Positions 1 through 64,000 of a stretch of DNA of 64,000 nucleotides are shown here, in pieces. The position numbers and the translations under genes are program-made. A model generated the notes under the pieces. That model searched no databases. It saw only the letters and a list, made by a program, of their open reading frames with translations, and was not told the DNA's origin. The stretch comes from Marivirga harenae (lineage in GTDB: Bacteria; Bacteroidota; Bacteroidia; Cytophagales; Cyclobacteriaceae), in assembly GCF_030534335.1 (NCBI RefSeq), contig NZ_CP130565.1:1943501-2007500 (forward strand), read 5' to 3'. How positions within the stretch are numbered: the stretch's first letter is position 1; every line of letters starts with the position of its first letter.

Positions 1-30
1 AAAAAAATGGTTGAGGAGGCCATGAAGTAA
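1..30 (+). CDS. C-terminal tail of a gene cut by the window edge
   Basis: The first 30 bases read in frame 1 as a short lysine- and glutamate-rich tail (KKMVEEAMK) followed by a TAA stop. This could be the end of a rightward gene that starts before the window. Too little is visible to name a family, and a chance open frame cannot be excluded. Confidence 0.3.
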   Translation, partial: KKMVEEAMK

Positions 31-155
31 TATCTTTTGTTGATACCATTTCCCTTAGCTTGAAGAAAATTACTTTTGCCGATTCTGAAGTTTACTATTG
101 AGAATATGATTTTTCGTTTTTAGAGATAACATTCCAGACTTCAAGATCTTGGGCA

Positions 156-184
156 TAAAAAAAGGCTAACAAGTATGTTAGCCT
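156..184 (-). terminator. Intrinsic terminator of the histone-like gene
   Basis: A perfect 9-bp stem (163-171 with 176-184, arms AGGCTAACA and TGTTAGCCT) has a 4-nt loop. Read leftward it is followed by a run of T (plus-strand A-run 156-163). It lies 25 bp beyond the stop of the minus-strand gene at 209-385, as expected for its terminator. Confidence 0.8.
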
Positions 185-208
185 CTTTCGAAATCGTTCA
201 AATTCTAA

Positions 209-385
209 TTAAGATTTGTTCTTGATATCTTGAACTTCAATTCTGATTTCTTGTGCTAAGTTTTTCAACTCTTGCATTCCTTTTCTTACTCGAGTACCAG
301 CTGCCTGATTCTCTTTGTCGTAGAATTTTTCAAAATCACCTTCTAGACCCATGATAAGGTCTCTTACTTGTTCGAATCTTTTCAT
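209..385 (-). CDS. Histone H1-like (Hc1-type) small basic protein
   Basis: A 58-residue protein starting MKRFEQVRDL and ending in a lysine-rich tail. The central part (KFYDKENQAAGTRVRKGMQ, residues about 20-38) matches the short proteins annotated as histone H1 or Hc1 in Bacteroidota, which share a KFYDK-N-AAGTR-RK pattern and a long amphipathic helix with a LAQEIR segment. Such proteins are thought to bind DNA, but their role in this phylum is poorly defined. The gene stands alone, with its own terminator and an ATG start at 385. The pattern match is strong; the function is inferred from the family name only. Confidence 0.8.
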   Translation of the reverse strand: MKRFEQVRDLIMGLEGDFEKFYDKENQAAGTRVRKGMQELKNLAQEIRIEVQDIKNKS

Positions 386-487
386 TCTTATTTTAGTTTA
401 CGGTTGACTAAATAAATTATTTAATTGAAAGCAATATAGGCAAAAACATATAAAAACAACAATTAGAGTGGTTTTTTTCCGAAAAAA

Positions 488-1738
488 TTACTCTTTAAAT
501 GCTTTTGCGAGCTCATTTTCTCTGTAATGACCCTCTTTTAGCTTATCTTTTATTGCCTCGAATGCTTTAATTGTACGGTCAACATCTTCCAAACTGTGTG
601 ATGCAGTTGGTATCAATCTTAGTAAAATAGTGTCTTTTGGCACTACAGGATAGATAACAACGGAACAAAATATGCCGAAATTCTCTCTTAGATCGTAGGC
701 CAAAGCCGCTGCTTCACCAACGGTCCCATTTAACATTACAGGAGTTACTGGCGACTGAGTTAATCCAATACTAAATCCTTTATCTTTCAAGCCACTTTGC
801 AACGCATCTACTATCTTCCAGAGATTCTTTTTGTGTTCAGGCTGGTCTCGCAACAATTCTAATCTTTTCAATGCACCTTCAACCATCGGCATTGGCAGTG
901 ATTTCGCAAAAATCTGCGAACGCATATTATATCTTAGAAATTTAACGATATCTGGATCTCCTCCTACGAAGGCACCAATTGAGGCCATGGATTTAGCAAA
1001 AGTACTGAAGTATAAATCTATTTCTTCCATTACGCCTTGCTGCTCAGCTGTTCCAGCGCCAGTCTCTCCCATAGTTCCAAAACCGTGAGCATCATCACAT
1101 AATAAACGGAAATTATATTTTTCTTTCAAAGCAACTACGGATTTCAAATCACCCATTGCCCCGGTCATTCCAAATACTCCTTCGGTAATAACCAATATTC
1201 CGCCACCGGTTTCTTCTGTTAACTTAGTAGCTCTTTGTAATTGCTTTTCTAAGTTTTCAATATCGTTATGTGGGTATACAAATCTTTTGCCCATGTGTAA
1301 TCGAACACCATCCACTATACATGCATGGCATTCAGCGTCATATACAATGGCATCTTTTCTACCTACTACTGCATCGATAATAGAAAGTACACCTTGGTAA
1401 CCGTAATTTAATAGCATTACGTCTTCCTTTTTAATGAAGTCAGCCAGTTGTCTTTCTAATTCTTCATGCTGTGAAGTATTTCCTGACATCATTCTAGCCC
1501 CCATCGGGTATGCTAGACCCCATTTAGCTGCAGAATCAGCATCTGCTTTCCTGATCTCGGGGTGGTTACCCAAGCCCAAATAATTGTTTAAACTCCAGGT
1601 TAAGACTTCTTTTCCTCTAAACTTCATGTGAGGAGATAATTCTCCTTCCAATTTAGGAAACATAAAATAACCTTCTTCTACATTGGAATGCTTACCCAAA
1701 GGTCCACGATCCACCTTCAATTTCTCAAATAAATCCAC
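488..1738 (-). CDS. PLP-dependent alpha-oxoamine synthase-family enzyme (serine palmitoyltransferase / cysteate acyltransferase type)
   Basis: This 416-residue fold-type I PLP enzyme belongs to the alpha-oxoamine synthase family, which condenses an amino acid with an acyl-CoA or acyl-ACP. The Schiff-base lysine is K249 in STFAKSMAS, the PLP-binding aspartate-histidine motif is CDDAHG (about 214-219), and the ring-stacking histidine is H138 in ECHACI. Length is close to the roughly 400 residues usual for the family. In Bacteroidota such proteins include serine palmitoyltransferase (sphingolipids) and cysteate acyltransferase (sulfonolipids); 2-amino-3-ketobutyrate ligase is a further option. 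A paralogue with an N-terminal extension lies at 49864. The substrate cannot be chosen from sequence alone. Confidence 0.8.
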   Translation of the reverse strand: MDLFEKLKVDRGPLGKHSNVEEGYFMFPKLEGELSPHMKFRGKEVLTWSLNNYLGLGNHPEIRKADADSAAKWGLAYPMGARMMSGNTSQHEELERQLADFIKKEDVMLLNYGYQGVLSIIDAVVGRKDAIVYDAECHACIVDGVRLHMGKRFVYPHNDIENLEKQLQRATKLTEETGGGILVITEGVFGMTGAMGDLKSVVALKEKYNFRLLCDDAHGFGTMGETGAGTAEQQGVMEEIDLYFSTFAKSMASIGAFVGGDPDIVKFLRYNMRSQIFAKSLPMPMVEGALKRLELLRDQPEHKKNLWKIVDALQSGLKDKGFSIGLTQSPVTPVMLNGTVGEAAALAYDLRENFGIFCSVVIYPVVPKDTILLRLIPTASHSLEDVDRTIKAFEAIKDKLKEGHYRENELAKAFKE

Positions 1739-1781
1739 GTTTATCTATTTTATTGTATGAATACTATTTCTAATTAAACCT

Positions 1782-1789
1782 CAAAGGTA
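1782..1789 (-). promoter_or_regulatory. -7 promoter element for the PLP enzyme gene
   Basis: Plus-strand CAAAGGTA reads leftward as TACCTTTG, an exact match to the Bacteroidota -7 box TAnnTTTG, about 43 bp before the ATG at 1738. The -33 box is less clear (TTTT rather than TTTG). It overlaps an inverted repeat, AGGTAAC (1785-1791) with GTTACCT (1801-1807), that could be an operator. Confidence 0.5.
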
Positions 1790-1911
1790 ACAAAAAAGCC
1801 GTTACCTAAAAAATTGATTCCCTGCTTTTAAGGCTTATTTTTTAGTAAAAAAGACAATTATTATGTAGCATTGTACTTCAATTTTTATTTGATATTGAAC
1901 GACTAATCAAA

Positions 1912-3405
1912 ATGCCGAATATTAAAAAAATCTTAGTTGCTAACAGAGGTGAAATAGCCCTTAGAGTAATGCGTTCTGCACGAGAACTGGGTATAAAAAC
2001 CGTAGCAATATTTAGTGAAGCCGATAGAAATGCACTCCATGTGCGATATGCAGATGAAGCAGTATGTGTAGGTCCTCCGGCTTCTTCAGAAAGTTATTTG
2101 AGAATAGATAAAATCATTGATACTTGCAAGGAATTAAATGTTGATGCCATCCATCCTGGATATGGCTTTTTATCTGAAAACGCAGATTTTGCAAGACAAG
2201 TAGAAAAAGCAGGTATAATTTTTATTGGGCCGTCAGCTGAATCCATCGAAATTATGGGGGACAAACTTTCTGCTAAGGCCGCAGTTCTGAAAAGAGATGT
2301 GCCATTAGTTCCGGGTTTAGACAAGGCCATAACCGATGTGGCATTTGCTAAGAAGAAAGCAGATGAAATTGGTTATCCGATACTGATAAAAGCAAGTGCT
2401 GGAGGTGGTGGAAAAGGAATGAGAATTGTTGAGGATCCTGCTGATTTTGAATCTCAAATGGATAGAGCGGTAAGTGAAGCTAAAAATGCTTTTGGTAATG
2501 GGGCTGTTTTCATTGAAAAATTTGTGACCTCACCCCGCCATATTGAAATCCAGGTAGTAGGTGACCAAAAAGGAAATGTCGTACATTTATTTGAAAGAGA
2601 ATGTTCTATTCAAAGAAGGCATCAAAAAGTGATAGAAGAAGCGCCTTCAAGTGTTTTAACTCCTGAAATAAGAAATCAAATGGGACAAGCTGCAATCGAT
2701 GTGGCAAAGTCATGTAATTACTATGGTGCAGGTACTGTTGAATTTATAGTTGATGATAAATTGAATTTTTACTTCCTTGAAATGAATACCCGTCTGCAGG
2801 TGGAACACCCTGTGACGGAACAGATCACTGGCGTTGATTTGGTAAAAGAGCAAATAAGAATTGCTGAAGGTAAAGCTTTGTCTTTTAAGCAAGAAGATTT
2901 GAGTATTAAAGGACATGCGGTGGAAGTAAGGGTCTATGCAGAAGATCCGCAAAACAATTTCTTACCTGATATTGGAACTTTGAAAGTTTATAAAAGACCG
3001 CAGGGCACTGGGGTTCGTGTAGATGATGGTTTTGAACAAGGAATGGATATTCCAATTCATTATGATCCTATGATAGCTAAATTAATAACCTATGCAGACA
3101 ACAGGGAAGAGGCTATAAGCAGAATGCTCCGTGCAATAGATGAATATGAAATTGTGGGAATACAAACCACTTTAAGTTTTTGTAAATATGTGCTAAAACA
3201 CGAGGCTTTCACTAGTGGTAATTTTAATACCAAATTTATAGAAAATCACTTCAAACCAAGTGACCTAGATGAGAAAGTGAGTGATACTGAGTCGGAAATA
3301 GCAGCGGCTTTGGCAGTGAAACTATGGTCTGAAAGGCAAAAAAAGCAAACTGCACAAGAAGGAAACGGGAAGAAAATATCTTTGTGGAAAAAGAATAGAT
3401 TATAG
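1912..3405 (+). CDS. accC: Biotin carboxylase subunit of an acyl-CoA carboxylase
   Basis: Carboxylates the biotin carrier using ATP and bicarbonate. The 497-residue protein shows the biotin-carboxylase N-domain (KKILVANRGEIALRV from residue 5), an ATP-grasp domain with the glycine-rich loop SAGGGGKGMRIV, the RRHQKVIEEAPS catalytic motif, and EMNTRLQVEHPVTE. The C-terminal tail is about 40 residues longer than E. coli AccC and highly charged. No biotin carrier or carboxyltransferase gene is adjacent, so the partner may be acetyl-CoA or propionyl-CoA carboxylase. A propionate pathway is plausible, since methylmalonyl-CoA epimerase is encoded at 8020. The DUF1015 gene follows after 2 bp. Confidence 0.9.
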   Translation: MPNIKKILVANRGEIALRVMRSARELGIKTVAIFSEADRNALHVRYADEAVCVGPPASSESYLRIDKIIDTCKELNVDAIHPGYGFLSENADFARQVEKAGIIFIGPSAESIEIMGDKLSAKAAVLKRDVPLVPGLDKAITDVAFAKKKADEIGYPILIKASAGGGGKGMRIVEDPADFESQMDRAVSEAKNAFGNGAVFIEKFVTSPRHIEIQVVGDQKGNVVHLFERECSIQRRHQKVIEEAPSSVLTPEIRNQMGQAAIDVAKSCNYYGAGTVEFIVDDKLNFYFLEMNTRLQVEHPVTEQITGVDLVKEQIRIAEGKALSFKQEDLSIKGHAVEVRVYAEDPQNNFLPDIGTLKVYKRPQGTGVRVDDGFEQGMDIPIHYDPMIAKLITYADNREEAISRMLRAIDEYEIVGIQTTLSFCKYVLKHEAFTSGNFNTKFIENHFKPSDLDEKVSDTESEIAAALAVKLWSERQKKQTAQEGNGKKISLWKKNRL

Positions 3406-3407
3406 CA

Positions 3408-4712
3408 ATGGCGGAAATTAAGCCTATTAAAGCCTGGCGTTATAATGCTAAACTTCAAAAGGAGATTGAGAATTTGACCAGTCCATTATTTGATGTAGTT
3501 TCTCCCCAGCAACGTGAGGCATTATATAAAAATCCTTTAAACAGCATTCATCTTTCAGTGCCAAAAGGTGGAGAAGAATCTGCGGATATGGCTGCGGATC
3601 GATTAGCTAAATGGAAAGCGGAAGGAATTCTCAAGCAGGATCCTTTGCCGGGCATTTATGTATATTATCAGTATTTTACTTTGCCTGGTTCAACCCGTGA
3701 ACGAGTTAGAAAAGGATTTATCACTTTCATTAAAGCTTATGATTGGGATGAAAATGTTATATTAAGGCATGAAAATACCATTCCCAAGTCAGTGAATGAC
3801 AGAATTGATTTGTTAGATAAAACTCAATTAAATGTAAGTGCAACTCACGGTCTCTATTCCGATCCTGATTTTGAATTGGAGCCTTACATGGATGAGAGCA
3901 TGGAAATGCCATTGGGGGAATTAGAAGATTACCAAGGCGTAAAGGAGGTTGTAAGTGTTATCCATGATGCCAAAATCATTAAAAAATTCATAGCTAAAAT
4001 TGCGTCTCAGCAGATAATTTTAGCAGACGGCCATCATCGATACGAAGGAAGTTTGCTCTATCGAAAAAAGATGATAGAACAGAATCCCAATCACACGGGT
4101 CAGGAAGGCTATAATTTCCACATGATGTATTTGACCAATGCTGATTCGGATGATTTAAGAATTCTACCCACACACCGGTTGATAAAGGATATTCCTGATT
4201 TTTCAGAAAAGGAAATTTTAAAGGCGTTAGAAGATGATTTCATCATCAAAACGCTAGAAAATCCGGAAGATGTCCATGAAATTATTTTAGGAAAAATGTG
4301 GGCTTTTGGTCTATTGTTTAAAGAAAACACTTACAAAATCAGACTAAAACCTGAAAAGATTTCTGAACTGAATTGGAATTTTCCTAATGAGGTAAAGCAT
4401 CTTGATCTTACGGTTTTACATTATTTTTTCATTGAAAAGATATTGGGAATTAAAGGAAAGGAACAACGAAGTTCAGAATCCATACAGTTTGAAAGAAACT
4501 TCACAGCTTGTATTCGCAAGTTGTTGAAAAATGAAGTGCAGTGTGCTCTAATTACAAAGGAAATAAGCATGGAGCAGGTGAAGAAAGTCTGCAATACAGG
4601 CTTTACTATGCCTCAGAAATCAACTTATTTCTACCCTAAAACTATTTGTGGATTTTTATTTGGATCAATACAGGAAGATGAATTTGAGTTACCCTCTTAT
4701 TTTAGGGTCTAA
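3408..4712 (+). CDS. DUF1015 family protein
   Basis: A 434-residue member of the DUF1015 family, recognised by the start MAEIKPIKAWRYN, the FDVVSPQQ region near residue 28, the segment RHENTIPKSVNDRI, and the signature ADGHHRYEGSL near residue 207. The conserved Asp-Gly-His-His-Arg suggests a catalytic or metal site, but the biochemical role is not established to my knowledge. It starts 2 bp after the biotin carboxylase stop and overlaps the maf start by 35 bp, so the three genes look like one transcription unit. Confidence 0.85.
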   Translation: MAEIKPIKAWRYNAKLQKEIENLTSPLFDVVSPQQREALYKNPLNSIHLSVPKGGEESADMAADRLAKWKAEGILKQDPLPGIYVYYQYFTLPGSTRERVRKGFITFIKAYDWDENVILRHENTIPKSVNDRIDLLDKTQLNVSATHGLYSDPDFELEPYMDESMEMPLGELEDYQGVKEVVSVIHDAKIIKKFIAKIASQQIILADGHHRYEGSLLYRKKMIEQNPNHTGQEGYNFHMMYLTNADSDDLRILPTHRLIKDIPDFSEKEILKALEDDFIIKTLENPEDVHEIILGKMWAFGLLFKENTYKIRLKPEKISELNWNFPNEVKHLDLTVLHYFFIEKILGIKGKEQRSSESIQFERNFTACIRKLLKNEVQCALITKEISMEQVKKVCNTGFTMPQKSTYFYPKTICGFLFGSIQEDEFELPSYFRV

Positions 4713-5262
4713 GTCACCTAGAAGAAAAGAAATACTGACCAAAGCAGGCTTTGAATTTACAGCTGAAGCTAAGGATACAGAAGAATCTTATCCAGAAGAT
4801 ATGCCTCATAATGAGGTCGCGGCTTTTTTAGCAGAGAAGAAAGCTAAGGCTTTTGCTGAAGATGCTCAATATTCAGATAAAATAATTTTAACAGCTGATA
4901 CTACTGTTTTGATTGATAATGAATTATTGGAAAAGCCTCTAGATGAAAATGAGGCTTTTAGCATGTTGAGTAAATTGAGTGGGAGAGCCCATCAGGTAGT
5001 TTCAGGCTTTTGCGTGTTGCAAAATGGAGAATTTGAAAAATATTCTGATGAGACTTTGGTTTATTTTAATCCGATAGAGGAGAAAATCATTTGGGATTAC
5101 ATTCGAAATCATAAGCCATTTGATAAAGCAGGAGCTTACGGAATACAGGAAGGTATAGGCTTAACTCATATTGAAAAATTGGAAGGTTCTTACTTTACGG
5201 TAATGGGTTTGCCGATTCATAAGGTTTATCAAGCTTTATCTAGATATAGTATTGGATATTAA
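4678..5262 (+). CDS. maf: Maf-like nucleotide pyrophosphatase
   Basis: Maf proteins hydrolyse dTTP, UTP or modified nucleotides to monophosphates and are linked to housecleaning and septum control. The 194-residue protein has the Maf signatures GSKSPRRKE near the N-terminus, ILTADTTV in the middle, and DKAGAYGIQ. I chose the ATG at 4678 because the family signature begins about 8 residues later and AGGAAG precedes it. An upstream in-frame GTG at 4648 would add ten unrelated residues. It overlaps the end of the DUF1015 gene. Confidence 0.9.
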   Translation: MNLSYPLILGSKSPRRKEILTKAGFEFTAEAKDTEESYPEDMPHNEVAAFLAEKKAKAFAEDAQYSDKIILTADTTVLIDNELLEKPLDENEAFSMLSKLSGRAHQVVSGFCVLQNGEFEKYSDETLVYFNPIEEKIIWDYIRNHKPFDKAGAYGIQEGIGLTHIEKLEGSYFTVMGLPIHKVYQALSRYSIGY

Positions 5263-5303
5263 ACTTTCCAAAGTTTAGAGCTTTGATAAAGGAATTTAAT
5301 AAC

Positions 5304-6242
5304 ATGAAAACAATTTGGCGTTATTTTGCGGATTTTCACAAGGAAGTTAAACACCCTCCTGCCTTGTATATTTCCATTAGCATTTTCATTGGAATTCTTA
5401 CTGCCTTCAACTATTTAATAATGGATGTCAGGTTCGAAAAATGGATCGACAGATTGAAACCTGACTCACTACCATATCTTGCGCATTTTATATTGTTTTC
5501 ATTCATTTATTATGGCATAATTTTTCTTTGTTATCGGTTTAAAACCATTCCCAATCTGTTTAAAGACAAAGCATTTATGGCCAAGAGCTTGTTTATGCTT
5601 ATAGTGTTAACTGTAGATGTTTGCTTTCAATATCATAAAGTCATCATCAGTGATCTATTTGAATACAAAGACCGGTATTATTTATACAAAGTGATCGGAC
5701 AGATCACTAGTGTTTTTGTGATGATGTTGCCACTTTTCATATACTATAAAAAATTTGAAAAAAGTAATAACAACTTTTACGGATTACGCACTTCCGCTCG
5801 AAAAATTGGTCAGTATTTCCCTCTGATACTTTTAATGATACCGTTAATTGTTGGAGCGTCTTTTGAGGAGAGCTTTAGGAGTTTCTACCCAAGGTTTTCC
5901 CCAACCTATCAATTTATGGATTGGTCGGTTGAGTTAAGAGCTGTAGTTTTCGAAATCTTCTATGCATGGGATTTTGTGACTACTGAATTTCTTTTTCGTG
6001 GATTTATGGTGCTTGCTTTTACTGCCTTTTTAGGCCCTAGGGCTATTTTGCCTATGGTAGGTTTATATGTGGCCTTGCACTACGGTAAACCACTAGGGGA
6101 AACCATTGGCTCATTTTTCGGGGGATATATTTTAGGTGTTTTGACCTACCAAAGCAAGAATATTTGGGGAGGAATAGTGGCACATATGGGAATTGCTTTG
6201 TTAATGGAATTGGCCGCTTGGATGCAGAAGGTTTTTAATTAA
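5304..6242 (+). CDS. CPBP-family intramembrane protease homologue
   Basis: A 312-residue protein with about eight hydrophobic segments. The C-terminal part matches the CPBP (Abi/Rce1-like) family: TEFLFRGFM near residue 233 corresponds to motif EExxxR, VALHYGKP to the second motif with its histidine, and GGIVAHMG to the third. The first glutamate of the canonical pair is threonine here, so peptidase activity is uncertain. The start at ATG 5304 is preferred over an in-frame TTG 21 bp upstream. It lies 41 bp after maf and may be co-transcribed. Confidence 0.75.
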   Translation: MKTIWRYFADFHKEVKHPPALYISISIFIGILTAFNYLIMDVRFEKWIDRLKPDSLPYLAHFILFSFIYYGIIFLCYRFKTIPNLFKDKAFMAKSLFMLIVLTVDVCFQYHKVIISDLFEYKDRYYLYKVIGQITSVFVMMLPLFIYYKKFEKSNNNFYGLRTSARKIGQYFPLILLMIPLIVGASFEESFRSFYPRFSPTYQFMDWSVELRAVVFEIFYAWDFVTTEFLFRGFMVLAFTAFLGPRAILPMVGLYVALHYGKPLGETIGSFFGGYILGVLTYQSKNIWGGIVAHMGIALLMELAAWMQKVFN

Positions 6243-6385
6243 TAAATGGTACTAACTAAGAAGCTCTAACATTATGTTGTTAAGTTAAGCTTTTAATAAG
6301 GGGAATGCCCTATTGATTAGGTGTTTTTAAGTAATTGATTTTTAAATTTTTTTTGATTAATCAATAATCTTAGTTTGTTGCTTTA

Positions 6386-6780
6386 GTCCTGAAAGGACGT
6401 AATATTATAACACAGGGTGAAGACCTGTGATAACAAGCCGAGTTCAGCTCAAAAGCTCTGAAAGGGCGTAATATTGCGCCCTTTCAGAGCTGATTTCCCT
6501 TCTTTTTTACGTAGGGCTTCACCCTACGTTTTGCTATGTTAGCCCTTTGGGCCTTTATTTTCGGTTGCACATTTGTTGCTTCGAAATGGACGATACAAGC
6601 TTTAAAGCCCCATCTTTAATTCCTTTCCAAAAGGGATGATAATTGCCTAATCCGTAATTAATCTACATCTTGCTCAGTTACTATTATCTTAACTTAATGT
6701 CATTAAGCTCGCACCAGCTTGATTAAAACCACGGTTTTAACCTTGGTTCAAGGACCACGAACGAAACCAAGACCGTTTTA
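6386..6780. repeat. Cluster of palindromic REP-like hairpins
   Basis: The 558-bp gap between the CPBP gene and thiL holds no convincing gene but many inverted repeats. These are GTCCT/AGGAC (6386-6390 with 6394-6398), CACAGG/CCTGTG (6411-6416 with 6424-6429), a perfect 15-bp stem (6454-6468 with 6477-6491), ACGTAGGG/CCCTACGT (6509-6516 with 6522-6529) and AAAACC/GGTTTT (6725-6738). The core CTGAAAGG(A/G)CGTAATATT occurs twice, at about 6389 and 6458. This resembles dispersed REP-type elements of Bacteroidota; mobility by a distant RAYT transposase is inference. Between 6530 and 6720 nothing else is seen. Confidence 0.6.
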
Positions 6781-6800
6781 CCGGTTTGATACTGGATATT

Positions 6801-7835
6801 TCACCCAAAATGATCCCAGCCCTGCGCTTTTAACGGGATAGGATTTCCTTTAGCAGTCACCATATTCAAACCACTTGATTTTTCATTTACATAACCAATA
6901 AAATGAATATCCGGATGCTTTTTTACTTTTTCGAAATCATCTTGTGAGATGGTGAAAAGCAATTCATAATCTTCTCCACCATTCAAAATAGCAGTATTTG
7001 GATCTAGTTTGAACTCAATTGCGGTTTCCTGCATATTGGTGGCGTAGGGCAATTTATCTTCATGGATATTGATACCCACATCTGAATGCTTAGCAATATG
7101 ATGCAACTCAGAAGCAAGTCCGTCAGAGATATCAATCATTGATGTAGGGACAATTTTTAAATCCAAAAGCTCGTGGACTAAATCCATTCTAGCTTCAGGT
7201 TTCAATTGTCGACCCACAATATATTGGTAATTGTCGAGTTGCGGTTGCATTTCAGGATTTTCTAAAAAAACTTGTTTCTCTCTTTCCAGAACTTGCAGTC
7301 CCATAAAAGCACCTCCTAAATCTCCGGTTACGCATACAATATCATTTACTTTAGCACCTGATCGGTATGCGATTTTGTCTTTATCTACTCTACCTATGGC
7401 CGTAACTGAAATCATTAAGCCTGATGGTGAAGCCGTAGTATCGCCTCCCACTAAATCTACCTTATAAGCATCGCAAGCAGCTTTCACTCCTTCATAAAAT
7501 GCATCTACCGCCTCCAGCGAAAATCTATTGCTTAAAGCCAAGCTAACCGTTATCTGTTCGGCTATCCCATTCATAGCCGCAATATCTGAGACATTTACCG
7601 CCACTGCTTTGAACCCTAAATGATGTAATGGGAAATATGAAAGGTCGAAATGAACCCCTTCAAGGAGCAAGTCGGTTGAAACCAGCTGGAAATGATCACC
7701 TACATCAATGACTGCTGCATCATCTCCTATGGCATAATGAGTAGAATTATTCTGTTTGCTGAACTTTTCTGAGATTTTATCGATTAAACCAAATTCACCG
7801 AGTTTATTGATCTCTGTTCTATTTTGATCGCTCAT
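6801..7835 (-). CDS. thiL: Thiamine-monophosphate kinase
   Basis: Phosphorylates thiamine monophosphate to the active cofactor thiamine diphosphate, using ATP. The 344 residues match the family length. Motifs are YAIGDDAAVI (metal and ATP binding) near residue 34, STDLLLEGVHFD, GGDTTASPSG, SMIDISDGLASE and NGGEDYELLF. No other thiamine gene is adjacent, so it probably acts as a stand-alone salvage or final-step gene. The upstream region is shared with a divergent small lipoprotein gene. Confidence 0.95.
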   Translation of the reverse strand: MSDQNRTEINKLGEFGLIDKISEKFSKQNNSTHYAIGDDAAVIDVGDHFQLVSTDLLLEGVHFDLSYFPLHHLGFKAVAVNVSDIAAMNGIAEQITVSLALSNRFSLEAVDAFYEGVKAACDAYKVDLVGGDTTASPSGLMISVTAIGRVDKDKIAYRSGAKVNDIVCVTGDLGGAFMGLQVLEREKQVFLENPEMQPQLDNYQYIVGRQLKPEARMDLVHELLDLKIVPTSMIDISDGLASELHHIAKHSDVGINIHEDKLPYATNMQETAIEFKLDPNTAILNGGEDYELLFTISQDDFEKVKKHPDIHFIGYVNEKSSGLNMVTAKGNPIPLKAQGWDHFG

Positions 7836-7845
7836 TATATATTTT

Positions 7846-7877
7846 TTTGAGTTTCTAAATTGAATTATTTACTTTTG
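7846..7877 (+). promoter_or_regulatory. Bacteroidota-type promoter of the small lipoprotein gene
   Basis: TTTG (7846-7849), 20 bp, then TACTTTTG (7870-7877) is a full match to the -33/-7 consensus. If the last base of the -7 box is about -4, transcription would begin at 7881-7882, exactly at the ATG of the downstream gene, predicting a leaderless mRNA. Confidence 0.65.
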
Positions 7878-7881
7878 TATT

Positions 7882-8019
7882 ATGCGAACGAAATTATTTA
7901 AGTCATTCATTTTCTTGCTTTTAGGCGCATTTCTTTTTTCTGCCTGCCAGAAGAGTTCTTTTCAAACCAGAAAAGGAAAGAAAAAGCTGAAGTATTATAA
8001 TTCCATTCAGCACCAATAA
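7882..8019 (+). CDS. Small lipoprotein of 45 residues
   Basis: The reading frame gives a 45-residue protein: a short basic start (MRTKLFK), a hydrophobic stretch, and a lipobox ending LFSAC with the lipidated cysteine at residue 22. A basic mature tail of 24 residues follows, rich in lysine (RKGKKKLK). It would be a membrane-anchored peptide of unknown role. Support comes from the lipobox, the full promoter directly upstream and the stop falling 1 bp before the end of the convergent epimerase gene. I do not recognise a family. Confidence 0.65.
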   Translation: MRTKLFKSFIFLLLGAFLFSACQKSSFQTRKGKKKLKYYNSIQHQ

Positions 8020-8424
8020 TCATTTTTTGATTTCCTGGCACAATTCTATTAATACGCCATTGGTGCTTTTTGGATGTAAAAAGCAGACTAATTTATTGTC
8101 TGCTCCCTTTTTAGGGGTTTTGTTGATGAGTTGAAAACCTTCAGATTCCAGTCTCTTCATTTCAGATTCGATGTTTCCCACTTCATAAGCTATATGATGG
8201 ATTCCTTCGCCTTTTTTTTCAATGAATTTGGCAATAGCGCTGTCCTCACTTTCAGCTTCTAATAACTCAATTTTAGTTTCTCCCATCTGGAAAAAAGAGG
8301 TGGCTACACTTTCACTTTCCACTTTTTCAAGTTTATAAGGTTGCCTATTGAATAGTTTACTAAAAAGTGAATTAGCACTTTCCATGTCTTTTACTGCTAT
8401 ACCTATATGTTCTACTTTCAACAT
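8020..8424 (-). CDS. mce: Methylmalonyl-CoA epimerase
   Basis: Interconverts the R and S forms of methylmalonyl-CoA in propionate metabolism. The 134-residue protein is a glyoxalase/VOC fold with metal ligands visible as H6 in VEHIGIAV, His in GIHHIAYEV near residue 74 and Glu in VLIELCQE near residue 127. Length is typical. It stands alone on the minus strand and converges with the small lipoprotein gene. It fits functionally with a carboxylase subunit such as that at 1912. Confidence 0.92.
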   Translation of the reverse strand: MLKVEHIGIAVKDMESANSLFSKLFNRQPYKLEKVESESVATSFFQMGETKIELLEAESEDSAIAKFIEKKGEGIHHIAYEVGNIESEMKRLESEGFQLINKTPKKGADNKLVCFLHPKSTNGVLIELCQEIKK

Positions 8425-8428
8425 GCTT

Positions 8429-8460
8429 TTGAATTTTCTAAAACTAAATGATTAACTTTG
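8429..8460 (+). promoter_or_regulatory. Promoter of the hypothetical gene at 8557
   Basis: TTG (8429-8431), 21 bp, then TAACTTTG (8453-8460) fits the -33/-7 consensus and predicts a start near 8464, leaving a leader of about 90 nt before the ATG at 8557. Confidence 0.55.
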
Positions 8461-8556
8461 CAATTGTAAATGCAAAAATGCAGAAACTTTTCCACGGATA
8501 AAAAAGTTGGGAGACTCAAGATCATTTTTTAAATTTAATTCAAGAAATAATTTAAG

Positions 8557-8964
8557 ATGGAAACATCCACAGACATACATATTGAAAGTGCCAGATTGCA
8601 AAAAGAAATTACAAGCTATTTGGGTTTAAATAGTAGTGAGTTGGTTTTTGAGTTTGGCTCTCAAGATGGGAAGGTTAAACTGGACTTAATAACGATCAAT
8701 CCTAGGCATAATCAATCCTTTTTGTTTCATTCGGAATCGGGTTATGATAAGTTGGAAGCCTTGAAAAAAATGACGGATTATGTAAAAAATTTCCGAGATA
8801 GGGAAAGTTCTTATACTATCCAGTGGATGACAAAGGATGATAAGCAATTACATACCTCTTACTTTAGAGCAAGCAATATTTTAGATAGTTTAGACAAACT
8901 TTACTACGGCAGAGATCGTAATACAATAACCGTTTTTAGTGTAGTTTTAAATCCGGTGTCATAA
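8557..8964 (+). CDS. Hypothetical cytoplasmic protein
   Basis: A soluble, charged 135-residue protein with no signal peptide or membrane segment and no motif I recognise. It has predicted mixed alpha/beta content, a central aromatic-rich segment (TIQWMTKDDKQLHTSYF) and a C-terminal hydrophobic strand. It has its own promoter and lies 17 bp upstream of the IscA-type gene, so the two are probably co-transcribed. A link to iron-sulfur maturation would be guilt by association only. Confidence 0.7.
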   Translation: METSTDIHIESARLQKEITSYLGLNSSELVFEFGSQDGKVKLDLITINPRHNQSFLFHSESGYDKLEALKKMTDYVKNFRDRESSYTIQWMTKDDKQLHTSYFRASNILDSLDKLYYGRDRNTITVFSVVLNPVS

Positions 8965-8981
8965 AATAAATAGTTAAAGTC

Positions 8982-9308
8982 ATGATTATTGTTACAGACA
9001 AAGCGAAAGACAGATTAGGAAAGATAAAAACTGAAGAAGGGCACAGTGAGACTAGCAATGTAAGAGTGTCAGTTAAGGGTGGAGGTTGCTCCGGCTTAAT
9101 GTACGACTTAAGTTTCGATGAGGAAATTAAAGATGGGGATGAAATTTTTGAAGATAAGGGTGTGAAGCTTTTAGTGGATAAAAAGAGCATGCTGTATCTT
9201 TTAGGTACCACCTTAGATTTTTCCGATGGCTTGAATGGGAACGGATTCCAATTCATCAACCCCAATGCAACTCGAACTTGCGGTTGTGGCGAAAGCTTTT
9301 CTATTTAG
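8982..9308 (+). CDS. IscA/SufA/ErpA-type iron-sulfur cluster carrier
   Basis: An A-type carrier that delivers Fe-S clusters to apo-proteins. The 108-residue protein has the three conserved cysteines: one in VKGGGCSGLMYDL near residue 36 and two in the C-terminal CGCGESF motif. The HesB/IscA domain spans nearly the whole protein. No other suf or isc genes are near. It follows the hypothetical gene at 8557 by 17 bp. Confidence 0.92.
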   Translation: MIIVTDKAKDRLGKIKTEEGHSETSNVRVSVKGGGCSGLMYDLSFDEEIKDGDEIFEDKGVKLLVDKKSMLYLLGTTLDFSDGLNGNGFQFINPNATRTCGCGESFSI

Positions 9309-9452
9309 ATAATTATTTTTGATGAAATCAAAATGTTAGGTAAACTACCAAGCGTGAAGAGAAATTGCCTTGGGCGGTGGCACACCAACCGTATGCTGAG
9401 CTAAATGAAATCAAAAGGTTTTCAAACTTTTCTTTAGTAAAGTCAGTAAAAC
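9309..9452. other. Intergenic stretch without a gene
   Basis: No open frame or RNA gene is supported here. A 12-bp direct repeat ATGAAATCAAAA occurs at 9322-9333 and 9405-9416 and encloses a more GC-rich 71-bp segment (9334-9404, with GCCTTGGGCGGTGG at about 9368). It could be a remnant of an insertion, but no transposase or terminal inverted repeat is seen. Confidence 0.3.
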
Positions 9453-9487
9453 AAACCCTTGATATTTGCGAATGTCAAGGGTTTTTT
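9453..9487 (+). terminator. Intrinsic terminator after the IscA-type gene
   Basis: A 10-bp stem AAACCCTTGA (9453-9462) with TCAAGGGTTT (9475-9484), a 12-nt loop and a T-run to 9487. It separates the preceding core genes from the cyanophycin-type module. Confidence 0.85.
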
Positions 9488-9576
9488 ATTTATTTGATAA
9501 AATGATTATTAAAAATCAGCCATATCAAATTTGCTTCATTTCCAATGAGGCTACTTGTAAAAGCCTAAATTTGTTA

Positions 9577-9608
9577 GGTTTACAGCCAATCTTCGATTGT
9601 TAATTTTG
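9577..9608 (+). promoter_or_regulatory. Copy A of the shared 32-bp cis-element
   Basis: Core TTTACAGCC-AATCTTCGA-TTGTTA lies 47 bp before the ATG of the secreted cyanophycinase-like gene. It matches 23 of 32 positions of copy C (27992-28023) and shows the same imperfect dyad (TTTACAG, 11 bp, TTGTTAA). It is the most divergent of the three copies. Confidence 0.6.
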
Positions 9609-9655
9609 GATTCCTAGTTCAATCAAATTACTTATTAACAATCAACTCAATATTT

Positions 9656-11674
9656 ATGATTCTTTCTTCAATATTTAGAAATCTCTGTACTGTATTTTTA
9701 TTTTTCTCTATACTTTCTTTACACGCGCAAGGTAAATTAATGCTTGTTGGTGGAGGAGGAGAAACTGATGGTGGATGGAGTGACACTCCCTATCAATGGA
9801 TGGTTGATAATGCTGTGAATAAAACAATTGGCATAATCAGTTATTCAGATGCTGATAATTGGTTGCCTGATTACTTTGTAGCGCTGGGAGCAGTTGAAGC
9901 AGTAAATATCAAAATCGACTCCAGAGAATTAGCCAATCAAGCAGGAATGTTGGATAGCCTTAATCAATATGATGCTTTGTTCTTTAAAGGTGGTGATCAA
10001 AGTCGGTACTATGATTATTATAAAAATACTGCTGTTCAAAATGCTATTGAAGATATTTATAATCGAGGCGGAGTAATTGGCGGTACTAGTGCTGGAATGG
10101 CTATTTTGTCAGGAGTATTGTTTACTGCTTCCAATGGATCCGCTTATCCTTACGATGCGCTAACAGATATTAACAGCCAATATATGACCTTGGAAGATGA
10201 TTTTCTTCACTTTTACCCCGATTATATTTTTGATACGCATTTTGTAGAAAGAGGGAGAACCTCAAGACTAATTGGGTTCTTGGCGAATTGGTACGAAAAT
10301 CATGGAGAATTGATTAAGGGGATTGGAATTGATGACAGAACAGCTTTTTGTATTGATGAAAATGGAAAGGGAATAGTATATGGTACTGGTGCAGCTTCTA
10401 TCTATCTTCCACAAGATTTTCAAATTCTCGATGGAAAAATTATCAATAGCAATGTGAAAGCAATACAAATAACACATGCTCACTCTTATGACTTAAATGA
10501 AGAGAGGATTTCTGAATGGGATTTAGCAAACCACAGTGAGCCTTCTGTGAATTTACCCTATTATCAGGTTTTTGCATCCTCTGAAACGATTTTGAACAGA
10601 AATAGAGATATGCTAGAAGAAGTAATCTCCACTACAATGTTAGAGGGTAAAATCCTTTTGATAAGTAAGGCTGCAAATTCTAAAGTTTCTTCTTACACAG
10701 AGTTTTTAGAAGAAAACTCCTCTTCTGAGGTAGTTTTCCTAGATATTTCTTCTTCTGAAGAACAAGAAGAACAAATTACTTTACGCAATAAGATTCGGGA
10801 AAGCAGTTTGGTGCTGTTTTTAGAACCGGGAGACATCAATTACTACTTGAATTTCGGCCCTACAGGAGAACTATTAAAATCTCATATGCTGAGAAATGAA
10901 ATCACAAATGTTTTTTTAGGCGATATTGCTAATCAGTTAGGAGTAAGTTACGCTGATAATATTTATCAAGATCCGTTCAATGCCTATTATGATGACTTAG
11001 AATTCAGCGATGGATTAGCGGTGCTTCCAGATTTCAATATTATTACAGAAGCATATGGCCTTGATGATAAGGATTATTATGAGAATATTTCTTCTGCTGT
11101 TGTTGACAGAGTCTTAAGTCAAGATTTGAAGTATGGAGTTTACTTAACCGGAAGTACTTATTTTTCTTATACTATTAATGATGAAAATCAAGCTATAATA
11201 AAAATGGATGGTGAATTGTCCTCGGTTTTAGTGGAAAATTCAGGAACACGCTTTGCCCAAACTGATCAAACAGTTTCAGGAAGTAGCAGTAGAATGCAAT
11301 ACGCATTTGATAGTTTAAACTATCGGATAACGAAAGCCACAGCCTATGAGATTGGTGAGGTTCAAGCTCGAGATCAGGAGGAATATCAGTTTGAAGAGGA
11401 AGAGGTTCTATCTAATATTGAATTAAGTGACAGAGGTATTTACCTGCTACAAAACCCTATTGGTGATAAACTAAAACTTTATAAGGAGTCTTCATATGAT
11501 TTTAATGTTAGTATTTTGTCAGTTGATGGTCGCTCCGTTTTTAATGGTGTTTTGAGAAATAATGGATTTAGCGAATTTAATGTGGGTTATTTACCCAATA
11601 CCCGATATATTCTTATTGTTGAAGATGCGCTTAGCCGAAATAAATATCTATTAAATATTGTAAAAACCAATTAA
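9656..11674 (+). CDS. T9SS-secreted cyanophycinase-family (peptidase S51) protein with a degenerate second S51-like domain
   Basis: Predicted extracellular enzyme that cleaves cyanophycin or another beta-aspartyl polymer. Residues 1-25 are a signal peptide. The first S51 domain (about 27-275) has the nucleophile elbow GGTSAGM with S145, GGDQ with Q115, the DTHFVERGRTSR block with H195 and R199/R201/R204, and GIGIDDRTA, where D227 replaces the glutamate (IDE) usual in cyanophycinases. Residues about 330-470 look like a second copy that has lost the serine elbow (VFLGDIANQ) and histidine (NIITEAYG). Residues about 595-672 form a type A type IX sorting domain. PepE-type dipeptidases use GWSAGS, so the match favours cyanophycinase. 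The D for E change makes activity a testable point. First gene of the module. Confidence 0.85.
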   Translation: MILSSIFRNLCTVFLFFSILSLHAQGKLMLVGGGGETDGGWSDTPYQWMVDNAVNKTIGIISYSDADNWLPDYFVALGAVEAVNIKIDSRELANQAGMLDSLNQYDALFFKGGDQSRYYDYYKNTAVQNAIEDIYNRGGVIGGTSAGMAILSGVLFTASNGSAYPYDALTDINSQYMTLEDDFLHFYPDYIFDTHFVERGRTSRLIGFLANWYENHGELIKGIGIDDRTAFCIDENGKGIVYGTGAASIYLPQDFQILDGKIINSNVKAIQITHAHSYDLNEERISEWDLANHSEPSVNLPYYQVFASSETILNRNRDMLEEVISTTMLEGKILLISKAANSKVSSYTEFLEENSSSEVVFLDISSSEEQEEQITLRNKIRESSLVLFLEPGDINYYLNFGPTGELLKSHMLRNEITNVFLGDIANQLGVSYADNIYQDPFNAYYDDLEFSDGLAVLPDFNIITEAYGLDDKDYYENISSAVVDRVLSQDLKYGVYLTGSTYFSYTINDENQAIIKMDGELSSVLVENSGTRFAQTDQTVSGSSSRMQYAFDSLNYRITKATAYEIGEVQARDQEEYQFEEEEVLSNIELSDRGIYLLQNPIGDKLKLYKESSYDFNVSILSVDGRSVFNGVLRNNGFSEFNVGYLPNTRYILIVEDALSRNKYLLNIVKTN

Positions 11675-11750
11675 TATAATTGCGTTTTACATATCATTTA
11701 ATTAATATTGAAATACTAATATGAAATTCATTCGAACATACATGTCAAGC

Positions 11751-11824
11751 AAGCCCATCCCGGTGCAAGCACGCAAATCATTAACCTTAATGAATTTGCA
11801 GCCTATATTTGATTGTTAGTTCAC
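11751..11824 (+). promoter_or_regulatory. Copy B of the shared cis-element, upstream of susC
   Basis: The main block (11793-11824, core TTTGCAGCC-TATATTTGA-TTGTTAG) is 28/32 identical to copy C. A second block, AAGCCCATCCC (11751-11761), recurs in copy C as AAGCCGATCCC at the same distance of 44 bp. TATATTTG inside the main block is an exact -7 box, so this may be promoter plus operator. The susC ATG is 88 bp downstream. Confidence 0.7.
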
Positions 11825-11911
11825 TCCAATTTTATTATTTCCTTAATTTATTAAGGCATATCTAAATTAACCTTTTAGGTTTTTCTTATATCATTATTTA
11901 ATGTTTTACTT

Positions 11912-14887
11912 ATGAGAACTTTTACTAAAGCACTCGTAGTTTTTCTTGCTACGTGTACGTTTGTATTTAATGTTACTGCCCAATCAATTCTTGTAAAAGG
12001 GACGATAACCTCTAGTGAAGATGGTTTGCCATTACCTGGAGTGAATGTCATGATAAAAGGGAGTGGGAATGGTACCACAACAAATGTTGAAGGTAATTTC
12101 CAACTTGAGGTCGACAAGGAGGCGACACTGATTTTTTCTTTCATCGGCATGAAAACAAAAGAGCTGGCTGTGAATGGCAGAAGTACCCTAGATGTGATTC
12201 TGGATTCTGATGTTTCTCAGCTATCTGAGGTAGTGGTAGTGGGGTACGGGTCAGTAGATCGGAAACTCCTGACAGGATCAGTGTCTCAAACCGAATCAAA
12301 AGAACTTTCCAATACTGTGAATCCAGATTTAAGTTCTGCTTTGCAAGGAAAAGTGGCGGGAGTTCAAATAAATCAGAACTCAGGTACACCAGGTGCCGCT
12401 CTATCCATTCAAGTGCGAGGCCAAAATAGTATTTCTGGAGGTACCCAACCACTATATGTAGTAGATGGTGTTCCGATCTCGTCAGGTAATTTTGGGCAAA
12501 TTGGATACGAAGGCCAAGGGATTAGTGCAATATCTGATTTAAACCCAAATGATATAGAGTCCATCTCGGTATTAAAGGATGCTTCTGCTTCTGCAATTTA
12601 CGGGGCAAGGGGTGCCAATGGAGTGGTTTTAATTACAACCAAAACTGGTGAAAGTGGCAAAACAAAATTTAATGTTGAGTCTTATTACGGCACACAAGAG
12701 ATTTATAAGAGATTGGATCTATTGGATGCAGGTCAATTTAAGCGATATGTAAACGATATTGCCGCAGACGAGGGCGCGGCCCCTCCTTACTCTGACGAGC
12801 AATTGAATGATAATTCAATCAATACAGATTGGCAAGATGCAGTTTTGAGAACAGCACCTATCCAAAATCACCAAATCAGTGCTTCAGGTGGGGGTGATAA
12901 GACTAAATTCTATGCGTCTGCTGCATTATTCGATCAGGAAGGTATTTTGATCGGAACAGACTACAGAAGATATAGTGGTAGATTAAACTTAGATCATAAG
13001 GTCAATGATAAGTTAAATATTGATACAAAACTCAATATTAGCTTCTCAGAAAATAATAGAGTTCCTGGTGATCAGACTATTAATGGTGTCCTACCAAATG
13101 CTATTTCAAAACCTCCGGTACATCCTATTTATGATGAAAACAATAATTATTTAGAGCAAGGGTTTTGGGACAATCCCGTTGCAAATGGAACAGAAACCGA
13201 TAATGTGGCGGAATCTTTTAGGACGCTTTTCAACATCGGTTGGGATTACAGATTCACGGATAATTTGAAATTCAGAAATCAGTGGGGAGTAGATTATTCT
13301 CATTTGATGGAAAGAAGATATGAACCGACTACCACAAGAAGAGGAGCTCAGAGTGGTGGGATTGGTATTAACGCTAATTCAAGGGTGACAAAAGTCATCC
13401 AAAATTCAACCCTCGAGTATAATAAATACATAAAAGATCAACATGATATCACTGCTTTGGTAGGGTCAAGTTTTGAATTGATCAATGATCGGTTTGATTT
13501 TATGCGTGCTAATAATTTCCCCTCTAATGATTTAAGATATATCGCTTCAGCTGGGAACATTGAAACTGCTAGCGCTAGTGGAAGTGAATATGCCATTAAT
13601 TCTTATTTCGGGCGCTTTATGTATGCTTTTGAGGATAAATACATAGTCACTTTAAATTTAAGAGCTGATGGAAGTTCCAATATAGCACCTGCAAATCGAT
13701 ACCAACTATTGCCGGGTATATCTTTAGGTTGGAGATTGATTGAAGAAGGGTTTATGCAAAGCCAGGGTATTTTCAGTGACTTTAAATTAAGATTAGGCTA
13801 CGGGAAATTGGGGAATGACAAAATTGGAAGAGGAAGATATCTGGCATTGTATGGTTCAGGAAATAATTATAATGCAAATCCAGGAATTATACCATCTCAG
13901 ATCCCAAATCCTAACTTGAAATGGGAAGTTACTACCAATTACAATGCAGGCATTGATATTGCATTTCTAGGCGGAAAAATAAATTTCACTACTGATGCTT
14001 ATTACAATATCACCACAGACTTGCTACAGTTTCGCCCTCTCCCAGGCTCTTCTGGATATGGTGGATATGATGAAAACATCGGGGAGATGGAAAACAAAGG
14101 TTTGGAATTTGCAGTAAATGCAAACCTTGTTTCAAATGAGGATTTTCAATGGTCGTTGAATGGAAATCTGTCTCTCAATAGAAATAGAATCCTATCACTT
14201 TATAACGGGCAACCGATCACCAATATAGGTAGAGGAAATAATGCCATAATTGAAGGTGAACCGCTTGGCGTTTTTTACATGTTTGAATCTTTGGGAGTAG
14301 ATCCATCTACCGGAGAATTACTGATGGAAGATGTTAATAATGATGGACGCATTACTGATGCAGATCGACAAATCGTGGCTGATCCAAACCCTGATTTTAT
14401 TGGAGGAATTAGTACTAATCTTAATTACAAAAATTTCGATTTGTCTATAGTAAGCCAATTCAGCTACGGTAATGATATATTTAACGGTACACGTCAGTAT
14501 ACTGAAAATATGACATTGGGTAGTAATGATAATCAGACCACTAGAATCATGAGGCGGTGGAGAGAACCTGGAGATATTACCAATGTCCCAAAGATAAACG
14601 GTAGATTTAATAATGAAATTACCTCTCACTACATTGAAGATGGCTCATTTTTTAGACTAAGAAACATCACCCTAGGCTATAATTTACCTGTAGATCTGAT
14701 TTCAAAGTATAAGCTGACTAAAGTTAGGGTATATGCTAGTGCACAGAATTTATTGACGCTAACATCTTATTCGGGTATGGATCCTGATGTTAATTACTCA
14801 GGTTCTGATGCAACTCGCAAGGGTACTGACTTTTTCACTTTCCCAGTACCGATAATGTATACAGCTGGAATAAATATTTCATTTTAA
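11912..14887 (+). CDS. SusC/RagA-family TonB-dependent outer-membrane transporter
   Basis: This 991-residue outer-membrane barrel imports oligomers with its SusD partner, powered by TonB. A signal peptide (1-24, ending VTAQ) is followed by a carboxypeptidase-regulatory-like domain (about 28-100), a SusC-type junction EVVVVGYG near residue 108, the plug with the conserved PLYVVDGVPI and ASAIYGARGANGVV segments, and a long beta barrel ending in an aromatic residue (INISF). It heads a run of four genes with 6-33 bp gaps. The leader holds a 16-nt palindrome at 11841-11856 and a small hairpin followed by T at 11869-11884 that might attenuate transcription. The context argues for a peptide-like polymer rather than glycan substrate. 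Confidence 0.93.
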   Translation: MRTFTKALVVFLATCTFVFNVTAQSILVKGTITSSEDGLPLPGVNVMIKGSGNGTTTNVEGNFQLEVDKEATLIFSFIGMKTKELAVNGRSTLDVILDSDVSQLSEVVVVGYGSVDRKLLTGSVSQTESKELSNTVNPDLSSALQGKVAGVQINQNSGTPGAALSIQVRGQNSISGGTQPLYVVDGVPISSGNFGQIGYEGQGISAISDLNPNDIESISVLKDASASAIYGARGANGVVLITTKTGESGKTKFNVESYYGTQEIYKRLDLLDAGQFKRYVNDIAADEGAAPPYSDEQLNDNSINTDWQDAVLRTAPIQNHQISASGGGDKTKFYASAALFDQEGILIGTDYRRYSGRLNLDHKVNDKLNIDTKLNISFSENNRVPGDQTINGVLPNAISKPPVHPIYDENNNYLEQGFWDNPVANGTETDNVAESFRTLFNIGWDYRFTDNLKFRNQWGVDYSHLMERRYEPTTTRRGAQSGGIGINANSRVTKVIQNSTLEYNKYIKDQHDITALVGSSFELINDRFDFMRANNFPSNDLRYIASAGNIETASASGSEYAINSYFGRFMYAFEDKYIVTLNLRADGSSNIAPANRYQLLPGISLGWRLIEEGFMQSQGIFSDFKLRLGYGKLGNDKIGRGRYLALYGSGNNYNANPGIIPSQIPNPNLKWEVTTNYNAGIDIAFLGGKINFTTDAYYNITTDLLQFRPLPGSSGYGGYDENIGEMENKGLEFAVNANLVSNEDFQWSLNGNLSLNRNRILSLYNGQPITNIGRGNNAIIEGEPLGVFYMFESLGVDPSTGELLMEDVNNDGRITDADRQIVADPNPDFIGGISTNLNYKNFDLSIVSQFSYGNDIFNGTRQYTENMTLGSNDNQTTRIMRRWREPGDITNVPKINGRFNNEITSHYIEDGSFFRLRNITLGYNLPVDLISKYKLTKVRVYASAQNLLTLTSYSGMDPDVNYSGSDATRKGTDFFTFPVPIMYTAGINISF

Positions 14888-14893
14888 AATTTT

Positions 14894-16243
14894 ATGAAGA
14901 TGAAAAACTTAAAAAACATATTCATTTACTCTTTTATCATTTCACTTCTTTCATGTGAGATTTTAGATGTAGAACCACCTTACGACAGGGTGTTGGCGGA
15001 AAATGCCATTTCTGATAAAAGAGGATTAGATGCGGCCATTAACGGGGTTTATGACGGAATGCAGAGCGGGGCAATTGTGCTGGATTATCTAGTCATTTCT
15101 GATTTAGCTGCTGATAATTTAGAAGCAGTAGGCTCAAAGATCGATTACATTACTATTAATAATAACGATCCCTTCAGCACCAATATATATGTGGAAGCGG
15201 TATGGAATGCCCACTATGATGTGATTAATAGAGCCAATAATATTTTGGATAATATCGGGTCTGTTGATGGAGTTTCTGAAGCTGAAGCTAACCGTGGAGA
15301 GGCTGAAATGCGAACTATCCGAGCTATTTGCTACTTTAATTTGGTCAGAATGTTTGGTGGGGTTCCACTTAGAGAGTCCGCTATAAACGGTGCTTCAGAA
15401 GAAGATATTTTTATCGGGAGAGCATCAGAAGCTGATACTTATCAATTTATTCAGGATGATCTAGAGATTTCGGAAGATTTATTGGAAGGAGCTGGAAGAG
15501 GTAATAGTGTAAGAGTTGATGAACCCACTGTAAAAGCATTATTAGCACGTCTGCATTTATATCAAGAAAATTGGGCGAATGCAGAAGCCTATGCAAAAAG
15601 TGTAATCGATGGTTTTGGGTATGAACTAGTAGAAGATTACACATCTATTTTTGATGAAGCTAATAGTAGTAACGAGATTATATTTCAGATTGATTTTCTT
15701 AATGATGATGATGTAAATACAATAGCTCGTTGGCTTTTGGCAGCAGGTAGATATGAAGCCGCGGCAACTGAAGATGTGTATGATCTTTACGAAAGTCAGG
15801 ATTTAAGAGCCTCAGCTTCAGTGGGGGATGCAGGCGGAGATTTTTTCTGTAATAAGTACACAGGATTACAAAATGATGTGGACAACCTAATTGTCACTCG
15901 CTTATCAGAAATGTATTTGATAGCTGCAGAAGCCATCAACGAGCAGGCCTATGATGCAAATTCCGATGCCTTCGATTTTTTAAATGAAGTAAGAGAAAGA
16001 GCTGGACTAAATGAAATAACTAACCTTGAAGCAACGGATCAAGCATCTTTAAGAGAGGCGATCGCTTTGGAACGAAGAAAAGAATTGGCATTTGAAGGCC
16101 ATAGATGGCATGATTTGGTCAGAACCCATCAAGCTCAAGCTGTTTTGGAAATCAGTAATCCCAATAAACTTTTATTCCCTATTCCCCAATCTGAAATAGA
16201 TACCAATAAACATCCAGAAATGGTTCAGAATGAAGATTACTAA
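14894..16243 (+). CDS. SusD/RagB-family surface lipoprotein
   Basis: Substrate-binding lid of the SusC transporter. The 449-residue protein begins with a lipoprotein signal peptide whose lipobox is SLLSC, followed by EILDVEPP. It contains the SusD-typical segments AEMRTIRAICYFNLVRMFGGVPL near residue 140 (given by position: TPR-like helices), VKALLARLHLY and the C-terminal EAIALERRKELAFEGHRW motif near residue 395. Start at 14894 is 6 bp after the susC stop. SusD proteins bind glycans or peptides; the ligand cannot be read from sequence. Confidence 0.93.
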   Translation: MKMKNLKNIFIYSFIISLLSCEILDVEPPYDRVLAENAISDKRGLDAAINGVYDGMQSGAIVLDYLVISDLAADNLEAVGSKIDYITINNNDPFSTNIYVEAVWNAHYDVINRANNILDNIGSVDGVSEAEANRGEAEMRTIRAICYFNLVRMFGGVPLRESAINGASEEDIFIGRASEADTYQFIQDDLEISEDLLEGAGRGNSVRVDEPTVKALLARLHLYQENWANAEAYAKSVIDGFGYELVEDYTSIFDEANSSNEIIFQIDFLNDDDVNTIARWLLAAGRYEAAATEDVYDLYESQDLRASASVGDAGGDFFCNKYTGLQNDVDNLIVTRLSEMYLIAAEAINEQAYDANSDAFDFLNEVRERAGLNEITNLEATDQASLREAIALERRKELAFEGHRWHDLVRTHQAQAVLEISNPNKLLFPIPQSEIDTNKHPEMVQNEDY

Positions 16244-16276
16244 ATCAATTTTTAAAAATCCTTAAACTAAATAATT

Positions 16277-17464
16277 ATGAAAAATTTATTAAAATATTCT
16301 AAATTATGGGCCTTGTTTATAGGGCTAAGTATTTTGTTTTTCACTTCTTGTGACGAGGGCGAAGAGGACGAACCAACCCCTGAGCCAACAGCCAGTTTTA
16401 CTTTTAGTCCTGATGCCCCGGAAGTAGGACAGGAAATTACTTTTACTAGTACTTCAGAAAATGCAACTTCATTCAGTTGGTCATTTGGTGATGGAGGAAC
16501 GGCTACAGGTGAAAATACCACTCATTCATATGAGTCCGCAGGTGAATTTACTGTTACTTTAGTTGCTTCGGGAGAAGGTGGAAATCTAACAGTGGAAGAA
16601 ACAGTTACTGTCGCAGAACCTGAACCACAGGCTGATCCTGTACAGGTCTATTTTGCAGACAATACTGGAGATGTGTTCACCATGCAGAAAATTTCAGGTT
16701 TAGGATTGGAAACTACTGTTGAAACTGCATTCGAAACTACAGGGTATACCATTCAAGTTTTTTATGATGAAAATAACGATAAAATCTACTACAGTGATGA
16801 TGATAATGGGCAGGTGGTACGAGTTAATCCTGACGGAAGTGGAGAAGAAATTGTGGCGGAAGGAATTGCAGGGCCAAGAGGATTAGCAGTTAATGATGAC
16901 GCAACAAAATTGTTTGTAGCTGATCGAGGAGCAGACGAAATTCTATCTTTTGACTTATCTACTGGAGAAAAAACAGTTTTGTATGATTCAGCTGATTTGG
17001 CAAATGCAATTGTAGATGCTGAATTCCAACCTGCTGCATTTTTACCGGAAGGTCTGACTTTCCATAACGGAGAATTGTTTTTCACATGTGTAGATTTTGA
17101 TGCAGAGACCTTATGGAAAGCGACAGCAGATGGCGCAAGCGTAAGTAGATTGTTAGATTATGGGGAGGCTGGATTTGGGTATGCAGTTATTGTCGATACT
17201 GAAAATGATGTTTTAATCTTTGATGATGCAGATACTAATAATTTACTAGCTGTAAATTATGATGGTTCCGGGATAGAGGAAGTGGTAGCTACAGATGACT
17301 ATACCTATGGTATCGGAATTGATTACGTTACTTCAAAAATCTACTGGTCAACAAGAGATGGCAGCGTAAAAAGAGCCAATAGAGATGGTTCGGAAGTGGA
17401 AACTTTAGTTTCAGCTGATGAGGGGAGAGTAAATAGAGGCTTAGTGATTGTGCCTACTAATTAA
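16277..17464 (+). CDS. PKD-domain lipoprotein with YWTD-like beta-propeller (first of two)
   Basis: A 395-residue lipoprotein with lipobox LFFTSC followed by the very acidic DEGEEDE, which resembles the lipoprotein export signal used in Bacteroidota for surface display. Residues about 38-115 are a PKD domain (SWSFGDGGTA, HSYESAGEFTVTL). From about 125 to the end a propeller of LDL-receptor YWTD-like repeats is seen (IYYSDDDNG, LFVADRGAD, IYWSTRDGSV). It lies 33 bp after SusD and 12 bp before a paralogue. A SusE/F-like binding role is inferred from position; no catalytic motif is seen. Confidence 0.8.
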   Translation: MKNLLKYSKLWALFIGLSILFFTSCDEGEEDEPTPEPTASFTFSPDAPEVGQEITFTSTSENATSFSWSFGDGGTATGENTTHSYESAGEFTVTLVASGEGGNLTVEETVTVAEPEPQADPVQVYFADNTGDVFTMQKISGLGLETTVETAFETTGYTIQVFYDENNDKIYYSDDDNGQVVRVNPDGSGEEIVAEGIAGPRGLAVNDDATKLFVADRGADEILSFDLSTGEKTVLYDSADLANAIVDAEFQPAAFLPEGLTFHNGELFFTCVDFDAETLWKATADGASVSRLLDYGEAGFGYAVIVDTENDVLIFDDADTNNLLAVNYDGSGIEEVVATDDYTYGIGIDYVTSKIYWSTRDGSVKRANRDGSEVETLVSADEGRVNRGLVIVPTN

Positions 17465-17476
17465 AATTTAATTTCT

Positions 17477-18616
17477 ATGCGATATATTTTAATAATTCTT
17501 TTTACTGTATTGCTGGGGGCTTGTGCATCCATAGATGATGATTTTCCTGTGCCCCCAGCAAGCACAGTTTCCAAATTTTCGGTAGAAGTTTTGGATGAAG
17601 ACGAGCGAGAGGTTCAATTTAACAATGAATCTATTATTCCTGAGAATGCAGGTTTAGCCTCTTACACTTGGTCTTTTGGAGATGGAACTACTTCTTCAGA
17701 AGCATCTCCTATCCATACTTATGAACAGTATGGCGAGTACCAGGTGAAGCTAGTAGTATTAACTACAAATAGTGGTGAAATCAAAGAATCATCCCAAGAA
17801 TTAGCATTACTTCAAGCAGTTGATATTGATTTTACTCTCTATTACATGGATACTGATATGTTACAGATTATCGGAGTAGGGGAGGAAAATGTTAATGCTG
17901 ATATAAATGGTTTTGGAAATGGACTTGCCATTGACAGAACAGGCGGTAAGCTTTACTATGCTGACGATGATAATTTATCTTTAAACATCATGAACTTAGA
18001 TGGTTCAAATCCTGAAGTATTGTACGAGGGTTTGACCGGAATAGGTAGCGTAGCGGTTGATTCCGAATCAGGAAAAGTATATTGGACTAACCGAACTGAT
18101 GGGGTAGTTCAAAGAGGTAATCTAGACGGGACAGGATCAGTAGAAACCATAATTGATGGATTATCACTACCAGAAGGTATTGCTGTCCATAATGGTAAAA
18201 TTTATGTATCTGATGTTGATGTACCACCTATAGGAGAGAATATTTATGTAGCCAATAGTAACGGTTCAGGCTTGGAAATCTTCGTGGCCGGAAGTTGGGG
18301 TTATGGTATGGCCATCGACCCTGAGAATGAAAGATTATATTTTGGTGATCAGGCTGTTTATGACGATCCTGAAGATAACAGATTAAAAAGCGTTGATCTG
18401 AATAACAATTCAGATATCGCTACTGTCGCCACAATTGAGCCTATCGGAGCAAATGGAAGTCGGACTTATGGTATAAGCATTAATACGGAAGAAAATAAAG
18501 TCTATTGGACAGATAGGTCCTCAGGTAGAATCAAATCTGCTAATTTAGATGGCTCCGGTGTTGAAACAGTTATAGTGGCAGAGGGATCTCCACGCGGAAT
18601 CGCATTAAGTTTTTAA
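17477..18616 (+). CDS. PKD-domain lipoprotein with YWTD-like beta-propeller (second of two)
   Basis: A 379-residue paralogue of the preceding protein. The lipobox is VLLGAC, followed by ASIDDDF with an acidic stretch that fits a surface export signal. Residues about 32-112 form a PKD domain (YTWSFGDGTTS, HTYEQYGEYQVKL), followed by propeller repeats (LYYADDDN, VYWTNRTDG, IYVSDVD, VYWTDRSSG). It is the last gene of the susC operon, followed by a strong terminator. The pair probably arose by tandem duplication and may bind substrate or calcium at the surface. Confidence 0.8.
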   Translation: MRYILIILFTVLLGACASIDDDFPVPPASTVSKFSVEVLDEDEREVQFNNESIIPENAGLASYTWSFGDGTTSSEASPIHTYEQYGEYQVKLVVLTTNSGEIKESSQELALLQAVDIDFTLYYMDTDMLQIIGVGEENVNADINGFGNGLAIDRTGGKLYYADDDNLSLNIMNLDGSNPEVLYEGLTGIGSVAVDSESGKVYWTNRTDGVVQRGNLDGTGSVETIIDGLSLPEGIAVHNGKIYVSDVDVPPIGENIYVANSNGSGLEIFVAGSWGYGMAIDPENERLYFGDQAVYDDPEDNRLKSVDLNNNSDIATVATIEPIGANGSRTYGISINTEENKVYWTDRSSGRIKSANLDGSGVETVIVAEGSPRGIALSF

Positions 18617-18633
18617 TTCTGTATTTAGGTTAA

Positions 18634-18667
18634 AAGTCGGAGGTTGTATGTGCCTTCGGCTTTTTTT
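18634..18667 (+). terminator. Terminator of the susCD operon
   Basis: A 10-bp stem with two G-U pairs (18634-18643 with 18653-18662), loop of 9 nt, and a T-run continuing to 18667. It separates the susC operon from the lipoprotein cyanophycinase gene. Confidence 0.85.
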
Positions 18668-18764
18668 ATTATTTATTGTATTTGTTAATTACAGAATTGT
18701 ATATTTATTTCTGTCACATAAATTAGAAAATTCTAAAGTTATATTTTAACATCTATTTACTTAA

Positions 18765-19604
18765 ATGAAAAGAATTTTAGTCTTTATTCTCATTACGACA
18801 TTTTTTTCTTGTCAAACCAAACAAGAAGAGAAATTACCTGTCCAAAATACTACGAAAGGAGGCTTATTTATTATTGGTGGAGGTTCTAGACCTGCCGCTA
18901 TGATTGATAAATTGATCGAATTTTCGAATCTAAAAGCAGGCTATGGTTATATTCTTCCTATGGCTTCAGCCGATGACTCAGCCTATTTTTACGCAAATAA
19001 ACAGTTTTCGGAAAAAGGCTTAACGGATTTAAAAGACTATACAAAAGGGGCAAATCAATTATTGGATTCCATTGAAAATGCCTCATTGATCTATATGGCT
19101 GGAGGGGATCAAAGGAGATTAATGGATGTCCTGACTGAAAAGGAACGGAATTCTATAAGAAAGGCCTATAAAAACGGAGCAATTATAGCCGGAACTAGTG
19201 CTGGTGCCGCAGTAATGAGTAAAAAAATGATTACTGGAGATGAAAGGAAGCATCCTGAATATCACGCTACTTTCCGAACCATAGAAAAAGGCAATATTAT
19301 TTTTGATGAAGGTCTAGGTTTGTTGCCAGCAAATATTGTAATTGATCAGCACTTCATTTACAGGAGTCGGTATAACAGACTGCTAACCGCTGTTTTGGAG
19401 TACCCTGACCATATCGGTCTTGGGATAGATGAGTCAACAGCCTTATTTATAAAAAATGATTCAGCTACGGTGATCGGTGAATGGCAAGTTGTTAGCTTTC
19501 AAAATAGAAATCAAGAGTCTGAAAGCAAAAACGGTTTGTTAGGAGCAAGAAATCTTGAATTAAACATTTATCTTCCCAATGATAAATTCAAACTTCCGCA
19601 ATGA
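18765..19604 (+). CDS. Cyanophycinase-family lipoprotein (peptidase S51)
   Basis: Predicted serine exopeptidase releasing beta-Asp-Arg dipeptides from cyanophycin. The 279-residue length matches bacterial CphB. All key features are present: AGGDQ (Q116), AGTSAGAAV with nucleophile S145, IDQHFIYRSRYNR with D194, Q195, H196 and R200/R202/R205, and GLGIDESTA with E223. Residues 1-15 form a lipoprotein signal with C16 in FFSCQ, so the enzyme is membrane-anchored in the periplasm or at the surface, unlike cytoplasmic cyanobacterial CphB. The stop overlaps the start of the permease gene by 4 bp, implying translational coupling. Substrate identity is inferred from conserved binding residues. Confidence 0.88.
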   Translation: MKRILVFILITTFFSCQTKQEEKLPVQNTTKGGLFIIGGGSRPAAMIDKLIEFSNLKAGYGYILPMASADDSAYFYANKQFSEKGLTDLKDYTKGANQLLDSIENASLIYMAGGDQRRLMDVLTEKERNSIRKAYKNGAIIAGTSAGAAVMSKKMITGDERKHPEYHATFRTIEKGNIIFDEGLGLLPANIVIDQHFIYRSRYNRLLTAVLEYPDHIGLGIDESTALFIKNDSATVIGEWQVVSFQNRNQESESKNGLLGARNLELNIYLPNDKFKLPQ

Positions 19605-20971
19605 TAAAAAAGCTTCCGGATACACTAGTCATCATATTTTTCATTTTAATAGTTTTCACTTTACTAACTTGGATAATTCCTGCCGGCAATTATGAGAGAA
19701 TTTTTGTGAACGACAGGGAAGTAATCGATCCGGATACTTTTTCATATTCCGAACAAAACCCACAAGGTTTATTTGATTTATTAAAAGCGCCAATAGAAGG
19801 ATTCCAATCATCTGCTCAAATTATTGCTTTCATTCTATTAGTCGGGGGAGCTTTTGCTATTATCAATAAAACAGGAGCGATTGATTCTTCACTTCAATAT
19901 GTAGTGCAATACAGCCTAAGCTATCCGAAAAGTAAAAAATGGATAATACCCATTATTATTACGCTATTTTCTTTATCAGGAGCCACCTTTGGAATGAGTG
20001 AGGAGGTTTTGGTCTTTGTCATGATCACTATACCTTTAGCTAGAGCATTGAATTATGATGTCTTAGTGGGTGTAGCGATTCCATTTTTAGGTGCAGGTGC
20101 CGGTTTTGCAGGTGCATTTGCCAATCCATTTACAATTGGAGTGGCTCAAGGAATAGCTGAACTAGCGCCATTTAGTGGGATGGAATACAGATTGTTGGTT
20201 TGGCTTATTTTTACCTTTGCAGTGAATATTTTCATTCTGAGGTATTGCTATTTATTAGACACAGGAAAGCGAAAGCATTATTTGACAGATATAAAATTCA
20301 CAACACCATCGGAAAAGACAGACTTTAACGGAAGACAAAAACTGATCCTTATTGCATTTGCGCTCGCACTGCTGTTGTTGATTTATGGCGTCAATAGCTG
20401 GGGCTGGTACATCAATGAGATAGCTGCACTTTTTGTTGGGCTAGGAATTATTGCCGCAATAATTGGTAAGTTGGGTATGCAAAAAACGATTGATGCTATT
20501 ATGGAAGGAGCTCGAGACCTGATGCCAGCCGCTTTGGTTGTAGCGCTATCAAAAGGGATTTTAATCTTGGCAACTGATGGTGATATTATTGATACCATAT
20601 TGCATAGTTTAGCTTCCTTGTCGGAAGGAATTCCAGATTATGCTTCTATTCAAGTCATGTTTTTTGTTCAAAGCGCATTGAACTTCTTTCTACCTTCTGG
20701 TAGCGGACAAGCAGCACTCACAATGCCCATTATGGCGCCATTGAGTGATATTTTAGGAATTGGCAGGCAAACAGCAGTTTTGGCTTTTCAGTTTGGGGAC
20801 GGTATTTCAAACTTGATAATTCCTACTTCAGGAGTTACTATGGGGGTATTGTCTATCGCGAAGATTCCATACGAAAAATGGCTGAAGTGGGCACTTCCAA
20901 TTATTATTGTTTTTTCAGTTTTAGCTATGCTATTACTTTTACCTCCTGTTTTATTTTTTAGTTGGGCATGA
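19601..20971 (+). CDS. YfcC-family inner-membrane permease
   Basis: A polytopic protein of 456 residues with about 11-12 hydrophobic segments, belonging to the YfcC / C4-dicarboxylate anaerobic carrier (DcuC-like) family related to AbgT. Family features include WIIPAGNYER near residue 25, the loop LSGATFGMSEEVL, FANPFTIGVAQ and the C-terminal FLPSGSGQAALTMPIMAPL. Relatives move dicarboxylates, amino acids or small peptides. The ATGA overlap with the upstream cyanophycinase gene strongly suggests that the permease imports its product, either beta-Asp-Arg dipeptide or free arginine/aspartate. This is inference from context. Confidence 0.85.
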   Translation: MIKKLPDTLVIIFFILIVFTLLTWIIPAGNYERIFVNDREVIDPDTFSYSEQNPQGLFDLLKAPIEGFQSSAQIIAFILLVGGAFAIINKTGAIDSSLQYVVQYSLSYPKSKKWIIPIIITLFSLSGATFGMSEEVLVFVMITIPLARALNYDVLVGVAIPFLGAGAGFAGAFANPFTIGVAQGIAELAPFSGMEYRLLVWLIFTFAVNIFILRYCYLLDTGKRKHYLTDIKFTTPSEKTDFNGRQKLILIAFALALLLLIYGVNSWGWYINEIAALFVGLGIIAAIIGKLGMQKTIDAIMEGARDLMPAALVVALSKGILILATDGDIIDTILHSLASLSEGIPDYASIQVMFFVQSALNFFLPSGSGQAALTMPIMAPLSDILGIGRQTAVLAFQFGDGISNLIIPTSGVTMGVLSIAKIPYEKWLKWALPIIIVFSVLAMLLLLPPVLFFSWA

Positions 20972-21002
20972 TTTGTATATTGTGGAATATAATAATTGAA
21001 AA

Positions 21003-21458
21003 ATGCCACTTAATAAATTTAATCCTAAGTATCAAGGAGTTCAAACCAAAAGCACCAGCAAGCAGGAACAGAAATTCCATCAATTAATGGATGCTCTGGA
21101 GGAGCAAGAAATTCCCAAATCAGTAGTAAACTTAATTAACGAAGAAGTCGATAAGGTAAATCAAGCAGATTCGAAAAAATTATTAACGGCTCAGTTGGCA
21201 AAATCATTTCGAACGATATTAAAGATTGCAGAGAAAGAAATGAATTTAGTTGCTAAAAATCATTACAAAAATATGTGGTTGGCAATAGGGATGAGCGCAT
21301 TTGGAATCCCTTTAGGTATAGCGTTTGGAGCTTCATTAAATAACTACGGTCTCATGGCGGTAGGTATACCTATTGGTTTTGCAATTGGAATTGCAATTGG
21401 TTCTAAAAAAGATAAAGAGGCTGAAGAACAGGGCAAGCAACTTGATATTGAGATATAG
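21003..21458 (+). CDS. Hypothetical protein with C-terminal glycine-rich membrane segments
   Basis: A 151-residue protein. The first 95 residues are hydrophilic and helical (DALEEQEIPKSVVNLINEEV), followed by two hydrophobic segments rich in glycine and alanine (about 98-115 and 120-138, IGFAIGIAIGS) that look like glycine-zipper membrane helices, and an acidic tail. It lies 31 bp after the permease gene and could be co-transcribed, but shows no link to transport. I do not recognise a named family. Confidence 0.7.
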   Translation: MPLNKFNPKYQGVQTKSTSKQEQKFHQLMDALEEQEIPKSVVNLINEEVDKVNQADSKKLLTAQLAKSFRTILKIAEKEMNLVAKNHYKNMWLAIGMSAFGIPLGIAFGASLNNYGLMAVGIPIGFAIGIAIGSKKDKEAEEQGKQLDIEI

Positions 21459-21509
21459 AATTTTCATCTCAATTTCTAAATTATTCCAACAACTTCCCAT
21501 CTTTGTGAT

Positions 21510-22322
21510 ATGAATAAAGATAATTCAGCACCTATAGGTATTTTCGATTCTGGTATTGGCGGACTAACTGTGGCGCATAAAGTCAAAGAACTTATGCCTA
21601 ATGAAAGTATGGTCTACTTTGGCGATATTGCGCATTTACCTTATGGTGATAAATCAGCGGCAGCTATTCAGGCCTACAGCATTAAAGTAACGGATGTATT
21701 GTTACAGCAAGGATGTAAGTTAATATTGATAGCTTGTAATTCAGCTTCCTCAGCAGCCTTCGAATTGGTTAAGGAGTATGTAGGTTCCAAAGCTAAAGTT
21801 TTCAATGTAATTGATCCTGTGGTTGAGCATGTTGGACAAAACTACAGCAAGCAAAAAGTCGGACTGATCGGTACGAAACAAACAGTAAATTCAAACGCTT
21901 ATGAGTTGAAGTTAAAGCAACTTAACCCCGATGTTGAATTAAAGAGTTTGGCCACTCCACTTTTAGTACCTATGATAGAAGAAGGGTTTTTTGAAAATAG
22001 AATTAGTCATGATATAATTGAAGCATATCTTCATCACGATGAATTAAAGCATATCGAAGCTTTAATATTGGGATGTACGCATTATCCTCTAATCAAAAAT
22101 GAAATTGATAAATTTTACAACGGAGGAGTTGATATTTTGGATTCAGCCAGCATCGTTGCCAAGCGATTGGAATACTTTTTAAAAGAGAATGCTTTGCTCT
22201 CAACTAAAAAAGATAGGAAAGATAGATTTTTGGTTTCTGATATTACGGCATCTTTTGAGGCGTCTGCTAAAATATTCTTCCATGACGAAGTGCATTTAGA
22301 GAAGTATCCTATTTGGGATTAA
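21510..22322 (+). CDS. murI: Glutamate racemase
   Basis: Makes D-glutamate for peptidoglycan. The 270-residue protein has the family start IGIFDSGIGGLTV, FGDIAHLPYG, and the two catalytic cysteines in IACNSASS (near residue 75) and LGCTHYPL (near residue 187). Length is typical. It converges with, and overlaps by 14 bp, the minus-strand histidine kinase gene. Confidence 0.95.
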   Translation: MNKDNSAPIGIFDSGIGGLTVAHKVKELMPNESMVYFGDIAHLPYGDKSAAAIQAYSIKVTDVLLQQGCKLILIACNSASSAAFELVKEYVGSKAKVFNVIDPVVEHVGQNYSKQKVGLIGTKQTVNSNAYELKLKQLNPDVELKSLATPLLVPMIEEGFFENRISHDIIEAYLHHDELKHIEALILGCTHYPLIKNEIDKFYNGGVDILDSASIVAKRLEYFLKENALLSTKKDRKDRFLVSDITASFEASAKIFFHDEVHLEKYPIWD

Positions 22323-24285
22323 TCGGAATTTTAAGTGTGAACTGTGATCCCTCATTTACTGTAGAAGTAACGGAGATTTCTCCAGCTAAAAAGGAAATAG
22401 CCCGATGTGCTAAAAACAATCCTAAGCCGGATCCTTGTGTTTTATTACTTATTTTAAAGTACGGCTTAAAAAGATCTTCAAAGTATTTTTCTGGAATGCC
22501 GTCACCATTATCTTTCACATGTATGTAAAAATAGTAGTTACCTGAATCAGTGAATATTTCTATTTCATTTTTCGTTCCGTTTTGATAGAGCAAAGCATTC
22601 TCTATAATATTGTCAAGAGCTATTCTTAGAAGGGACTTATTGGCTTGTACATCTGCTGCATTTTCCCTTATATCTAGTTTTATACTTGCGTTATGCTCCT
22701 CAATTTCCAGTGACATATCCTTAATACATTCATTCACAAGTTCTGTAATTTTAACATTTTCGATCTTGTGAGAATTATTAAGTGCATAAGCCATTTGTAA
22801 TTTGAAAAGCATTTTATCCATACTCATAGCTGTGGTATGCACTTTGCTAAAAAGGGCTTTCATTTCATGAGGATCTTCATTGATCTGAGCAATGTTATTC
22901 AATCCCAATAGTGTCCTGATGGGTCTTCTAATGTCATGGGAAGCTCTATATAAGTAGGTGTCTAATTCCTTATTGATTTCCAATAATCGTGTTGTTCTTT
23001 CAGATACTTTTGCTTCCAACATCTCATTGAGTTTATCAATTTTCTGATTTTTGTTTCTAAGGGTAAAAGCGTACCAAAGAACTACCAAAAGTGTGACAGC
23101 AATGATAATCAAAAGAGCTGTCCTTAATTTTAAATGGGAGGATTGAAGTTTATTAGTGTTTTGAAGTAGTTCTAATTTACTAATTTCTTGTTCCATCAGG
23201 TGTCTTTCATGCAAACTTGCCACGTCATTGCTCATATTAATGGAATCTCTTATATTATCCTGTAAAATGTAGTCTTTCAAGTACTGATTTGCCATAGCAG
23301 TATCGCCTTTAATTTCTGCTACTGTGGCTCCGACTTTTAAGTATTCTGCCTTAGATTTTGGGTTTGTAATGGGATAGTTATTTGCAATATCCTGCATTGT
23401 TTCAAATTTACTTACAACAGAGTCGGCATTATCCATTTCAAGATAAATCCAACATAAGTAAATTAAAGCATTCATTCCACTATTGTACACGCCTGCATTT
23501 ATGCTGGTTTCAAAATCTTTTTCCAAGAGAGGAATTGCTAAATTGTAGTCTCCTTTTTCATAATAAATAGTAGCTTTATTTCCATTATTAAGTGCTAACC
23601 GAACGGAGTCATTTAAAACGGAAGATAACTTAACTGCCTTATCGATATTAATTAAGGCATCGTCAAAACGATGAGTTCTTCGATAAGCAATTCCTTTTAT
23701 TTCATATAATCCCAGCAACGAAAAGGAATCTGAACGACTAAATTTTTTCACCTTTTTTAAAGTTTCCAATCCTTTGTCTGCATATTCAATACCAATATCG
23801 TTATTCCAGCCATTCATATTTATTCTCCCGATTCTATTGTAAACGGCTGCCAGGGTGGCGTGGACTTTTAATTTTTCAAGTATTGAAGAAGTTTTTAAAT
23901 AACATTCTAAAGATTCTACCAATCTATTCTCTCGGTAGTAGAATTGGCCTAATTTATAATATAGAAAAGCTTGAAATTCATTAGAAGATTTAGTGGCTGG
24001 AATTAGTTTCGAAATCTGTTTAATTCCTAATTGGTATTCGTTGTTTCTTTCGGCCAAAGCCAGAAGTTTCAAATGCTTTTTAAATTCTGAGAAGTCGGAT
24101 ATCTGCTTTGATGGTATTTCATTAATCTCTTGAGCTAACTTTTTATTATCAACCTCAACTGAATGATCTGAGTTGATTTCATGTTTATAATAACTATCCA
24201 ATGAATCAAAAGATAAATTCTGTGAAACACCTACAGTTATGAAGGAAAAAATCAATAAAAATTGTACTAAAAAAGTCCTTATCAC
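22309..24285 (-). CDS. TPR-containing sensor histidine kinase
   Basis: A 658-residue kinase with a cleavable signal peptide (1-21, GVSQ), an extracytoplasmic region of TPR-like helical repeats (about 80-345), one transmembrane segment (about 388-408), a coiled linker, and a histidine kinase core. The phospho-acceptor is H450 in RASHDIRRP. The ATPase domain shows the N-box LDNIIENALLYQ, KDNGDGIP and the G2 box GSGLGLFLAHRA. No response regulator is adjacent, so the partner is unknown. This layout is common for Bacteroidota sensors whose TPR region detects an envelope signal. Confidence 0.9.
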   Translation of the reverse strand: MIRTFLVQFLLIFSFITVGVSQNLSFDSLDSYYKHEINSDHSVEVDNKKLAQEINEIPSKQISDFSEFKKHLKLLALAERNNEYQLGIKQISKLIPATKSSNEFQAFLYYKLGQFYYRENRLVESLECYLKTSSILEKLKVHATLAAVYNRIGRINMNGWNNDIGIEYADKGLETLKKVKKFSRSDSFSLLGLYEIKGIAYRRTHRFDDALINIDKAVKLSSVLNDSVRLALNNGNKATIYYEKGDYNLAIPLLEKDFETSINAGVYNSGMNALIYLCWIYLEMDNADSVVSKFETMQDIANNYPITNPKSKAEYLKVGATVAEIKGDTAMANQYLKDYILQDNIRDSINMSNDVASLHERHLMEQEISKLELLQNTNKLQSSHLKLRTALLIIIAVTLLVVLWYAFTLRNKNQKIDKLNEMLEAKVSERTTRLLEINKELDTYLYRASHDIRRPIRTLLGLNNIAQINEDPHEMKALFSKVHTTAMSMDKMLFKLQMAYALNNSHKIENVKITELVNECIKDMSLEIEEHNASIKLDIRENAADVQANKSLLRIALDNIIENALLYQNGTKNEIEIFTDSGNYYFYIHVKDNGDGIPEKYFEDLFKPYFKISNKTQGSGLGLFLAHRAISFLAGEISVTSTVNEGSQFTLKIPINPK

Positions 24286-24465
24286 TTCTATACTTAGTTT
24301 GAGTCTTGGCTTGAGGCAGTGAGCATCAATAATATAAATTCAAAAATAGGATTATTTTTAAACTTAACCTGTACCAATTAGTAAATTTCATCCCAATTAA
24401 ACCATAGTTCTATCGAATATCTTACTTGGATTATTTTTAGATATGGTCTTAATCAAAGAAAAAGA

Positions 24466-24496
24466 TTGAACATCAATTATAATAAACTTAACTTTG
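24466..24496 (+). promoter_or_regulatory. Promoter of the PurF-type gene
   Basis: TTG (24466-24468), 20 bp, TAACTTTG (24489-24496): a full match to the Bacteroidota consensus, predicting transcription from about 24500 and a 15-nt leader. Confidence 0.7.
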
Positions 24497-24514
24497 CACT
24501 TTAAGTAAAAAATC

Positions 24515-26389
24515 ATGAGCGATATCATCAAACACGAATGCGGGATAGCCTTTATCCGCTTAAGAAAACCTCTCCAATATTTCATCGATAAATATGGTCC
24601 GCTTTACGCCATGAACAAGCTTTATTTGCTGATGGAGAAGCAGCACAACCGTGGGCAAGATGGTGCTGGAGTAGGAAATGTAAAGCTTAATGTGGAGCCA
24701 GGTCATCGATATATCAGTCGTTATCGCTCTGTTGATAATCAACCAATCACCCATATTTTTAAGAAAATCTCGAAGAAATATAAAAAAGCTAAGAAGGAAG
24801 GTGGAAAGTGGTTTAACCAAGAAAAGTGGTTAAAAGAGAATTGTGCCTTTACTGGAGAGGTGTGGTTAGGTCATTTGAGATATGGAACACACGGGCAAAA
24901 TTCCATTGAAAACTGCCACCCAATGTTACGTCAAAACAACTGGAAAAACAGAAGCTTGATGGTGGCTGGCAATTTTAATATGACAAATGTTGAAGAGCTT
25001 TTTGATATTTTAACTGAACTAGGACAGCACCCCAAAGAAAAGGTAGATACCGTTACGGTGATGGAGAAAATCGGCCATTTCTTAGACGAAGAAAACCAAA
25101 GGATATTTGAGGAGCACAAGGATGAGTATACCAATGCGGAAATCACTCAAATAATTGAAGAGAAATTAGATTTGTTGCAAGTTTTACAAAGGGCTTGTAG
25201 AGATTTTGATGGCGGGTATGCAATGGCAGGTATAACAGGTGCTGGCCACGCATTTGTAGCTCGTGACCCTTCTGGCATAAGACCAGCACATTTCTATGCT
25301 GATGATGAGGTAATTGTAGTAGCATCCGAAAAAACAGCAATTAAGACTGCATTTAATGTAAATTACAAGGATATTCAGGAGATTAAACCAGCTCATGCTC
25401 TAGTGATGAATACCAATGGAGATTACAAAATGGAGCAGTTTATAGAGCCGTTGGAAAGGAAATCGTGCAGTTTTGAGAGGATTTATTTTTCCAGAGGATC
25501 CGATCCTGAGATTTATGCAGAAAGAAAAATGCTAGGGAAGCTTTTGGTTCCAACGATCCTTAAGGCTATCGATTACGATTTAGAAAATACGGTTTTCTCC
25601 TACATCCCCAATACTGCAGAAACTTCCTTTTTAGGAATGATGGAAGGAATGGAGGAGCATTTGGCTAAAAGACAGCTTAAAGAACTGCGAAGTGCCAGAG
25701 AAGATGACCATGCTCTTGAAAAACTACTATCATTTCGGCCAAGAGTAGAAAAATTGGTTATCAAGGATGCCAAATTAAGGACTTTTATTACCGATGATGC
25801 GCATAGAGATGATTTGGTGGCACACGTATATGACACTACGTATGAAGTAATCAAAAAGAAAGTGGATACGGTGGTTGTGATTGATGATTCCATTGTTCGT
25901 GGTACTACCTTGGAAAAAAGCATTTTACGAATGCTAGATAGATTAGAACCAAAGAAGATCATCATAGTCTCATCAGCGCCTCAAATCCGTTTCCCTGATT
26001 GCTATGGGATTGACATGAGTAAAATGAAAGATTTTATTGCTTTCCGTGCTGTGTTAGCTCTGTTAAAAGAGACGAAGCAGGAAAATATATTAGAAGAGGC
26101 TTATCAAAAATGTTTACATAGTGACAATACAGAGAATCACGTAAAAGATGTATTTGCACCTTTCACTTATGAACAAATCTCAAGGAAGATAGCTGAACTA
26201 GTAAAAATCGATACGATTGAAGCAGAGGTGGAAGTGATTTACCAAACAGTAGAAGATCTACACAAAGCAAGTCCGGAGCATTTAGGCGATTGGTACTTTA
26301 CAGGTGACTTCCCAACTCAAGGAGGCAATAGAGTGGTGAATAAGGCCTTTGTTAACTTTATGGAAGGAAAAGAAGTGAGGGCTTATTAG
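24515..26389 (+). CDS. purF: Amidophosphoribosyltransferase-family enzyme (long Bacteroidota form)
   Basis: Transfers the glutamine amide to PRPP in the first step of purine synthesis. The N-terminal Ntn glutaminase domain has its catalytic cysteine at residue 9 (KHECGIAF) instead of residue 2, so an eight-residue propeptide must be removed, as for B. subtilis PurF, which is also cut before a CG. Further motifs are NRGQDGAGV and GHLRYGTHG. The phosphoribosyltransferase domain has the PRPP loop VVVIDDSIVRGTT near residue 450. At 624 residues it is about 120 longer than classic PurF, with charged insertions. Whether it is the sole PurF of the organism cannot be told here. Confidence 0.82.
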   Translation: MSDIIKHECGIAFIRLRKPLQYFIDKYGPLYAMNKLYLLMEKQHNRGQDGAGVGNVKLNVEPGHRYISRYRSVDNQPITHIFKKISKKYKKAKKEGGKWFNQEKWLKENCAFTGEVWLGHLRYGTHGQNSIENCHPMLRQNNWKNRSLMVAGNFNMTNVEELFDILTELGQHPKEKVDTVTVMEKIGHFLDEENQRIFEEHKDEYTNAEITQIIEEKLDLLQVLQRACRDFDGGYAMAGITGAGHAFVARDPSGIRPAHFYADDEVIVVASEKTAIKTAFNVNYKDIQEIKPAHALVMNTNGDYKMEQFIEPLERKSCSFERIYFSRGSDPEIYAERKMLGKLLVPTILKAIDYDLENTVFSYIPNTAETSFLGMMEGMEEHLAKRQLKELRSAREDDHALEKLLSFRPRVEKLVIKDAKLRTFITDDAHRDDLVAHVYDTTYEVIKKKVDTVVVIDDSIVRGTTLEKSILRMLDRLEPKKIIIVSSAPQIRFPDCYGIDMSKMKDFIAFRAVLALLKETKQENILEEAYQKCLHSDNTENHVKDVFAPFTYEQISRKIAELVKIDTIEAEVEVIYQTVEDLHKASPEHLGDWYFTGDFPTQGGNRVVNKAFVNFMEGKEVRAY

Positions 26390-26533
26390 AATTTTCTAGT
26401 TGGCAAGGTTACAGGTTGTCAAGTTGGCTAACTGACCACTTTTAAACTTTAAACTCACGAACCTGCTAACATAGTTTTTCCATTCTCGAAATACTTTCCT
26501 ATTTTTAATCACCGCAAATTGACTAAGGAAGGC

Positions 26534-27853
26534 ATGATTAAGAACTCATACGTATTTTTCATTTCACTTACAGCTGCCTTGGGTGGCTTTTTGTTTGGTT
26601 TTGATACGGCTGTAATATCCGGAGCAGAGCAAGCTATTCAAGAAATATGGGAGCTTTCTGACTGGATGCATGGCTTTTCTATTGCTATTGCACTTTACGG
26701 GACAGTAATAGGTGCATTAGCTGCGGGTTATCCCGCTAACCGTTTTGGAAGAAAGCCTATGTTGTTATTAATTGGCGTTCTTTATACGGTTTCAGCTTTA
26801 GGTTCAGCTTTAGCACCTGATGTGAATACTTTTATGTTCTTTCGTTTTTTGGGCGGCTTGGGAGTTGGGGCTTCATCTGTAATTGCCCCGATGTATATTA
26901 GTGAAATTGCTCCTGCCGGTAAAAGGGGAATGTTAGTGGCCTTATTTCAATTCAATGTTGTATTGGGAATCTTGATTGCCTATTTCTCTAATTATTTAAT
27001 TGCATTGGCAGATTTGGAAAGTAGCTGGAGATGGATGTTGGGGGTAGAAATAATTCCTGCCATATTATATTCATTATTGAGCATCCGCTTGCCGAGAAGC
27101 CCTAGATGGCTAATTGCCAACCGTAATGATTATGAGGATGCCAGAATGGTTTTAACCAAGACCGATCCTGAAAATGTAGATCATATAATCAAAAACATTG
27201 AAAAGGAGAAAGCGAAAATGGAAAAAAGGGAAGGCTTTTTCGCACTTTTCAAAAAGCAATATTTCAAATTTACTTCAATGGCTATTTTAATTGCTTTTTT
27301 TAATCAACTTTCCGGTATCAATGCCATTATATATTTCGCCCCAAGAATATTTGAATCTGCAGGTATAAGTACAGAAAATGGATTGCTGTCCACCATGGGA
27401 ATCGGGTTCATTAATGTGATTGCCACCATGATCGGTCTTTATTTGATTGATAGGATGGGTAGGAAATTCTTACTCTATTTGGGTTCCGTAGGGTATTTAA
27501 TTTCTTTAAGTTTGATGGCAATTAGTTTTAGCGGGGACGTAATTCCTTCTAACCTACTTCCCTTCTTTGTATTTCTATTTATTGCTGCGCATGCAGTGGG
27601 AAGTGGCTCTATTATTTGGGCCTTTATTGCTGAAATCTTTCCTAATAAGCTGAGAGCACATGGACAATCCATTGGAAGCTTTACCCATTGGCTATTTGCT
27701 GCCGTCATTGCAAACGTTTTTCCCTTTTTCGCAAATGCATTTGGTTCATCGTCCATATTCTGGTTTTTTGCTATAATGATGTTTATACAGCTTTTATGGA
27801 CTATTTTTGTGATGCCGGAGACCAAAGGACGAGAACTGGAAGAAATAAAATAG
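26534..27853 (+). CDS. MFS sugar porter family transporter
   Basis: A 12-helix major facilitator of the sugar porter family (XylE/GalP/AraE type), 439 residues. Signatures are GGFLFGFDTAVISGA near the start, RFGRKPML in loop 2-3, PRSPRWLI, the helix 7 motif NQLSGINAI, and the final PETKGRELEEI. It probably imports a hexose or pentose by proton symport. The ATG at 26534 with AAGGAAGG just upstream is preferred over the in-frame TTG at 26519. No sugar enzyme genes are adjacent. Confidence 0.9.
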   Translation: MIKNSYVFFISLTAALGGFLFGFDTAVISGAEQAIQEIWELSDWMHGFSIAIALYGTVIGALAAGYPANRFGRKPMLLLIGVLYTVSALGSALAPDVNTFMFFRFLGGLGVGASSVIAPMYISEIAPAGKRGMLVALFQFNVVLGILIAYFSNYLIALADLESSWRWMLGVEIIPAILYSLLSIRLPRSPRWLIANRNDYEDARMVLTKTDPENVDHIIKNIEKEKAKMEKREGFFALFKKQYFKFTSMAILIAFFNQLSGINAIIYFAPRIFESAGISTENGLLSTMGIGFINVIATMIGLYLIDRMGRKFLLYLGSVGYLISLSLMAISFSGDVIPSNLLPFFVFLFIAAHAVGSGSIIWAFIAEIFPNKLRAHGQSIGSFTHWLFAAVIANVFPFFANAFGSSSIFWFFAIMMFIQLLWTIFVMPETKGRELEEIK

Positions 27854-27949
27854 TAGCCATAAATAAAAATGATTTGGCTTTCATCACGGAAAATATTATT
27901 ATTGAATGTGGATAATTTAAAATATTTGATCATTTCTGATTCTACTCAA

Positions 27950-28023
27950 AAGCCGATCCCTCAATTGGAAGTAAAAAAATTTGAGCTACAGAATTTACAG
28001 CCGATATTTGACTGTTAGTTTAC
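27950..28023 (+). promoter_or_regulatory. Copy C of the shared cis-element, upstream of the isoaspartyl peptidase gene
   Basis: The main block (27992-28023, core TTTACAGCC-GATATTTGA-CTGTTAG) is 28/32 identical to copy B before susC. The accessory block AAGCCGATCCC (27950-27960) has the same 44-bp offset as in B. A TTTG at 27980-27983 lies 19 bp before GATATTTG, a one-mismatch -7 box. The dyad TTTACAG, 11 bp, CTGTTAG spaces its half-sites 18 bp centre to centre. The ATG at 28107 is 84 bp downstream. Confidence 0.7.
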
Positions 28024-28106
28024 ACATTTCTTCTTAGTACCGGGAGCATTACCACAGCAGCTCCTAAATATTGGAATTTAAGTTCTTAACAACATCACTT
28101 TTAAAA

Positions 28107-29030
28107 ATGAAGAAATTTGTATTGGCTATCCACGGAGGAGCAGGCACTATTCTCAAAAAAAACATGACCACTGACAAAGAAAATGCTTATCATGAGGCAC
28201 TTAGAGAAGCATTAGAGGCTGGGAATGATGTATTAAATAAAAAAGGAACTTCCATTGAAGCGGTTTCTGTTGCCGTTGCTATGATGGAAGATAGTCCACT
28301 TTTCAATGCTGGTAAAGGATCAGTTTATTCTAATAGCGGAAAAAATGAAATGGAAGCATCCATCATGGAAGGTGGTGATTTGAGAGCGGGAGCCATTGCC
28401 GGAGTAAAAAATATTAAAAACCCAATTCAGCTAGCTAAATCAATACTCTTTGATGATGATTTTGTATATCTCATTGGAGAAGGTGCGGAAGAGTATGCCG
28501 CGAAGAGGAAACTGGAAAAAGCAGCAGATGAGTATTTTCATACGCAATTTAGAAAAGATCAATGGTTGGCGGCAAAAGGAGAAGGCAAAGTACTGTTGGA
28601 TCATGATGCCGATAAAAAGTTTGGAACGGTGGGTGCAGTGGCCTTGGATATATATGGGAATCTGGCAGCGGCTACTTCAACAGGGGGCTTGACTAATAAG
28701 AAGTATGGCAGAATTGGAGACAGCTCAGTTATAGGTAGTGGAACTTATGCAAACAACAACACATGTGCTATATCATGCACCGGATATGGAGAATTTTTCC
28801 TAAGAGCCATAGTTGCTTACGATGTTTCTTGCTTGATGGAGTATAAAGGCCTAAGCTTAAAAGAAGCTTGTGATCAAGTAGTGATGAAAAAGTTAGTTGA
28901 AATGAAAGGGGAGGGTGGTCTTATTGCTTTGAGTTCTCACGGTGATTTTGAATTTAGTTTCAATTCTGAAGGAATGTATAGAGGAGTTGTTGGTTCTGAA
29001 TTAAGTTTAAAAACTTACATTTATAAATAG
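28107..29030 (+). CDS. iaaA: Plant-type isoaspartyl peptidase / L-asparaginase (Ntn hydrolase)
   Basis: Cleaves beta-aspartyl dipeptides, including in principle beta-Asp-Arg from cyanophycin, and L-asparagine. The 307-residue precursor has the family start AIHGGAGTI, SPLFNAGKGSV, and the autoprocessing site FGTVGAVAL with nucleophile T174, followed by GRIGDSSVIG and the substrate loop CTGYGEFFLR. There is no signal peptide, so it acts in the cytoplasm. I chose ATG 28107 because the family begins there; an in-frame TTG at 28071 would add 12 residues. The upstream cis-element is shared with the cyanophycinase and susC genes, which supports a role in the same pathway. Confidence 0.92.
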   Translation: MKKFVLAIHGGAGTILKKNMTTDKENAYHEALREALEAGNDVLNKKGTSIEAVSVAVAMMEDSPLFNAGKGSVYSNSGKNEMEASIMEGGDLRAGAIAGVKNIKNPIQLAKSILFDDDFVYLIGEGAEEYAAKRKLEKAADEYFHTQFRKDQWLAAKGEGKVLLDHDADKKFGTVGAVALDIYGNLAAATSTGGLTNKKYGRIGDSSVIGSGTYANNNTCAISCTGYGEFFLRAIVAYDVSCLMEYKGLSLKEACDQVVMKKLVEMKGEGGLIALSSHGDFEFSFNSEGMYRGVVGSELSLKTYIYK

Positions 29031-29106
29031 CGCTTAATTTCTTTTCCATTTCCTAAAACCTTTCCTATTATCAGGCTGTTACACTACCGTAATTAGAAAT
29101 TAAATT

Positions 29107-29757
29107 ATGGCAAAAAAGCAAACAGCAAAACCAATTGATATAAAAATAAAGGAAGCCTACGTGGATTTTGTTTTAGAAAATGGAAAAGAACCTGCTTCTA
29201 TCTACAAATTCGCTAAAGATTTGAAGATGAGTGAGGTAGATTTTTATAATCACTACAATTCCTTCAAAGCTTTACAAAAACATATTTGGGCAGATTTCCT
29301 CAAGGAAACGATCGAAAATTTACATTCCGAAGAATCTTTTGTGGAATATTCATCGCGTGAAAAATTATTGGCATTGTACTTTACATTAATAGAGGTATTG
29401 AAAGCCAATCGTTCTTATGCCATGATGGATTTACAGAAAATGCGAAAGGGAGATGTAAAGCCAGCCTTTTTGGAAGCCTTCAAGAAGCATTTTCATAAAT
29501 TTGTGGATGAAATTTTATTGCAAGGAAAGGAAACGGAAGAAATAATTGATAGGCCTGTTATTGGAGATAGATATGTAGAAGGTTTGTGGATTCAAACCCT
29601 TTTCATACTTCAATTCTGGGCAAATGACGACAGTAAGGATTTTGAAAAAACAGATGCTGCTATAGAAAAAGCGGTGAATGTTGCCTATGACTTGATGGGT
29701 AAAAGTCCTCTCGATTCCATGTTTGATTTTGCCAAATTCATATTCCAAAATCGATAA
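29107..29757 (+). CDS. TetR-like transcriptional regulator
   Basis: A 216-residue protein with an N-terminal helix-turn-helix region (about 10-55, ASIYKFAKDLKMSEVDFYNHY) of TetR type and an all-helical C-terminal domain of about 150 residues. Bacteroidota commonly place this regulator directly before an ABC1/UbiB-family kinase gene, as here with a 2-bp gap. The DNA-binding helix is divergent, and the ligand is unknown. Confidence 0.75.
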   Translation: MAKKQTAKPIDIKIKEAYVDFVLENGKEPASIYKFAKDLKMSEVDFYNHYNSFKALQKHIWADFLKETIENLHSEESFVEYSSREKLLALYFTLIEVLKANRSYAMMDLQKMRKGDVKPAFLEAFKKHFHKFVDEILLQGKETEEIIDRPVIGDRYVEGLWIQTLFILQFWANDDSKDFEKTDAAIEKAVNVAYDLMGKSPLDSMFDFAKFIFQNR

Positions 29758-29759
29758 TC

Positions 29760-31100
29760 ATGAGCGAAAGAAAAGAACAATCTCGAATCCCTATATCAAA
29801 AATTCAGCGAGCTAGCAAATTTGTAACCACTGGGGCAAAAGTTGGAGGGAACTTTATAAAACATTATTCAAAGAAGGCTTTCAATTCTAAGCTTGATCGA
29901 TCTCAATTGGATTTAGATAATGCGGAAGATATATATGAGTCCCTGAGTGAATTGAAAGGAAGCGCTCTTAAAGTGGCTCAAATGCTAAGCATGGATAGAA
30001 ATTTACTGCCGCCTGCTTATCAGGAAAAGTTTACCATGTCACAATACAGCGCTCCACCATTGTCTTATCCTTTAGTGGTAAAGACCTTTCAAAAAACGTT
30101 GGGTAAAAGTCCAGAAGCGATTTTCGATGATTTTACAAAGAATGCCGTAAATGCAGCTTCGATGGGACAGGTTCATCGGGCCACCAAGGATGGTAAAAAG
30201 CTTGCTGTAAAAATTCAATACCCAGGAGTTGCAGATAGCATAAGCTCCGATTTACGATTGGTTAGACCTTTTGCTACTCGCTTATTCAATATGAGTAATG
30301 CTGAATTGGATCATTACATGAGCGAAGTGGAAGGGAAATTAATGGAGGAAGCTGACTATGATTTGGAATTGAGACGTTCCAAAGAAATTACTGAAGCCTT
30401 AGCTGGAAAAATTGAAGGACTTTATTTCCCTAAATACTATGAAGAGTATTCTGGCGGACGAGTAATTACTATGGACTGGTTGGATGGAGTGCATTTGAAA
30501 GAATTTTTGGCAACTAACCCATCTCAAGAAACCAAAAACAAAATTGGTCAAGCACTATGGGATTTCTATAATTTCCAATTTCATGAGCTGAAGCAAGTGC
30601 ACGCAGATCCACATCCAGGTAATTTTATGTTCATGGATGATGGTACCATGGGTATTATAGATTTTGGATGTATCAAGGAAATCCCGGACGATTTCTACGA
30701 AAATTATTTTGCTTTGCTTAAGCCAGGATTTTTGCAAGATAAAGCAGAAATAGATAAACGTTTTAAGGCTTTAGATTTCTTCCACGAAAAGGATACCCCT
30801 GCCGAAAGAGAAATTTTTAGTGGCGTGTTTACTGAAATGATTGGTATGTTGAGCAAGCCCTTTCAATATGATATATTCAATTTTGGAAACAATGCCTTCT
30901 TCGAAGAAATATATGCCATGGGCGAACGAGTTTCTAAGATGAAAGAAGTACGAAATAGTAATGGTGCTAGAGGATCAAAGCATGGGCTATACGTAAATAG
31001 AACTTATTTTGGTCTATATAATATGCTCAATCAATTGGATGCGGAAGTAAAAATCACCAAGCCAGTTTGGTTGAAAGGAAGCACAGAGAAAGTGGCTTAG
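29760..31100 (+). CDS. ABC1/AarF/UbiB-family atypical kinase
   Basis: A 446-residue member of the UbiB protein-kinase-like family, whose members act as ATPases supporting quinone or lipid metabolism. The family-specific KxGQ-type motif is seen in ELKGSALKVAQML near residue 66. Further motifs are the nucleotide lysine in LAVKIQYPG, EEADYDLEL, the catalytic loop VHADPHPGNFMF and the metal-binding IIDFGCIKEI. It is coupled to the TetR-like gene and followed by a strong terminator. Confidence 0.88.
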   Translation: MSERKEQSRIPISKIQRASKFVTTGAKVGGNFIKHYSKKAFNSKLDRSQLDLDNAEDIYESLSELKGSALKVAQMLSMDRNLLPPAYQEKFTMSQYSAPPLSYPLVVKTFQKTLGKSPEAIFDDFTKNAVNAASMGQVHRATKDGKKLAVKIQYPGVADSISSDLRLVRPFATRLFNMSNAELDHYMSEVEGKLMEEADYDLELRRSKEITEALAGKIEGLYFPKYYEEYSGGRVITMDWLDGVHLKEFLATNPSQETKNKIGQALWDFYNFQFHELKQVHADPHPGNFMFMDDGTMGIIDFGCIKEIPDDFYENYFALLKPGFLQDKAEIDKRFKALDFFHEKDTPAEREIFSGVFTEMIGMLSKPFQYDIFNFGNNAFFEEIYAMGERVSKMKEVRNSNGARGSKHGLYVNRTYFGLYNMLNQLDAEVKITKPVWLKGSTEKVA

Positions 31101-31140
31101 GCGATCATCTTGTTCCTTTTATGGTTAAAAATAAATGTAT

Positions 31141-31174
31141 AAACCTCATTCATATTTTAATGAATGAGGTTTTT
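31141..31174 (+). terminator. Intrinsic terminator between convergent genes
   Basis: Perfect 13-bp stem (31141-31153 with 31160-31172), 6-nt loop, followed by a T-run. It lies 40 bp after the ABC1 kinase stop and 23 bp from the end of the convergent S9 peptidase gene. Confidence 0.85.
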
Positions 31175-31197
31175 ATTTTGAAGTGTAATTTAGGGAT

Positions 31198-33228
31198 CTA
31201 TTTATATTTTTCAAACCAGCCCGTGATGTAGGCAACATGTCTAATAATATTACTTGGTCTTGCCGTAATACCGTGTCCTGCTCCCGGTATTCTTACCATT
31301 TTACTTTCTACCTCCAGCAATTTCAATGCACCATAATATTGCTCAGTTTCACTCATGGGAGTCCTATAATCATTTTCTCCCGTCACCAAGAGGGTAGGGG
31401 TTTTTACATTTCCAACCAATGAAATCGGGGATCTCTCTAAATATTGTTGAGGATCTTCCCATGGCTTTTTATTAAACCAATACTGAGGATAATAATTATA
31501 GCCATCTGCAGTTAAACTAAAGCTGTACCAATTGATTACCGGCTTGCTTACAACCGCTGCTCTAAAACGATTTGTTTTGCCAATGCTCCATGCTGTTAAT
31601 ACTCCACCACCACTTCCACCAGTAATATAAAGTCGATTTTGGTCAATAAAGCTTTTGTCCTGCATCATGTCAACACCAGACATTAGATCATCATAATCTT
31701 CACTTGGATAATTATGATTGATGTAGCCTCCAAATTCCTCACCATAGGTAGTACTTCCTCTAGGGTTGGTATATAAAACTACAAAACCTCTTGAAGCCAT
31801 TAATTGAAGTTCCGGACTAAAATGAGGCCCATAGGCTAAATGAGGACCTCCATGAATTTCTAAAATCAATGGGTATTTTTCATTTTCATCAAAATCTGGA
31901 GGATAAACAATCCAACCTTGAATGTTTTTATCATCGAATGAAGATTTGAAATTAACCTCTTCTACTTTACCAATATTCTTATTTTGAAGGAATGTATCGT
32001 TCAGATTTGTGATGGTTCTATTGGCCATTTTTGTTGGGAAATGACCAACTGATAATTCTCCTGGACGTTGGGTGTTAGCCTTGGTGTATGCATATCTTCC
32101 GTTTTTAGCTATACTATAACTTCCACCTGAATAAGGTCTTCCGAAAGATCCATTTCCAATTCCTCTTGTGATTGTAACTGCATTTCCGTCCATTTTTAGA
32201 TTTGCCAAAACACCATTTCCATGGTCATCATAATAAGCGAATATGCTTTTGCTGTCTTTGGCCCAAGTCAAATTTTTGAAATCCCTATCTAATCCATGAT
32301 TGAGCTCTTTCGCATTGTTACCTTCAACGTCCATCACAAAAACATGGTCTAATTGATAACCCACAAACTGATCTTCATAGCTTAAATAGACAATAGACTT
32401 ACCATCTGGCGAAACAATAGGACTATGATGAGGACCCTGTCCTTCTGTTAATTGTGTTAAAGCTCCTGTTGCTATGTTGATTTTGAAGATGTGTGTGTTG
32501 TTTGGTTCTAAATCCGCCTTCTCAGATCGATTAGCTGAAAATACCAAATGTCTTCCGTCAGCAGTCCATGATGGGGCCGCATGATTGTAATCTCCGCTAG
32601 TCAGTTGGCGCGGAGCTCCTCCTGCTGCATTCACGATAAATACATGATTGTAAGCAGGTTCTAAAAATGAAAAATTACCATCTGATTTATAAGAAACTTC
32701 TTCTATTACTTTTCCGGGGGAAGCCCAATCTGCTCCCTTCGGAGGGGAGGGGAATTGTCCAAAACTTTCTTGTTTTTCAGGAACACTCATGTTGAAAGCA
32801 ATATGTTCTCCATCGGGTGACCAGGTGATATTTCCAGGTCCAGATGCCAGGTTTGTGACAGAAGCTGTTTGGCCGGTTTCCATCCATCTAACAAATATTT
32901 GAGAACTTCCTTCTTCCGCTGACACATAAGCCAATTTTTTTCCATCGGGCGACCAAATAGGCTGTTTGTAACCAGACTTTCCTGACGTTAACGGCATATG
33001 ATTTTCACCAGTAAAATCTATGATCCATAAATTAGTATATTTTCGATCAGTCATCACGTCAAATTGATTTCTTACATACACTATTTTTTCACCATCAGGA
33101 GAAATTTGTGGATCACCAACATATTGCAAATCGAATATATCCATATACTCTAATGGAGTTTTTTCCTGAGCATATGAAACCACTCCCAAAAGGAATAGGA
33201 AGGAAGTTAGCAGTAGAATTTTCTTCAT
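31198..33228 (-). CDS. Secreted S9-family peptidase (prolyl oligopeptidase / acylaminoacyl peptidase type)
   Basis: A 676-residue serine peptidase acting on small peptides, exported by a signal peptide (1-20, VSYAQ). An N-terminal beta-propeller built from PD40/WD40-like repeats (SPDGEKIVYV, SPDGKKLAYV, SPDGEHIAF) spans about residues 35-370. The C-terminal alpha/beta hydrolase domain has the nucleophile in TGGSGGGVLTAW, the aspartate in TGENDYRTP and the histidine in GAGHGI. The monocistronic gene has no obvious partner and is probably a periplasmic peptide-scavenging enzyme. Confidence 0.92.
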   Translation of the reverse strand: MKKILLLTSFLFLLGVVSYAQEKTPLEYMDIFDLQYVGDPQISPDGEKIVYVRNQFDVMTDRKYTNLWIIDFTGENHMPLTSGKSGYKQPIWSPDGKKLAYVSAEEGSSQIFVRWMETGQTASVTNLASGPGNITWSPDGEHIAFNMSVPEKQESFGQFPSPPKGADWASPGKVIEEVSYKSDGNFSFLEPAYNHVFIVNAAGGAPRQLTSGDYNHAAPSWTADGRHLVFSANRSEKADLEPNNTHIFKINIATGALTQLTEGQGPHHSPIVSPDGKSIVYLSYEDQFVGYQLDHVFVMDVEGNNAKELNHGLDRDFKNLTWAKDSKSIFAYYDDHGNGVLANLKMDGNAVTITRGIGNGSFGRPYSGGSYSIAKNGRYAYTKANTQRPGELSVGHFPTKMANRTITNLNDTFLQNKNIGKVEEVNFKSSFDDKNIQGWIVYPPDFDENEKYPLILEIHGGPHLAYGPHFSPELQLMASRGFVVLYTNPRGSTTYGEEFGGYINHNYPSEDYDDLMSGVDMMQDKSFIDQNRLYITGGSGGGVLTAWSIGKTNRFRAAVVSKPVINWYSFSLTADGYNYYPQYWFNKKPWEDPQQYLERSPISLVGNVKTPTLLVTGENDYRTPMSETEQYYGALKLLEVESKMVRIPGAGHGITARPSNIIRHVAYITGWFEKYK

Positions 33229-33308
33229 AATCTTAAGTTTTATTATTGTTACTTCTCAAGTTATGAATTTATTCAATTGTATTGATGGATATTATATTAA
33301 TGGTTTAT

Positions 33309-33338
33309 AAAAAAGGCCTCAAATTTATGAAGCCTTTT
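33309..33338 (-). terminator. Terminator of the prohibitin-like gene
   Basis: Read leftward, AAAAGGCTTC pairs with GAGGCCTTTT (one G-U pair) and is followed by a T-run (plus-strand positions 33338 to 33309). It lies just beyond the stop at 33361. Confidence 0.8.
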
Positions 33339-33360
33339 GGAGTGGGTATTAATTTAAATT

Positions 33361-34131
33361 TTATTGATTACCTGGAATAAGCATAGGGGTTTTACCATCT
33401 GTTATAATCACTTTTGCATTCGGGCTTTTGGCCAATTCTTTGAAAGCTTCGATACTTCTTAATTGAATGATGGCATCATTTAATCCTTCGGCCAAAATTT
33501 TCTGTGCATCTCTATTGCCTTCTGCTTCAATTCTTCTTCTTTCAGCTTCCTTGCGCTCAATTTCCAAAATAAAATCCATACTCATGGATTCTTGCTCCGC
33601 TTGTAATTTCCGTTCTATGGCGGCTGATAATTCACGTGGGAGTTCAATGCTTTTCATTAAAACTTCCTCTATGATGAATCCTCGCGGACTTAACACTTCA
33701 GTCATTCTTTCTTTAATTTCCGTTTCTATCTGCTTTCTTTTTCCCGAATGCATATCCTTGGCCATAAAATTGGCGGAAATATCAGAGGAAGCTGATCTGA
33801 AAACAGGTAGTATGGCATTTCTAACATAGTTTTGACCAATGTCTTCTATTATTAAAGGAGCCATGTCCTCTTTTATTCGATAAAGAATGGAAATTTCGGA
33901 CTGAATGCTTAGACCTTCTTTACTGGGCAGGCTAAGATTTAGTTCAAGGTTCTCGGTTCTTGTAGGGGTTTTGATCATCTTCGTAAAAAATGGGTTTATT
34001 CCGTAAAGACCAGCATAATATACATCAGGGTCTATTTTGCCAAGTTTTCTTTTTACGCCAACTTCACCTTGACGGACAACAGTACAACTACAAATTAATA
34101 GTGCAACTAAGGGAATCATTAGATTTTTCAT
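33361..34131 (-). CDS. SPFH/prohibitin-family lipoprotein
   Basis: A 256-residue band-7 (SPFH) protein. The start is a lipoprotein signal with lipobox LLICSC, so it is anchored by lipid rather than a transmembrane helix. It has the prohibitin-type segment GEVGVKRKLGKI and YAGLYGINPFF near residues 22-50, and a charged coiled-coil (residues about 175-225, IERKEAERRRIEAEG). Such proteins form large membrane-organising rings. It is monocistronic. Confidence 0.85.
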   Translation of the reverse strand: MKNLMIPLVALLICSCTVVRQGEVGVKRKLGKIDPDVYYAGLYGINPFFTKMIKTPTRTENLELNLSLPSKEGLSIQSEISILYRIKEDMAPLIIEDIGQNYVRNAILPVFRSASSDISANFMAKDMHSGKRKQIETEIKERMTEVLSPRGFIIEEVLMKSIELPRELSAAIERKLQAEQESMSMDFILEIERKEAERRRIEAEGNRDAQKILAEGLNDAIIQLRSIEAFKELAKSPNAKVIITDGKTPMLIPGNQ

Positions 34132-34190
34132 GGGTTTCTAGTTTTTTCCATTTACAACCAATAATTATACCGATGTGTTAAGTATTTAGT

Positions 34191-34616
34191 ATGTTATATT
34201 GTACGGAAATGATGAGTGAACAAGAAAAATTAGAATTAGAGACCAATTATGCCATGAAAGTAGTATTTGAGGGTTTTCTTTTTGATCAAATTAGGACAGA
34301 GTTAGAAGAAAAGGGCCTGCACGAAAAGCAGATTGCAAGTATAATTAAGGAGGTTGATGATATTGATTTATTAAATTCCGTTGAACCTAAGCTTGCAAAG
34401 AGAAGATTTAAATACGAAAAATCTGGGGCAGGCATTTTGGTTACAATGGCACTTTGCTTATTCTATTTAGCATATAGTTACGAAATGATTAAATTGGAAA
34501 ATTTAGAATTTGGACTTGTAACGGTATTTTTACTTACGCTTTCCTTTATATTTTATAAAAAGGTAAAAAAGCCGCAAGGAAAATTTGTAAATAAAAATAA
34601 ATTCAAGAATGATTAA
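34191..34616 (+). CDS. Hypothetical two-helix membrane protein
   Basis: The 141-residue frame has a charged helical N-terminal half (about 1-80), two hydrophobic segments (about 84-101 and 107-123) and a basic tail (KKVKKPQGKFVNKNK). Translation may instead start at the ATG codons at 34209 or 34212, giving the more usual beginning MSEQEKLE. No family is recognised. Confidence 0.65.
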   Translation: MLYCTEMMSEQEKLELETNYAMKVVFEGFLFDQIRTELEEKGLHEKQIASIIKEVDDIDLLNSVEPKLAKRRFKYEKSGAGILVTMALCLFYLAYSYEMIKLENLEFGLVTVFLLTLSFIFYKKVKKPQGKFVNKNKFKND

Positions 34617-34676
34617 TGAATTCCTGATTTTCGAATCTTGTCCTTTTTGATTAATTTGTTAACAAATTTTAAGGTC

Positions 34677-34997
34677 ATGGCAGAAAGAAAATATAAAAGC
34701 TTTAAAGAGTTTTATCCATACTACTTAACCGAACACCAAGACCCTACTTGTAGGAAATTGCATTTTATAGGTACCGCTTTATTGTTTGGTGTTTTAGCTT
34801 GGGCTTTGATTACCCAAACCTATTGGGGTTTAGCATTAATTCCCGTTGTAGGCTATGGTTTTGCTTGGGTAGGACATTTCTTTTTTGAGAAAAACAAGCC
34901 AGCTACTTTCATCTACCCACTTTGGAGTTTAGCCTCGGATTTTAAATTGTTCTTTCAGATTTTAGTAGGTAAACAACCACTCAATCCTCAGCGATGA
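34677..34997 (+). CDS. DUF962 / Mpo1-like protein
   Basis: A 106-residue membrane protein of the DUF962 family. It begins MAERKYKSFKEFYPYYL and has the conserved HQDPTCRKLHFIG (residues about 19-31) and GHFFFEKNKPATF (about 66-78), followed by a hydrophobic end. Yeast Mpo1 is an iron-dependent dioxygenase that shortens 2-hydroxy fatty acids in sphingoid-base breakdown, with conserved histidines like those seen here. That function is only a hypothesis in bacteria, though the window also encodes two alpha-oxoamine synthases. The start at 34677 is chosen over an in-frame TTG at 34638. It overlaps the end of the convergent symporter gene by 17 bp. Confidence 0.82.
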   Translation: MAERKYKSFKEFYPYYLTEHQDPTCRKLHFIGTALLFGVLAWALITQTYWGLALIPVVGYGFAWVGHFFFEKNKPATFIYPLWSLASDFKLFFQILVGKQPLNPQR

Positions 34998-36768
34998 TTT
35001 TCGGGTATAGTTTAAAGATTACTGCTCCGCATAAAATACTGAACAGTAATAGGGCGCTGGCTTTTAAGATTTCCCCATATATAAATAAGCCAGTACTGAA
35101 AAGGAATCCATACACTCCCATACTTCCTGCTATCATACAAATGATTCCTGTAGGCACTTTCCATTTCTGAGATTTCTCCTGTATTAATCCTTTTGATGAT
35201 AATCTTGCACTGATGTTCTTCCAACCTGGCCCACCCGGATTTACTTTATTTAAGAAATTGGCTAATTGTTGATCGGTGGTTTTTTCGGTAAGAAAACTAG
35301 CTGTTACCCAGCTTACCGTTGTAATAGTGACCCCTATAATTAGTTTTTGCCAGGAGAGTAGCTCATCAAAACCAAATGGCTGATCTGCAAATGCAAAATA
35401 AAGTGCAATAATAAAGCTGACCACCATGGCTACAATTTCACTGATGGCATTGATTCTCCACCAAAACCAGCGGAGAATATAAATTAATCCAGTACCAGCA
35501 CCGATTTGCAACAATATTTCAAAGGTTTGTAAAGCGTTTTCCAATACCAAGGCCATTAGCATGCTGAAAATCATAAGAACTACAGTTAATAATCTCCCTA
35601 GCAGTACTTGCTTACTTTCAGAAGCTTTAGGATTAATGAATCTTTTGTAAACATCATTGACCAAATAGGATGAGCCCCAATTTAAATGAGTGGAAATTGT
35701 GCTCATATAAGCTGCCACTAATGAAGTGACTACCAATCCAAGAAGGCCTGCTGGAATAAAAGTCAGCATAGCTGGATAACCCATATCGTGCGTAGCCACT
35801 CCTGAATTTACAGCAGGGAATGCCTTCGCAAAACTATCCAAATCGGGAAAAACAATAATGGAACACAGTGCAACGATTATCCATGGCCACGGACGGATGG
35901 CATAATGTGCCACATTAAAAAATAATACAGCCTTGATGGAATGATCCGCATTTTTAGCAGCAAACATTCTTTGTGCAATGTATCCGCCTCCACCAGGTTC
36001 CGCTCCTGGATACCACGTACTCCACCATTGCACAAGTAGTGGGATTATCAAGAGCATCACCCACATTTCAGGATTGGAGAATGAAGGGAAAAAGGATAAT
36101 TTGTCCACCACATTTTCATGGACTAACAAATTATCTAAACCTCCAACTTTGGGATGGTTCAAAGCTACGTAGGCAGCGACCAAAGCACCCCCCAAAGAAA
36201 GAAAGAATTGCAGGAAATCTGTAAACAAAACCCCTCTTAAGCCACCCAAACTGCTATAGATTACTGTGATAATTCCTGCAATCACTACCGTTTGCACAGG
36301 GCTTAGTCCTAATAAAACGCCTCCTATTTTAATGGCTGCCAAACTCACGGAAGCCATGATCATCACATTGAAAAGAAATCCTAAATAGATGGCTCGAAAG
36401 CCTCTTAAAAACCGAGCAGCTTTGCCAGAGTATCTTAATTCATAGAATTCAACATCGGTGAGCACACCTGATTTTTTCCATAAGCCCGCATAAACGAAAA
36501 CGGTCAACATTCCAGTCAGCAAGAATGCCCACCATGCCCAGTTACCAGAAACACCATTTTGGCGGACAATATCTGTTACTAAATTAGGGGTGTCAGTTGA
36601 GAAAGTGGTGGCTACCATTGAAACACCCAAAAGCCACCATGGCATTTTACCTCCAGCTGCAAAAAATTCGGAGGCACTTTTATTTTTTCTGGACGTCCAA
36701 AAACCTATTCCTAAGGAAATTAATAAAAAACCAAAAAGAATAATCCAGTCAATGGTATTTAAAATCAT
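34981..36768 (-). CDS. Sodium:solute symporter family transporter
   Basis: A 595-residue member of the SSS family with about 14 hydrophobic segments, importing a sugar, amino acid or organic acid with sodium. Family features are ASEFFAAGGKMPWWLLGVSM near residue 32 (given by position), TTFSTDTPN, the SSLGGLRGVLFTDFLQF segment and the substrate-site region near residue 350. The long C-terminus with extra helices resembles the Bacteroidota subgroup. The substrate is unknown, and no enzyme gene is adjacent. Confidence 0.87.
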   Translation of the reverse strand: MILNTIDWIILFGFLLISLGIGFWTSRKNKSASEFFAAGGKMPWWLLGVSMVATTFSTDTPNLVTDIVRQNGVSGNWAWWAFLLTGMLTVFVYAGLWKKSGVLTDVEFYELRYSGKAARFLRGFRAIYLGFLFNVMIMASVSLAAIKIGGVLLGLSPVQTVVIAGIITVIYSSLGGLRGVLFTDFLQFFLSLGGALVAAYVALNHPKVGGLDNLLVHENVVDKLSFFPSFSNPEMWVMLLIIPLLVQWWSTWYPGAEPGGGGYIAQRMFAAKNADHSIKAVLFFNVAHYAIRPWPWIIVALCSIIVFPDLDSFAKAFPAVNSGVATHDMGYPAMLTFIPAGLLGLVVTSLVAAYMSTISTHLNWGSSYLVNDVYKRFINPKASESKQVLLGRLLTVVLMIFSMLMALVLENALQTFEILLQIGAGTGLIYILRWFWWRINAISEIVAMVVSFIIALYFAFADQPFGFDELLSWQKLIIGVTITTVSWVTASFLTEKTTDQQLANFLNKVNPGGPGWKNISARLSSKGLIQEKSQKWKVPTGIICMIAGSMGVYGFLFSTGLFIYGEILKASALLLFSILCGAVIFKLYPKIIAED

Positions 36769-36930
36769 ATTGAAATACTAAAAATTTGCCTGAATATAGA
36801 AAAGAATTTTAGCTTAGCATGAGATAAGAAGGTCAGACCAGAATATTTTTCAAATCAAAATGTATTTTTAATCAAAACAGTTAATGCTATTTAGGGATCG
36901 ACAATCTACAAACTTCAAACTTCCAACTCC

Positions 36931-38145
36931 CTATCGCTCCTTCGTTTCTACCTTTATTTTGCTTTCCAAGGTCTTATGAACCGGACATTTATTGGCTATT
37001 TCAATCAGTCTTTTTCTCTGTTTTTCGTCCAATGAGCCTTTAATTTCAATGCTTCTATCAAAGAATGTGATTTTGCTGTTATCCGATTCGCAATCTTGGC
37101 TGTCTTCATCATAGCGTTGATCTTGATCCACATGCACTAAAATTTCATCCACATCCCAATTTTTTCTATTGGCATACATTCTCAATGTTATGGCTGTGCA
37201 AGCGGCTAATGCAGAAGTTAATAATCCATAAGGGGAAGTACCGAAATTATTACCGCCCACATCTTCAGGTTCATCTGCAATCAAATGATGCCCTTCTGCT
37301 ACAATTTGTGTGGTGTATTGATCTTCCTTTTTGCCGATAAATGCCACTGTCTGCGAATCAGTAGATATTTTTTGTTGCTTTGGTTTTTCAATATACCGAT
37401 CTGCCCATGTGGCAATTACTTCACCTGCATATAGTGAGTCTTCTTTATTACTCAATAAGTGATCTGCACCGTCTAATGAGATAAAACTTTTTGGATGATG
37501 TGCTTTTTCATAAAGGGTTGCTGCATTGGAAATGTCCACAGTTTGATCCTGTGGGGAATGTAAAATTAGTAATGCTTTCCGTAAGTCTTTTATCTTTTTC
37601 AGATTGTCCTTACTTTGAAGATCATCTAAAAACTGTTTTTTAATTTTAAAGGGTCTTCCGCCTATATTCACTTTAGCCTCGCCTTTTTTGAGAATTTCTT
37701 CCTTTTTATCTTCAATTAAATTTAAAACATGATCTGCTTCTGCAGGAGCTCCAATGGTAGCAATTGCAGCAACTGAATCTATTAAATCTGCAGCCATTAA
37801 AACTGCTGCTCCACCCAGCGAATGGCCAATTAATAAGCTTGCTTCTCGGTAATTTTCTTTTAAATAGTTTGACGCTTTAATCAAATCGTCAATATTGGAG
37901 GAGAAATTAGTATCAGAAAACTCACCCTCGCTTTGACCCAAACCAGTAAAATCGAAACTTAAGACAGCGAAGCCTTTTTTGGTCATGGATAAAATAATAT
38001 TTCTAACCGCATTAAGGTTTTTGTTGCAGGTGAAACAATGGGCGAAAATGACATAATTATGAGGTTGATCATCAGCAGGAAAATGAATTGCAGCCGATAG
38101 TTTATCACCCGTTGAACCTTCGAATTGAATATTTTCCTTCTTCAT
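36931..38145 (-). CDS. Fused alpha/beta hydrolase and OsmC-family protein
   Basis: A 404-residue two-domain protein. Residues 1 to about 255 form an alpha/beta hydrolase with the nucleophile elbow LIGHSLGGAAV, an acid near HSPQDQTV and the histidine in GADHLLS. Residues about 265-400 form an OsmC domain with the two redox cysteines in AACTAIT and NKCPVHKT, typical of organic hydroperoxide reductases. The fusion is known from several phyla. It suggests detoxification of peroxidised lipids or esters, but no substrate is established here. Monocistronic. Confidence 0.88.
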   Translation of the reverse strand: MKKENIQFEGSTGDKLSAAIHFPADDQPHNYVIFAHCFTCNKNLNAVRNIILSMTKKGFAVLSFDFTGLGQSEGEFSDTNFSSNIDDLIKASNYLKENYREASLLIGHSLGGAAVLMAADLIDSVAAIATIGAPAEADHVLNLIEDKKEEILKKGEAKVNIGGRPFKIKKQFLDDLQSKDNLKKIKDLRKALLILHSPQDQTVDISNAATLYEKAHHPKSFISLDGADHLLSNKEDSLYAGEVIATWADRYIEKPKQQKISTDSQTVAFIGKKEDQYTTQIVAEGHHLIADEPEDVGGNNFGTSPYGLLTSALAACTAITLRMYANRKNWDVDEILVHVDQDQRYDEDSQDCESDNSKITFFDRSIEIKGSLDEKQRKRLIEIANKCPVHKTLESKIKVETKER

Positions 38146-38427
38146 GAAATTAATAGTTTTATGCTTGGACTTCCTAATTTATGAAAAGGAATCGGATTTG
38201 AATAGAAGAAAAGACTTTATGACGTATTGCAGACAATTCAAATTTTACTTTAAAAACTATGGAATAATTACATTAGCCGACAAAAAAATGTGAATATTCA
38301 AAAGTATTATTAACTTTAGATGCAAATATTAAAATTGCTAATAGTTAATGACGGGAGGTTATCTATTCATCTTTCTTGTCTAACACCATAAATAGATACT
38401 AAAACTTAAAAGTCTAAATCTCAAACC

Positions 38428-38823
38428 ATGTTAAAAGAACAGCTAAAAATCTTAATTAAATTAGCCACAATTGATAATGAGCTGGCGGATAAAGAAGCAA
38501 ACTTAATTGAAAAAATTGGAAAGGCTAATGGGGTTACTGAGGATGAAATTTATCATATGATGAAGAATCCTGAGCCTATGAAAAACTTGGATACTTTATC
38601 AGAAGACCAAAGGTTTGAATACTTGTACAATATTATTCAATTGATGAAGATTGATGGCAAAGTATATAAAAGCGAAATAGTTTTTTGCCAGCATATTGCA
38701 GAAAGATTAGGCTATAAGAAAAAAGCAGTTGCTGAACTGTCTAAAAGTATTTATAGTGACCCTAGCATTACAAGTGATAGGGAAGAACTAAAAACAAGAT
38801 TGAGAAAGCATTTAACTAAATAA
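38428..38823 (+). CDS. TerB-like protein
   Basis: A 131-residue all-helical protein resembling the TerB/TerB-like fold, which contains an internal repeat with acidic metal-binding loops. Two similar segments are visible: LATIDNELADKEANLIEKI and LMKIDGKVYKSEIVFCQHI. TerB domains are linked to tellurite resistance and membrane stress in other bacteria, but no ter operon genes are near. The gene ends in a terminator that also precedes the small gene at 38858. Confidence 0.75.
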   Translation: MLKEQLKILIKLATIDNELADKEANLIEKIGKANGVTEDEIYHMMKNPEPMKNLDTLSEDQRFEYLYNIIQLMKIDGKVYKSEIVFCQHIAERLGYKKKAVAELSKSIYSDPSITSDREELKTRLRKHLTK

Positions 38824-38824
38824 T

Positions 38825-38857
38825 TTTATGCCCCTTTACTGGGGCATAAATTTTTTT
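38825..38857 (+). terminator. Intrinsic terminator after the TerB-like gene
   Basis: A 10-bp perfect stem TTTATGCCCC (38825-38834) with GGGGCATAAA (38841-38850), 6-nt loop, then T-run 38851-38857. The ATG of the next small gene begins at the very end of the T-run. Confidence 0.85.
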
Positions 38858-39007
38858 ATGAAACAAAGTTTTTTTAACGTTCTTGCTAGAATTAATAAGG
38901 TAGTACTTCCCAGCATGGCCAAAAAGGATTTGACCAAGCTCAAAAAATGGGAAAAGGCAGTGGTAGCCTTTCGCTATATAGTAACCAAGAATTCATTAGG
39001 AGACTGA
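38858..39007 (+). CDS. Conserved small basic protein of 49 residues
   Basis: The frame starts MKQSFFNVLARINKVVLP and ends YIVTKNSLGD; it is lysine-rich and amphipathic, with a WEKAVVAFRY segment. Bacteroidota genomes carry similar roughly 50-residue proteins with a KxSFFxxLAxxNKxxLPS start, often mislabelled SsrA-binding protein; real SmpB is about 150 residues. It starts directly at a terminator and stops 2 bp before the end of the convergent TPR gene. Its function is unknown. Confidence 0.65.
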   Translation: MKQSFFNVLARINKVVLPSMAKKDLTKLKKWEKAVVAFRYIVTKNSLGD

Positions 39008-39009
39008 CC

Positions 39010-39771
39010 CTAGTAGTTTTGGGTATAAAGTTCTTTCCCCTTTTGGATATATTTTTTATCCACTAAAAAATATTGTTCTCTAGCCTGTCTGTTTGTAAGT
39101 TCTTTCAATATTCTTTGAGCTTTTTTCTCTTTTCCAACCACATGAAGAATTTTAGCATACAAATAAACATTAGCCGTGTGTTCAGGGGCTATGCTGTAGG
39201 CTTTTTTCAATAATTTCTCAGCTACCTCATTGGAAGGCCAGCTAAGAATCAAAGGAATACTTGGTGCTTCCATATGCAATCCTCCTAGTAATCGTAAAGC
39301 GCCTGCTTGATTATATTTTTTATCTAGTTCAATGGCTCTTTCAGTCAATTTTTTGATTTTATCAAGAACACCTTCTTGTGCTGCTTCAGTGATTTCAATT
39401 AGATTTGCCCATCTGGCGTAATTTGCTGAATACCAATAAGCTATCGCACCATTATTAGGATATTCTCCAGCTTTGCTTTTAGCTAAAGCGATTGCTTTTT
39501 CGTATAAGTCCCTTTTTTCGCTTTCTGAAACTTCGGTCCATGAAGCTTTGAATTCGTAGCTTTTCAGTAAACCTATGGTTTTATCAGGTTCAGAAGTACT
39601 TTCTCCGAATAATTGGATGGCTCGATCTATGTTTTGACTATTAGCCTTTCCATTTTCAATGATATTATACTTTTTGCTAAAGTACTCTTCAGCAGCTTTT
39701 AATTTACTTTGAGAAAAAACTGGAAGTTCAATCGAAAGAATGAATACTATTGATAGCAAAATGAATCTCAT
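39010..39771 (-). CDS. Secreted TPR-like protein
   Basis: A 253-residue protein with a signal peptide (1-20, PVFSQ) and a solenoid of helical hairpins. Recognisable features are the SEKRDLYEKAIALAKSKAGEYPNN repeat unit (about residues 83-106), AIAYWYSANYARW, and AIELDKKYNQAGALRLLGGLH. This pattern resembles TatT-type (TRAP-associated) TPR proteins, which form periplasmic trimers. No TRAP transporter is adjacent, so a general periplasmic scaffold role is as likely. Confidence 0.75.
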   Translation of the reverse strand: MRFILLSIVFILSIELPVFSQSKLKAAEEYFSKKYNIIENGKANSQNIDRAIQLFGESTSEPDKTIGLLKSYEFKASWTEVSESEKRDLYEKAIALAKSKAGEYPNNGAIAYWYSANYARWANLIEITEAAQEGVLDKIKKLTERAIELDKKYNQAGALRLLGGLHMEAPSIPLILSWPSNEVAEKLLKKAYSIAPEHTANVYLYAKILHVVGKEKKAQRILKELTNRQAREQYFLVDKKYIQKGKELYTQNY

Positions 39772-39905
39772 TTACAGCTAGTTTTTATGTGATTGATATC
39801 ATTCTGCAACCCTAACGAACGAGAATGGTGTTTGTTGGACTTAGGATTTATGATAATGCTTAAGTAAAAATTAAGTAAATTGAAGTTTTAACAATTATAA
39901 GTGAT

Positions 39906-40451
39906 ATGCAAGGCAAATCAGCCCAAAATTCAAGGACTACAATTACCGAATTGATGATACCTTCTTATGCCAATTTCGGTGGTAAAATACATGGCGGAAT
40001 TCTACTTTCGTTAATGGATAAGGTGGCTTATGCTACTGCCACCAAGCATAGTGGGGCTTATTGCGTAACGGTTTCCGTTGATAATGTGGATTTTCTCCAA
40101 CCAGTGGAAGTGGGAGATTTAGTGTCAATGCTGGCCTCAGTAAATTATGTTGGAAATTCCAGTATGATCATTGGCATTAAAGTAATTGCAGAAAATGTGA
40201 AAACTGGATTGGTTAAGCATACCAATACCAGCTATTTTACAATGGTAGCTAAAAATGAGGATGGTAGTTTAAAAACGGTCCCAAAGTTGATCCTTAAATC
40301 TAAGGACGACCTAAGAAGATTTGCCGAAGCAGTGAAAAGAAAGCAATTAAGAAAAAGTTATCAAGAGCAAATGGAAAGTGAAAAATCTGCTTTTACTGTT
40401 GAAAAGCAAAAGAATTTAATAGAAAACCAGCGTTGCGAAGTGCAAATGTAA
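39906..40451 (+). CDS. Hotdog-fold acyl-CoA thioesterase
   Basis: A 181-residue thioesterase of the YciA/BACH family, hydrolysing fatty acyl-CoA. Motifs are the FGGKIHGGILLSLMDKVAYA block (about residues 24-43), with the catalytic aspartate in LMDK, and TVSVDNVDFLQPVEVGD. The C-terminal 45 residues are charged and helical. A paralogue of similar length lies at 59711; the two differ in the active-site surround and tail. Monocistronic. Confidence 0.9.
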   Translation: MQGKSAQNSRTTITELMIPSYANFGGKIHGGILLSLMDKVAYATATKHSGAYCVTVSVDNVDFLQPVEVGDLVSMLASVNYVGNSSMIIGIKVIAENVKTGLVKHTNTSYFTMVAKNEDGSLKTVPKLILKSKDDLRRFAEAVKRKQLRKSYQEQMESEKSAFTVEKQKNLIENQRCEVQM

Positions 40452-40461
40452 GAATAAAGTA

Positions 40462-40492
40462 GTCTTTTAAAGGAACCTAGCCTTTAAAAGAC
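40462..40492. terminator. Hairpin between convergent genes
   Basis: A perfect 12-bp stem GTCTTTTAAAGG (40462-40473) with CCTTTAAAAGAC (40481-40492) lies between the convergent ends of the thioesterase gene and the gene at 40505. No long T-run follows on either strand, so termination is likely but not certain. Confidence 0.6.
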
Positions 40493-40504
40493 CACCTTGA
40501 TACT

Positions 40505-40915
40505 TTATGATTGTTTAGATTTTAACCATTCTTTCGCTTCATCAACTGTTTTGAAAGTGGCCATTTCTAAATGTCCTCCAATATTCATATTTAATTCTTT
40601 GGCTGACATTTCAGAAAAAGTGTTACTGGATACCACATGAGCATAATATTTTAGACCCGATTCAATAACTTTTGGAATTAGAACTGATTCTATCCAATCC
40701 ATTGCCTGAGTCCATGGACCCGTTGATTTGCTATCATCATTTAGTAAATAAGGACATTTACTTTTCTTAATGAGGTCCGCAAACTCTAGCCCCCAACTTT
40801 TTACTGCATCAACATTTGCATATCCTTCCCAATCGCAGTAAATCCAATTATCATCTGCATTATACTCTGTCTTACAGATTACTCTATCTAAATTGTTTTT
40901 AGTGTTAAATTTCAT
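40505..40915 (-). CDS. Hypothetical protein, possibly SpoIIAA/STAS-like
   Basis: A soluble 136-residue protein with alternating strands and helices. It ends in an FKTVDEAKEWLKSK helix, which resembles the last helix of SpoIIAA-like/STAS-type proteins of Bacteroidota. No catalytic motif is seen. Standing alone, it is followed by a hairpin. The family match is weak. Confidence 0.6.
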   Translation of the reverse strand: MKFNTKNNLDRVICKTEYNADDNWIYCDWEGYANVDAVKSWGLEFADLIKKSKCPYLLNDDSKSTGPWTQAMDWIESVLIPKVIESGLKYYAHVVSSNTFSEMSAKELNMNIGGHLEMATFKTVDEAKEWLKSKQS

Positions 40916-41061
40916 TGCAATAATTTTTTTGGTTAAACATTTCTCAAAATAATATTTTCATCAAAGAAACTAAAATTATAAATAGTATATTGTTCATCTT
41001 TTATAAGTTTAATACATGGGTGGTCATATTATTCTGACCGTTAATTAGTGGCTAAATAAAG

Positions 41062-41451
41062 ATGAAGAAAATAATTTTAACTATTTCCATTTTGATCATA
41101 TCAATGATTATATATTCTTTACTGACATCAGAAAATATAAATTCATTGAAAGGTGGCTTTCAGGAGCTGGCATTTATGAGAAATGGAAATAATATCGGAC
41201 CAATTCACAGAGTTTATGCTTATTCGATAAATGATACATTATGGTCAGAAATGGAAAAACATGCTGATTTATTACCTCATACTAAATACGGAAGCACTGA
41301 AGTTTACTATTTTTTGAGTGATGAATTCACAAATTCTGATGTAAAATTAAGGATGAAAGGAATTGGCCAAGAAGCTCAAGCTTATTGTATTGCCTATGCA
41401 AGCATAGATGGCCAATCGAGAATTAAGTTTATTAAATATCCATTTAGATAA
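41062..41451 (+). CDS. Hypothetical membrane-anchored protein
   Basis: A 129-residue protein with an N-terminal hydrophobic helix (about 4-22) that may be an uncleaved signal anchor, followed by a small soluble domain with strand-rich pattern (VYYFLSDEF, IKFIKYPF). No known motif. It ends 6 bp from the convergent flavin reductase-like gene. Confidence 0.6.
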   Translation: MKKIILTISILIISMIIYSLLTSENINSLKGGFQELAFMRNGNNIGPIHRVYAYSINDTLWSEMEKHADLLPHTKYGSTEVYYFLSDEFTNSDVKLRMKGIGQEAQAYCIAYASIDGQSRIKFIKYPFR

Positions 41452-41457
41452 GGGTTT

Positions 41458-42324
41458 CTAACGCAGAAGCACCTTCCATGCCTCCATTACTTTATTTTCT
41501 TCTAATAACTGATGAGCTATCTCGTGAAGTTCATTGCTATCTTCAGTAAATGTTTGATACTTATCAGGTAGCTGTAAGCCTTGTAAATCATCAGATTCAG
41601 GAATTTTTTCCGTATTTCCCAGTTTTCCTAAATCATTGCCTGTTAACATTTTACTTCTTCTTATCTCCTCAGGTAGGGCGTCAATACCTATTCCCAGCTT
41701 CTGCAACGGCTTTTCAACCTCAAATAGTGCTTTTTTGGATCGACTATACCAATTCCCTCCGAGCCTACCAATTGGATCTAATTTTAAGGGGTCAATTTTT
41801 CCGTTTTCATCTAAAATTTCCTCATTAATATGAATATGAATAACTTCGCAAATAACAAGATTTCCTGCACCACCTTCTTTGCCAGTTTCTATCACTTCAT
41901 TGACTTTACATTCAAAAGCAATAGGCGCTTCAGCCACTCTTGGCGGTTTTACTTTTGTCGATTTAGCCTGTGTGAATCCTGCCTTTATAAATTCATTCAC
42001 ACCTTTATCATATTCTGTAGAAGCCAAAGACATTTGCTCCACCATAGGATAATTGGCTATGTTAATGACAACCTCAGGTATTTCTTTCACATTTTCATAG
42101 GAGTGTTTGGTTGTATTATTTTTACCTCTCCTTGCAGGAGAAAAGATGAGTATGGGTGGATTTGCTCCAAATACATTAAAGAAACTAAAGGGACTTAAAT
42201 TCACATTTCCTTCTTGATCAATAGTACTGGCAAAGGCAATAGGTCTAGGGGCAATAGCCCCCAATAATAGGCCGTGCAGTTCTGGTGTTTTAATCGATTT
42301 CGGGTCTATTTCTTTATAACTCAT
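41458..42324 (-). CDS. Flavin reductase-like domain protein
   Basis: A 288-residue protein whose first 200 residues form a flavin reductase (FMN-binding split-barrel) domain: GLLLGAIAPRPIAFASTID (about residues 19-37), NLSPFSFFNVFGANPPIL and the SFENV-like HSYENVKE. The family uses NAD(P)H to reduce FMN or serves as a flavin-binding oxygenase partner. The C-terminal 85 residues are a charged extension. No partner is adjacent. Confidence 0.87.
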   Translation of the reverse strand: MSYKEIDPKSIKTPELHGLLLGAIAPRPIAFASTIDQEGNVNLSPFSFFNVFGANPPILIFSPARRGKNNTTKHSYENVKEIPEVVINIANYPMVEQMSLASTEYDKGVNEFIKAGFTQAKSTKVKPPRVAEAPIAFECKVNEVIETGKEGGAGNLVICEVIHIHINEEILDENGKIDPLKLDPIGRLGGNWYSRSKKALFEVEKPLQKLGIGIDALPEEIRRSKMLTGNDLGKLGNTEKIPESDDLQGLQLPDKYQTFTEDSNELHEIAHQLLEENKVMEAWKVLLR

Positions 42325-42369
42325 GCTCGAATTTTGCTAAAGTTTTTCGATTATTCAAGATAATTTCTT

Positions 42370-44190
42370 TTAGTTGTCTTTTTGTAACCACATTTCTAGC
42401 ACCAGCAAGCTATAAATCATGTATTGAGTATTTCTTTCCTGATATTTCACGCCCTTCATCATCAGCATGATTTCTGTATAGTTTACAAACTTATAAATTT
42501 TTGCCTGCGGATTGAGAAGTAGATCTTTGATGAGCGTTCTAAAATCATTTTTTATCCAATTTCCGAGTGGTGCTTCAAAGGAAGTCTTTGTTGCTTTTGT
42601 CACGGATTTAGGAAGCTGTTGGGCATAAATAGATTTTAGAATATGCTTTCTATTAAAACCTGAAATTTTAAATGAATCAGGAAATTGATTCATTAATTCA
42701 AACAGTTGATGGTCTAAAAAGGGAGATCTAGCTTCAATAGAATACGCCATGCTTGCTCTGTCCATTTTCACTAAAATGCCAGAGAGTAGATTGAAAGTAC
42801 GATCCCAATGCATCAATTGATCTAAATCTGATAAATTCTTATTGAAGTGTGATTTAATTAGGTTAGATGTGGAAGTTTCCAACTCATGATTCCATAAGGA
42901 AGGAATGTCATGGTCTTGGAACATGTCCGTAGTGAATAATAAATACCTTTCTGAATCTGATGAACTGGTGATCCTGGCAGTTCTTTTAAGAAAGCCTAAT
43001 TTGGATCGCCTTTCTCCGTTGGGTATAATTTTATTGAGATATTGGGTAAATGCCAAATATGAGATGTTTTTAGCGGTAAAATACCTTCTATACCCTCCGA
43101 ATAACTCATCACCTCCATCTCCATTCAACATCACTTTCACGTGCTTAGAAGCGGATTCAGCTATTGCTAAATTGGGCAAGGCACTGCTGTCTGCCAACGG
43201 TTGGTCAAAAGTTGAAATTGATTTTTCCAACAACGTCAATGGACTTTTATCGATTCTAATTACTTGATGTTCTAAGCCAAATTTTTGCGCTGTTTCTCTT
43301 GCTATCTTGCTTTCATTTTGGCTGGTTTGAAAAGGGTATTCAACAGTAAAAGCTTGCAAATTTTGCTCATGTTTAGAGGCTTCCAATGCAATCACTGAAC
43401 TATCCCATCCGCCAGATAGAAACAGTCCTTTTTTCACATCTGCCCTTAACCTAATTTTTACAGAATTCTCAATGGCATGCTGAACTTTTAATTTTGCCTC
43501 CGCAAATGAAAGATTTTCTTTAGGCAAATATTGGTGTTCCCAATAAGAGGTTATACTGGTTTTTCCTTTCTGATATTTTAGAAAATGGGCAGGTGGAATA
43601 GCAAATACGTTTTCATAGATAGTTTCTGGTTCAGGGATGTTAGAGAAACACAAATAATGATAAATAGCATTTTCATTGATTTGAACCGCAATGTCATTGA
43701 GCTGCATCAGTTTTTTAAGACTTTTAATTTCTGAGGCAAACAGCAGTATTCCCTCATCTTGATAGTAGAACAGTGGTTTTTGTCCCATTCTATCGCGAGC
43801 CAAATAAAATAGGTCTTCTTGTGCATTGTAAAATGAAAAGGCAAACATTCCTCTTATTTCTTTAAGAGTTTTAACAATTCCTCTATTTAAAATAAGCTGA
43901 AATAAGATTTCTGTGTCTGATCTTGATGAAATATTTAGAGAATTGGCTAATTCTGGATAATTATATATGGCTCCGTTAAATGCTAGATGATTTCCCGATT
44001 TATCACTTCTGGGTTGATTTCCTTCCTCAATGCCGATTATTTTTAATCTTTGGGTACCTAGATTTAGATTTTGTGTTTTTATGGAGTGCATTGCATCAGG
44101 GCCCCGATGTTGCATAAGATTCAATGCATTTTCAAATTGGGTTTTGTCCAATGCACCCTTTTTTCTCCAAGCCCCTGCTATCCCACACAT
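42370..44190 (-). CDS. asnB: Glutamine-hydrolysing asparagine synthase
   Basis: Makes asparagine from aspartate, glutamine and ATP. Of its 606 residues, the N-terminal glutaminase domain has the nucleophile Cys2 (MCGIAGAW), LMQHRGPDA and the GAIYNYPEL loop. The synthetase domain has the ATP pyrophosphatase loop LFLSGGWDSSVIAL near residue 250 and NGDGGDELFGGYRRY. The W in SGGWDS replaces the usual V or L and is compatible with the family. Some AsnB paralogues act in surface polysaccharide synthesis, but no such genes are near. Confidence 0.9.
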   Translation of the reverse strand: MCGIAGAWRKKGALDKTQFENALNLMQHRGPDAMHSIKTQNLNLGTQRLKIIGIEEGNQPRSDKSGNHLAFNGAIYNYPELANSLNISSRSDTEILFQLILNRGIVKTLKEIRGMFAFSFYNAQEDLFYLARDRMGQKPLFYYQDEGILLFASEIKSLKKLMQLNDIAVQINENAIYHYLCFSNIPEPETIYENVFAIPPAHFLKYQKGKTSITSYWEHQYLPKENLSFAEAKLKVQHAIENSVKIRLRADVKKGLFLSGGWDSSVIALEASKHEQNLQAFTVEYPFQTSQNESKIARETAQKFGLEHQVIRIDKSPLTLLEKSISTFDQPLADSSALPNLAIAESASKHVKVMLNGDGGDELFGGYRRYFTAKNISYLAFTQYLNKIIPNGERRSKLGFLKRTARITSSSDSERYLLFTTDMFQDHDIPSLWNHELETSTSNLIKSHFNKNLSDLDQLMHWDRTFNLLSGILVKMDRASMAYSIEARSPFLDHQLFELMNQFPDSFKISGFNRKHILKSIYAQQLPKSVTKATKTSFEAPLGNWIKNDFRTLIKDLLLNPQAKIYKFVNYTEIMLMMKGVKYQERNTQYMIYSLLVLEMWLQKDN

Positions 44191-44198
44191 TTATTTAA

Positions 44199-44465
44199 TT
44201 ACTTTTTCCTTTTTTGATATAATCTTTCCTGAATCCACCACATTAAGGTATAGTAGACAAAAATACACCCTAGAATAGATATTAACAGAAATTCTATTGT
44301 AAATAAAAAGGTAATTTGATCAGTCGAAGTAAATAGAAAATGTAGAAGATTGAAGAAAAAAATAAACAATCCAAAGCTGATACCATAAGCAATAGAAAAT
44401 TTCCAGCGACCTATTTTGCAGGTTTCTTGCCAATTGGTATAGGGATTATTTTTAGTCAAATTCAT
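44199..44465 (-). CDS. Small two-helix membrane protein
   Basis: An 88-residue protein with two strongly hydrophobic segments (about 26-46 and 53-74) and a basic C-terminus (ERLYQKRKK). It lies 8 bp upstream of asnB on the same strand, so it is probably co-transcribed. No known family. Confidence 0.65.
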   Translation of the reverse strand: MNLTKNNPYTNWQETCKIGRWKFSIAYGISFGLFIFFFNLLHFLFTSTDQITFLFTIEFLLISILGCIFVYYTLMWWIQERLYQKRKK

Positions 44466-44488
44466 TAGTTAAAAATACGAAAGAATAC

Positions 44489-45229
44489 TTAAAATAAAAA
44501 CCATTGGTCCTTAGCAAAATCTTCTTTGTATTTGAGGTCATCGAAATAATAGTATTGTGCTGGTTTATGGGAAACGCCAGTTTCCTTTTCGTTCATTGGG
44601 ACTAAAAACTTATTTCTTAGCATCCGTTTCCTGAAATTTCTTTTATCCAATTCTTGACCAACAATAGCTTCATAAAGGGTCTGCAATTGCCTTAAAGTAA
44701 ACTTCTGAGGTAGCAGGGAAAATGCAATAATGGGCTCCCTTTTGATTTTCTCCCTTAACATAGCCCAACCTGTATTGGCGATTTCATTATGGTCAAAACC
44801 TAGTTTTTGCGGTTTTTCAATCGGATGCCAAAGCACCTCTTCAGCAAATGAAGAAGGTCTGTAATCGAAATCGTCAGTTTTAACTAATGAGTTATAACCA
44901 ACAGTTATAACCCTCGCTTCGGGATGTTCCCTGATCGAATTAATCCATTCCACATCAACCGGATCTGAGAGTCTATCTGGAGATCCAAAAGTCTTAAATT
45001 GCTCTAAATATAAATTTTCCATTCCAGTGAGTTCAAAAAGGACTCTATTTGCAGCTACATCTAAATCTTCCCCTCTTTGGACTAAATCTCCTGGTAATGC
45101 ATAAACATTTTCCCTTTCTTGCTTTCGCTTTATTAATAAAATATTGATCTTTTCATCATCAAAGCCAAAAACGACACAGTCGACCGATATATGCGGATTG
45201 TAATGGAATTCTGACATGTTTCTATTCAA
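44489..45229 (-). CDS. NrtR/AraR-like Nudix-domain transcriptional regulator
   Basis: A 246-residue protein with an N-terminal Nudix domain (about 10-150) and a C-terminal winged helix (about 160-230, FTLRQLQTLYEAIVG, KRNFRKRML). The Nudix box GDLVQRGEDLDVAANRVLFELTG lacks the usual REUxEE glutamates (RVLFELTG; segment given at about residues 47-69), so it probably senses rather than hydrolyses a ligand. Relatives in Bacteroidota respond to sugars or ADP-ribose. The gene diverges from a phosphofructokinase-glucokinase operon, suggesting control of sugar entry into glycolysis. Translation may start at 45229 or at the in-frame ATG at 45217. Confidence 0.85.
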   Translation of the reverse strand: MNRNMSEFHYNPHISVDCVVFGFDDEKINILLIKRKQERENVYALPGDLVQRGEDLDVAANRVLFELTGMENLYLEQFKTFGSPDRLSDPVDVEWINSIREHPEARVITVGYNSLVKTDDFDYRPSSFAEEVLWHPIEKPQKLGFDHNEIANTGWAMLREKIKREPIIAFSLLPQKFTLRQLQTLYEAIVGQELDKRNFRKRMLRNKFLVPMNEKETGVSHKPAQYYYFDDLKYKEDFAKDQWFLF

Positions 45230-45231
45230 TT

Positions 45232-45289
45232 AGTATTGCAAAGATAGTAAAATAGTATTGGGTAAGTGTACTCATTACACTATCTTTGG
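45232..45289. promoter_or_regulatory. Divergent promoters with repeated sites between the regulator and pfkA
   Basis: The rightward promoter is TTG (45259-45261), 20 bp, TATCTTTG (45282-45289). A mirror-image -7 box, CAAAGATA (45240-45247), faces the regulator gene. Together they form a perfect 10-bp inverted repeat (45240-45249 with 45280-45289). A direct repeat TAGTATTG occurs at 45232-45239 and 45254-45261, 22 bp apart, with the second copy overlapping the -33 box; it could be the operator of the Nudix regulator. Confidence 0.65.
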
Positions 45290-45309
45290 CGGGGCGAATA
45301 ATTTTTTAG

Positions 45310-46290
45310 ATGAATAAGATGAATCGAATTGGTGTTTTTACTTCAGGTGGGGATGCCCCCGGCATGAATGCAGCTATTAGAGCTGTGGTGAGAGCAGGTA
45401 TATATTACAATAAGGAGATTGTTGGGATATATCGGGGATATGAGGGCATGATTGAGGGTGATTTTGAAGAGATGGATGTGCGATCAGTAGCTAATATCTT
45501 GCAGAGAGGTGGCACAATGCTGAAATCTGCACGTTCCAAAGAATTCAGAACTCCTGAAGGTAGGAAAAAAGCGTACGATCAGCTTAAGAAACACAATATT
45601 GATGGATTGATAGGTATTGGTGGTGATGGTTCATTTACAGGAATGCATCATCTATATTTAGAGCATGGCCTTCCTTATATTTGTATCCCGGGTACGATTG
45701 ATAATGATATTCCAGGAACAGACTATACAATAGGATATGATACAGCAACTAATACGGCAGTAGAGGCTATCGATAAAATAAGGGATACAGCATTGTCTCA
45801 TAATCGTTTGTTTTTTATTGAGGTGATGGGTAGAGATTCAGGATATATTGCGATCAGCAGTGGGATTGCTGGTGGTGCTGTTTCCATTATAATTCCAGAA
45901 GAAGAAACATCAATTGACGAATTGGTGGAGAAATTGAATAAAGGGGGTAAGAAAAAGAAGACTTCTAGTTTAGTAATTGTGGCTGAGGGTGGAAAATCTG
46001 GTTCCGCAATGGAAATTGCAGAAAAGGTGAAAGAAAAATCTTCCTATTTTGACACAAAAGTTACTATATTAGGTCATCTGCAAAGAGGGGGGACTCCTAC
46101 TTATTTTGACAGAGTATTGGCTAGTAAAATGGGTGTTGCGGCAATAGAAGGTTTGGACCAGGGAAAAACTGATGCTATGGTTGGCATTAGGCATCACGAT
46201 ATTATATTCAATAAATTTGATGATATTATGAATCAGCCAAAAGATATTCATAAAGATGATTTAAGAATTGCTAAAATTTTATCAATATAA
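45310..46290 (+). CDS. pfkA: ATP-dependent 6-phosphofructokinase
   Basis: Phosphorylates fructose 6-phosphate in glycolysis. The 326-residue protein has FTSGGDAPGMNAAIRA near the start, GIGGDGSFTG (glycine after GGD typical of ATP users), GTIDNDIPGTDYTIGYDTA (about residues 130-148), MGRDSGYIA and LGHLQRGGTPTYFDR. Length is typical of the bacterial type. It heads a three-gene operon: the BadF-type kinase starts 3 bp after its stop. A second in-frame ATG at 45319 is possible. Confidence 0.95.
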   Translation: MNKMNRIGVFTSGGDAPGMNAAIRAVVRAGIYYNKEIVGIYRGYEGMIEGDFEEMDVRSVANILQRGGTMLKSARSKEFRTPEGRKKAYDQLKKHNIDGLIGIGGDGSFTGMHHLYLEHGLPYICIPGTIDNDIPGTDYTIGYDTATNTAVEAIDKIRDTALSHNRLFFIEVMGRDSGYIAISSGIAGGAVSIIIPEEETSIDELVEKLNKGGKKKKTSSLVIVAEGGKSGSAMEIAEKVKEKSSYFDTKVTILGHLQRGGTPTYFDRVLASKMGVAAIEGLDQGKTDAMVGIRHHDIIFNKFDDIMNQPKDIHKDDLRIAKILSI

Positions 46291-46293
46291 GCT

Positions 46294-47151
46294 ATGATTT
46301 TAATAGGCACAAGTGGTTCCACAAAATGTGATTGGCAGTTGGTTGATGCTCAAGATTCTTTGGTGCGGAAAAGTACCAAGGGTATAAATCCATTTTTTAT
46401 GGATGATGTAGCCATTAGTGATATTGTAAAATCTCTTGGGCCTGATATACTTGATCATAGTTCCGAAATTGAAGTTGTTTATTATTTTGGTGCAGGATGT
46501 TCAAGTAAGCATTTCGCAGCCATGGTGGAAAGAGGACTTTCTATGATTTTCAATAAATCGCACCTCTATGTGAAGGAAGATATTGTAGCAGCTGCATTTG
46601 CCACCTTTAATGGCGAACCATCCATAACTGCCCTTATGGGTACAGGCTCTAATTCCTGTCATTTTGATGGGGATATAGTTCGCCAGGAAGTTAGCGGAAT
46701 GGACTTCATCTTGGGTGACGAAGGTAGTAGAAGCCACTTTGGACAGCTCTTATTAAGTAAATTTTTGAAGAAGCAACTGCCTGCTGAAATATCTCGGGAT
46801 TTGGAACGTGAGTTTCAATTAACAAAAGAGGATATTCTTTTAAATGTTTACATAAAACCATATGCAAACGTTTACCTTAGCACCTTTAGTCAATTCATAA
46901 AGGAAAGGATCGATAATCCATATCTACACAATCTGGTAAAGGAAAGTATTTCAGATTTTGTGAAAACATATATATGTAGCATTAAAAATTATGAAAATCT
47001 CCCCATTCATTTTGTTGGCTCTGTCCCTTATTTCTTTGAAGAAATTGTGAATGAGGTGGTAGAGGAGTATAAGTTAAAAAAGGGGATCTTTGTAGAGGAA
47101 CCTATTGATTTATTGGTAAGTTATTTAATTAAAAAGCATTATAGAAAATAG
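46294..47151 (+). CDS. BadF/BadG-type N-acetylglucosamine kinase homologue
   Basis: A 285-residue ASKHA-fold kinase. The phosphate-1 loop is GTSGSTKCDWQL near residue 4, the phosphate-2 loop ALMGTGSNSC near residue 112, and the GDEGSRSHFGQ segment is diagnostic of the BadF/N-acetylglucosamine kinase group. It probably phosphorylates an amino sugar recovered from the cell wall or diet. It sits between pfkA and glk in one operon. Confidence 0.82.
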   Translation: MILIGTSGSTKCDWQLVDAQDSLVRKSTKGINPFFMDDVAISDIVKSLGPDILDHSSEIEVVYYFGAGCSSKHFAAMVERGLSMIFNKSHLYVKEDIVAAAFATFNGEPSITALMGTGSNSCHFDGDIVRQEVSGMDFILGDEGSRSHFGQLLLSKFLKKQLPAEISRDLEREFQLTKEDILLNVYIKPYANVYLSTFSQFIKERIDNPYLHNLVKESISDFVKTYICSIKNYENLPIHFVGSVPYFFEEIVNEVVEEYKLKKGIFVEEPIDLLVSYLIKKHYRK

Positions 47152-47200
47152 TATTGCAGCCAAGTGAAAAGTTGCAGAGCAGTTCATAAATATTATTGAT

Positions 47201-48181
47201 ATGAAAGTTAGCATTGGGATCGATATAGGAGGTACGGGAACAAAATTTGGTATTGTAACTTTGGATGGGAAAGTTTTATATCAAGGAGCAATTCCAACTC
47301 AAACAGAAGCTGTTTTTACAGATTATATTCATGTTTTGTCAAATGAAATTCGAAAAGGTTTGGATCATGACAAACATGAGTTGATTGGAATTGGAGTTGG
47401 TGCTCCAAATGCTAATTACCACAAAGGAACAGTGGAACATGCTCCCAATTTACGATGGAAAGGGATTTTACCCCTTGCTAAAACCTTGGAAGATGAGTTT
47501 TCGGTGCCAGTTGTTGTAACGAATGATGCCAATGCAGCAGCAGTAGGGGAAATGATTTTTGGAGGTGCTAAAGGAATGAAAGATTTCATTGTCATAACCT
47601 TAGGTACTGGCCTGGGTGCTGGGATTGTTTGTAATGGACAATTAGTGAATGGAGCAAATGGATTTGCAGGAGAGTTAGGGCATACTACTGTTACTTATGG
47701 AAATGGAAGGTTTTGCGGATGTGGTAAAAGAGGATGTTTGGAAACATATGTTTCTGCAACAGGAATCAAAAGAACCATTTATAAATTGCTGGCTGATTAT
47801 ACCGAGGATAGTGCCTTAAGATCTGTTAGTTTTGACGAATTAAGTCCTGAAATGATTACTAAATATGCATTAAAAGGCGATATTATAGCCAAGCAAGCAT
47901 TTGAATATACGGGAAGGATTTTAGGGACCAAATTAGCTGATACAGTAATTCATACAGACCCCGAGGCGATATTTATATTTGGAGGACTATCTCAAGCAGG
48001 GGATTTAATTTTTAATCCAGTTAAGGAGCACTTAGAGTTAAACTTAATGCCAGTTTTTAAAGGTAAGGTAAGAGTAATCTCTTCTCAGTTGCAGAATCAA
48101 TCTGCCCCTATAATTGGTGCGAGTAGCTTGATTGTTGACAAACTGAAGAAAGATGAGATAGCACTAATTGAGAATAAGTAG
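47201..48181 (+). CDS. glk: ROK-family glucokinase
   Basis: Phosphorylates glucose with ATP. The 326-residue ROK protein shows GIDIGGTGTKFGIV at the start, the catalytic aspartate in VVTNDANAAAVGE, LGTGLGAGIV, the ExGH motif GELGHTTV and the zinc cluster CGCGKRGCLE. There is no DNA-binding domain, so it is an enzyme and not a ROK repressor. It is the last gene of the pfkA operon, 49 bp after the BadF-type kinase. Confidence 0.92.
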   Translation: MKVSIGIDIGGTGTKFGIVTLDGKVLYQGAIPTQTEAVFTDYIHVLSNEIRKGLDHDKHELIGIGVGAPNANYHKGTVEHAPNLRWKGILPLAKTLEDEFSVPVVVTNDANAAAVGEMIFGGAKGMKDFIVITLGTGLGAGIVCNGQLVNGANGFAGELGHTTVTYGNGRFCGCGKRGCLETYVSATGIKRTIYKLLADYTEDSALRSVSFDELSPEMITKYALKGDIIAKQAFEYTGRILGTKLADTVIHTDPEAIFIFGGLSQAGDLIFNPVKEHLELNLMPVFKGKVRVISSQLQNQSAPIIGASSLIVDKLKKDEIALIENK

Positions 48182-48194
48182 AGATCTCTAATTG

Positions 48195-48953
48195 TTATTC
48201 CAATTTGCTTAAGCAATAGTTGGCGAGAGTAAAGGTCTCTTTATATTTTTGGATGTTACCTTCCTTAACATTAAAATCCAATGTATTTCGATCAATGATT
48301 TTGGGGATAATTTTTTCGTAAATTAATTCTTCAGGAAGCTCATGAACAGGTATTTCAGTTCTTGATTGCTTATCATTTTTAAATGCCTTTTCAAATTCCA
48401 ATGAATTCAGCCAAAGCACACAATCCGAGACCACATTAGAATGGTTTGATTTTAGGTATGCTTTGAAATGATTCTGATTTTTCTTTCCATTTAAATTAGG
48501 TGTAAAAGGTTTGTATTTTTCTTCAAAGGCAATCCGTTTTCCTAGATTGATGTTATTTTCCTTCATTAAGTTTTCAAACATATTAAACAGGCCTTGCTGC
48601 TTTAAGTCAATTAAAATAGAATTGAAAACCTTAATTTTTTGCCAATCTTCCTTTAATGCATTGCTTAATTGTTCGAATGCTAATAGAACCCTTAATCTTC
48701 TGCATATTTCTAACTTAATTTCATAAAACATTCCATCCAATTCTTTCTGAAATGCTTCCTCTTTGCCTTTAAGATGCTTGTTGTGATTAAGAATGTCAAT
48801 AATGGTTTGGAATTTTACTTTTCCATAAAATTCACTCTGATTAATTTCTGCGTTTTTAAATTGATTTAAAAAGGCAATAATTTCGTCAGTTGTAGTTCTT
48901 AGTTTAAAATGTAAATCGAAAACTAAAACTGCTCCCTCTTTCTGTGAAATCAT
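48195..48953 (-). CDS. Hypothetical helical protein
   Basis: A 252-residue protein, predicted mainly helical and charged, with no signal peptide, membrane segment or motif I know. Features are a lysine-rich middle (LKGKEEAFQKELDGMFYE) and a C-terminal acidic-basic segment. It ends 13 bp from the end of glk and has no same-strand neighbour. AT-rich coding with frequent lysine codons is like the rest of the window. Confidence 0.65.
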   Translation of the reverse strand: MISQKEGAVLVFDLHFKLRTTTDEIIAFLNQFKNAEINQSEFYGKVKFQTIIDILNHNKHLKGKEEAFQKELDGMFYEIKLEICRRLRVLLAFEQLSNALKEDWQKIKVFNSILIDLKQQGLFNMFENLMKENNINLGKRIAFEEKYKPFTPNLNGKKNQNHFKAYLKSNHSNVVSDCVLWLNSLEFEKAFKNDKQSRTEIPVHELPEELIYEKIIPKIIDRNTLDFNVKEGNIQKYKETFTLANYCLSKLE

Positions 48954-49140
48954 ATAAATAAAATTTCTTACTTTTTAAAAAGCGTAAGGGCTGGTTGAAG
49001 TTCGTGCGTTGTAAAATGGCTGATAAATCTACCTATAAAAACAGTACGTTAAAAGTAGGTCTATGTTTTTTGTTGAAAAATTTACTGCTTGAGTAAAGAA
49101 ACTTCAATTTTAAAGAAATTTTAAGCTATTTTTGCGGCAG

Positions 49141-49764
49141 ATGAATATAAGTTCCAACAAGCTTCTTTTAGCAATAGATCAATTGAGTGAAATAGGATAC
49201 TATGTTTGGGATGATTTCGTCTCGCTAGAAGATGTAAAGAATCTCGTTTCGATTGCTAACGAAGGTCGTCTCTCCGGTGATTTTAAAAAAGCAGGAATTG
49301 GTAAACAAGCCCTTTTTCAGTTAGACAAAAGCATAAGAGGTGATTTTATACAATGGATAGACAGAGGTAGCAAGCATGAGATTGTCAAAAAGTTTTTAGA
49401 CCAAATTGAATTACTGAAAGATAAATTAAATGAAACCTGCTATCTAGGAATTAAAGACTTTGAAACCCATTTTGCTATTTATCCTGAAAATACCTTTTAT
49501 AAGAAACACGTAGATAGATTTCAACAAAACGCTCATCGGGTAATTTCTTTTGTTCTTTATCTAAACGAAAATTGGGAAGATGGTCATGGAGGCGAATTGG
49601 CACTTTATCCAAGTGGGACAATTGAGAAAGTGCAGCCGTTTGCTGGACGATTACTTCTATTTAGAAGCGAACTGGAACATGAGGTATTAATGTCCTATAA
49701 AACTCGCTATAGCATAACTGGCTGGATGCTAGACAAAAACATGGACCTAACATTTTTACCTTAA
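49141..49764 (+). CDS. 2-oxoglutarate/Fe(II)-dependent oxygenase (prolyl-hydroxylase-like)
   Basis: A 207-residue double-stranded beta-helix oxygenase. The iron ligands are H123 and D125 (KKHVDRF) and H180 (ELEHEV), and R189 (KTRYSITGW) would bind the 2-oxoglutarate carboxylate. The pattern FVLYLNENWEDGHGGEL is typical of prolyl-4-hydroxylase-type and PKHD-type enzymes. I start at ATG 49141, not the TTG at 49132. A -7 box TATTTTTG ends at 49134, so the leader would be only about 3 nt. The next gene, an alpha-oxoamine synthase, follows after 99 bp. Confidence 0.88.
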   Translation: MNISSNKLLLAIDQLSEIGYYVWDDFVSLEDVKNLVSIANEGRLSGDFKKAGIGKQALFQLDKSIRGDFIQWIDRGSKHEIVKKFLDQIELLKDKLNETCYLGIKDFETHFAIYPENTFYKKHVDRFQQNAHRVISFVLYLNENWEDGHGGELALYPSGTIEKVQPFAGRLLLFRSELEHEVLMSYKTRYSITGWMLDKNMDLTFLP

Positions 49765-49863
49765 TTCAGTTTATTAGTATAGTATTAAATACAGTATTTA
49801 AGGTTTGAATTTTAAACAAAGCGGCCTTAAATTGTAAATGTTCATAAACCAAAATTTTACAAT

Positions 49864-51216
49864 ATGTCTTTATCTTCAACCCCATATAGAAAGCATTATC
49901 ATCTGTTCGATGAGCAAAATGTAGATCATATGTATTTTGATATTTCTCCTGCAGGGGAAATAGATGCCAACAAATATTCTTTATATAATTTCACAGGTGA
50001 TCCCAAACTCGAATATGCCGAATGGGATAGTCGAATGGATATGATGAATAGTTGGTTTTCGGATATGAAAAAAAGTAACCGATTTTTATATGAAAGAGAA
50101 TCAATTGATGGCTCAAAGGTAGTTTCCAAAGTAATTGATCCGGAATCGAAGGAGATCAGAGAGATGCTCAATTTTGCTTCCAATGACTATTTGAATCTTA
50201 CTCAAGACAAGAGAATATTGAAGAAGGTGAATGAAGTTATTGATCAATATGGAGGAGGTGCTGGTGGAGCTCCGTTATTGAGTGGGACAATGGGCATCAT
50301 AAGAGAGTTGCAGGAGAAAATATCTTCAATGAAGGCTATGGAAGCCTCAATAGTCTATACTTCTGGTTACGCGGCCAATATTGGGACCATTTCAGGGCTA
50401 TTAGGCCATAAGGATATCGCTATTTATGACATGTTTTCTCATGCCAGCCTGATTGATGGAAGTAAAGGCTCTAATAAGAAGTTCTTCGCACATAATGACC
50501 CCGAATCGCTGGAGAAAGTATTGAAAAGTGTCCAAAATAAGTTTATTAATAAACTAGTTGTGGTTGATGGTGTGTATTCCATGGATGGTGACATATGTAA
50601 TTTACCAGCAATTTTGGACATTGCGCATTATTATGGGGCATGGGTTTTGGTGGATGAAGCGCACGCAACCGGAGTGATTGGTAAAAATGGAAAAGGGACT
50701 GTTGATTATTTTGGTCTAGAGGGAAAGGTAGATATTATTACCGGTACCTTAAGTAAATCTGTCGGTGCTGTAGGAGGGTTTGTTTCCGCCTCCCAGAAAT
50801 TAATCAATTATTTAAAGTATAGTAGTAGGTCATACATGTTTTCCACCTCCCCATATTTGCCTGGAGTTGCAGCGGCTTTGGAAGGTTTAAAGCTAATTGA
50901 AAATAATGAGGCAGGTCAGGAAAGACTCTGGGAGAATATTCAGTACGTTAAAGAAAGATTGTTGAAAGCAGGGTTTAATATTGGGAATGCTGAAACTGCG
51001 ATTTTTCCTATTATCATAGGGGATGACAACAAGGTCAAAGAAATGACATATAGATTGCATTTGAGAAATATTTTTGTAAATCCAGTGCCGTATCCAGCAG
51101 TTCCGAGGAAGCTAACTAGAGTGCGAATGACAGTTACCGCTGGCTTTACAACCGAGCAGTTAGACTATACCTTAAAGCAAATTGAAGAGATTGGTAAGGA
51201 TTTGGAGATTATTTAA
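49864..51216 (+). CDS. PLP-dependent alpha-oxoamine synthase-family acyltransferase with N-terminal extension
   Basis: A 450-residue enzyme. Residues 1 to about 100 are an extension without a recognised fold, and the remainder is an alpha-oxoamine synthase domain: FASNDYLNL, H193 in MFSHASLID, D264/H267 in VDEAHATGV and Schiff-base K298 in TGTLSKSVGA. The YPAVPRKLTRVRMTVTAG end is typical. Candidates are serine palmitoyltransferase, cysteate acyltransferase or KBL. With the paralogue at 488 and Mpo1-like protein at 34677, a role in sphingolipid or sulfonolipid synthesis is plausible but unproven. A strong terminator follows. Confidence 0.85.
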   Translation: MSLSSTPYRKHYHLFDEQNVDHMYFDISPAGEIDANKYSLYNFTGDPKLEYAEWDSRMDMMNSWFSDMKKSNRFLYERESIDGSKVVSKVIDPESKEIREMLNFASNDYLNLTQDKRILKKVNEVIDQYGGGAGGAPLLSGTMGIIRELQEKISSMKAMEASIVYTSGYAANIGTISGLLGHKDIAIYDMFSHASLIDGSKGSNKKFFAHNDPESLEKVLKSVQNKFINKLVVVDGVYSMDGDICNLPAILDIAHYYGAWVLVDEAHATGVIGKNGKGTVDYFGLEGKVDIITGTLSKSVGAVGGFVSASQKLINYLKYSSRSYMFSTSPYLPGVAAALEGLKLIENNEAGQERLWENIQYVKERLLKAGFNIGNAETAIFPIIIGDDNKVKEMTYRLHLRNIFVNPVPYPAVPRKLTRVRMTVTAGFTTEQLDYTLKQIEEIGKDLEII

Positions 51217-51270
51217 TGGGTGATTATCGCTGTCTAAAATAAGTTTCCGGTTTTTAATATAGATTTCAGT

Positions 51271-51302
51271 AACCTGTGGAGTTTCCTTCACAGGTTTTTT
51301 TA
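51271..51302 (+). terminator. Terminator after the alpha-oxoamine synthase gene
   Basis: Perfect 8-bp stem AACCTGTG (51271-51278) with CACAGGTT (51289-51296), 10-nt loop, then T-run to 51301. Confidence 0.85.
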
Positions 51303-51361
51303 TGGCTTGGGTTTCCGTGATTCCATTCTTAAAAATTTTGTGGTCAATCAGTCTTTTTTTT

Positions 51362-51408
51362 TGTACGATTGTTCGTTTCTGAAATTAAAAAGTGTTCAAA
51401 ATCGTACA
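51362..51408. promoter_or_regulatory. Widely spaced inverted repeat upstream of the TonB receptor
   Basis: TGTACGATT (51362-51370) is mirrored exactly by AATCGTACA (51400-51408) with a 29-bp spacer, 123 bp before the receptor start. The centre-to-centre distance of 38 bp fits two protein-binding half-sites better than an RNA hairpin. The rest of the 314-bp gap (51217-51530) holds the terminator at 51271 and nothing else that I can identify. Confidence 0.45.
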
Positions 51409-51530
51409 TGGAATATGTTGAAATTTCTTAAAATCACCTTCTACACCTAGAATAAGCCACCTATACAATATGGCACATTCCGTGCATCAAGAGCTAGCAT
51501 AAACGCATCTAATAACTAAAGGACAAGAAA

Positions 51531-53969
51531 ATGCAAACGCTCAAGAACATGAAAACTTTTTTATCTTTAATAACGCTAACTCTTTTGTTAAGCAGTTTTG
51601 CACAAGCGCAAACTGGCTTGATCAAAGGTGTCTTGATTGACACCCAAAATGCCTCGCTTCCTTATAGCAATGTAGCGATTTACCAAGCTACTGATTCAAG
51701 TTTAGTAACGGGCAGTATAACCAATGAAAATGGTCTTTTTAGTATCAATGTGGAGTATGGTGAATATTATTTAAAAATATCCGCTGTTGGTTTTGAAACC
51801 TACATTTCTAAAAGCATAGTTGTGAATGCTACTAATTCAACTGTTGATGTTTCGACTATTAGACTGCAGGAAGATGTGCAAGTGATGGATGCTGTAGAAG
51901 TGAAAGCTATGCGTCCACAAGTAGTTGTAGAAGCAGATAAAATGATTGTCTCAGTAGAAGGAACTGCAATGGCAGCAGGTGCTACGGCATATGAGGTTTT
52001 GGAAAAGTCCCCAGGCGTATTCGTGGATCAAGACGGAAATATTCAGCTGAATGGCAAATCTGGAGTTCAAGTAATGATTGATGGTCGAAGATCCTATTTA
52101 TCTGCTACAGACTTACAGAATATGTTACAGGGCATGTCTGCAGATAATATCAAAACTATTGAAATCATTAATAATCCATCTGCCAAATATGATGCAGAGG
52201 GAAATGCTGGAATAATCAATATCACTCTGAAGAAAAATAGTATTCAAGGAATCAATGGAAGTATAAATGCAAGCTATCGTTATAATGAAATGCAAAATTA
52301 TAACTCTGGAATACAATTGAACCATAAAAAAGGGAAGTGGAATTCATTTGTCAATGCGGATTTATCTCAAAGAGGAAGAATCAGAGATGCTGGGTTTTAC
52401 AGAGAAATCACACAGACTGACGGTACTCTGACCATTTTTGATCAAACAGGTAAAGAGTATGTAAACAGAGTGATTCCATCGATTAGAGTAGGAACAGATT
52501 ATGACATAAATGATATGCAGTCTGTTGGAGTAATGGTTAATGTTTATGGACAAGATGTCTACCATGACTTTAATATCGATACTGATTTAGAGCAAGGTGC
52601 TAACGATTTCATGATTAATTCTGATAATCAAATTGATTACCAGTTTTTAAATACACAGGCTAATTTGCATTATGTTCACAAATTGGATACTAACGGCACG
52701 AAAATCACCACGGATTTAAACTATGTTAGACTGTTTAATGATGGAGGATCTACTTTTACTAACAGCTATTTCCAAGAAAATAATAGTGAGCCATTTGCCG
52801 TAGAGCGACTAGAAAATGAGAACCCATTTGCATATGATATTTATTCAGCACAAGTGGATTTTGAAGGAAAATTACTTGATGAAATTAAGGTGGAAGCGGG
52901 ACTAAAAGCAAGCCATGTGGTTTCGGATAATTTACTTAATTTTTATGAAATTGAGGATAATCAGAAAACACTCGATCGAAATCGGTCCAATCATTTTATT
53001 TATACAGAACAAATTTTTGCTGGCTATAGTAGTTTTGCGGGAGCGATTGGTGAAAAAGTATCATATAAAGTAGGTTTAAGAGGGGAGCAAACGGTTTCCT
53101 CTGGAGAATCTCTGACCCTAAATACAGTAAATGAGAGAAATTATTTTAATCTTTTCCCTAGCTTTTTCTTGCAGCATAATATATCAGATCAATATCAAGT
53201 GAACTATAACTACAGCCGTAGAATTGATAGACCCAACTACCATAATCTAAACCCATTTGTGATGTATTTGGACCCATACACCTGGGCTCAGGGAAATCCT
53301 TATTTGAGGCCACAGTTTACTCATTCTATGTCCGTAACACAAACCATTTTAGGTCAATATAATTTAGTATTGAACTATGGTTTAACAAGTGATTTCATAG
53401 CAGAGGTCCCTACACAAAATCCTGAAGACGGGACAACTGTGTTTATCCAAGAAAATATTGACGATCAAGTTAACTACAGTGCTACAGCGGTAATTCCCTT
53501 TCAACCATTCAAATGGTGGTCAATCAATAGCAATATATCCGTTTTTCACCAGGAATTCACTACCTATTTAAATGGAAACCAAGTGGAGAACAATGCTACC
53601 TCAGCTTTCGCTAGAATGGGCAACACTTTCATACTACCAAATGATTTCAAATTGGAGCTTAATGGTGACTATAGATCTAATACAGTTTGGGGACTATATG
53701 CAATTGGCGAACAATGGGGCATTGATTTTGCAGTTAAGAAAAGCTTCATGGATAAGAAGTTTGATGCATCCATAAATATTACAGATATCTTCAGAACCAG
53801 AAGATTTGAAGGGAGTTCAAATTTTAATGGTAACATTAATGAAATTAGTCAATATTTTGGACAACAAAGTATAGGATTTACGTTACGATATATGTTTAGC
53901 AAAGGTGAAGAATTTAAAGCCCGTCAAAGAAATAGTAATCTAGAAGAATTGAACAGGGCAGGAGGATAA
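51531..53969 (+). CDS. TonB-dependent receptor-like outer membrane beta-barrel protein
   Basis: An 812-residue outer-membrane protein. After the signal peptide (SSFAQAQ, cut near residue 27) come a carboxypeptidase-regulatory-like domain (about 29-112), a plug (about 125-235, with VMIDGRRSYLSATDL and IKTIEIINNPSAKYDAEGNAGI) and a barrel of the outer membrane beta-barrel family 3. It is not a SusC, since it lacks the SusC junction and SusD partner. The substrate is unknown. The start at 51531 or 51549 is equally possible. Confidence 0.88.
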   Translation: MQTLKNMKTFLSLITLTLLLSSFAQAQTGLIKGVLIDTQNASLPYSNVAIYQATDSSLVTGSITNENGLFSINVEYGEYYLKISAVGFETYISKSIVVNATNSTVDVSTIRLQEDVQVMDAVEVKAMRPQVVVEADKMIVSVEGTAMAAGATAYEVLEKSPGVFVDQDGNIQLNGKSGVQVMIDGRRSYLSATDLQNMLQGMSADNIKTIEIINNPSAKYDAEGNAGIINITLKKNSIQGINGSINASYRYNEMQNYNSGIQLNHKKGKWNSFVNADLSQRGRIRDAGFYREITQTDGTLTIFDQTGKEYVNRVIPSIRVGTDYDINDMQSVGVMVNVYGQDVYHDFNIDTDLEQGANDFMINSDNQIDYQFLNTQANLHYVHKLDTNGTKITTDLNYVRLFNDGGSTFTNSYFQENNSEPFAVERLENENPFAYDIYSAQVDFEGKLLDEIKVEAGLKASHVVSDNLLNFYEIEDNQKTLDRNRSNHFIYTEQIFAGYSSFAGAIGEKVSYKVGLRGEQTVSSGESLTLNTVNERNYFNLFPSFFLQHNISDQYQVNYNYSRRIDRPNYHNLNPFVMYLDPYTWAQGNPYLRPQFTHSMSVTQTILGQYNLVLNYGLTSDFIAEVPTQNPEDGTTVFIQENIDDQVNYSATAVIPFQPFKWWSINSNISVFHQEFTTYLNGNQVENNATSAFARMGNTFILPNDFKLELNGDYRSNTVWGLYAIGEQWGIDFAVKKSFMDKKFDASINITDIFRTRRFEGSSNFNGNINEISQYFGQQSIGFTLRYMFSKGEEFKARQRNSNLEELNRAGG

Positions 53970-54000
53970 TACACAGTTTAGGTTAACATTAAAACTGTGG

Positions 54001-54030
54001 AACGGTAGTCTGTTAGGACTGCCGTTTTTT
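54001..54030 (+). terminator. Terminator of the TonB receptor gene
   Basis: A 10-bp stem with one G-U pair (54001-54010 with 54017-54026), 6-nt loop and T-run 54025-54030. Confidence 0.85.
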
Positions 54031-54127
54031 GTTTCAAAACAGAACTATTTACTTTTTCGTAAAATCAATCGGCACAATATATGTCAGTTAATTTCTTTAA
54101 GTAGATAAAGGATAAAATAAATAGAAA

Positions 54128-55573
54128 ATGAATAAATATTTGAAAACAACAATAAGTGCGTTTCTAGGAGGAATTGTAGGAGCCCTTCTTATTCTGCAAC
54201 TAACTGATAAAAATCAAGATTCCCAAATAAATGAAAATTCATTTAAGACTCCGATTAGCCAGGTATCGAATCAGAATTATACAGCAGATAATGCGAATTC
54301 CACTGCCACAATACCCGATTTAGATTTCGTGGAGGCGTCCAAAAATAGCCGTGAAAGTGTAGTGTACATTAAAACGGTTTCAGAAGCCTATGGCAGGAGT
54401 TCTTGGTTAGACTTATGGCTTGGTGGAGGCGGAAGTATGCAGCAAGTAGGCTCTGGTTCTGGAGTTATTTTCAAATCGGATGGTTACATCATTACTAATA
54501 ATCACGTGATTGAAGGAGCAGACGAAATAGAAGTAGTCAGAAAGAAGAAAACCTATAAAGCGAGCTTAGTCGGACGAGACCCATCAACCGATCTGGCTGT
54601 TTTGAAAATTGATGACAATAATCTTCCAGCTATCTCCATCGGATCCTCAAGAGATTTAAAAGTAGGGTCATGGGTTTTGGCTGTTGGTAATCCTTTTAAT
54701 TTGACCTCTACTGTAACAGCTGGCATTGTAAGTGCAAAAGGTAGGGAACTTAATATTTTGAAAAGCAATTTTCCAATTGAGTCTTTTATTCAAACGGATG
54801 CCGCTATCAACCCAGGTAATAGCGGTGGAGCTTTGGTAAACCCTCAGGGAGAATTGGTAGGAATTAATACGGCCATACTGTCACGAACCGGCTCTTATGC
54901 TGGTTACGGATTTGCTGTCCCCATTGATATTGCCAGAAAAATAGCTACCGATATTATAGAATATGGTATGGTACAAAAGGCTTTTCTAGGAGCAGAAGTT
55001 TCAAGTCTTACAACCGAAATAGCTGAAAAGTTGGAAACTGAAGATTTAGATGGAGTTGTAGTAAGCTACATTCAAGAAAAAGGTGCAGCTAATAAAGCGA
55101 ACCTGCAGAAAGGAGATATCATCAGAGAATTAAATGGCGAAGATATTACTACACATTCAGAGTTTGAGGAAAAGCTGAGCATGTTGTCTCCGGGTGATAA
55201 ACTCTATTTGACCATTGATAGAAGTGGGAAAAAAATTCAAAAGGAATTAATTCTGACTAACAGTGAAAATACTACAGAATTACTGAAACGAGACGTTTAC
55301 TTCTCTAAATCATTAGGTGCTGAATTTGAAAGTGTCCCCCTTGTTGAAAGAAATTTACTGGATATCACTGGTGGAGTACGAGTGGTAGATGTAAAAAATG
55401 GGTTTTTTAAGAGGTTAAATATTGACGAAGGCTTTATTATCACGAACATCAATGGAACTGAGGTGAATAGTCCTAAAGAACTATCGGATATCTTAGAATC
55501 TGTAAAGGGAAAAGTAGTGGTTCGTGGAGTCAATAAGAAGGGCGTCAAGGGCTATTATTCCTATTATTTCTAG
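54128..55573 (+). CDS. degP: DegP/HtrA-type periplasmic serine protease
   Basis: A 481-residue envelope protease and chaperone. It has an N-terminal signal anchor (residues 7-25), a trypsin-like domain with His in ITNNHVIEGAD, Asp in PSTDLAVLKID and Ser in NPGNSGGALV, then two PDZ domains (about 280-370 and 390-475). Its length is typical of DegP. The gene is monocistronic between two strong terminators. Confidence 0.94.
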   Translation: MNKYLKTTISAFLGGIVGALLILQLTDKNQDSQINENSFKTPISQVSNQNYTADNANSTATIPDLDFVEASKNSRESVVYIKTVSEAYGRSSWLDLWLGGGGSMQQVGSGSGVIFKSDGYIITNNHVIEGADEIEVVRKKKTYKASLVGRDPSTDLAVLKIDDNNLPAISIGSSRDLKVGSWVLAVGNPFNLTSTVTAGIVSAKGRELNILKSNFPIESFIQTDAAINPGNSGGALVNPQGELVGINTAILSRTGSYAGYGFAVPIDIARKIATDIIEYGMVQKAFLGAEVSSLTTEIAEKLETEDLDGVVVSYIQEKGAANKANLQKGDIIRELNGEDITTHSEFEEKLSMLSPGDKLYLTIDRSGKKIQKELILTNSENTTELLKRDVYFSKSLGAEFESVPLVERNLLDITGGVRVVDVKNGFFKRLNIDEGFIITNINGTEVNSPKELSDILESVKGKVVVRGVNKKGVKGYYSYYF

Positions 55574-55582
55574 GGAAACATA

Positions 55583-55628
55583 ATATCACAAAAGGCATTA
55601 GTAAAAAAGCTGATGCCTTTTGTGATAT
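55583..55628. terminator. Bidirectional terminator between convergent genes
   Basis: A perfect 16-bp stem (55583-55598 with 55613-55628) with a 14-nt loop lies between the stops of degP and the minus-strand gene at 55633. The T-rich arm serves transcription from both sides. Confidence 0.8.
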
Positions 55629-55632
55629 AAAT

Positions 55633-56616
55633 TCAATTCTGAACACCGCTTTCATGTATTCTTAATTCCTCTCCTTTATCCTGGGGAATGAATTCTTCAG
55701 TACTGAAAATAGCTCTTTCATCAATTAAAATATCCAGATCGGGCTGTCCGGCATTTACCCAAGCAGTAAACCAGAAATCTCCCACCATTTTAATAGAGTT
55801 CTTCATTCTTCGTTCTACTTGATGATTTAGCAAATCGTGATAAGCTTTAGAGAAATCTCTTGAGTAGACTTTTACGTTCACATTTCCCCTTAGCTCTGAA
55901 CTATATTTTCGGTCATCAGCCATTTTTTCGGTTAATTTTTTTTCGAAACCAAATACTGAATCTAATGCTAAATGAGCATCTTTAACAGCATTCCAGATGG
56001 CAAATTGAGTATTGTTCACATATTCAGCTTTTCCGATAAAGAAATCGTATTCATTCGAGTAGAGTTCAGGTAAACGAGACTCCCAAAAACCATGAATCCC
56101 GTATTGCCCTGTTAATTGACCGTTGTAGTTTTTCGTGGTATGCAATGGGACATTTGCATCTGCGATGTAATGACCTAAATCAGCTGAGTATCGAAGAATA
56201 TCCTCGGCATTATTATTCTTAAAGGCTTCTGTTAGTTGGTAGGTGACAAAATGTACATGCCAGGGTACGATACCATAGGCCTGTAAAGTATCTTCTGTGA
56301 ATTTTTCCACTGCATCATTCCAGTAACGAGGCATTTTATATACAGCACTATCACCATAAACATCCAAATCTATATAATGTCTAGGGGCCTCATAATCCAC
56401 CGCATAGCGTCTTCTGTCTGGATTCACCGCATTTTCTGTGATATACTGAATATGGTGCTTGTAAAAAGTAATCATCTCAGGTGGAAGCGTGAAAACTGCT
56501 AATCTGTTGATTTTTTGGTGTGCAAAGAAGCCCCAGTTTGCTTTTCTGATATTTTGAAAAGAAAGTGTTGGAGAGAAAAATATTAAAATGAATACTATCA
56601 AGTAAAAACGTTTCAT
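55633..56616 (-). CDS. S1/P1 nuclease / zinc-dependent phospholipase C-like protein
   Basis: A secreted 327-residue metalloenzyme of the S1/P1 nuclease-phospholipase C superfamily. A signal peptide (1-24) is followed by ANWGFFAHQKINRLA, whose tryptophan and histidine would be zinc ligands after cleavage. Further ligands lie in RHYIDLDVYG, LGHYIADANVPLHTT and GIHGFWESRLP. It probably cleaves nucleic acid or phospholipid in the periplasm for phosphate scavenging. Monocistronic. Confidence 0.88.
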   Translation of the reverse strand: MKRFYLIVFILIFFSPTLSFQNIRKANWGFFAHQKINRLAVFTLPPEMITFYKHHIQYITENAVNPDRRRYAVDYEAPRHYIDLDVYGDSAVYKMPRYWNDAVEKFTEDTLQAYGIVPWHVHFVTYQLTEAFKNNNAEDILRYSADLGHYIADANVPLHTTKNYNGQLTGQYGIHGFWESRLPELYSNEYDFFIGKAEYVNNTQFAIWNAVKDAHLALDSVFGFEKKLTEKMADDRKYSSELRGNVNVKVYSRDFSKAYHDLLNHQVERRMKNSIKMVGDFWFTAWVNAGQPDLDILIDERAIFSTEEFIPQDKGEELRIHESGVQN

Positions 56617-56805
56617 CTCAGGATTTTGGCTGTTTCAGAATCTAAAGTAAAAATTGTATTCGAAAAAACATCGAGTAGAATTCAATAAATGGTTTATTAT
56701 TTAGGAAGAAAGCCTATTTTTGTACAATTTTGAAAAATAAAAACAGCCATTTCGGAAGAGTTTATTGCTATTCGCAAAAATAAATGCTGATAAAAACGAA
56801 TTGGC

Positions 56806-56837
56806 TTTGTTTAGTAAAACAAATTCTTTTAAATTTG
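56806..56837 (+). promoter_or_regulatory. Promoter of rpsT
   Basis: TTTG (56806-56809), 20 bp, TAAATTTG (56830-56837): a full consensus match, predicting a start near 56841 and a leader of 42 nt before the ribosomal protein gene. Confidence 0.7.
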
Positions 56838-56882
56838 CAGTCCTTAAAAAGAAAGCAAGAATTTCATTAGATATAAATCAAT

Positions 56883-57137
56883 ATGGCAAATCACAAGTCA
56901 GCATTAAAAAGAATTCGCTCAAGTGCGGCAAGACGTTTGAGAAACAGATATCAGGCTAAAACCACTAGAACTTATATCCGTAAGTTGAGAGCTACAGAAG
57001 ACAAAGCGCAAGCTGAAGACTTATTGAAAACTGTAACTTCAATGTTGGATAGATTGGCAAAGAAGAATATTATCCACAAGAAAAAAGCGGATAATAACAA
57101 ATCTAAATTAGCCAAGCACGTAGCTAAATTAGCTTAA
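56883..57137 (+). CDS. rpsT: 30S ribosomal protein S20
   Basis: An 84-residue basic ribosomal protein that binds 16S rRNA. It starts MANHKSALKRIRSSAARRLRNR and ends KLAKHVAKLA (about residues 75-84), with the highly conserved SALKRI and a lysine-rich helix LAKKNIIHKKKADNNKSKLA. The gene is monocistronic, with its own promoter and terminator. AT-rich codon use is like its neighbours. Confidence 0.97.
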   Translation: MANHKSALKRIRSSAARRLRNRYQAKTTRTYIRKLRATEDKAQAEDLLKTVTSMLDRLAKKNIIHKKKADNNKSKLAKHVAKLA

Positions 57138-57160
57138 GAATTTTTAAGATATTAGTCTTG

Positions 57161-57190
57161 AGCCTCAACTCTATCAGTTGAGGCTTTTTT
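57161..57190 (+). terminator. Terminator of rpsT
   Basis: Perfect 10-bp stem AGCCTCAACT (57161-57170) with AGTTGAGGCT (57176-57185), 5-nt loop, T-run to 57190. Confidence 0.9.
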
Positions 57191-57248
57191 AGTTTGTACT
57201 AATTTCATAAATTTTGGGTTCTAAAAGTTCAACCTTAACAGCACCCAA

Positions 57249-57953
57249 ATGGAAAATGAACAGTACGCTGCAGTCTCTAGTATTAAAAGTTGGGCCGAAG
57301 CAGACCGACCAAGGGAAAAATTAATAACCCATGGTCGAGCAGTCCTTTCCGATGCTGAGTTAATTGCTATTTTGATAGGCTCAGGAACACAATCTTTGTC
57401 AGCCATTGATGTTGGTAAGAATATCCTGGCAGACGTCAACAATGATCTAAATCATTTGGCTAAATTCTCGGTGAAAGAACTTATGAAGTTTAGAGGAATT
57501 GGTGAAGCGAAGGCAATTTCAATTATCGCGGCTTTAGAATTAGGTAGAAGGAGAAAAGAATCAGCTGTTCAGGAAAAGCCGAAAATTGTTTCCTCTGAAA
57601 ATGCTTATGATTTGCTTAAATCAGTAATGCTAGATTTGAATCATGAAGAATTTTGGGTCATAATGATGAACAGGGCAAACCGCGTTATTCGAATGAAGAG
57701 GGTTAGTAGCGGTGGCATTTCTGGAACTGTAGCAGATGTTAAAATCATTTTTAAAGAAGCTATTGACCAGATGGCTTCAGCGCTTATATTAGCGCATAAC
57801 CATCCTTCTGGAAATCGAAACCCAAGCGAGCAAGATATACGTTTGACAAAGAAAATGAAGGAAAGCGGTCTTTTGCTGGATATTCCGGTTTTAGATCATA
57901 TTATTTTTGCAGAAGATAAGTACTACAGCTTTGCTGATGAGGCAATGCTTTAA
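57249..57953 (+). CDS. radC: RadC family JAMM-domain protein
   Basis: A 234-residue protein with an N-terminal helix-hairpin-helix-like region (LMKFRGIGEAKAISIIAALELG, about 79-100) and a C-terminal JAMM metalloprotease-like domain with LAHNHPSGNRNPSEQD (about 180-195). Despite the name, RadC is not a proven DNA-repair factor; the JAMM residues predict a zinc-dependent peptidase or isopeptidase. It starts 58 bp after the rpsT terminator and 15 bp before the hypothetical gene at 57969. Confidence 0.93.
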   Translation: MENEQYAAVSSIKSWAEADRPREKLITHGRAVLSDAELIAILIGSGTQSLSAIDVGKNILADVNNDLNHLAKFSVKELMKFRGIGEAKAISIIAALELGRRRKESAVQEKPKIVSSENAYDLLKSVMLDLNHEEFWVIMMNRANRVIRMKRVSSGGISGTVADVKIIFKEAIDQMASALILAHNHPSGNRNPSEQDIRLTKKMKESGLLLDIPVLDHIIFAEDKYYSFADEAML

Positions 57954-57968
57954 AATAGATTAACTATT

Positions 57969-58337
57969 ATGGATAATAATCCCGAATTAAACGGAAAATA
58001 TTTAGGTACAATCACGGAAGATTTTGTGGCCATTTCTGAAACGTTAAAAGAGGCTTCCTATGCCGTTCGAAAGCAAGGTTTTTCGGAATTCCCTATTTTT
58101 CCTATTTGTAAAACTGAGCAACCGATCGGGCAAGTATTGATCGGTGCAGGAGAATTAAATCTAACCTGGAATTATTTCATCACTTATTTGGATGAGTTTA
58201 TTCAGAGGAAAATCGTTGATGAAGATAAAGTGGAGGAATTTAAAAGAGCTTATAAAAATCCGGATGAATTCTGCTGTCTCTTCGTAGTTGATACAGATAT
58301 GACCAGCTTTGTTTATGTGCCTTATCCTGAAGATTGA
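57969..58337 (+). CDS. Hypothetical cytoplasmic protein
   Basis: A soluble acidic 122-residue protein (start MDNNPELNGKYLGTIT, end FVYVPYPED), with a helical segment DEFIQRKIVDEDKVEEFKRAY and the Cys pair in DEFCCLFVVD. It resembles conserved hypotheticals of Cytophagales but no function is known to me. It is 15 bp after radC, so probably co-transcribed, and overlaps the convergent PAS gene by 16 bp. Confidence 0.7.
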   Translation: MDNNPELNGKYLGTITEDFVAISETLKEASYAVRKQGFSEFPIFPICKTEQPIGQVLIGAGELNLTWNYFITYLDEFIQRKIVDEDKVEEFKRAYKNPDEFCCLFVVDTDMTSFVYVPYPED

Positions 58338-59521
58338 TTATCTCTTTTTTCTTGAATAAGTTCCAAAGCAGTTCTGCTTAAGCTGTCGTTCATTTTTCTA
58401 ATGACTTTATCCATTTCGGCTGCTGTGCCTTTTAATTTCTCAATTAGAAGAGATTGGTTTTCATATTTTTCGAATAGTAAAGTGAAACTCATCATGCTGG
58501 TTAGAGGGCCTCGCAGCTCATGTGAAGTTTGAAAGGCATATTCAGTAAAATCATCCAGCAACTTTTGTTGATTAAGTTCTAGTTTTTTCTTTTCAGTAAT
58601 GTCATAACTGATTGACATGAATTTGTAGATTTGCCCTTCATGATTTTTAATTGGGCTGATTACAATATCTACCCAGTAATACTCATCTGATTTGCTTTTA
58701 TTTTTAACATCTGCCCTCCATATTTCTCCCGCCTTAATTTTTTTCCACATATCATTCCAAAACTTGGAATCGTGTTCTCCCGATTCCAAAATTTCCATAG
58801 ACTGTCCAATTAATTCGTCCTTGGTGTAATTGCTTACCCTACAAAACTCACTGTTTAAGTCTTGAAAGTTTCCATCAATGCCTGTTACAGATACTAAGGC
58901 AGCTTTATCCAACGCTTTCTCAAAATTTGCACGCTCCATTTCCGCTAAAACTTTTTTATTGATGTTAATGGAATTCACAATTCGACATTCTTTTCCTCTA
59001 TAGACGGTTTTATGTGAGAAGATATTTACATAAAAAAGCTGACCATTTTTATCTTGATGAATCCATTCCCCACTATCTTTAAAGTCATCGGTCAAATTTT
59101 GTAGATGCGCTTTCAGTTTTTCCTTTTCTGAGTCAGGTCTTAAATCATGAAGATTTAATTGAGACAATTCCTGTATCGTATATGCATATTGGTCACTTGC
59201 AGCCTTGTTAGCTAACATGATATTTTTGGTATGGATATCAAAAATATACATTGGATTAGGGTTATCATGGAATAGACGCTTAAAGTCGTTTATAACAAAT
59301 AAAATGAGCTTAGTTTTTCTTTTTATTAAGTAGTACAAGAGAAAGGTTGTTAGAGCAACATAGAAGAAACCTTTCCATTGGCTTAAGCTGTTAAGCGTAT
59401 TTGTGCTAAACTGGAACTTATCACTCAAAAAAAATAGTAATTCATCACTAAGACCAATCCATATTATTCCCGCAAATAGATAAATTAGAGGTATAGTCCA
59501 ATCTTTTTCTTCAAGTGTCAT
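58322..59521 (-). CDS. Membrane PAS-PAS protein with a DHp domain but no kinase ATPase domain
   Basis: A 399-residue protein: two transmembrane helices (about 11-31 and 50-66), a first PAS domain (about 80-190, NPNPMYIFDIHTKNIM), a second PAS with PAC (about 200-315, WRADVKNKSKSDEYYWVDIV), and a dimerisation/phospho-acceptor helix pair with QTSHELRGPLTSM near residue 338. The sequence then ends after about 60 residues, without N, G1 or G2 boxes. The stop is inside a convergent gene, so it is not a recent frameshift. It may serve as a phosphotransfer or dimerisation partner of another kinase. Confidence 0.85.
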   Translation of the reverse strand: MTLEEKDWTIPLIYLFAGIIWIGLSDELLFFLSDKFQFSTNTLNSLSQWKGFFYVALTTFLLYYLIKRKTKLILFVINDFKRLFHDNPNPMYIFDIHTKNIMLANKAASDQYAYTIQELSQLNLHDLRPDSEKEKLKAHLQNLTDDFKDSGEWIHQDKNGQLFYVNIFSHKTVYRGKECRIVNSININKKVLAEMERANFEKALDKAALVSVTGIDGNFQDLNSEFCRVSNYTKDELIGQSMEILESGEHDSKFWNDMWKKIKAGEIWRADVKNKSKSDEYYWVDIVISPIKNHEGQIYKFMSISYDITEKKKLELNQQKLLDDFTEYAFQTSHELRGPLTSMMSFTLLFEKYENQSLLIEKLKGTAAEMDKVIRKMNDSLSRTALELIQEKRDNQSSG

Positions 59522-59684
59522 GAATAGTCGGGGAATGTCTTAATAATTTGATTTATCATTTATTTGTTAAGGTAAAAAAAATCTATTTATTTTAATATAT
59601 ATGACAAAGTTTATTTGGGATGGTACTTGAAAATTTGAGGTCAGTAAATTTCCGTTTTTAGAAGTCCGTTTGATATCTATGTTT

Positions 59685-59692
59685 TATCTTTG
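59685..59692 (+). promoter_or_regulatory. -7 element upstream of the thioesterase gene
   Basis: TATCTTTG is an exact -7 box, predicting a start near 59696 and a 15-nt leader to the ATG at 59711. A TTTG at 59669 is too close to be the usual -33 box. Confidence 0.5.
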
Positions 59693-59710
59693 TGACAAAT
59701 TAAATTTACT

Positions 59711-60235
59711 ATGGCAAAACAAGCAAAAAACCCAAAAGATACTTATACTATAATGACCGAATTGGTATTGCCCAATGATACCAATCCGCTCAATAATCTT
59801 ATGGGTGGACGTTTGATGCATTGGATGGATATTGTTTCAGCTATTGCAGCTCAAAAGCACTGCAACAGAATAGTAGTCACAGCTTCGGTTGATAATATTT
59901 CTTTTCAACATCCAATAGCCCTGGGAGATGTAGTGACTTTAGAAGCTAAAGTAACTAGAGCGTTTAGTTCTTCCGTGGAGGTTCATATAGTGGTTAAAGG
60001 GGAGAATATCCCTTCGGGAAAAAAATATCCTTCCAACTCAGCTTTTTTTACATTTGTTGCTGTGGATCAATCTGGAAGACCGATTGACGTTCCTGAATTA
60101 GTTCCTGAAACAGATGAGGAACAAGAACTTTTTGATGGGGCTCTGCGAAGAAGGCAATTACGATTAGTTTTAGGTAAGAGAATGAAGCCAGAAGAAGCTA
60201 CAGAATTGAAGTCTATTTTTAAACTAAATGAGTAA
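59711..60235 (+). CDS. Hotdog-fold acyl-CoA thioesterase (second paralogue)
   Basis: A 174-residue thioesterase of the YciA/BACH family. It has DTNPLNNLMGGRLMHWMDIVSA, with the catalytic aspartate in HWMDI near residue 43 (block at about 24-45), and TASVDNISFQHPIALGD. The C-terminal extension RRRQLRLVLGKRM is typical of the Bacteroidota form. The stop overlaps the next ATG by one base (TAATG), so translation of the two is coupled. Confidence 0.9.
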   Translation: MAKQAKNPKDTYTIMTELVLPNDTNPLNNLMGGRLMHWMDIVSAIAAQKHCNRIVVTASVDNISFQHPIALGDVVTLEAKVTRAFSSSVEVHIVVKGENIPSGKKYPSNSAFFTFVAVDQSGRPIDVPELVPETDEEQELFDGALRRRQLRLVLGKRMKPEEATELKSIFKLNE

Positions 60236-60726
60236 TGGATATTGATCAAGATTACTTAACGCAACTATTTGATGGTGACCAAATTTATGTTTTTCAGGAG
60301 GAAAGCGATACGGTTGAATATAAGGTGCAGAAGGATACTATAGACAAACAGTTGGTCAAAGAGCCGCAGAATGTGGTACAGTCAAAATCAAATGAAGCTG
60401 AAACTCAGAAGGACCAAAAAGAGGTTGTGATTTTAGTAAAGGATAATTTAGGGCGTCAAGAAAAGGAAACACTCAATAAATTATTGCGAGCCATTAATAT
60501 AGAAGAAGGTCAATATGAAATTATTCATGAGCACCCTGAACAATTAAAATTAGTCCAACACCTGAAGCTATTTCTCTCATTTCACAATCAATATGTGCAG
60601 TCTTCAGAATACAGCATTCTAAAAATAAATAAAGGCAGTGCTATCTACGCACATGACCTTGTAGACCTTAATCAAGACACCTCCAAAAAGCTTATGCTGT
60701 GGAATTTGCTCAAGACCATCGTTTAA
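60235..60726 (+). CDS. Hypothetical protein coupled to the thioesterase
   Basis: A 163-residue acidic protein. A low-complexity charged middle (about residues 30-62) links a short N-terminal part to a C-terminal alpha/beta domain (VVILVKDNLGRQEKETLNKLL, about 65-85, and DTSKKLMLWNLLKTI at the end). The helix-strand order and the final Lys-Leu-x-Leu-Trp helix faintly recall the DNA polymerase III psi-like fold, but this is a guess. The one-base overlap with the thioesterase may only reflect compact packing. Confidence 0.6.
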   Translation: MDIDQDYLTQLFDGDQIYVFQEESDTVEYKVQKDTIDKQLVKEPQNVVQSKSNEAETQKDQKEVVILVKDNLGRQEKETLNKLLRAINIEEGQYEIIHEHPEQLKLVQHLKLFLSFHNQYVQSSEYSILKINKGSAIYAHDLVDLNQDTSKKLMLWNLLKTIV

Positions 60727-60937
60727 TCCGACTTTGCCAGATCTATGGGTTTGTCAGTAGAGAAGCACAACATAAGGTTGTTTTTAATAAATCTGTATAA
60801 TAAGTCCTAATTGAATGGCTTACTATTTCTAAGCCGAAAGCTCCATAAGTATAATTTCTTTCCCTGTTTCGACAGTGATTGAAGATTACAATTCAAAACA
60901 AAATTATAGTAGCATCCCCAAAATAATTTATTTGTAA

Positions 60938-60969
60938 TTTGGTTTATAAAATAAACTAGATTATATTTG
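60938..60969 (+). promoter_or_regulatory. Promoter with an embedded palindromic operator
   Basis: TTTG (60938-60941), 20 bp, TATATTTG (60962-60969) is a full consensus promoter, predicting a start near 60973. The spacer contains the perfect palindrome GTTTAT-AAA-ATAAAC (60942-60956). A protein bound there would block RNA polymerase. The likely protein is the winged-helix regulator encoded at 62110 in the same operon. Confidence 0.7.
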
Positions 60970-60992
60970 TTTTGTGAACAAAATATTGAAGT

Positions 60993-61517
60993 ATGAAAAG
61001 ACTATTGACTTTAACAGTTTTGATTTGTTTTTCAGTTGTGATTGCTGAAAAAGCTAAAGCGCAAGGTGGTTTCGGAGGTGTGCATGCCAATTCTGAATTT
61101 ACTTCTCACGGAAACTTATTAATGATTGGTGGCGGTGGAGCTTGGGTGATTAATCCTAACTTTTACCTGGGTGGTGCCGGATACGGAAGTGCAAACAGTG
61201 TGGCTACGCCAAATGGAGAATTCAATTCCTTAGGCTATGGTGGGCTAATGCTAGGATATTTTTCAGAGTTGAAAGAATCAGTTCGATTTGGAGGAGATGT
61301 TTTGGCAGGTTCTGGAGGTTATTCACTAGATGATATTTCTGAAAGTTTTTATTTTCTAGAGCCTAATATCAAAGTTTGGTACTCTATTAATCATACCATG
61401 CATCTATCGGCTGGAGTGTATTATCGAATTGCCTATTTGAATGCAGACGCAAATTTAAATCAACAAGACCTTAATAATTTCGGAATAAAGTTGAGTTTAA
61501 ATTTTGGGAGTTTATAA
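60993..61517 (+). CDS. Secreted glycine-rich outer-membrane-type protein
   Basis: A 174-residue protein with a cleavable signal peptide (1-24, EKAKAQ) and a mature part rich in glycine and aromatic residues (GGFGGVHANSEF, GGAGYGSANS, GGLMLGYF) that looks like a small transmembrane beta barrel, ending NFGIKLSLNFGSL. The family is unknown. First gene of the operon with the palindromic operator. It may be the envelope effector that the operon regulator controls. Confidence 0.75.
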   Translation: MKRLLTLTVLICFSVVIAEKAKAQGGFGGVHANSEFTSHGNLLMIGGGGAWVINPNFYLGGAGYGSANSVATPNGEFNSLGYGGLMLGYFSELKESVRFGGDVLAGSGGYSLDDISESFYFLEPNIKVWYSINHTMHLSAGVYYRIAYLNADANLNQQDLNNFGIKLSLNFGSL

Positions 61518-61531
61518 AATTATAAGGAAAC

Positions 61532-62107
61532 ATGGAACAAGAAAAATTAAAAGTAGAGGAAAGTTTGAGCATCATCTCAGAGATGATTAGTACCACTAAG
61601 TACAATATCAGTCAAGATAAGGTAATCTATTTGATGTGGGGCTATGCAGTGGCAATTTCATCGATGTTGCATTATTTACTGCAATATCAGTTTGGTATTG
61701 AAATGGCTTGGCTAGTATGGCTTTCGATGCCAATCGCAGGCATTTACAACGGCATTTACTTTAGCAGGAAGAAGAGAAGAACTCGAGCGTTTAGTTTTAC
61801 AGATAGAGCTTTAGCATCCATTTGGAGAGCTTTCATTGCAGCGCTCTTTGTGTTTCTATTTGCATCACCCGCTTTAGGTTGGAATGGGATATATCCAATT
61901 TTAATGGTTTTATATGGAATAGGAACTGCCAGCACAGGAGGTGTCATAAAGTATAAAGCACTAACAGTGGGTGGATATTTAAGCATGCTGGTAGGTTTTT
62001 TCGCATTTTATGCTGGATTTGAAACGCAACTTTTCCTGCTATCCTTATCAGTAATTGTTAGCTTTGTTATCCCAGGGCATCTGTTGCCGAAAAAGTTAAA
62101 TGTATAA
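61532..62107 (+). CDS. Polytopic membrane protein of unknown function
   Basis: A 191-residue protein. After an amphipathic start (KVEESLSIISEMISTTKYN) come about five to six hydrophobic segments (about 34-50, 58-75, 94-112, 117-134, 140-160 and 163-182) and a basic loop (SRKKRRTRAF). In Bacteroidota such proteins are often encoded next to a small winged-helix regulator, as here (2-bp gap to 62110). The role is unknown; possibly a membrane sensor for the regulator. Confidence 0.75.
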   Translation: MEQEKLKVEESLSIISEMISTTKYNISQDKVIYLMWGYAVAISSMLHYLLQYQFGIEMAWLVWLSMPIAGIYNGIYFSRKKRRTRAFSFTDRALASIWRAFIAALFVFLFASPALGWNGIYPILMVLYGIGTASTGGVIKYKALTVGGYLSMLVGFFAFYAGFETQLFLLSLSVIVSFVIPGHLLPKKLNV

Positions 62108-62109
62108 GT

Positions 62110-62400
62110 ATGTTTGAGCCATTAGATCCATTATTGCATTCTCAATTACGTTTGGCTGTTATGAGCCTTTTGATGAACGTTGAGGAAGCGGATTTTAACT
62201 TTATAAAGGAGAAAACAAGTGCCACCTCTGGAAATTTAAGTGTACAGGTTAATAAATTGAAGGATGCAGGTTATATAAAAGTGGATAAAACATTTAAGGA
62301 CAATTATCCACACACAAGTTGTAAGATTACAGAACAAGGGGTTGATGCATTTGAAACGTATTTGAACGCTCTGCGATCATATATTAAGCCAACAGATTGA
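62110..62400 (+). CDS. Winged-helix DNA-binding regulator (HTH_34 / MarR-like)
   Basis: A 96-residue protein made almost only of a winged helix: LDPLLHSQLRLAVMSLL (helix 1, about residues 5-21), FNFIKEKTSATSGNLSVQVNKL (helices 2-3), DAGYIKVDKTF (wing) and a dimerisation helix with DAFETYLNALRSYI. The HTH_34 family typically represses its own operon. Palindromic sites at 60942 and 62451 are candidate operators. Third gene of the operon. Confidence 0.85.
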   Translation: MFEPLDPLLHSQLRLAVMSLLMNVEEADFNFIKEKTSATSGNLSVQVNKLKDAGYIKVDKTFKDNYPHTSCKITEQGVDAFETYLNALRSYIKPTD

Positions 62401-62450
62401 TCTTGAAAAGGATTTGAAGACTTTAATTAGTCTTTTTTTATCAAAATATA

Positions 62451-62465
62451 GTTTATAAAATAAAG
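62451..62465. promoter_or_regulatory. Second copy of the palindromic operator
   Basis: GTTTATAAAATAAAG plus TAG is identical to the site at 60942 except for one C-to-G change over 18 bp. It lies 10 bp before the ATG of the TPR gene at 62475. No clear -33/-7 promoter is seen here, so it may act on readthrough transcription or translation start. Confidence 0.5.
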
Positions 62466-62474
62466 TAGTTTATT

Positions 62475-63185
62475 ATGAGAAATTTAAGTGGAATTTTAGG
62501 AATTGTTTTAGTGATGATTGTGAATGCACACATTACCAAAGCACAGGAAGTCGATAGTTTAATGTATAAAGCCTATCTAATGAATAGTGAGAGTTTATGG
62601 GAGGCTGCTCTTGATCAGTACAATGAGGAATGGTCTATAGAGAAAGGCATTGCTTATTACGGAATTCTGAATAATACTATGGTCACCAAAAATGAAAAGA
62701 AGTTTGATCAGTTTGTAGATCCAGCATTAGATTATCTAGAGGCCTTAGAAGAAAAGGGTATTTATAGGGCAGAGGCCATGGCGCTGCGCTCGTCAATTTA
62801 TGGATTTATTATGGCCTACTCCCCTTGGAAAGGCATGTACTATGGTCCAAAAAGTTCAGGAGCTATTGAAAGTGCATTGAAGGCCAATGCTGATTCACCT
62901 ATTGTTCATATGATTTCGGGATCTTCATTATTTTATACACCTGAAACCTTTGGTGGAGATAAGGAAGCCGCAATCGTATCATTTAAGAAGGCAGTGGAGC
63001 TGTTCGAAAAGCATAATTACAAAGGATGGCTGTATATTAATACACTTGCAAATTTAGGACAAGCTTACCAAGAGGTCGGCCAGCATAGCAAGGCTATTGC
63101 CACATATCAGAAGGCTTTGGCTGTAGAACCTGAGTTCAGATGGGTTTCTTCCCAGCTTTTACCTAAGGCTCAAGCGAGCAAATAG
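62475..63185 (+). CDS. Secreted TPR protein
   Basis: A 236-residue protein with a signal peptide (1-23, HITKAQ) and TPR-like helical hairpins, clear at the C-terminus (YINTLANLGQAYQEVGQHSKAIATYQKALAVEP, about residues 194-226). The middle has GDKEAAIVSFKKAVELF. It may be a periplasmic scaffold for the downstream TonB receptor. Its start overlaps the region of the second operator. Confidence 0.75.
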   Translation: MRNLSGILGIVLVMIVNAHITKAQEVDSLMYKAYLMNSESLWEAALDQYNEEWSIEKGIAYYGILNNTMVTKNEKKFDQFVDPALDYLEALEEKGIYRAEAMALRSSIYGFIMAYSPWKGMYYGPKSSGAIESALKANADSPIVHMISGSSLFYTPETFGGDKEAAIVSFKKAVELFEKHNYKGWLYINTLANLGQAYQEVGQHSKAIATYQKALAVEPEFRWVSSQLLPKAQASK

Positions 63186-63227
63186 GTAAGGAACTATTCT
63201 ATTTGTATTATTTAAAGCTTATCCGTA

Positions 63228-64000
63228 ATGAAGAATTTGCTGTATTCAATTTGCTTATTTTTTTTCTTTTCAAGTGCTTCTGCACAAATTAGAATATCAG
63301 GTAAGATAGAAGCAGATGGTGAGTCACTTCCTGGAGCACATATTTGGAAAAAGACTAATTACACCATCAATGATGTAGCAGATATTAATGGTTTTTTCAA
63401 TCTGATAGGCCTCGAGGACGGGGATACTATAGTCTGTAGCTTTATTGGATATAAGGAAAAGTGGTTCGTTGTGAAAAAATCAGATGATAGCCTACTGATC
63501 AATATGGAGCAGTATTCTCAACAATTGCAAAGTGTTGAGGTAAGAGCCAGTGTATTAGGAGCGGAAAATTTCGCTTTTGAAAAACTTAATCCTATTGATA
63601 TATATATAAATCCAAATTCTAAAGCGGACGCTTTAGTAGCTATAAACACACAAATGTCGTCAACCATCAAAGACGAAAATGCAGCAGTTGCTTTTAGAGG
63701 TGCATCTCCGCAGCAAACTGGGTATTTTTTGAATGGTGTTCCTGTAAAGAATCCTGTGAAATATGCACAACTAACGAATACCGGGACCCTAAGTATTTTC
63801 AATACTGATTTTCTAAAAAGTGCTACCGTTTTTCCTGGAAACCCACCTGTGGAGTACGGACAAGCGACTTCAGGTACTGTAGTTTTGGAACTAGCTGATC
63901 GCTTTCCTGAATATTGGCAACATACAGCTAGTCTTTCAATGGCCAACCTTGGGTACTCTAGTCGAGGAGCAATTGGTGAGCAATCTTTTTTAGGTGTTTT
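63228..64000 (+). CDS. TonB-dependent receptor, N-terminal part (cut by the window end)
   Basis: The frame runs from ATG 63228 to the window end (257 codons). It has a signal peptide (1-20, SSASAQ), a carboxypeptidase-regulatory-like domain (about 22-100, ISGKIEADGESLPGAHIW), then a plug-like region with AVAFRGASPQQTGYFLNGVP (about 146-165) and FPGNPPVEYGQATSGTVVLE. It starts 43 bp after the TPR gene and is probably in the same regulated unit. The barrel lies outside the window. Confidence 0.85.
   Translation, partial: MKNLLYSICLFFFFSSASAQIRISGKIEADGESLPGAHIWKKTNYTINDVADINGFFNLIGLEDGDTIVCSFIGYKEKWFVVKKSDDSLLINMEQYSQQLQSVEVRASVLGAENFAFEKLNPIDIYINPNSKADALVAINTQMSSTIKDENAAVAFRGASPQQTGYFLNGVPVKNPVKYAQLTNTGTLSIFNTDFLKSATVFPGNPPVEYGQATSGTVVLELADRFPEYWQHTASLSMANLGYSSRGAIGEQSFLGV

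Follow-up and report, generated by a model that had tools for sequence, protein, structure and literature searches.

Cyanobacteria store nitrogen as cyanophycin, a polymer of arginine and aspartate; it is a nitrogen-rich reserve of other bacteria as well, and its uptake by scavengers has been little tested. The abstract of Ben Hania et al. 2017 reportedly describes a cyanophycin transport complex with homology to polysaccharide utilization loci. Loci for scavenging cyanophycin have been published for Bacteroidota (PMC10206079, with reference to Ben Hania 2017), and the same paper names Flammeovirga pacifica WPAGA1 as having a probable cluster of this kind. As recounted in PMC6243061, Salinivirga cyanobacteriivorans L21-Spi-D4 encodes a plain S51 protein and another that bears a Por secretion domain; in Citromicrobium sp. 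JLT1363 a TonB receptor lies beside a cyanophycinase, and it was suggested in 2012 that cyanophycin is carried by a TonB transporter (PMC3400609, in excerpt). Moreover, RagAB of Porphyromonas gingivalis is a SusCD-type pair tied to oligopeptide uptake (as cited in an excerpt of PMC9723704), so SusCD transport beyond glycans is already known; the idea of an earlier note on this DNA, that a PUL-like system for a polypeptide would extend the SusCD concept beyond glycans, is not new, RagAB and the Bacteroidota scavenging loci having preceded it.

Here we analyze a locus of Marivirga harenae which we read, with a probability of about 0.8, as serving the scavenging of external cyanophycin (multi-arginyl-poly-aspartate or a lysine-bearing variant). 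Its full parts list would open the way to direct tests of SusCD uptake of a branched polypeptide across the outer membrane.

Gene content of the locus and predicted route of the polymer

The window, a stretch of 64,000 nucleotides, carries all the named genes of the locus on the + strand, as read from the open reading frames; domains were called with Pfam and NCBIfam profiles at family cut-offs.

9656..11674, +: S51_T9SS, exported S51-family protein (PF03575, Peptidase_S51, 33.2 bits, cut-off 23.9)
11912..14887, +: SusC-type TonB-dependent outer-membrane transporter (TIGR04056, 887 bits; TIGR04057)
14894..16243, +: SusD-type surface lipoprotein, lid of SusC (PF07980, PF14322)
16277..17464, +: lipoprotein with PKD and YWTD-type propeller (PF18911, PF08450; signal peptide followed by CDEGEEDE)
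17477..18616, +: second PKD/propeller lipoprotein, paralogous to the 16277 product (PF18911, PF00058; signal peptide followed by CASIDDDF)
18632..18664, +: terminator-like stem-loop
18765..19604, +: S51_lipo, cyanophycinase-family lipoprotein (TIGR02069, 132.9 bits, cut-off 126.6)
19601..20971, +: DcuC/YfcC-family inner-membrane permease (PF03606, 334 bits; best NCBIfam match YfcC, 363 bits)
21003..21458, +: small protein with no assigned function and, judged by eye, hydrophobic stretches
28107..29030, +: IaaA, plant-type isoaspartyl peptidase lacking a signal peptide (PF01112, Asparaginase_2; best NCBIfam match PRK10226)

Positions and profile matches bear out the gene list of the earlier note (S51, SusC, SusD, two lipoproteins, a second S51, permease and isoaspartyl peptidase), the genes following one another from S51_T9SS to the permease in the order given, with IaaA farther on. 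As in a SusCD uptake locus, susC and susD are adjacent, SusD is a lipoprotein, and further surface lipoproteins (surface by our heuristic) and degrading enzymes accompany them. The stem-loop lies between the two halves of the locus, which may be read as two transcripts, this being one of 7 such sites in the region versus 7.6 expected in shuffles; both promoter and terminator scans of the region gave sites no commoner than in shuffles. The small protein had no Pfam or NCBIfam match and recurs only in L033 among the 20 loci compared.

S51_T9SS consists of an S51 domain, probably a second, degenerate S51-like domain (about residues 290-590; hhalign against the S51 profile, probability 79%, E 1.6e-5) and a putative C-terminal T9SS-type signal domain. 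The nine best Foldseek matches of its model are cyanophycinase or pseudo-CphB chains (7uqv, 7uqw, 3en0). It had been described as a T9SS-secreted cyanophycinase-family protein; S51 membership holds by PF03575, and by sequence the tail falls short of the PF18962 cut-off (14.9 bits versus 27), although when modelled it resembles the solved T9SS signal domains 8gl6_D and 8gl8_D. Four of seven family members, this one among them, match PF18962 at E up to 1 (best 5.3e-10). With 96.7 bits against TIGR02069 it falls below the cyanophycinase cut-off of 126.6, and it has Thr or Ser for the cyanophycinase Gln and mostly Asp for the Glu; we therefore file it as an S51 relative only, whose activity may differ.

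S51_lipo, on the contrary, passes that cut-off, and its residues Q116, S145, D194, Q195, H196, R200, R202, R205 and E223 align with those of cyanophycinase and are invariant in 20 aligned rows. We take the functional residues of cyanophycinase to be a Ser-His-Glu set plus the substrate residues Gln, Asp, Gln and three Arg. The claim that this second S51 protein keeps all known substrate-binding residues agrees with the alignment; His174 and Arg178 of cyanophycinase have been named as substrate-binding (PMC12661447). S51_lipo is thus a predicted cyanophycinase, which would release beta-Asp-Arg from cyanophycin.

Assignments to the surface or the periplasm come from our own heuristic of acidic residues following the lipobox: at least two were counted in 37 of 44 propeller lipoproteins, 39 of 51 SusD and 6 of 36 S51_lipo proteins, and 81 of 127 S51_lipo proteins were classed by our heuristic as having ordinary signal peptides. 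These signals place S51_lipo probably in the periplasm. The model of the 16277 product (pLDDT 89.1) matched LRP6/LDLR-type propellers and nidogen in Foldseek, and we propose that it is a surface polymer-binding protein.

The 4-bp overlap reported between S51_lipo and the permease gene can be read in the DNA as ATGA, and of 43 YfcC copies in 42 loci, 36 follow immediately after the S51_lipo gene. Since the permease, at 363 bits, does not reach the cut-off of 500 of NF008611 (YfcC putative basic amino acid antiporter equivalog), it is treated as a DcuC-family relative only; a search for solved structural relatives gave none at E up to 0.1. YfcC was not significantly commoner in loci of the exported S51 clade (43/127) than in other S51 loci (5/22, p 0.46). 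We propose this permease as a putative importer of beta-aspartyl dipeptides.

For IaaA the ATG at 28107 was taken as start, the listed frame opening at a TTG at 28071. The product combines an Asparaginase_2 domain with a beta subunit starting at the nucleophile Thr, as in the IaaA family: its best PDB match is 2zak, and in the alignment residue 174 coincides with the N-terminal residue of solved beta chains. Against the beta-aspartyl-peptidase PRK10226 it scores 334 bits, under the equivalog cut-off of 567. The earlier note had included it in the system; it is nearby and groups in the tree with locus-linked IaaA of relatives, but it stands outside the operon, 7.1 kb past the permease and behind five genes, one on the opposite strand, and hence beyond the 5 kb clustering distance used in PMC10206079. 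In L034, L037, L041, L043, L049, L054 and L072 IaaA is found within three genes of S51. The genome has two further PF01112 genes, together with an arginase-family protein (163 bits) and an ornithine aminotransferase (621 bits).

A search of the genome for cyanophycin synthetase (CphA) gave none above the cut-off and partial matches only (best 114 bits, cut-off 850); thus the polymer should come from outside, and a storage polymer of its own was dropped from consideration. CphA exceeds the cut-off in 8 of 65 genomes with this S51 clade, in each within 3 kb of a different S51 gene. With a cyanophycinase, transporter and isoaspartyl dipeptidase clustered (the last at the distance just given) and no CphA above the cut-off in the genome, the locus classifies as a scavenging-type cyanophycin utilization locus.

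From the gene content, linkage, active-site residues and localisation signals observed we infer both the polymer and the following route. SusD and the two propeller lipoproteins would hold the polymer at the cell surface, where S51_T9SS would trim it; SusC, energized by TonB, would carry the pieces across the outer membrane, and S51_lipo would cut them in the periplasm to beta-Asp-Arg dipeptides. The translationally coupled permease would import the dipeptide, cytoplasmic IaaA would split it into Asp and Arg, and arginase and ornithine aminotransferase, encoded elsewhere, would process the arginine onward. The order of steps drawn in the earlier note is essentially this one, and it fits the localisation signals and neighbouring genes.

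Linkage in relatives and alternative substrates

The earlier note had staked its reading on S51 and SusCD staying linked in relatives. They do so in 15 of 18 other genomes of the same family, in which SusC and SusD lie upstream of an S51 of the S51_lipo type; among the remaining three, one carries the parts on two separate contigs and two (G118, G171) have S51 without SusCD and with GGSQ replacing GGDQ. The order S51-SusC-SusD-propellers-S51-(YfcC)-(IaaA) recurs in several families. SusD is present in 55 of 127 non-redundant loci of the exported S51 clade versus 1 of 22 other S51 loci (Fisher p 2.5e-4), counts which are inflated because 18 of 20 seeds were SusCD-linked and the loci share ancestry; the 22 comprise 15 picked as controls and 7 placed by score, including a broken clade member (L172). 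Neither SusD nor a TonB receptor was found in 16 of 65 well-flanked loci. Of 53 SusD proteins from other S51 loci, 24 outscore the best paralogue within the M. harenae genome, and one ties; with 8 SusD genes spread over the 4.37 Mb of that genome, proximity within 10 kb by chance would amount to 3-4%.

The usual cargo of SusCD is glycans, and a sugar-porter MFS gene (26519) adjoins IaaA, so SusCD might serve a glycan or another peptide with the S51 genes as chance neighbours. The gene order kept over several families and the partly unrelated SusCD pairs tied to the exported S51 clade make this quite improbable. Likewise, no carbohydrate-active enzyme was found among the 20 ORFs scanned with Pfam, which places the run outside the polysaccharide utilization loci; the claim that glycoside hydrolases and other carbohydrate enzymes are absent holds for the hydrolases in those ORFs, with the sugar porter as a qualification. 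A glycan PUL was dropped on these grounds and on the conservation of the S51 partners.

In the 127 loci the neighbours include IaaA (32), IadA (4), arginase (4; 222.8 bits, just under the cut-off of 227.6), ornithine aminotransferase (9) and a DctA/GltP-type dicarboxylate symporter (6), families being named from one representative each; together they indicate beta-Asp-Arg, even though linkage alone is no proof of substrate. The locus could also scavenge isoaspartyl peptides or beta-aspartyl dipeptides generally, for instance from aged proteins, given that IaaA is promiscuous and takes many beta-aspartyl dipeptides even inside cyanophycin clusters (PMC10206079), and that the S51 superfamily includes aspartyl dipeptidases and MccG (PMC9239234, in excerpt). 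We consider this unlikely: S51_lipo exceeds the cyanophycinase cut-off and keeps the three aligned arginines, loci of Flavobacterium and Flammeovirga have arginase and/or ornithine aminotransferase genes close to S51, and a pair of S51 proteins accompanied by surface lipoproteins is better matched to a polymer than to dipeptides. MccG confers resistance to peptidyl-nucleotide antibiotics of the microcin C kind (same excerpt), yet immunity as the role of the S51 enzymes deserves hardly any credence and was dropped, since both bear export signals and resemble cyanophycinases most, and since the scanned ORFs showed no antibiotic cluster.

Peptidase compartment and permease

Returning to cyanophycin scavenging, a further proposal, to which we give slightly less than even odds, is that these loci are modular by compartment. 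Where a YfcC-family permease is present the dipeptide would be split inside by one of three enzymes unrelated to each other: IaaA, IadA or a PepT-like M20, the last not known to act in this way. In loci lacking the permease, an IaaA, M20 or M28 with an export signal could split it outside. On this reading YfcC would import beta-aspartyl dipeptides and the PepT-like M20 would be a new isoaspartyl dipeptidase. It includes a second architecture beside SusCD, with a plain TonB receptor, RpiR regulator, PorV-like protein and T9SS-type S51, and the PepT-like M20 in place of IaaA (an example is L161, M20 gene at 4793-5881).

A cytoplasmic peptidase occurs in 31 loci with YfcC and 8 without, and an exported one in 25 without and 0 with YfcC, counting peptidases at most three genes from S51 (the window's own IaaA, at +7, was admitted), with L110 and L114 set as exported by hand, L079 (IadA plus M28) as cytoplasmic and L164 as exported, and with L147 and L109, whose IaaA-like peptidase is unclear, and L159, at a distance of seven genes, omitted. 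Of the four exported M20 genes, those of L040 and L050 lie on the opposite strand. On the IaaA tree, built by a quick method, the exported or cytoplasmic state changes only twice, and the S51 tree gave 5 supported independent pairs (on average 3.8 in agreement, 0 opposed and 1.2 without a difference; p 0.125 in a sign test); for both reasons the link is a consistent hint and not proof. Isoaspartyl dipeptidases of Firmicutes and Bacteroidota are said to remain undiscovered (PMC10206079); the PepT-like M20 and the exported M20 and M28 neighbours are candidates, mostly in scavenging rather than storage genomes.

Comparison with known systems

CphB of Synechocystis PCC 6803 (3en0, 7uqw) offers the parallel in fold and active-site residues, but it is intracellular (PMC10206079) whereas both S51 proteins of the locus carry export signals. 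Citromicrobium sp. JLT1363 is not a member of the Bacteroidota, and the available part of its description mentions no SusD. RagAB differs in having ordinary peptides as cargo, and we know of no S51 enzymes for it. The Salinivirga locus, compared through part of a citing paper, has IadA where ours has IaaA.

The propeller pair, the tandem-domain T9SS-type S51, the permease/peptidase compartment match and the PepT-like M20 for IaaA were not found in the accounts of cyanophycin uptake examined, among which the Salinivirga locus paper is known only through citing papers. In Flammeovirga pacifica the run (L072) reads S51_T9SS, SusC, SusD, propeller, S51_lipo, IaaA and YfcC, then a further S51-like gene and ornithine aminotransferase; it may be the cluster meant for strain WPAGA1 in PMC10206079, and it has one propeller gene versus two in Marivirga and IaaA inside the run. 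The general idea is already in print, and the parts list given here goes beyond the published accounts examined.

Gene run in the window

Eight genes, all on the forward strand by the ORF list and family profile searches, occupy positions 9656-21458 with intergenic gaps of 237, 6, 33, 12, 148, -4 and 31 bases; the end of the S51 lipoprotein gene (18765) and the start of the YfcC-family permease gene (19601) share an ATGA overlap, as read in the DNA. One further feature was recorded:

18632-18664, stem-loop with a T run

Between the permease and the isoaspartyl peptidase gene IaaA (28107) lie five genes. They comprise a small ORF at 21003, a gene of the Asp/Glu racemase family (read as MurI), a sensor kinase encoded on the opposite strand, a glutamine-amidotransferase gene (read as PurF-like) and a sugar porter; thus IaaA, which the earlier note had counted in the system, is near but outside the run. 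The sugar-porter MFS gene (26519-27853, between the PurF-like gene and IaaA) shows no sign of membership in the system. The source genome is a single contig of 4.37 Mb.

Linkage of S51 with SusC and SusD

In a sample of 196 genomes of the same family, S51 was matched at E <=0.001 in 70 and above 190 bits in 20, own genome counted; G003, having its S51 in two pieces on short contigs, was left out of the 20. Regions were examined for 18 of the other 19 genomes (all save G002), and SusC and SusD were found upstream of S51 in 15 of the 18. The locus parts of G112 are split over two contigs, and G118 and G171 are without SusC and SusD; locus L071 holds SusC pieces, SusD, two propellers, S51 and YfcC. 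A wider genome scan gave at least 80 S51 loci, with SusC and SusD near S51, among the matches listed, in Flavobacterium, Pedobacter, Sphingobacterium, Mucilaginibacter, Fulvivirga, Gelidibacter and Flammeovirga; many loci of the scan, short ones or others, showed no SusC/SusD.

Moreover, a phylum sample of 395 genomes contained S51 matches at E <=1e-20 in 96 and above 200 bits in 46, from which we took regions for 45 genomes (own excluded) together with 15 control loci. The relatives of the exported S51_lipo (the clade) amounted to 137 loci, 127 after dropping 10 near-identical ones. Within nine genes of S51 these 127 carried SusD (54), SusC (53), YfcC (42), IaaA (32), propeller (27), S51_T9SS (26), PepT-like M20 peptidase (23), plain TonB receptor (21) and RpiR regulator (21). 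Over whole loci, SusD was present in 55/127 clade loci versus 1/22 other S51 loci (p 2.5e-4) and the propeller in 30/127 versus 0/22 (p 0.008), while SusD or a plain TonB receptor occurred in 49 of 65 well-flanked loci. YfcC did not differ (43/127 versus 5/22, p 0.46). Common descent of the loci, and a seed set with SusCD linkage in 18 of its 20 rows, make all these linkage figures too high.

When the SusD proteins of other S51 loci were scored, 24 of 53 stood above the best of the seven other SusD of the own genome (161 bits), and one tied; those of Pedobacter and Sphingobacterium fell below this paralogue, a result suggestive of repeated recruitment of SusCD pairs. A second architecture was seen at L161:4793-19901, and alike in L162, L168, L179, L182 and L184, all from genomes outside the class of the own genome: a PepT-like M20 peptidase, S51, YfcC, an RpiR regulator, a plain TonB receptor, a large partner protein, a PorV-like protein (by eye) and a T9SS-type S51.

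The S51 proteins and the putative surface lipoproteins

The S51 lipoprotein 18765 matched the solved cyanophycinases 3en0 (5.8e-23), 7uqv and 7uqw, and its active-site and substrate residues are kept and invariant across 20 alignment rows; GGSQ replaces GGDQ in two rows, both without SusCD. Judged by sequence, 9656, which is predicted to be exported, is more distant from cyanophycinase than 18765, its score against the cyanophycinase profile TIGR02069 being under the cut-off. The nine top Foldseek matches of its structure model (pLDDT 80.5, seven sequences in the alignment) were cyanophycinase or pseudo-CphB chains (TMt 0.76-0.82), and its C-terminal tail resembled T9SS signal domains. Searched with patterns of our own making, 22 of 30 full-length relatives (some near-identical) showed the Ser motif, 24 the His/three-Arg motif, with Gln always replaced by Thr or Ser, and 25 the last motif, with Asp instead of Glu in 24 of these; Ser, His and the three Arg were invariant in a seven-row alignment. 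Residues 290-590 (window 10523-11425) matched the S51 profile with 79% probability (E 1.6e-5) and the protein's own first half with only 8%; this stretch probably, though not certainly, forms a second S51-like domain that has degenerated. The T9SS-type S51 gene is broken in L038 and L049, the latter with susD also broken; some strains may be able to do without the surface enzyme, or these may be assembly errors.

The 16277 product gave a good model (pLDDT 89.1, 14 sequences) that combines a PKD domain with a YWTD propeller; its closest Foldseek folds were the LRP6, LDLR and nidogen propellers. Propellers of this type bind proteins and peptides in animals, and we infer a putative binding role for 16277. 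Acidic residues behind the lipobox are a mark of surface export; by our own signal heuristic, which defines all localisation classes here, they occur in 37/44 propeller proteins and 39/51 SusD but in only 6/36 S51_lipo lipoproteins, and 81 of the 127 S51_lipo proteins have an ordinary signal peptide and 10 none.

Peptidases, substrate and known systems

Among loci with a recognisable terminal peptidase near S51, the cytoplasmic peptidases were found 31 times with YfcC and 8 without, and the exported ones 25 times without and never with it; on visual inspection the PepT-like enzymes lack an evident signal peptide, some of their starts being unsure. This pattern, behind which stand few independent changes, agrees with YfcC being a dipeptide carrier. 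The NCBIfam label of YfcC is putative basic amino acid antiporter, and the window permease is below that cut-off; no solved relative of it was found in a structure database search. IadA lies near S51 in four loci, and a DctA/GltP-type symporter lies downstream in six, four of them with an exported IaaA. L110 and L114, from bins labelled Verrucomicrobia (outside Bacteroidota), have S51 and an IaaA-like gene with a signal-like N-terminus.

In four Flavobacterium-type loci (L074, L077, L082 and L104, there at 7003-9924), arginase and ornithine aminotransferase, both on the strand opposite to S51, and an AsnC-type regulator are near S51; four further loci have ornithine aminotransferase without arginase, and ornithine aminotransferase also comes after the Flammeovirga locus. 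A penicillin-acylase family gene lies downstream in these Flavobacterium-type loci with arginase. The own genome encodes, away from the locus, an arginase-family protein (163 bits) and an ornithine aminotransferase (621 bits, over the cut-off), and profile search found no cyanophycin synthetase above cut-off in it. Across 65 clade-bearing genomes (20 same-family, 45 phylum sample), eight had one above cut-off (G177, G415, G334, G318, G273, G330, G240 and G559), in all eight with a synthetase gene within 3 kb of another S51, away from the clade S51 gene; a further synthetase gene of G334 has no S51 within 3 kb, and the match in G528 is below cut-off.

The earlier note had predicted that the locus serves cyanophycin utilization by way of its dipeptides. 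A PUL-like transport complex for cyanophycin is reportedly described in the Ben Hania 2017 abstract. Cyanophycin has been put forward as a TonB-transporter substrate in PMC3400609, and PMC6243061 gives Salinivirga two S51 proteins, one with a Por domain. According to PMC10206079, cyanophycinase and isoaspartyl dipeptidase genes are clustered in 45 of 52 genomes having both and lacking CphA1, L21-Spi-D4 and Flammeovirga pacifica being singled out. In view of this published work on cyanophycin uptake and gene clusters, the locus of the window is a more finely resolved version of an already known kind of system.
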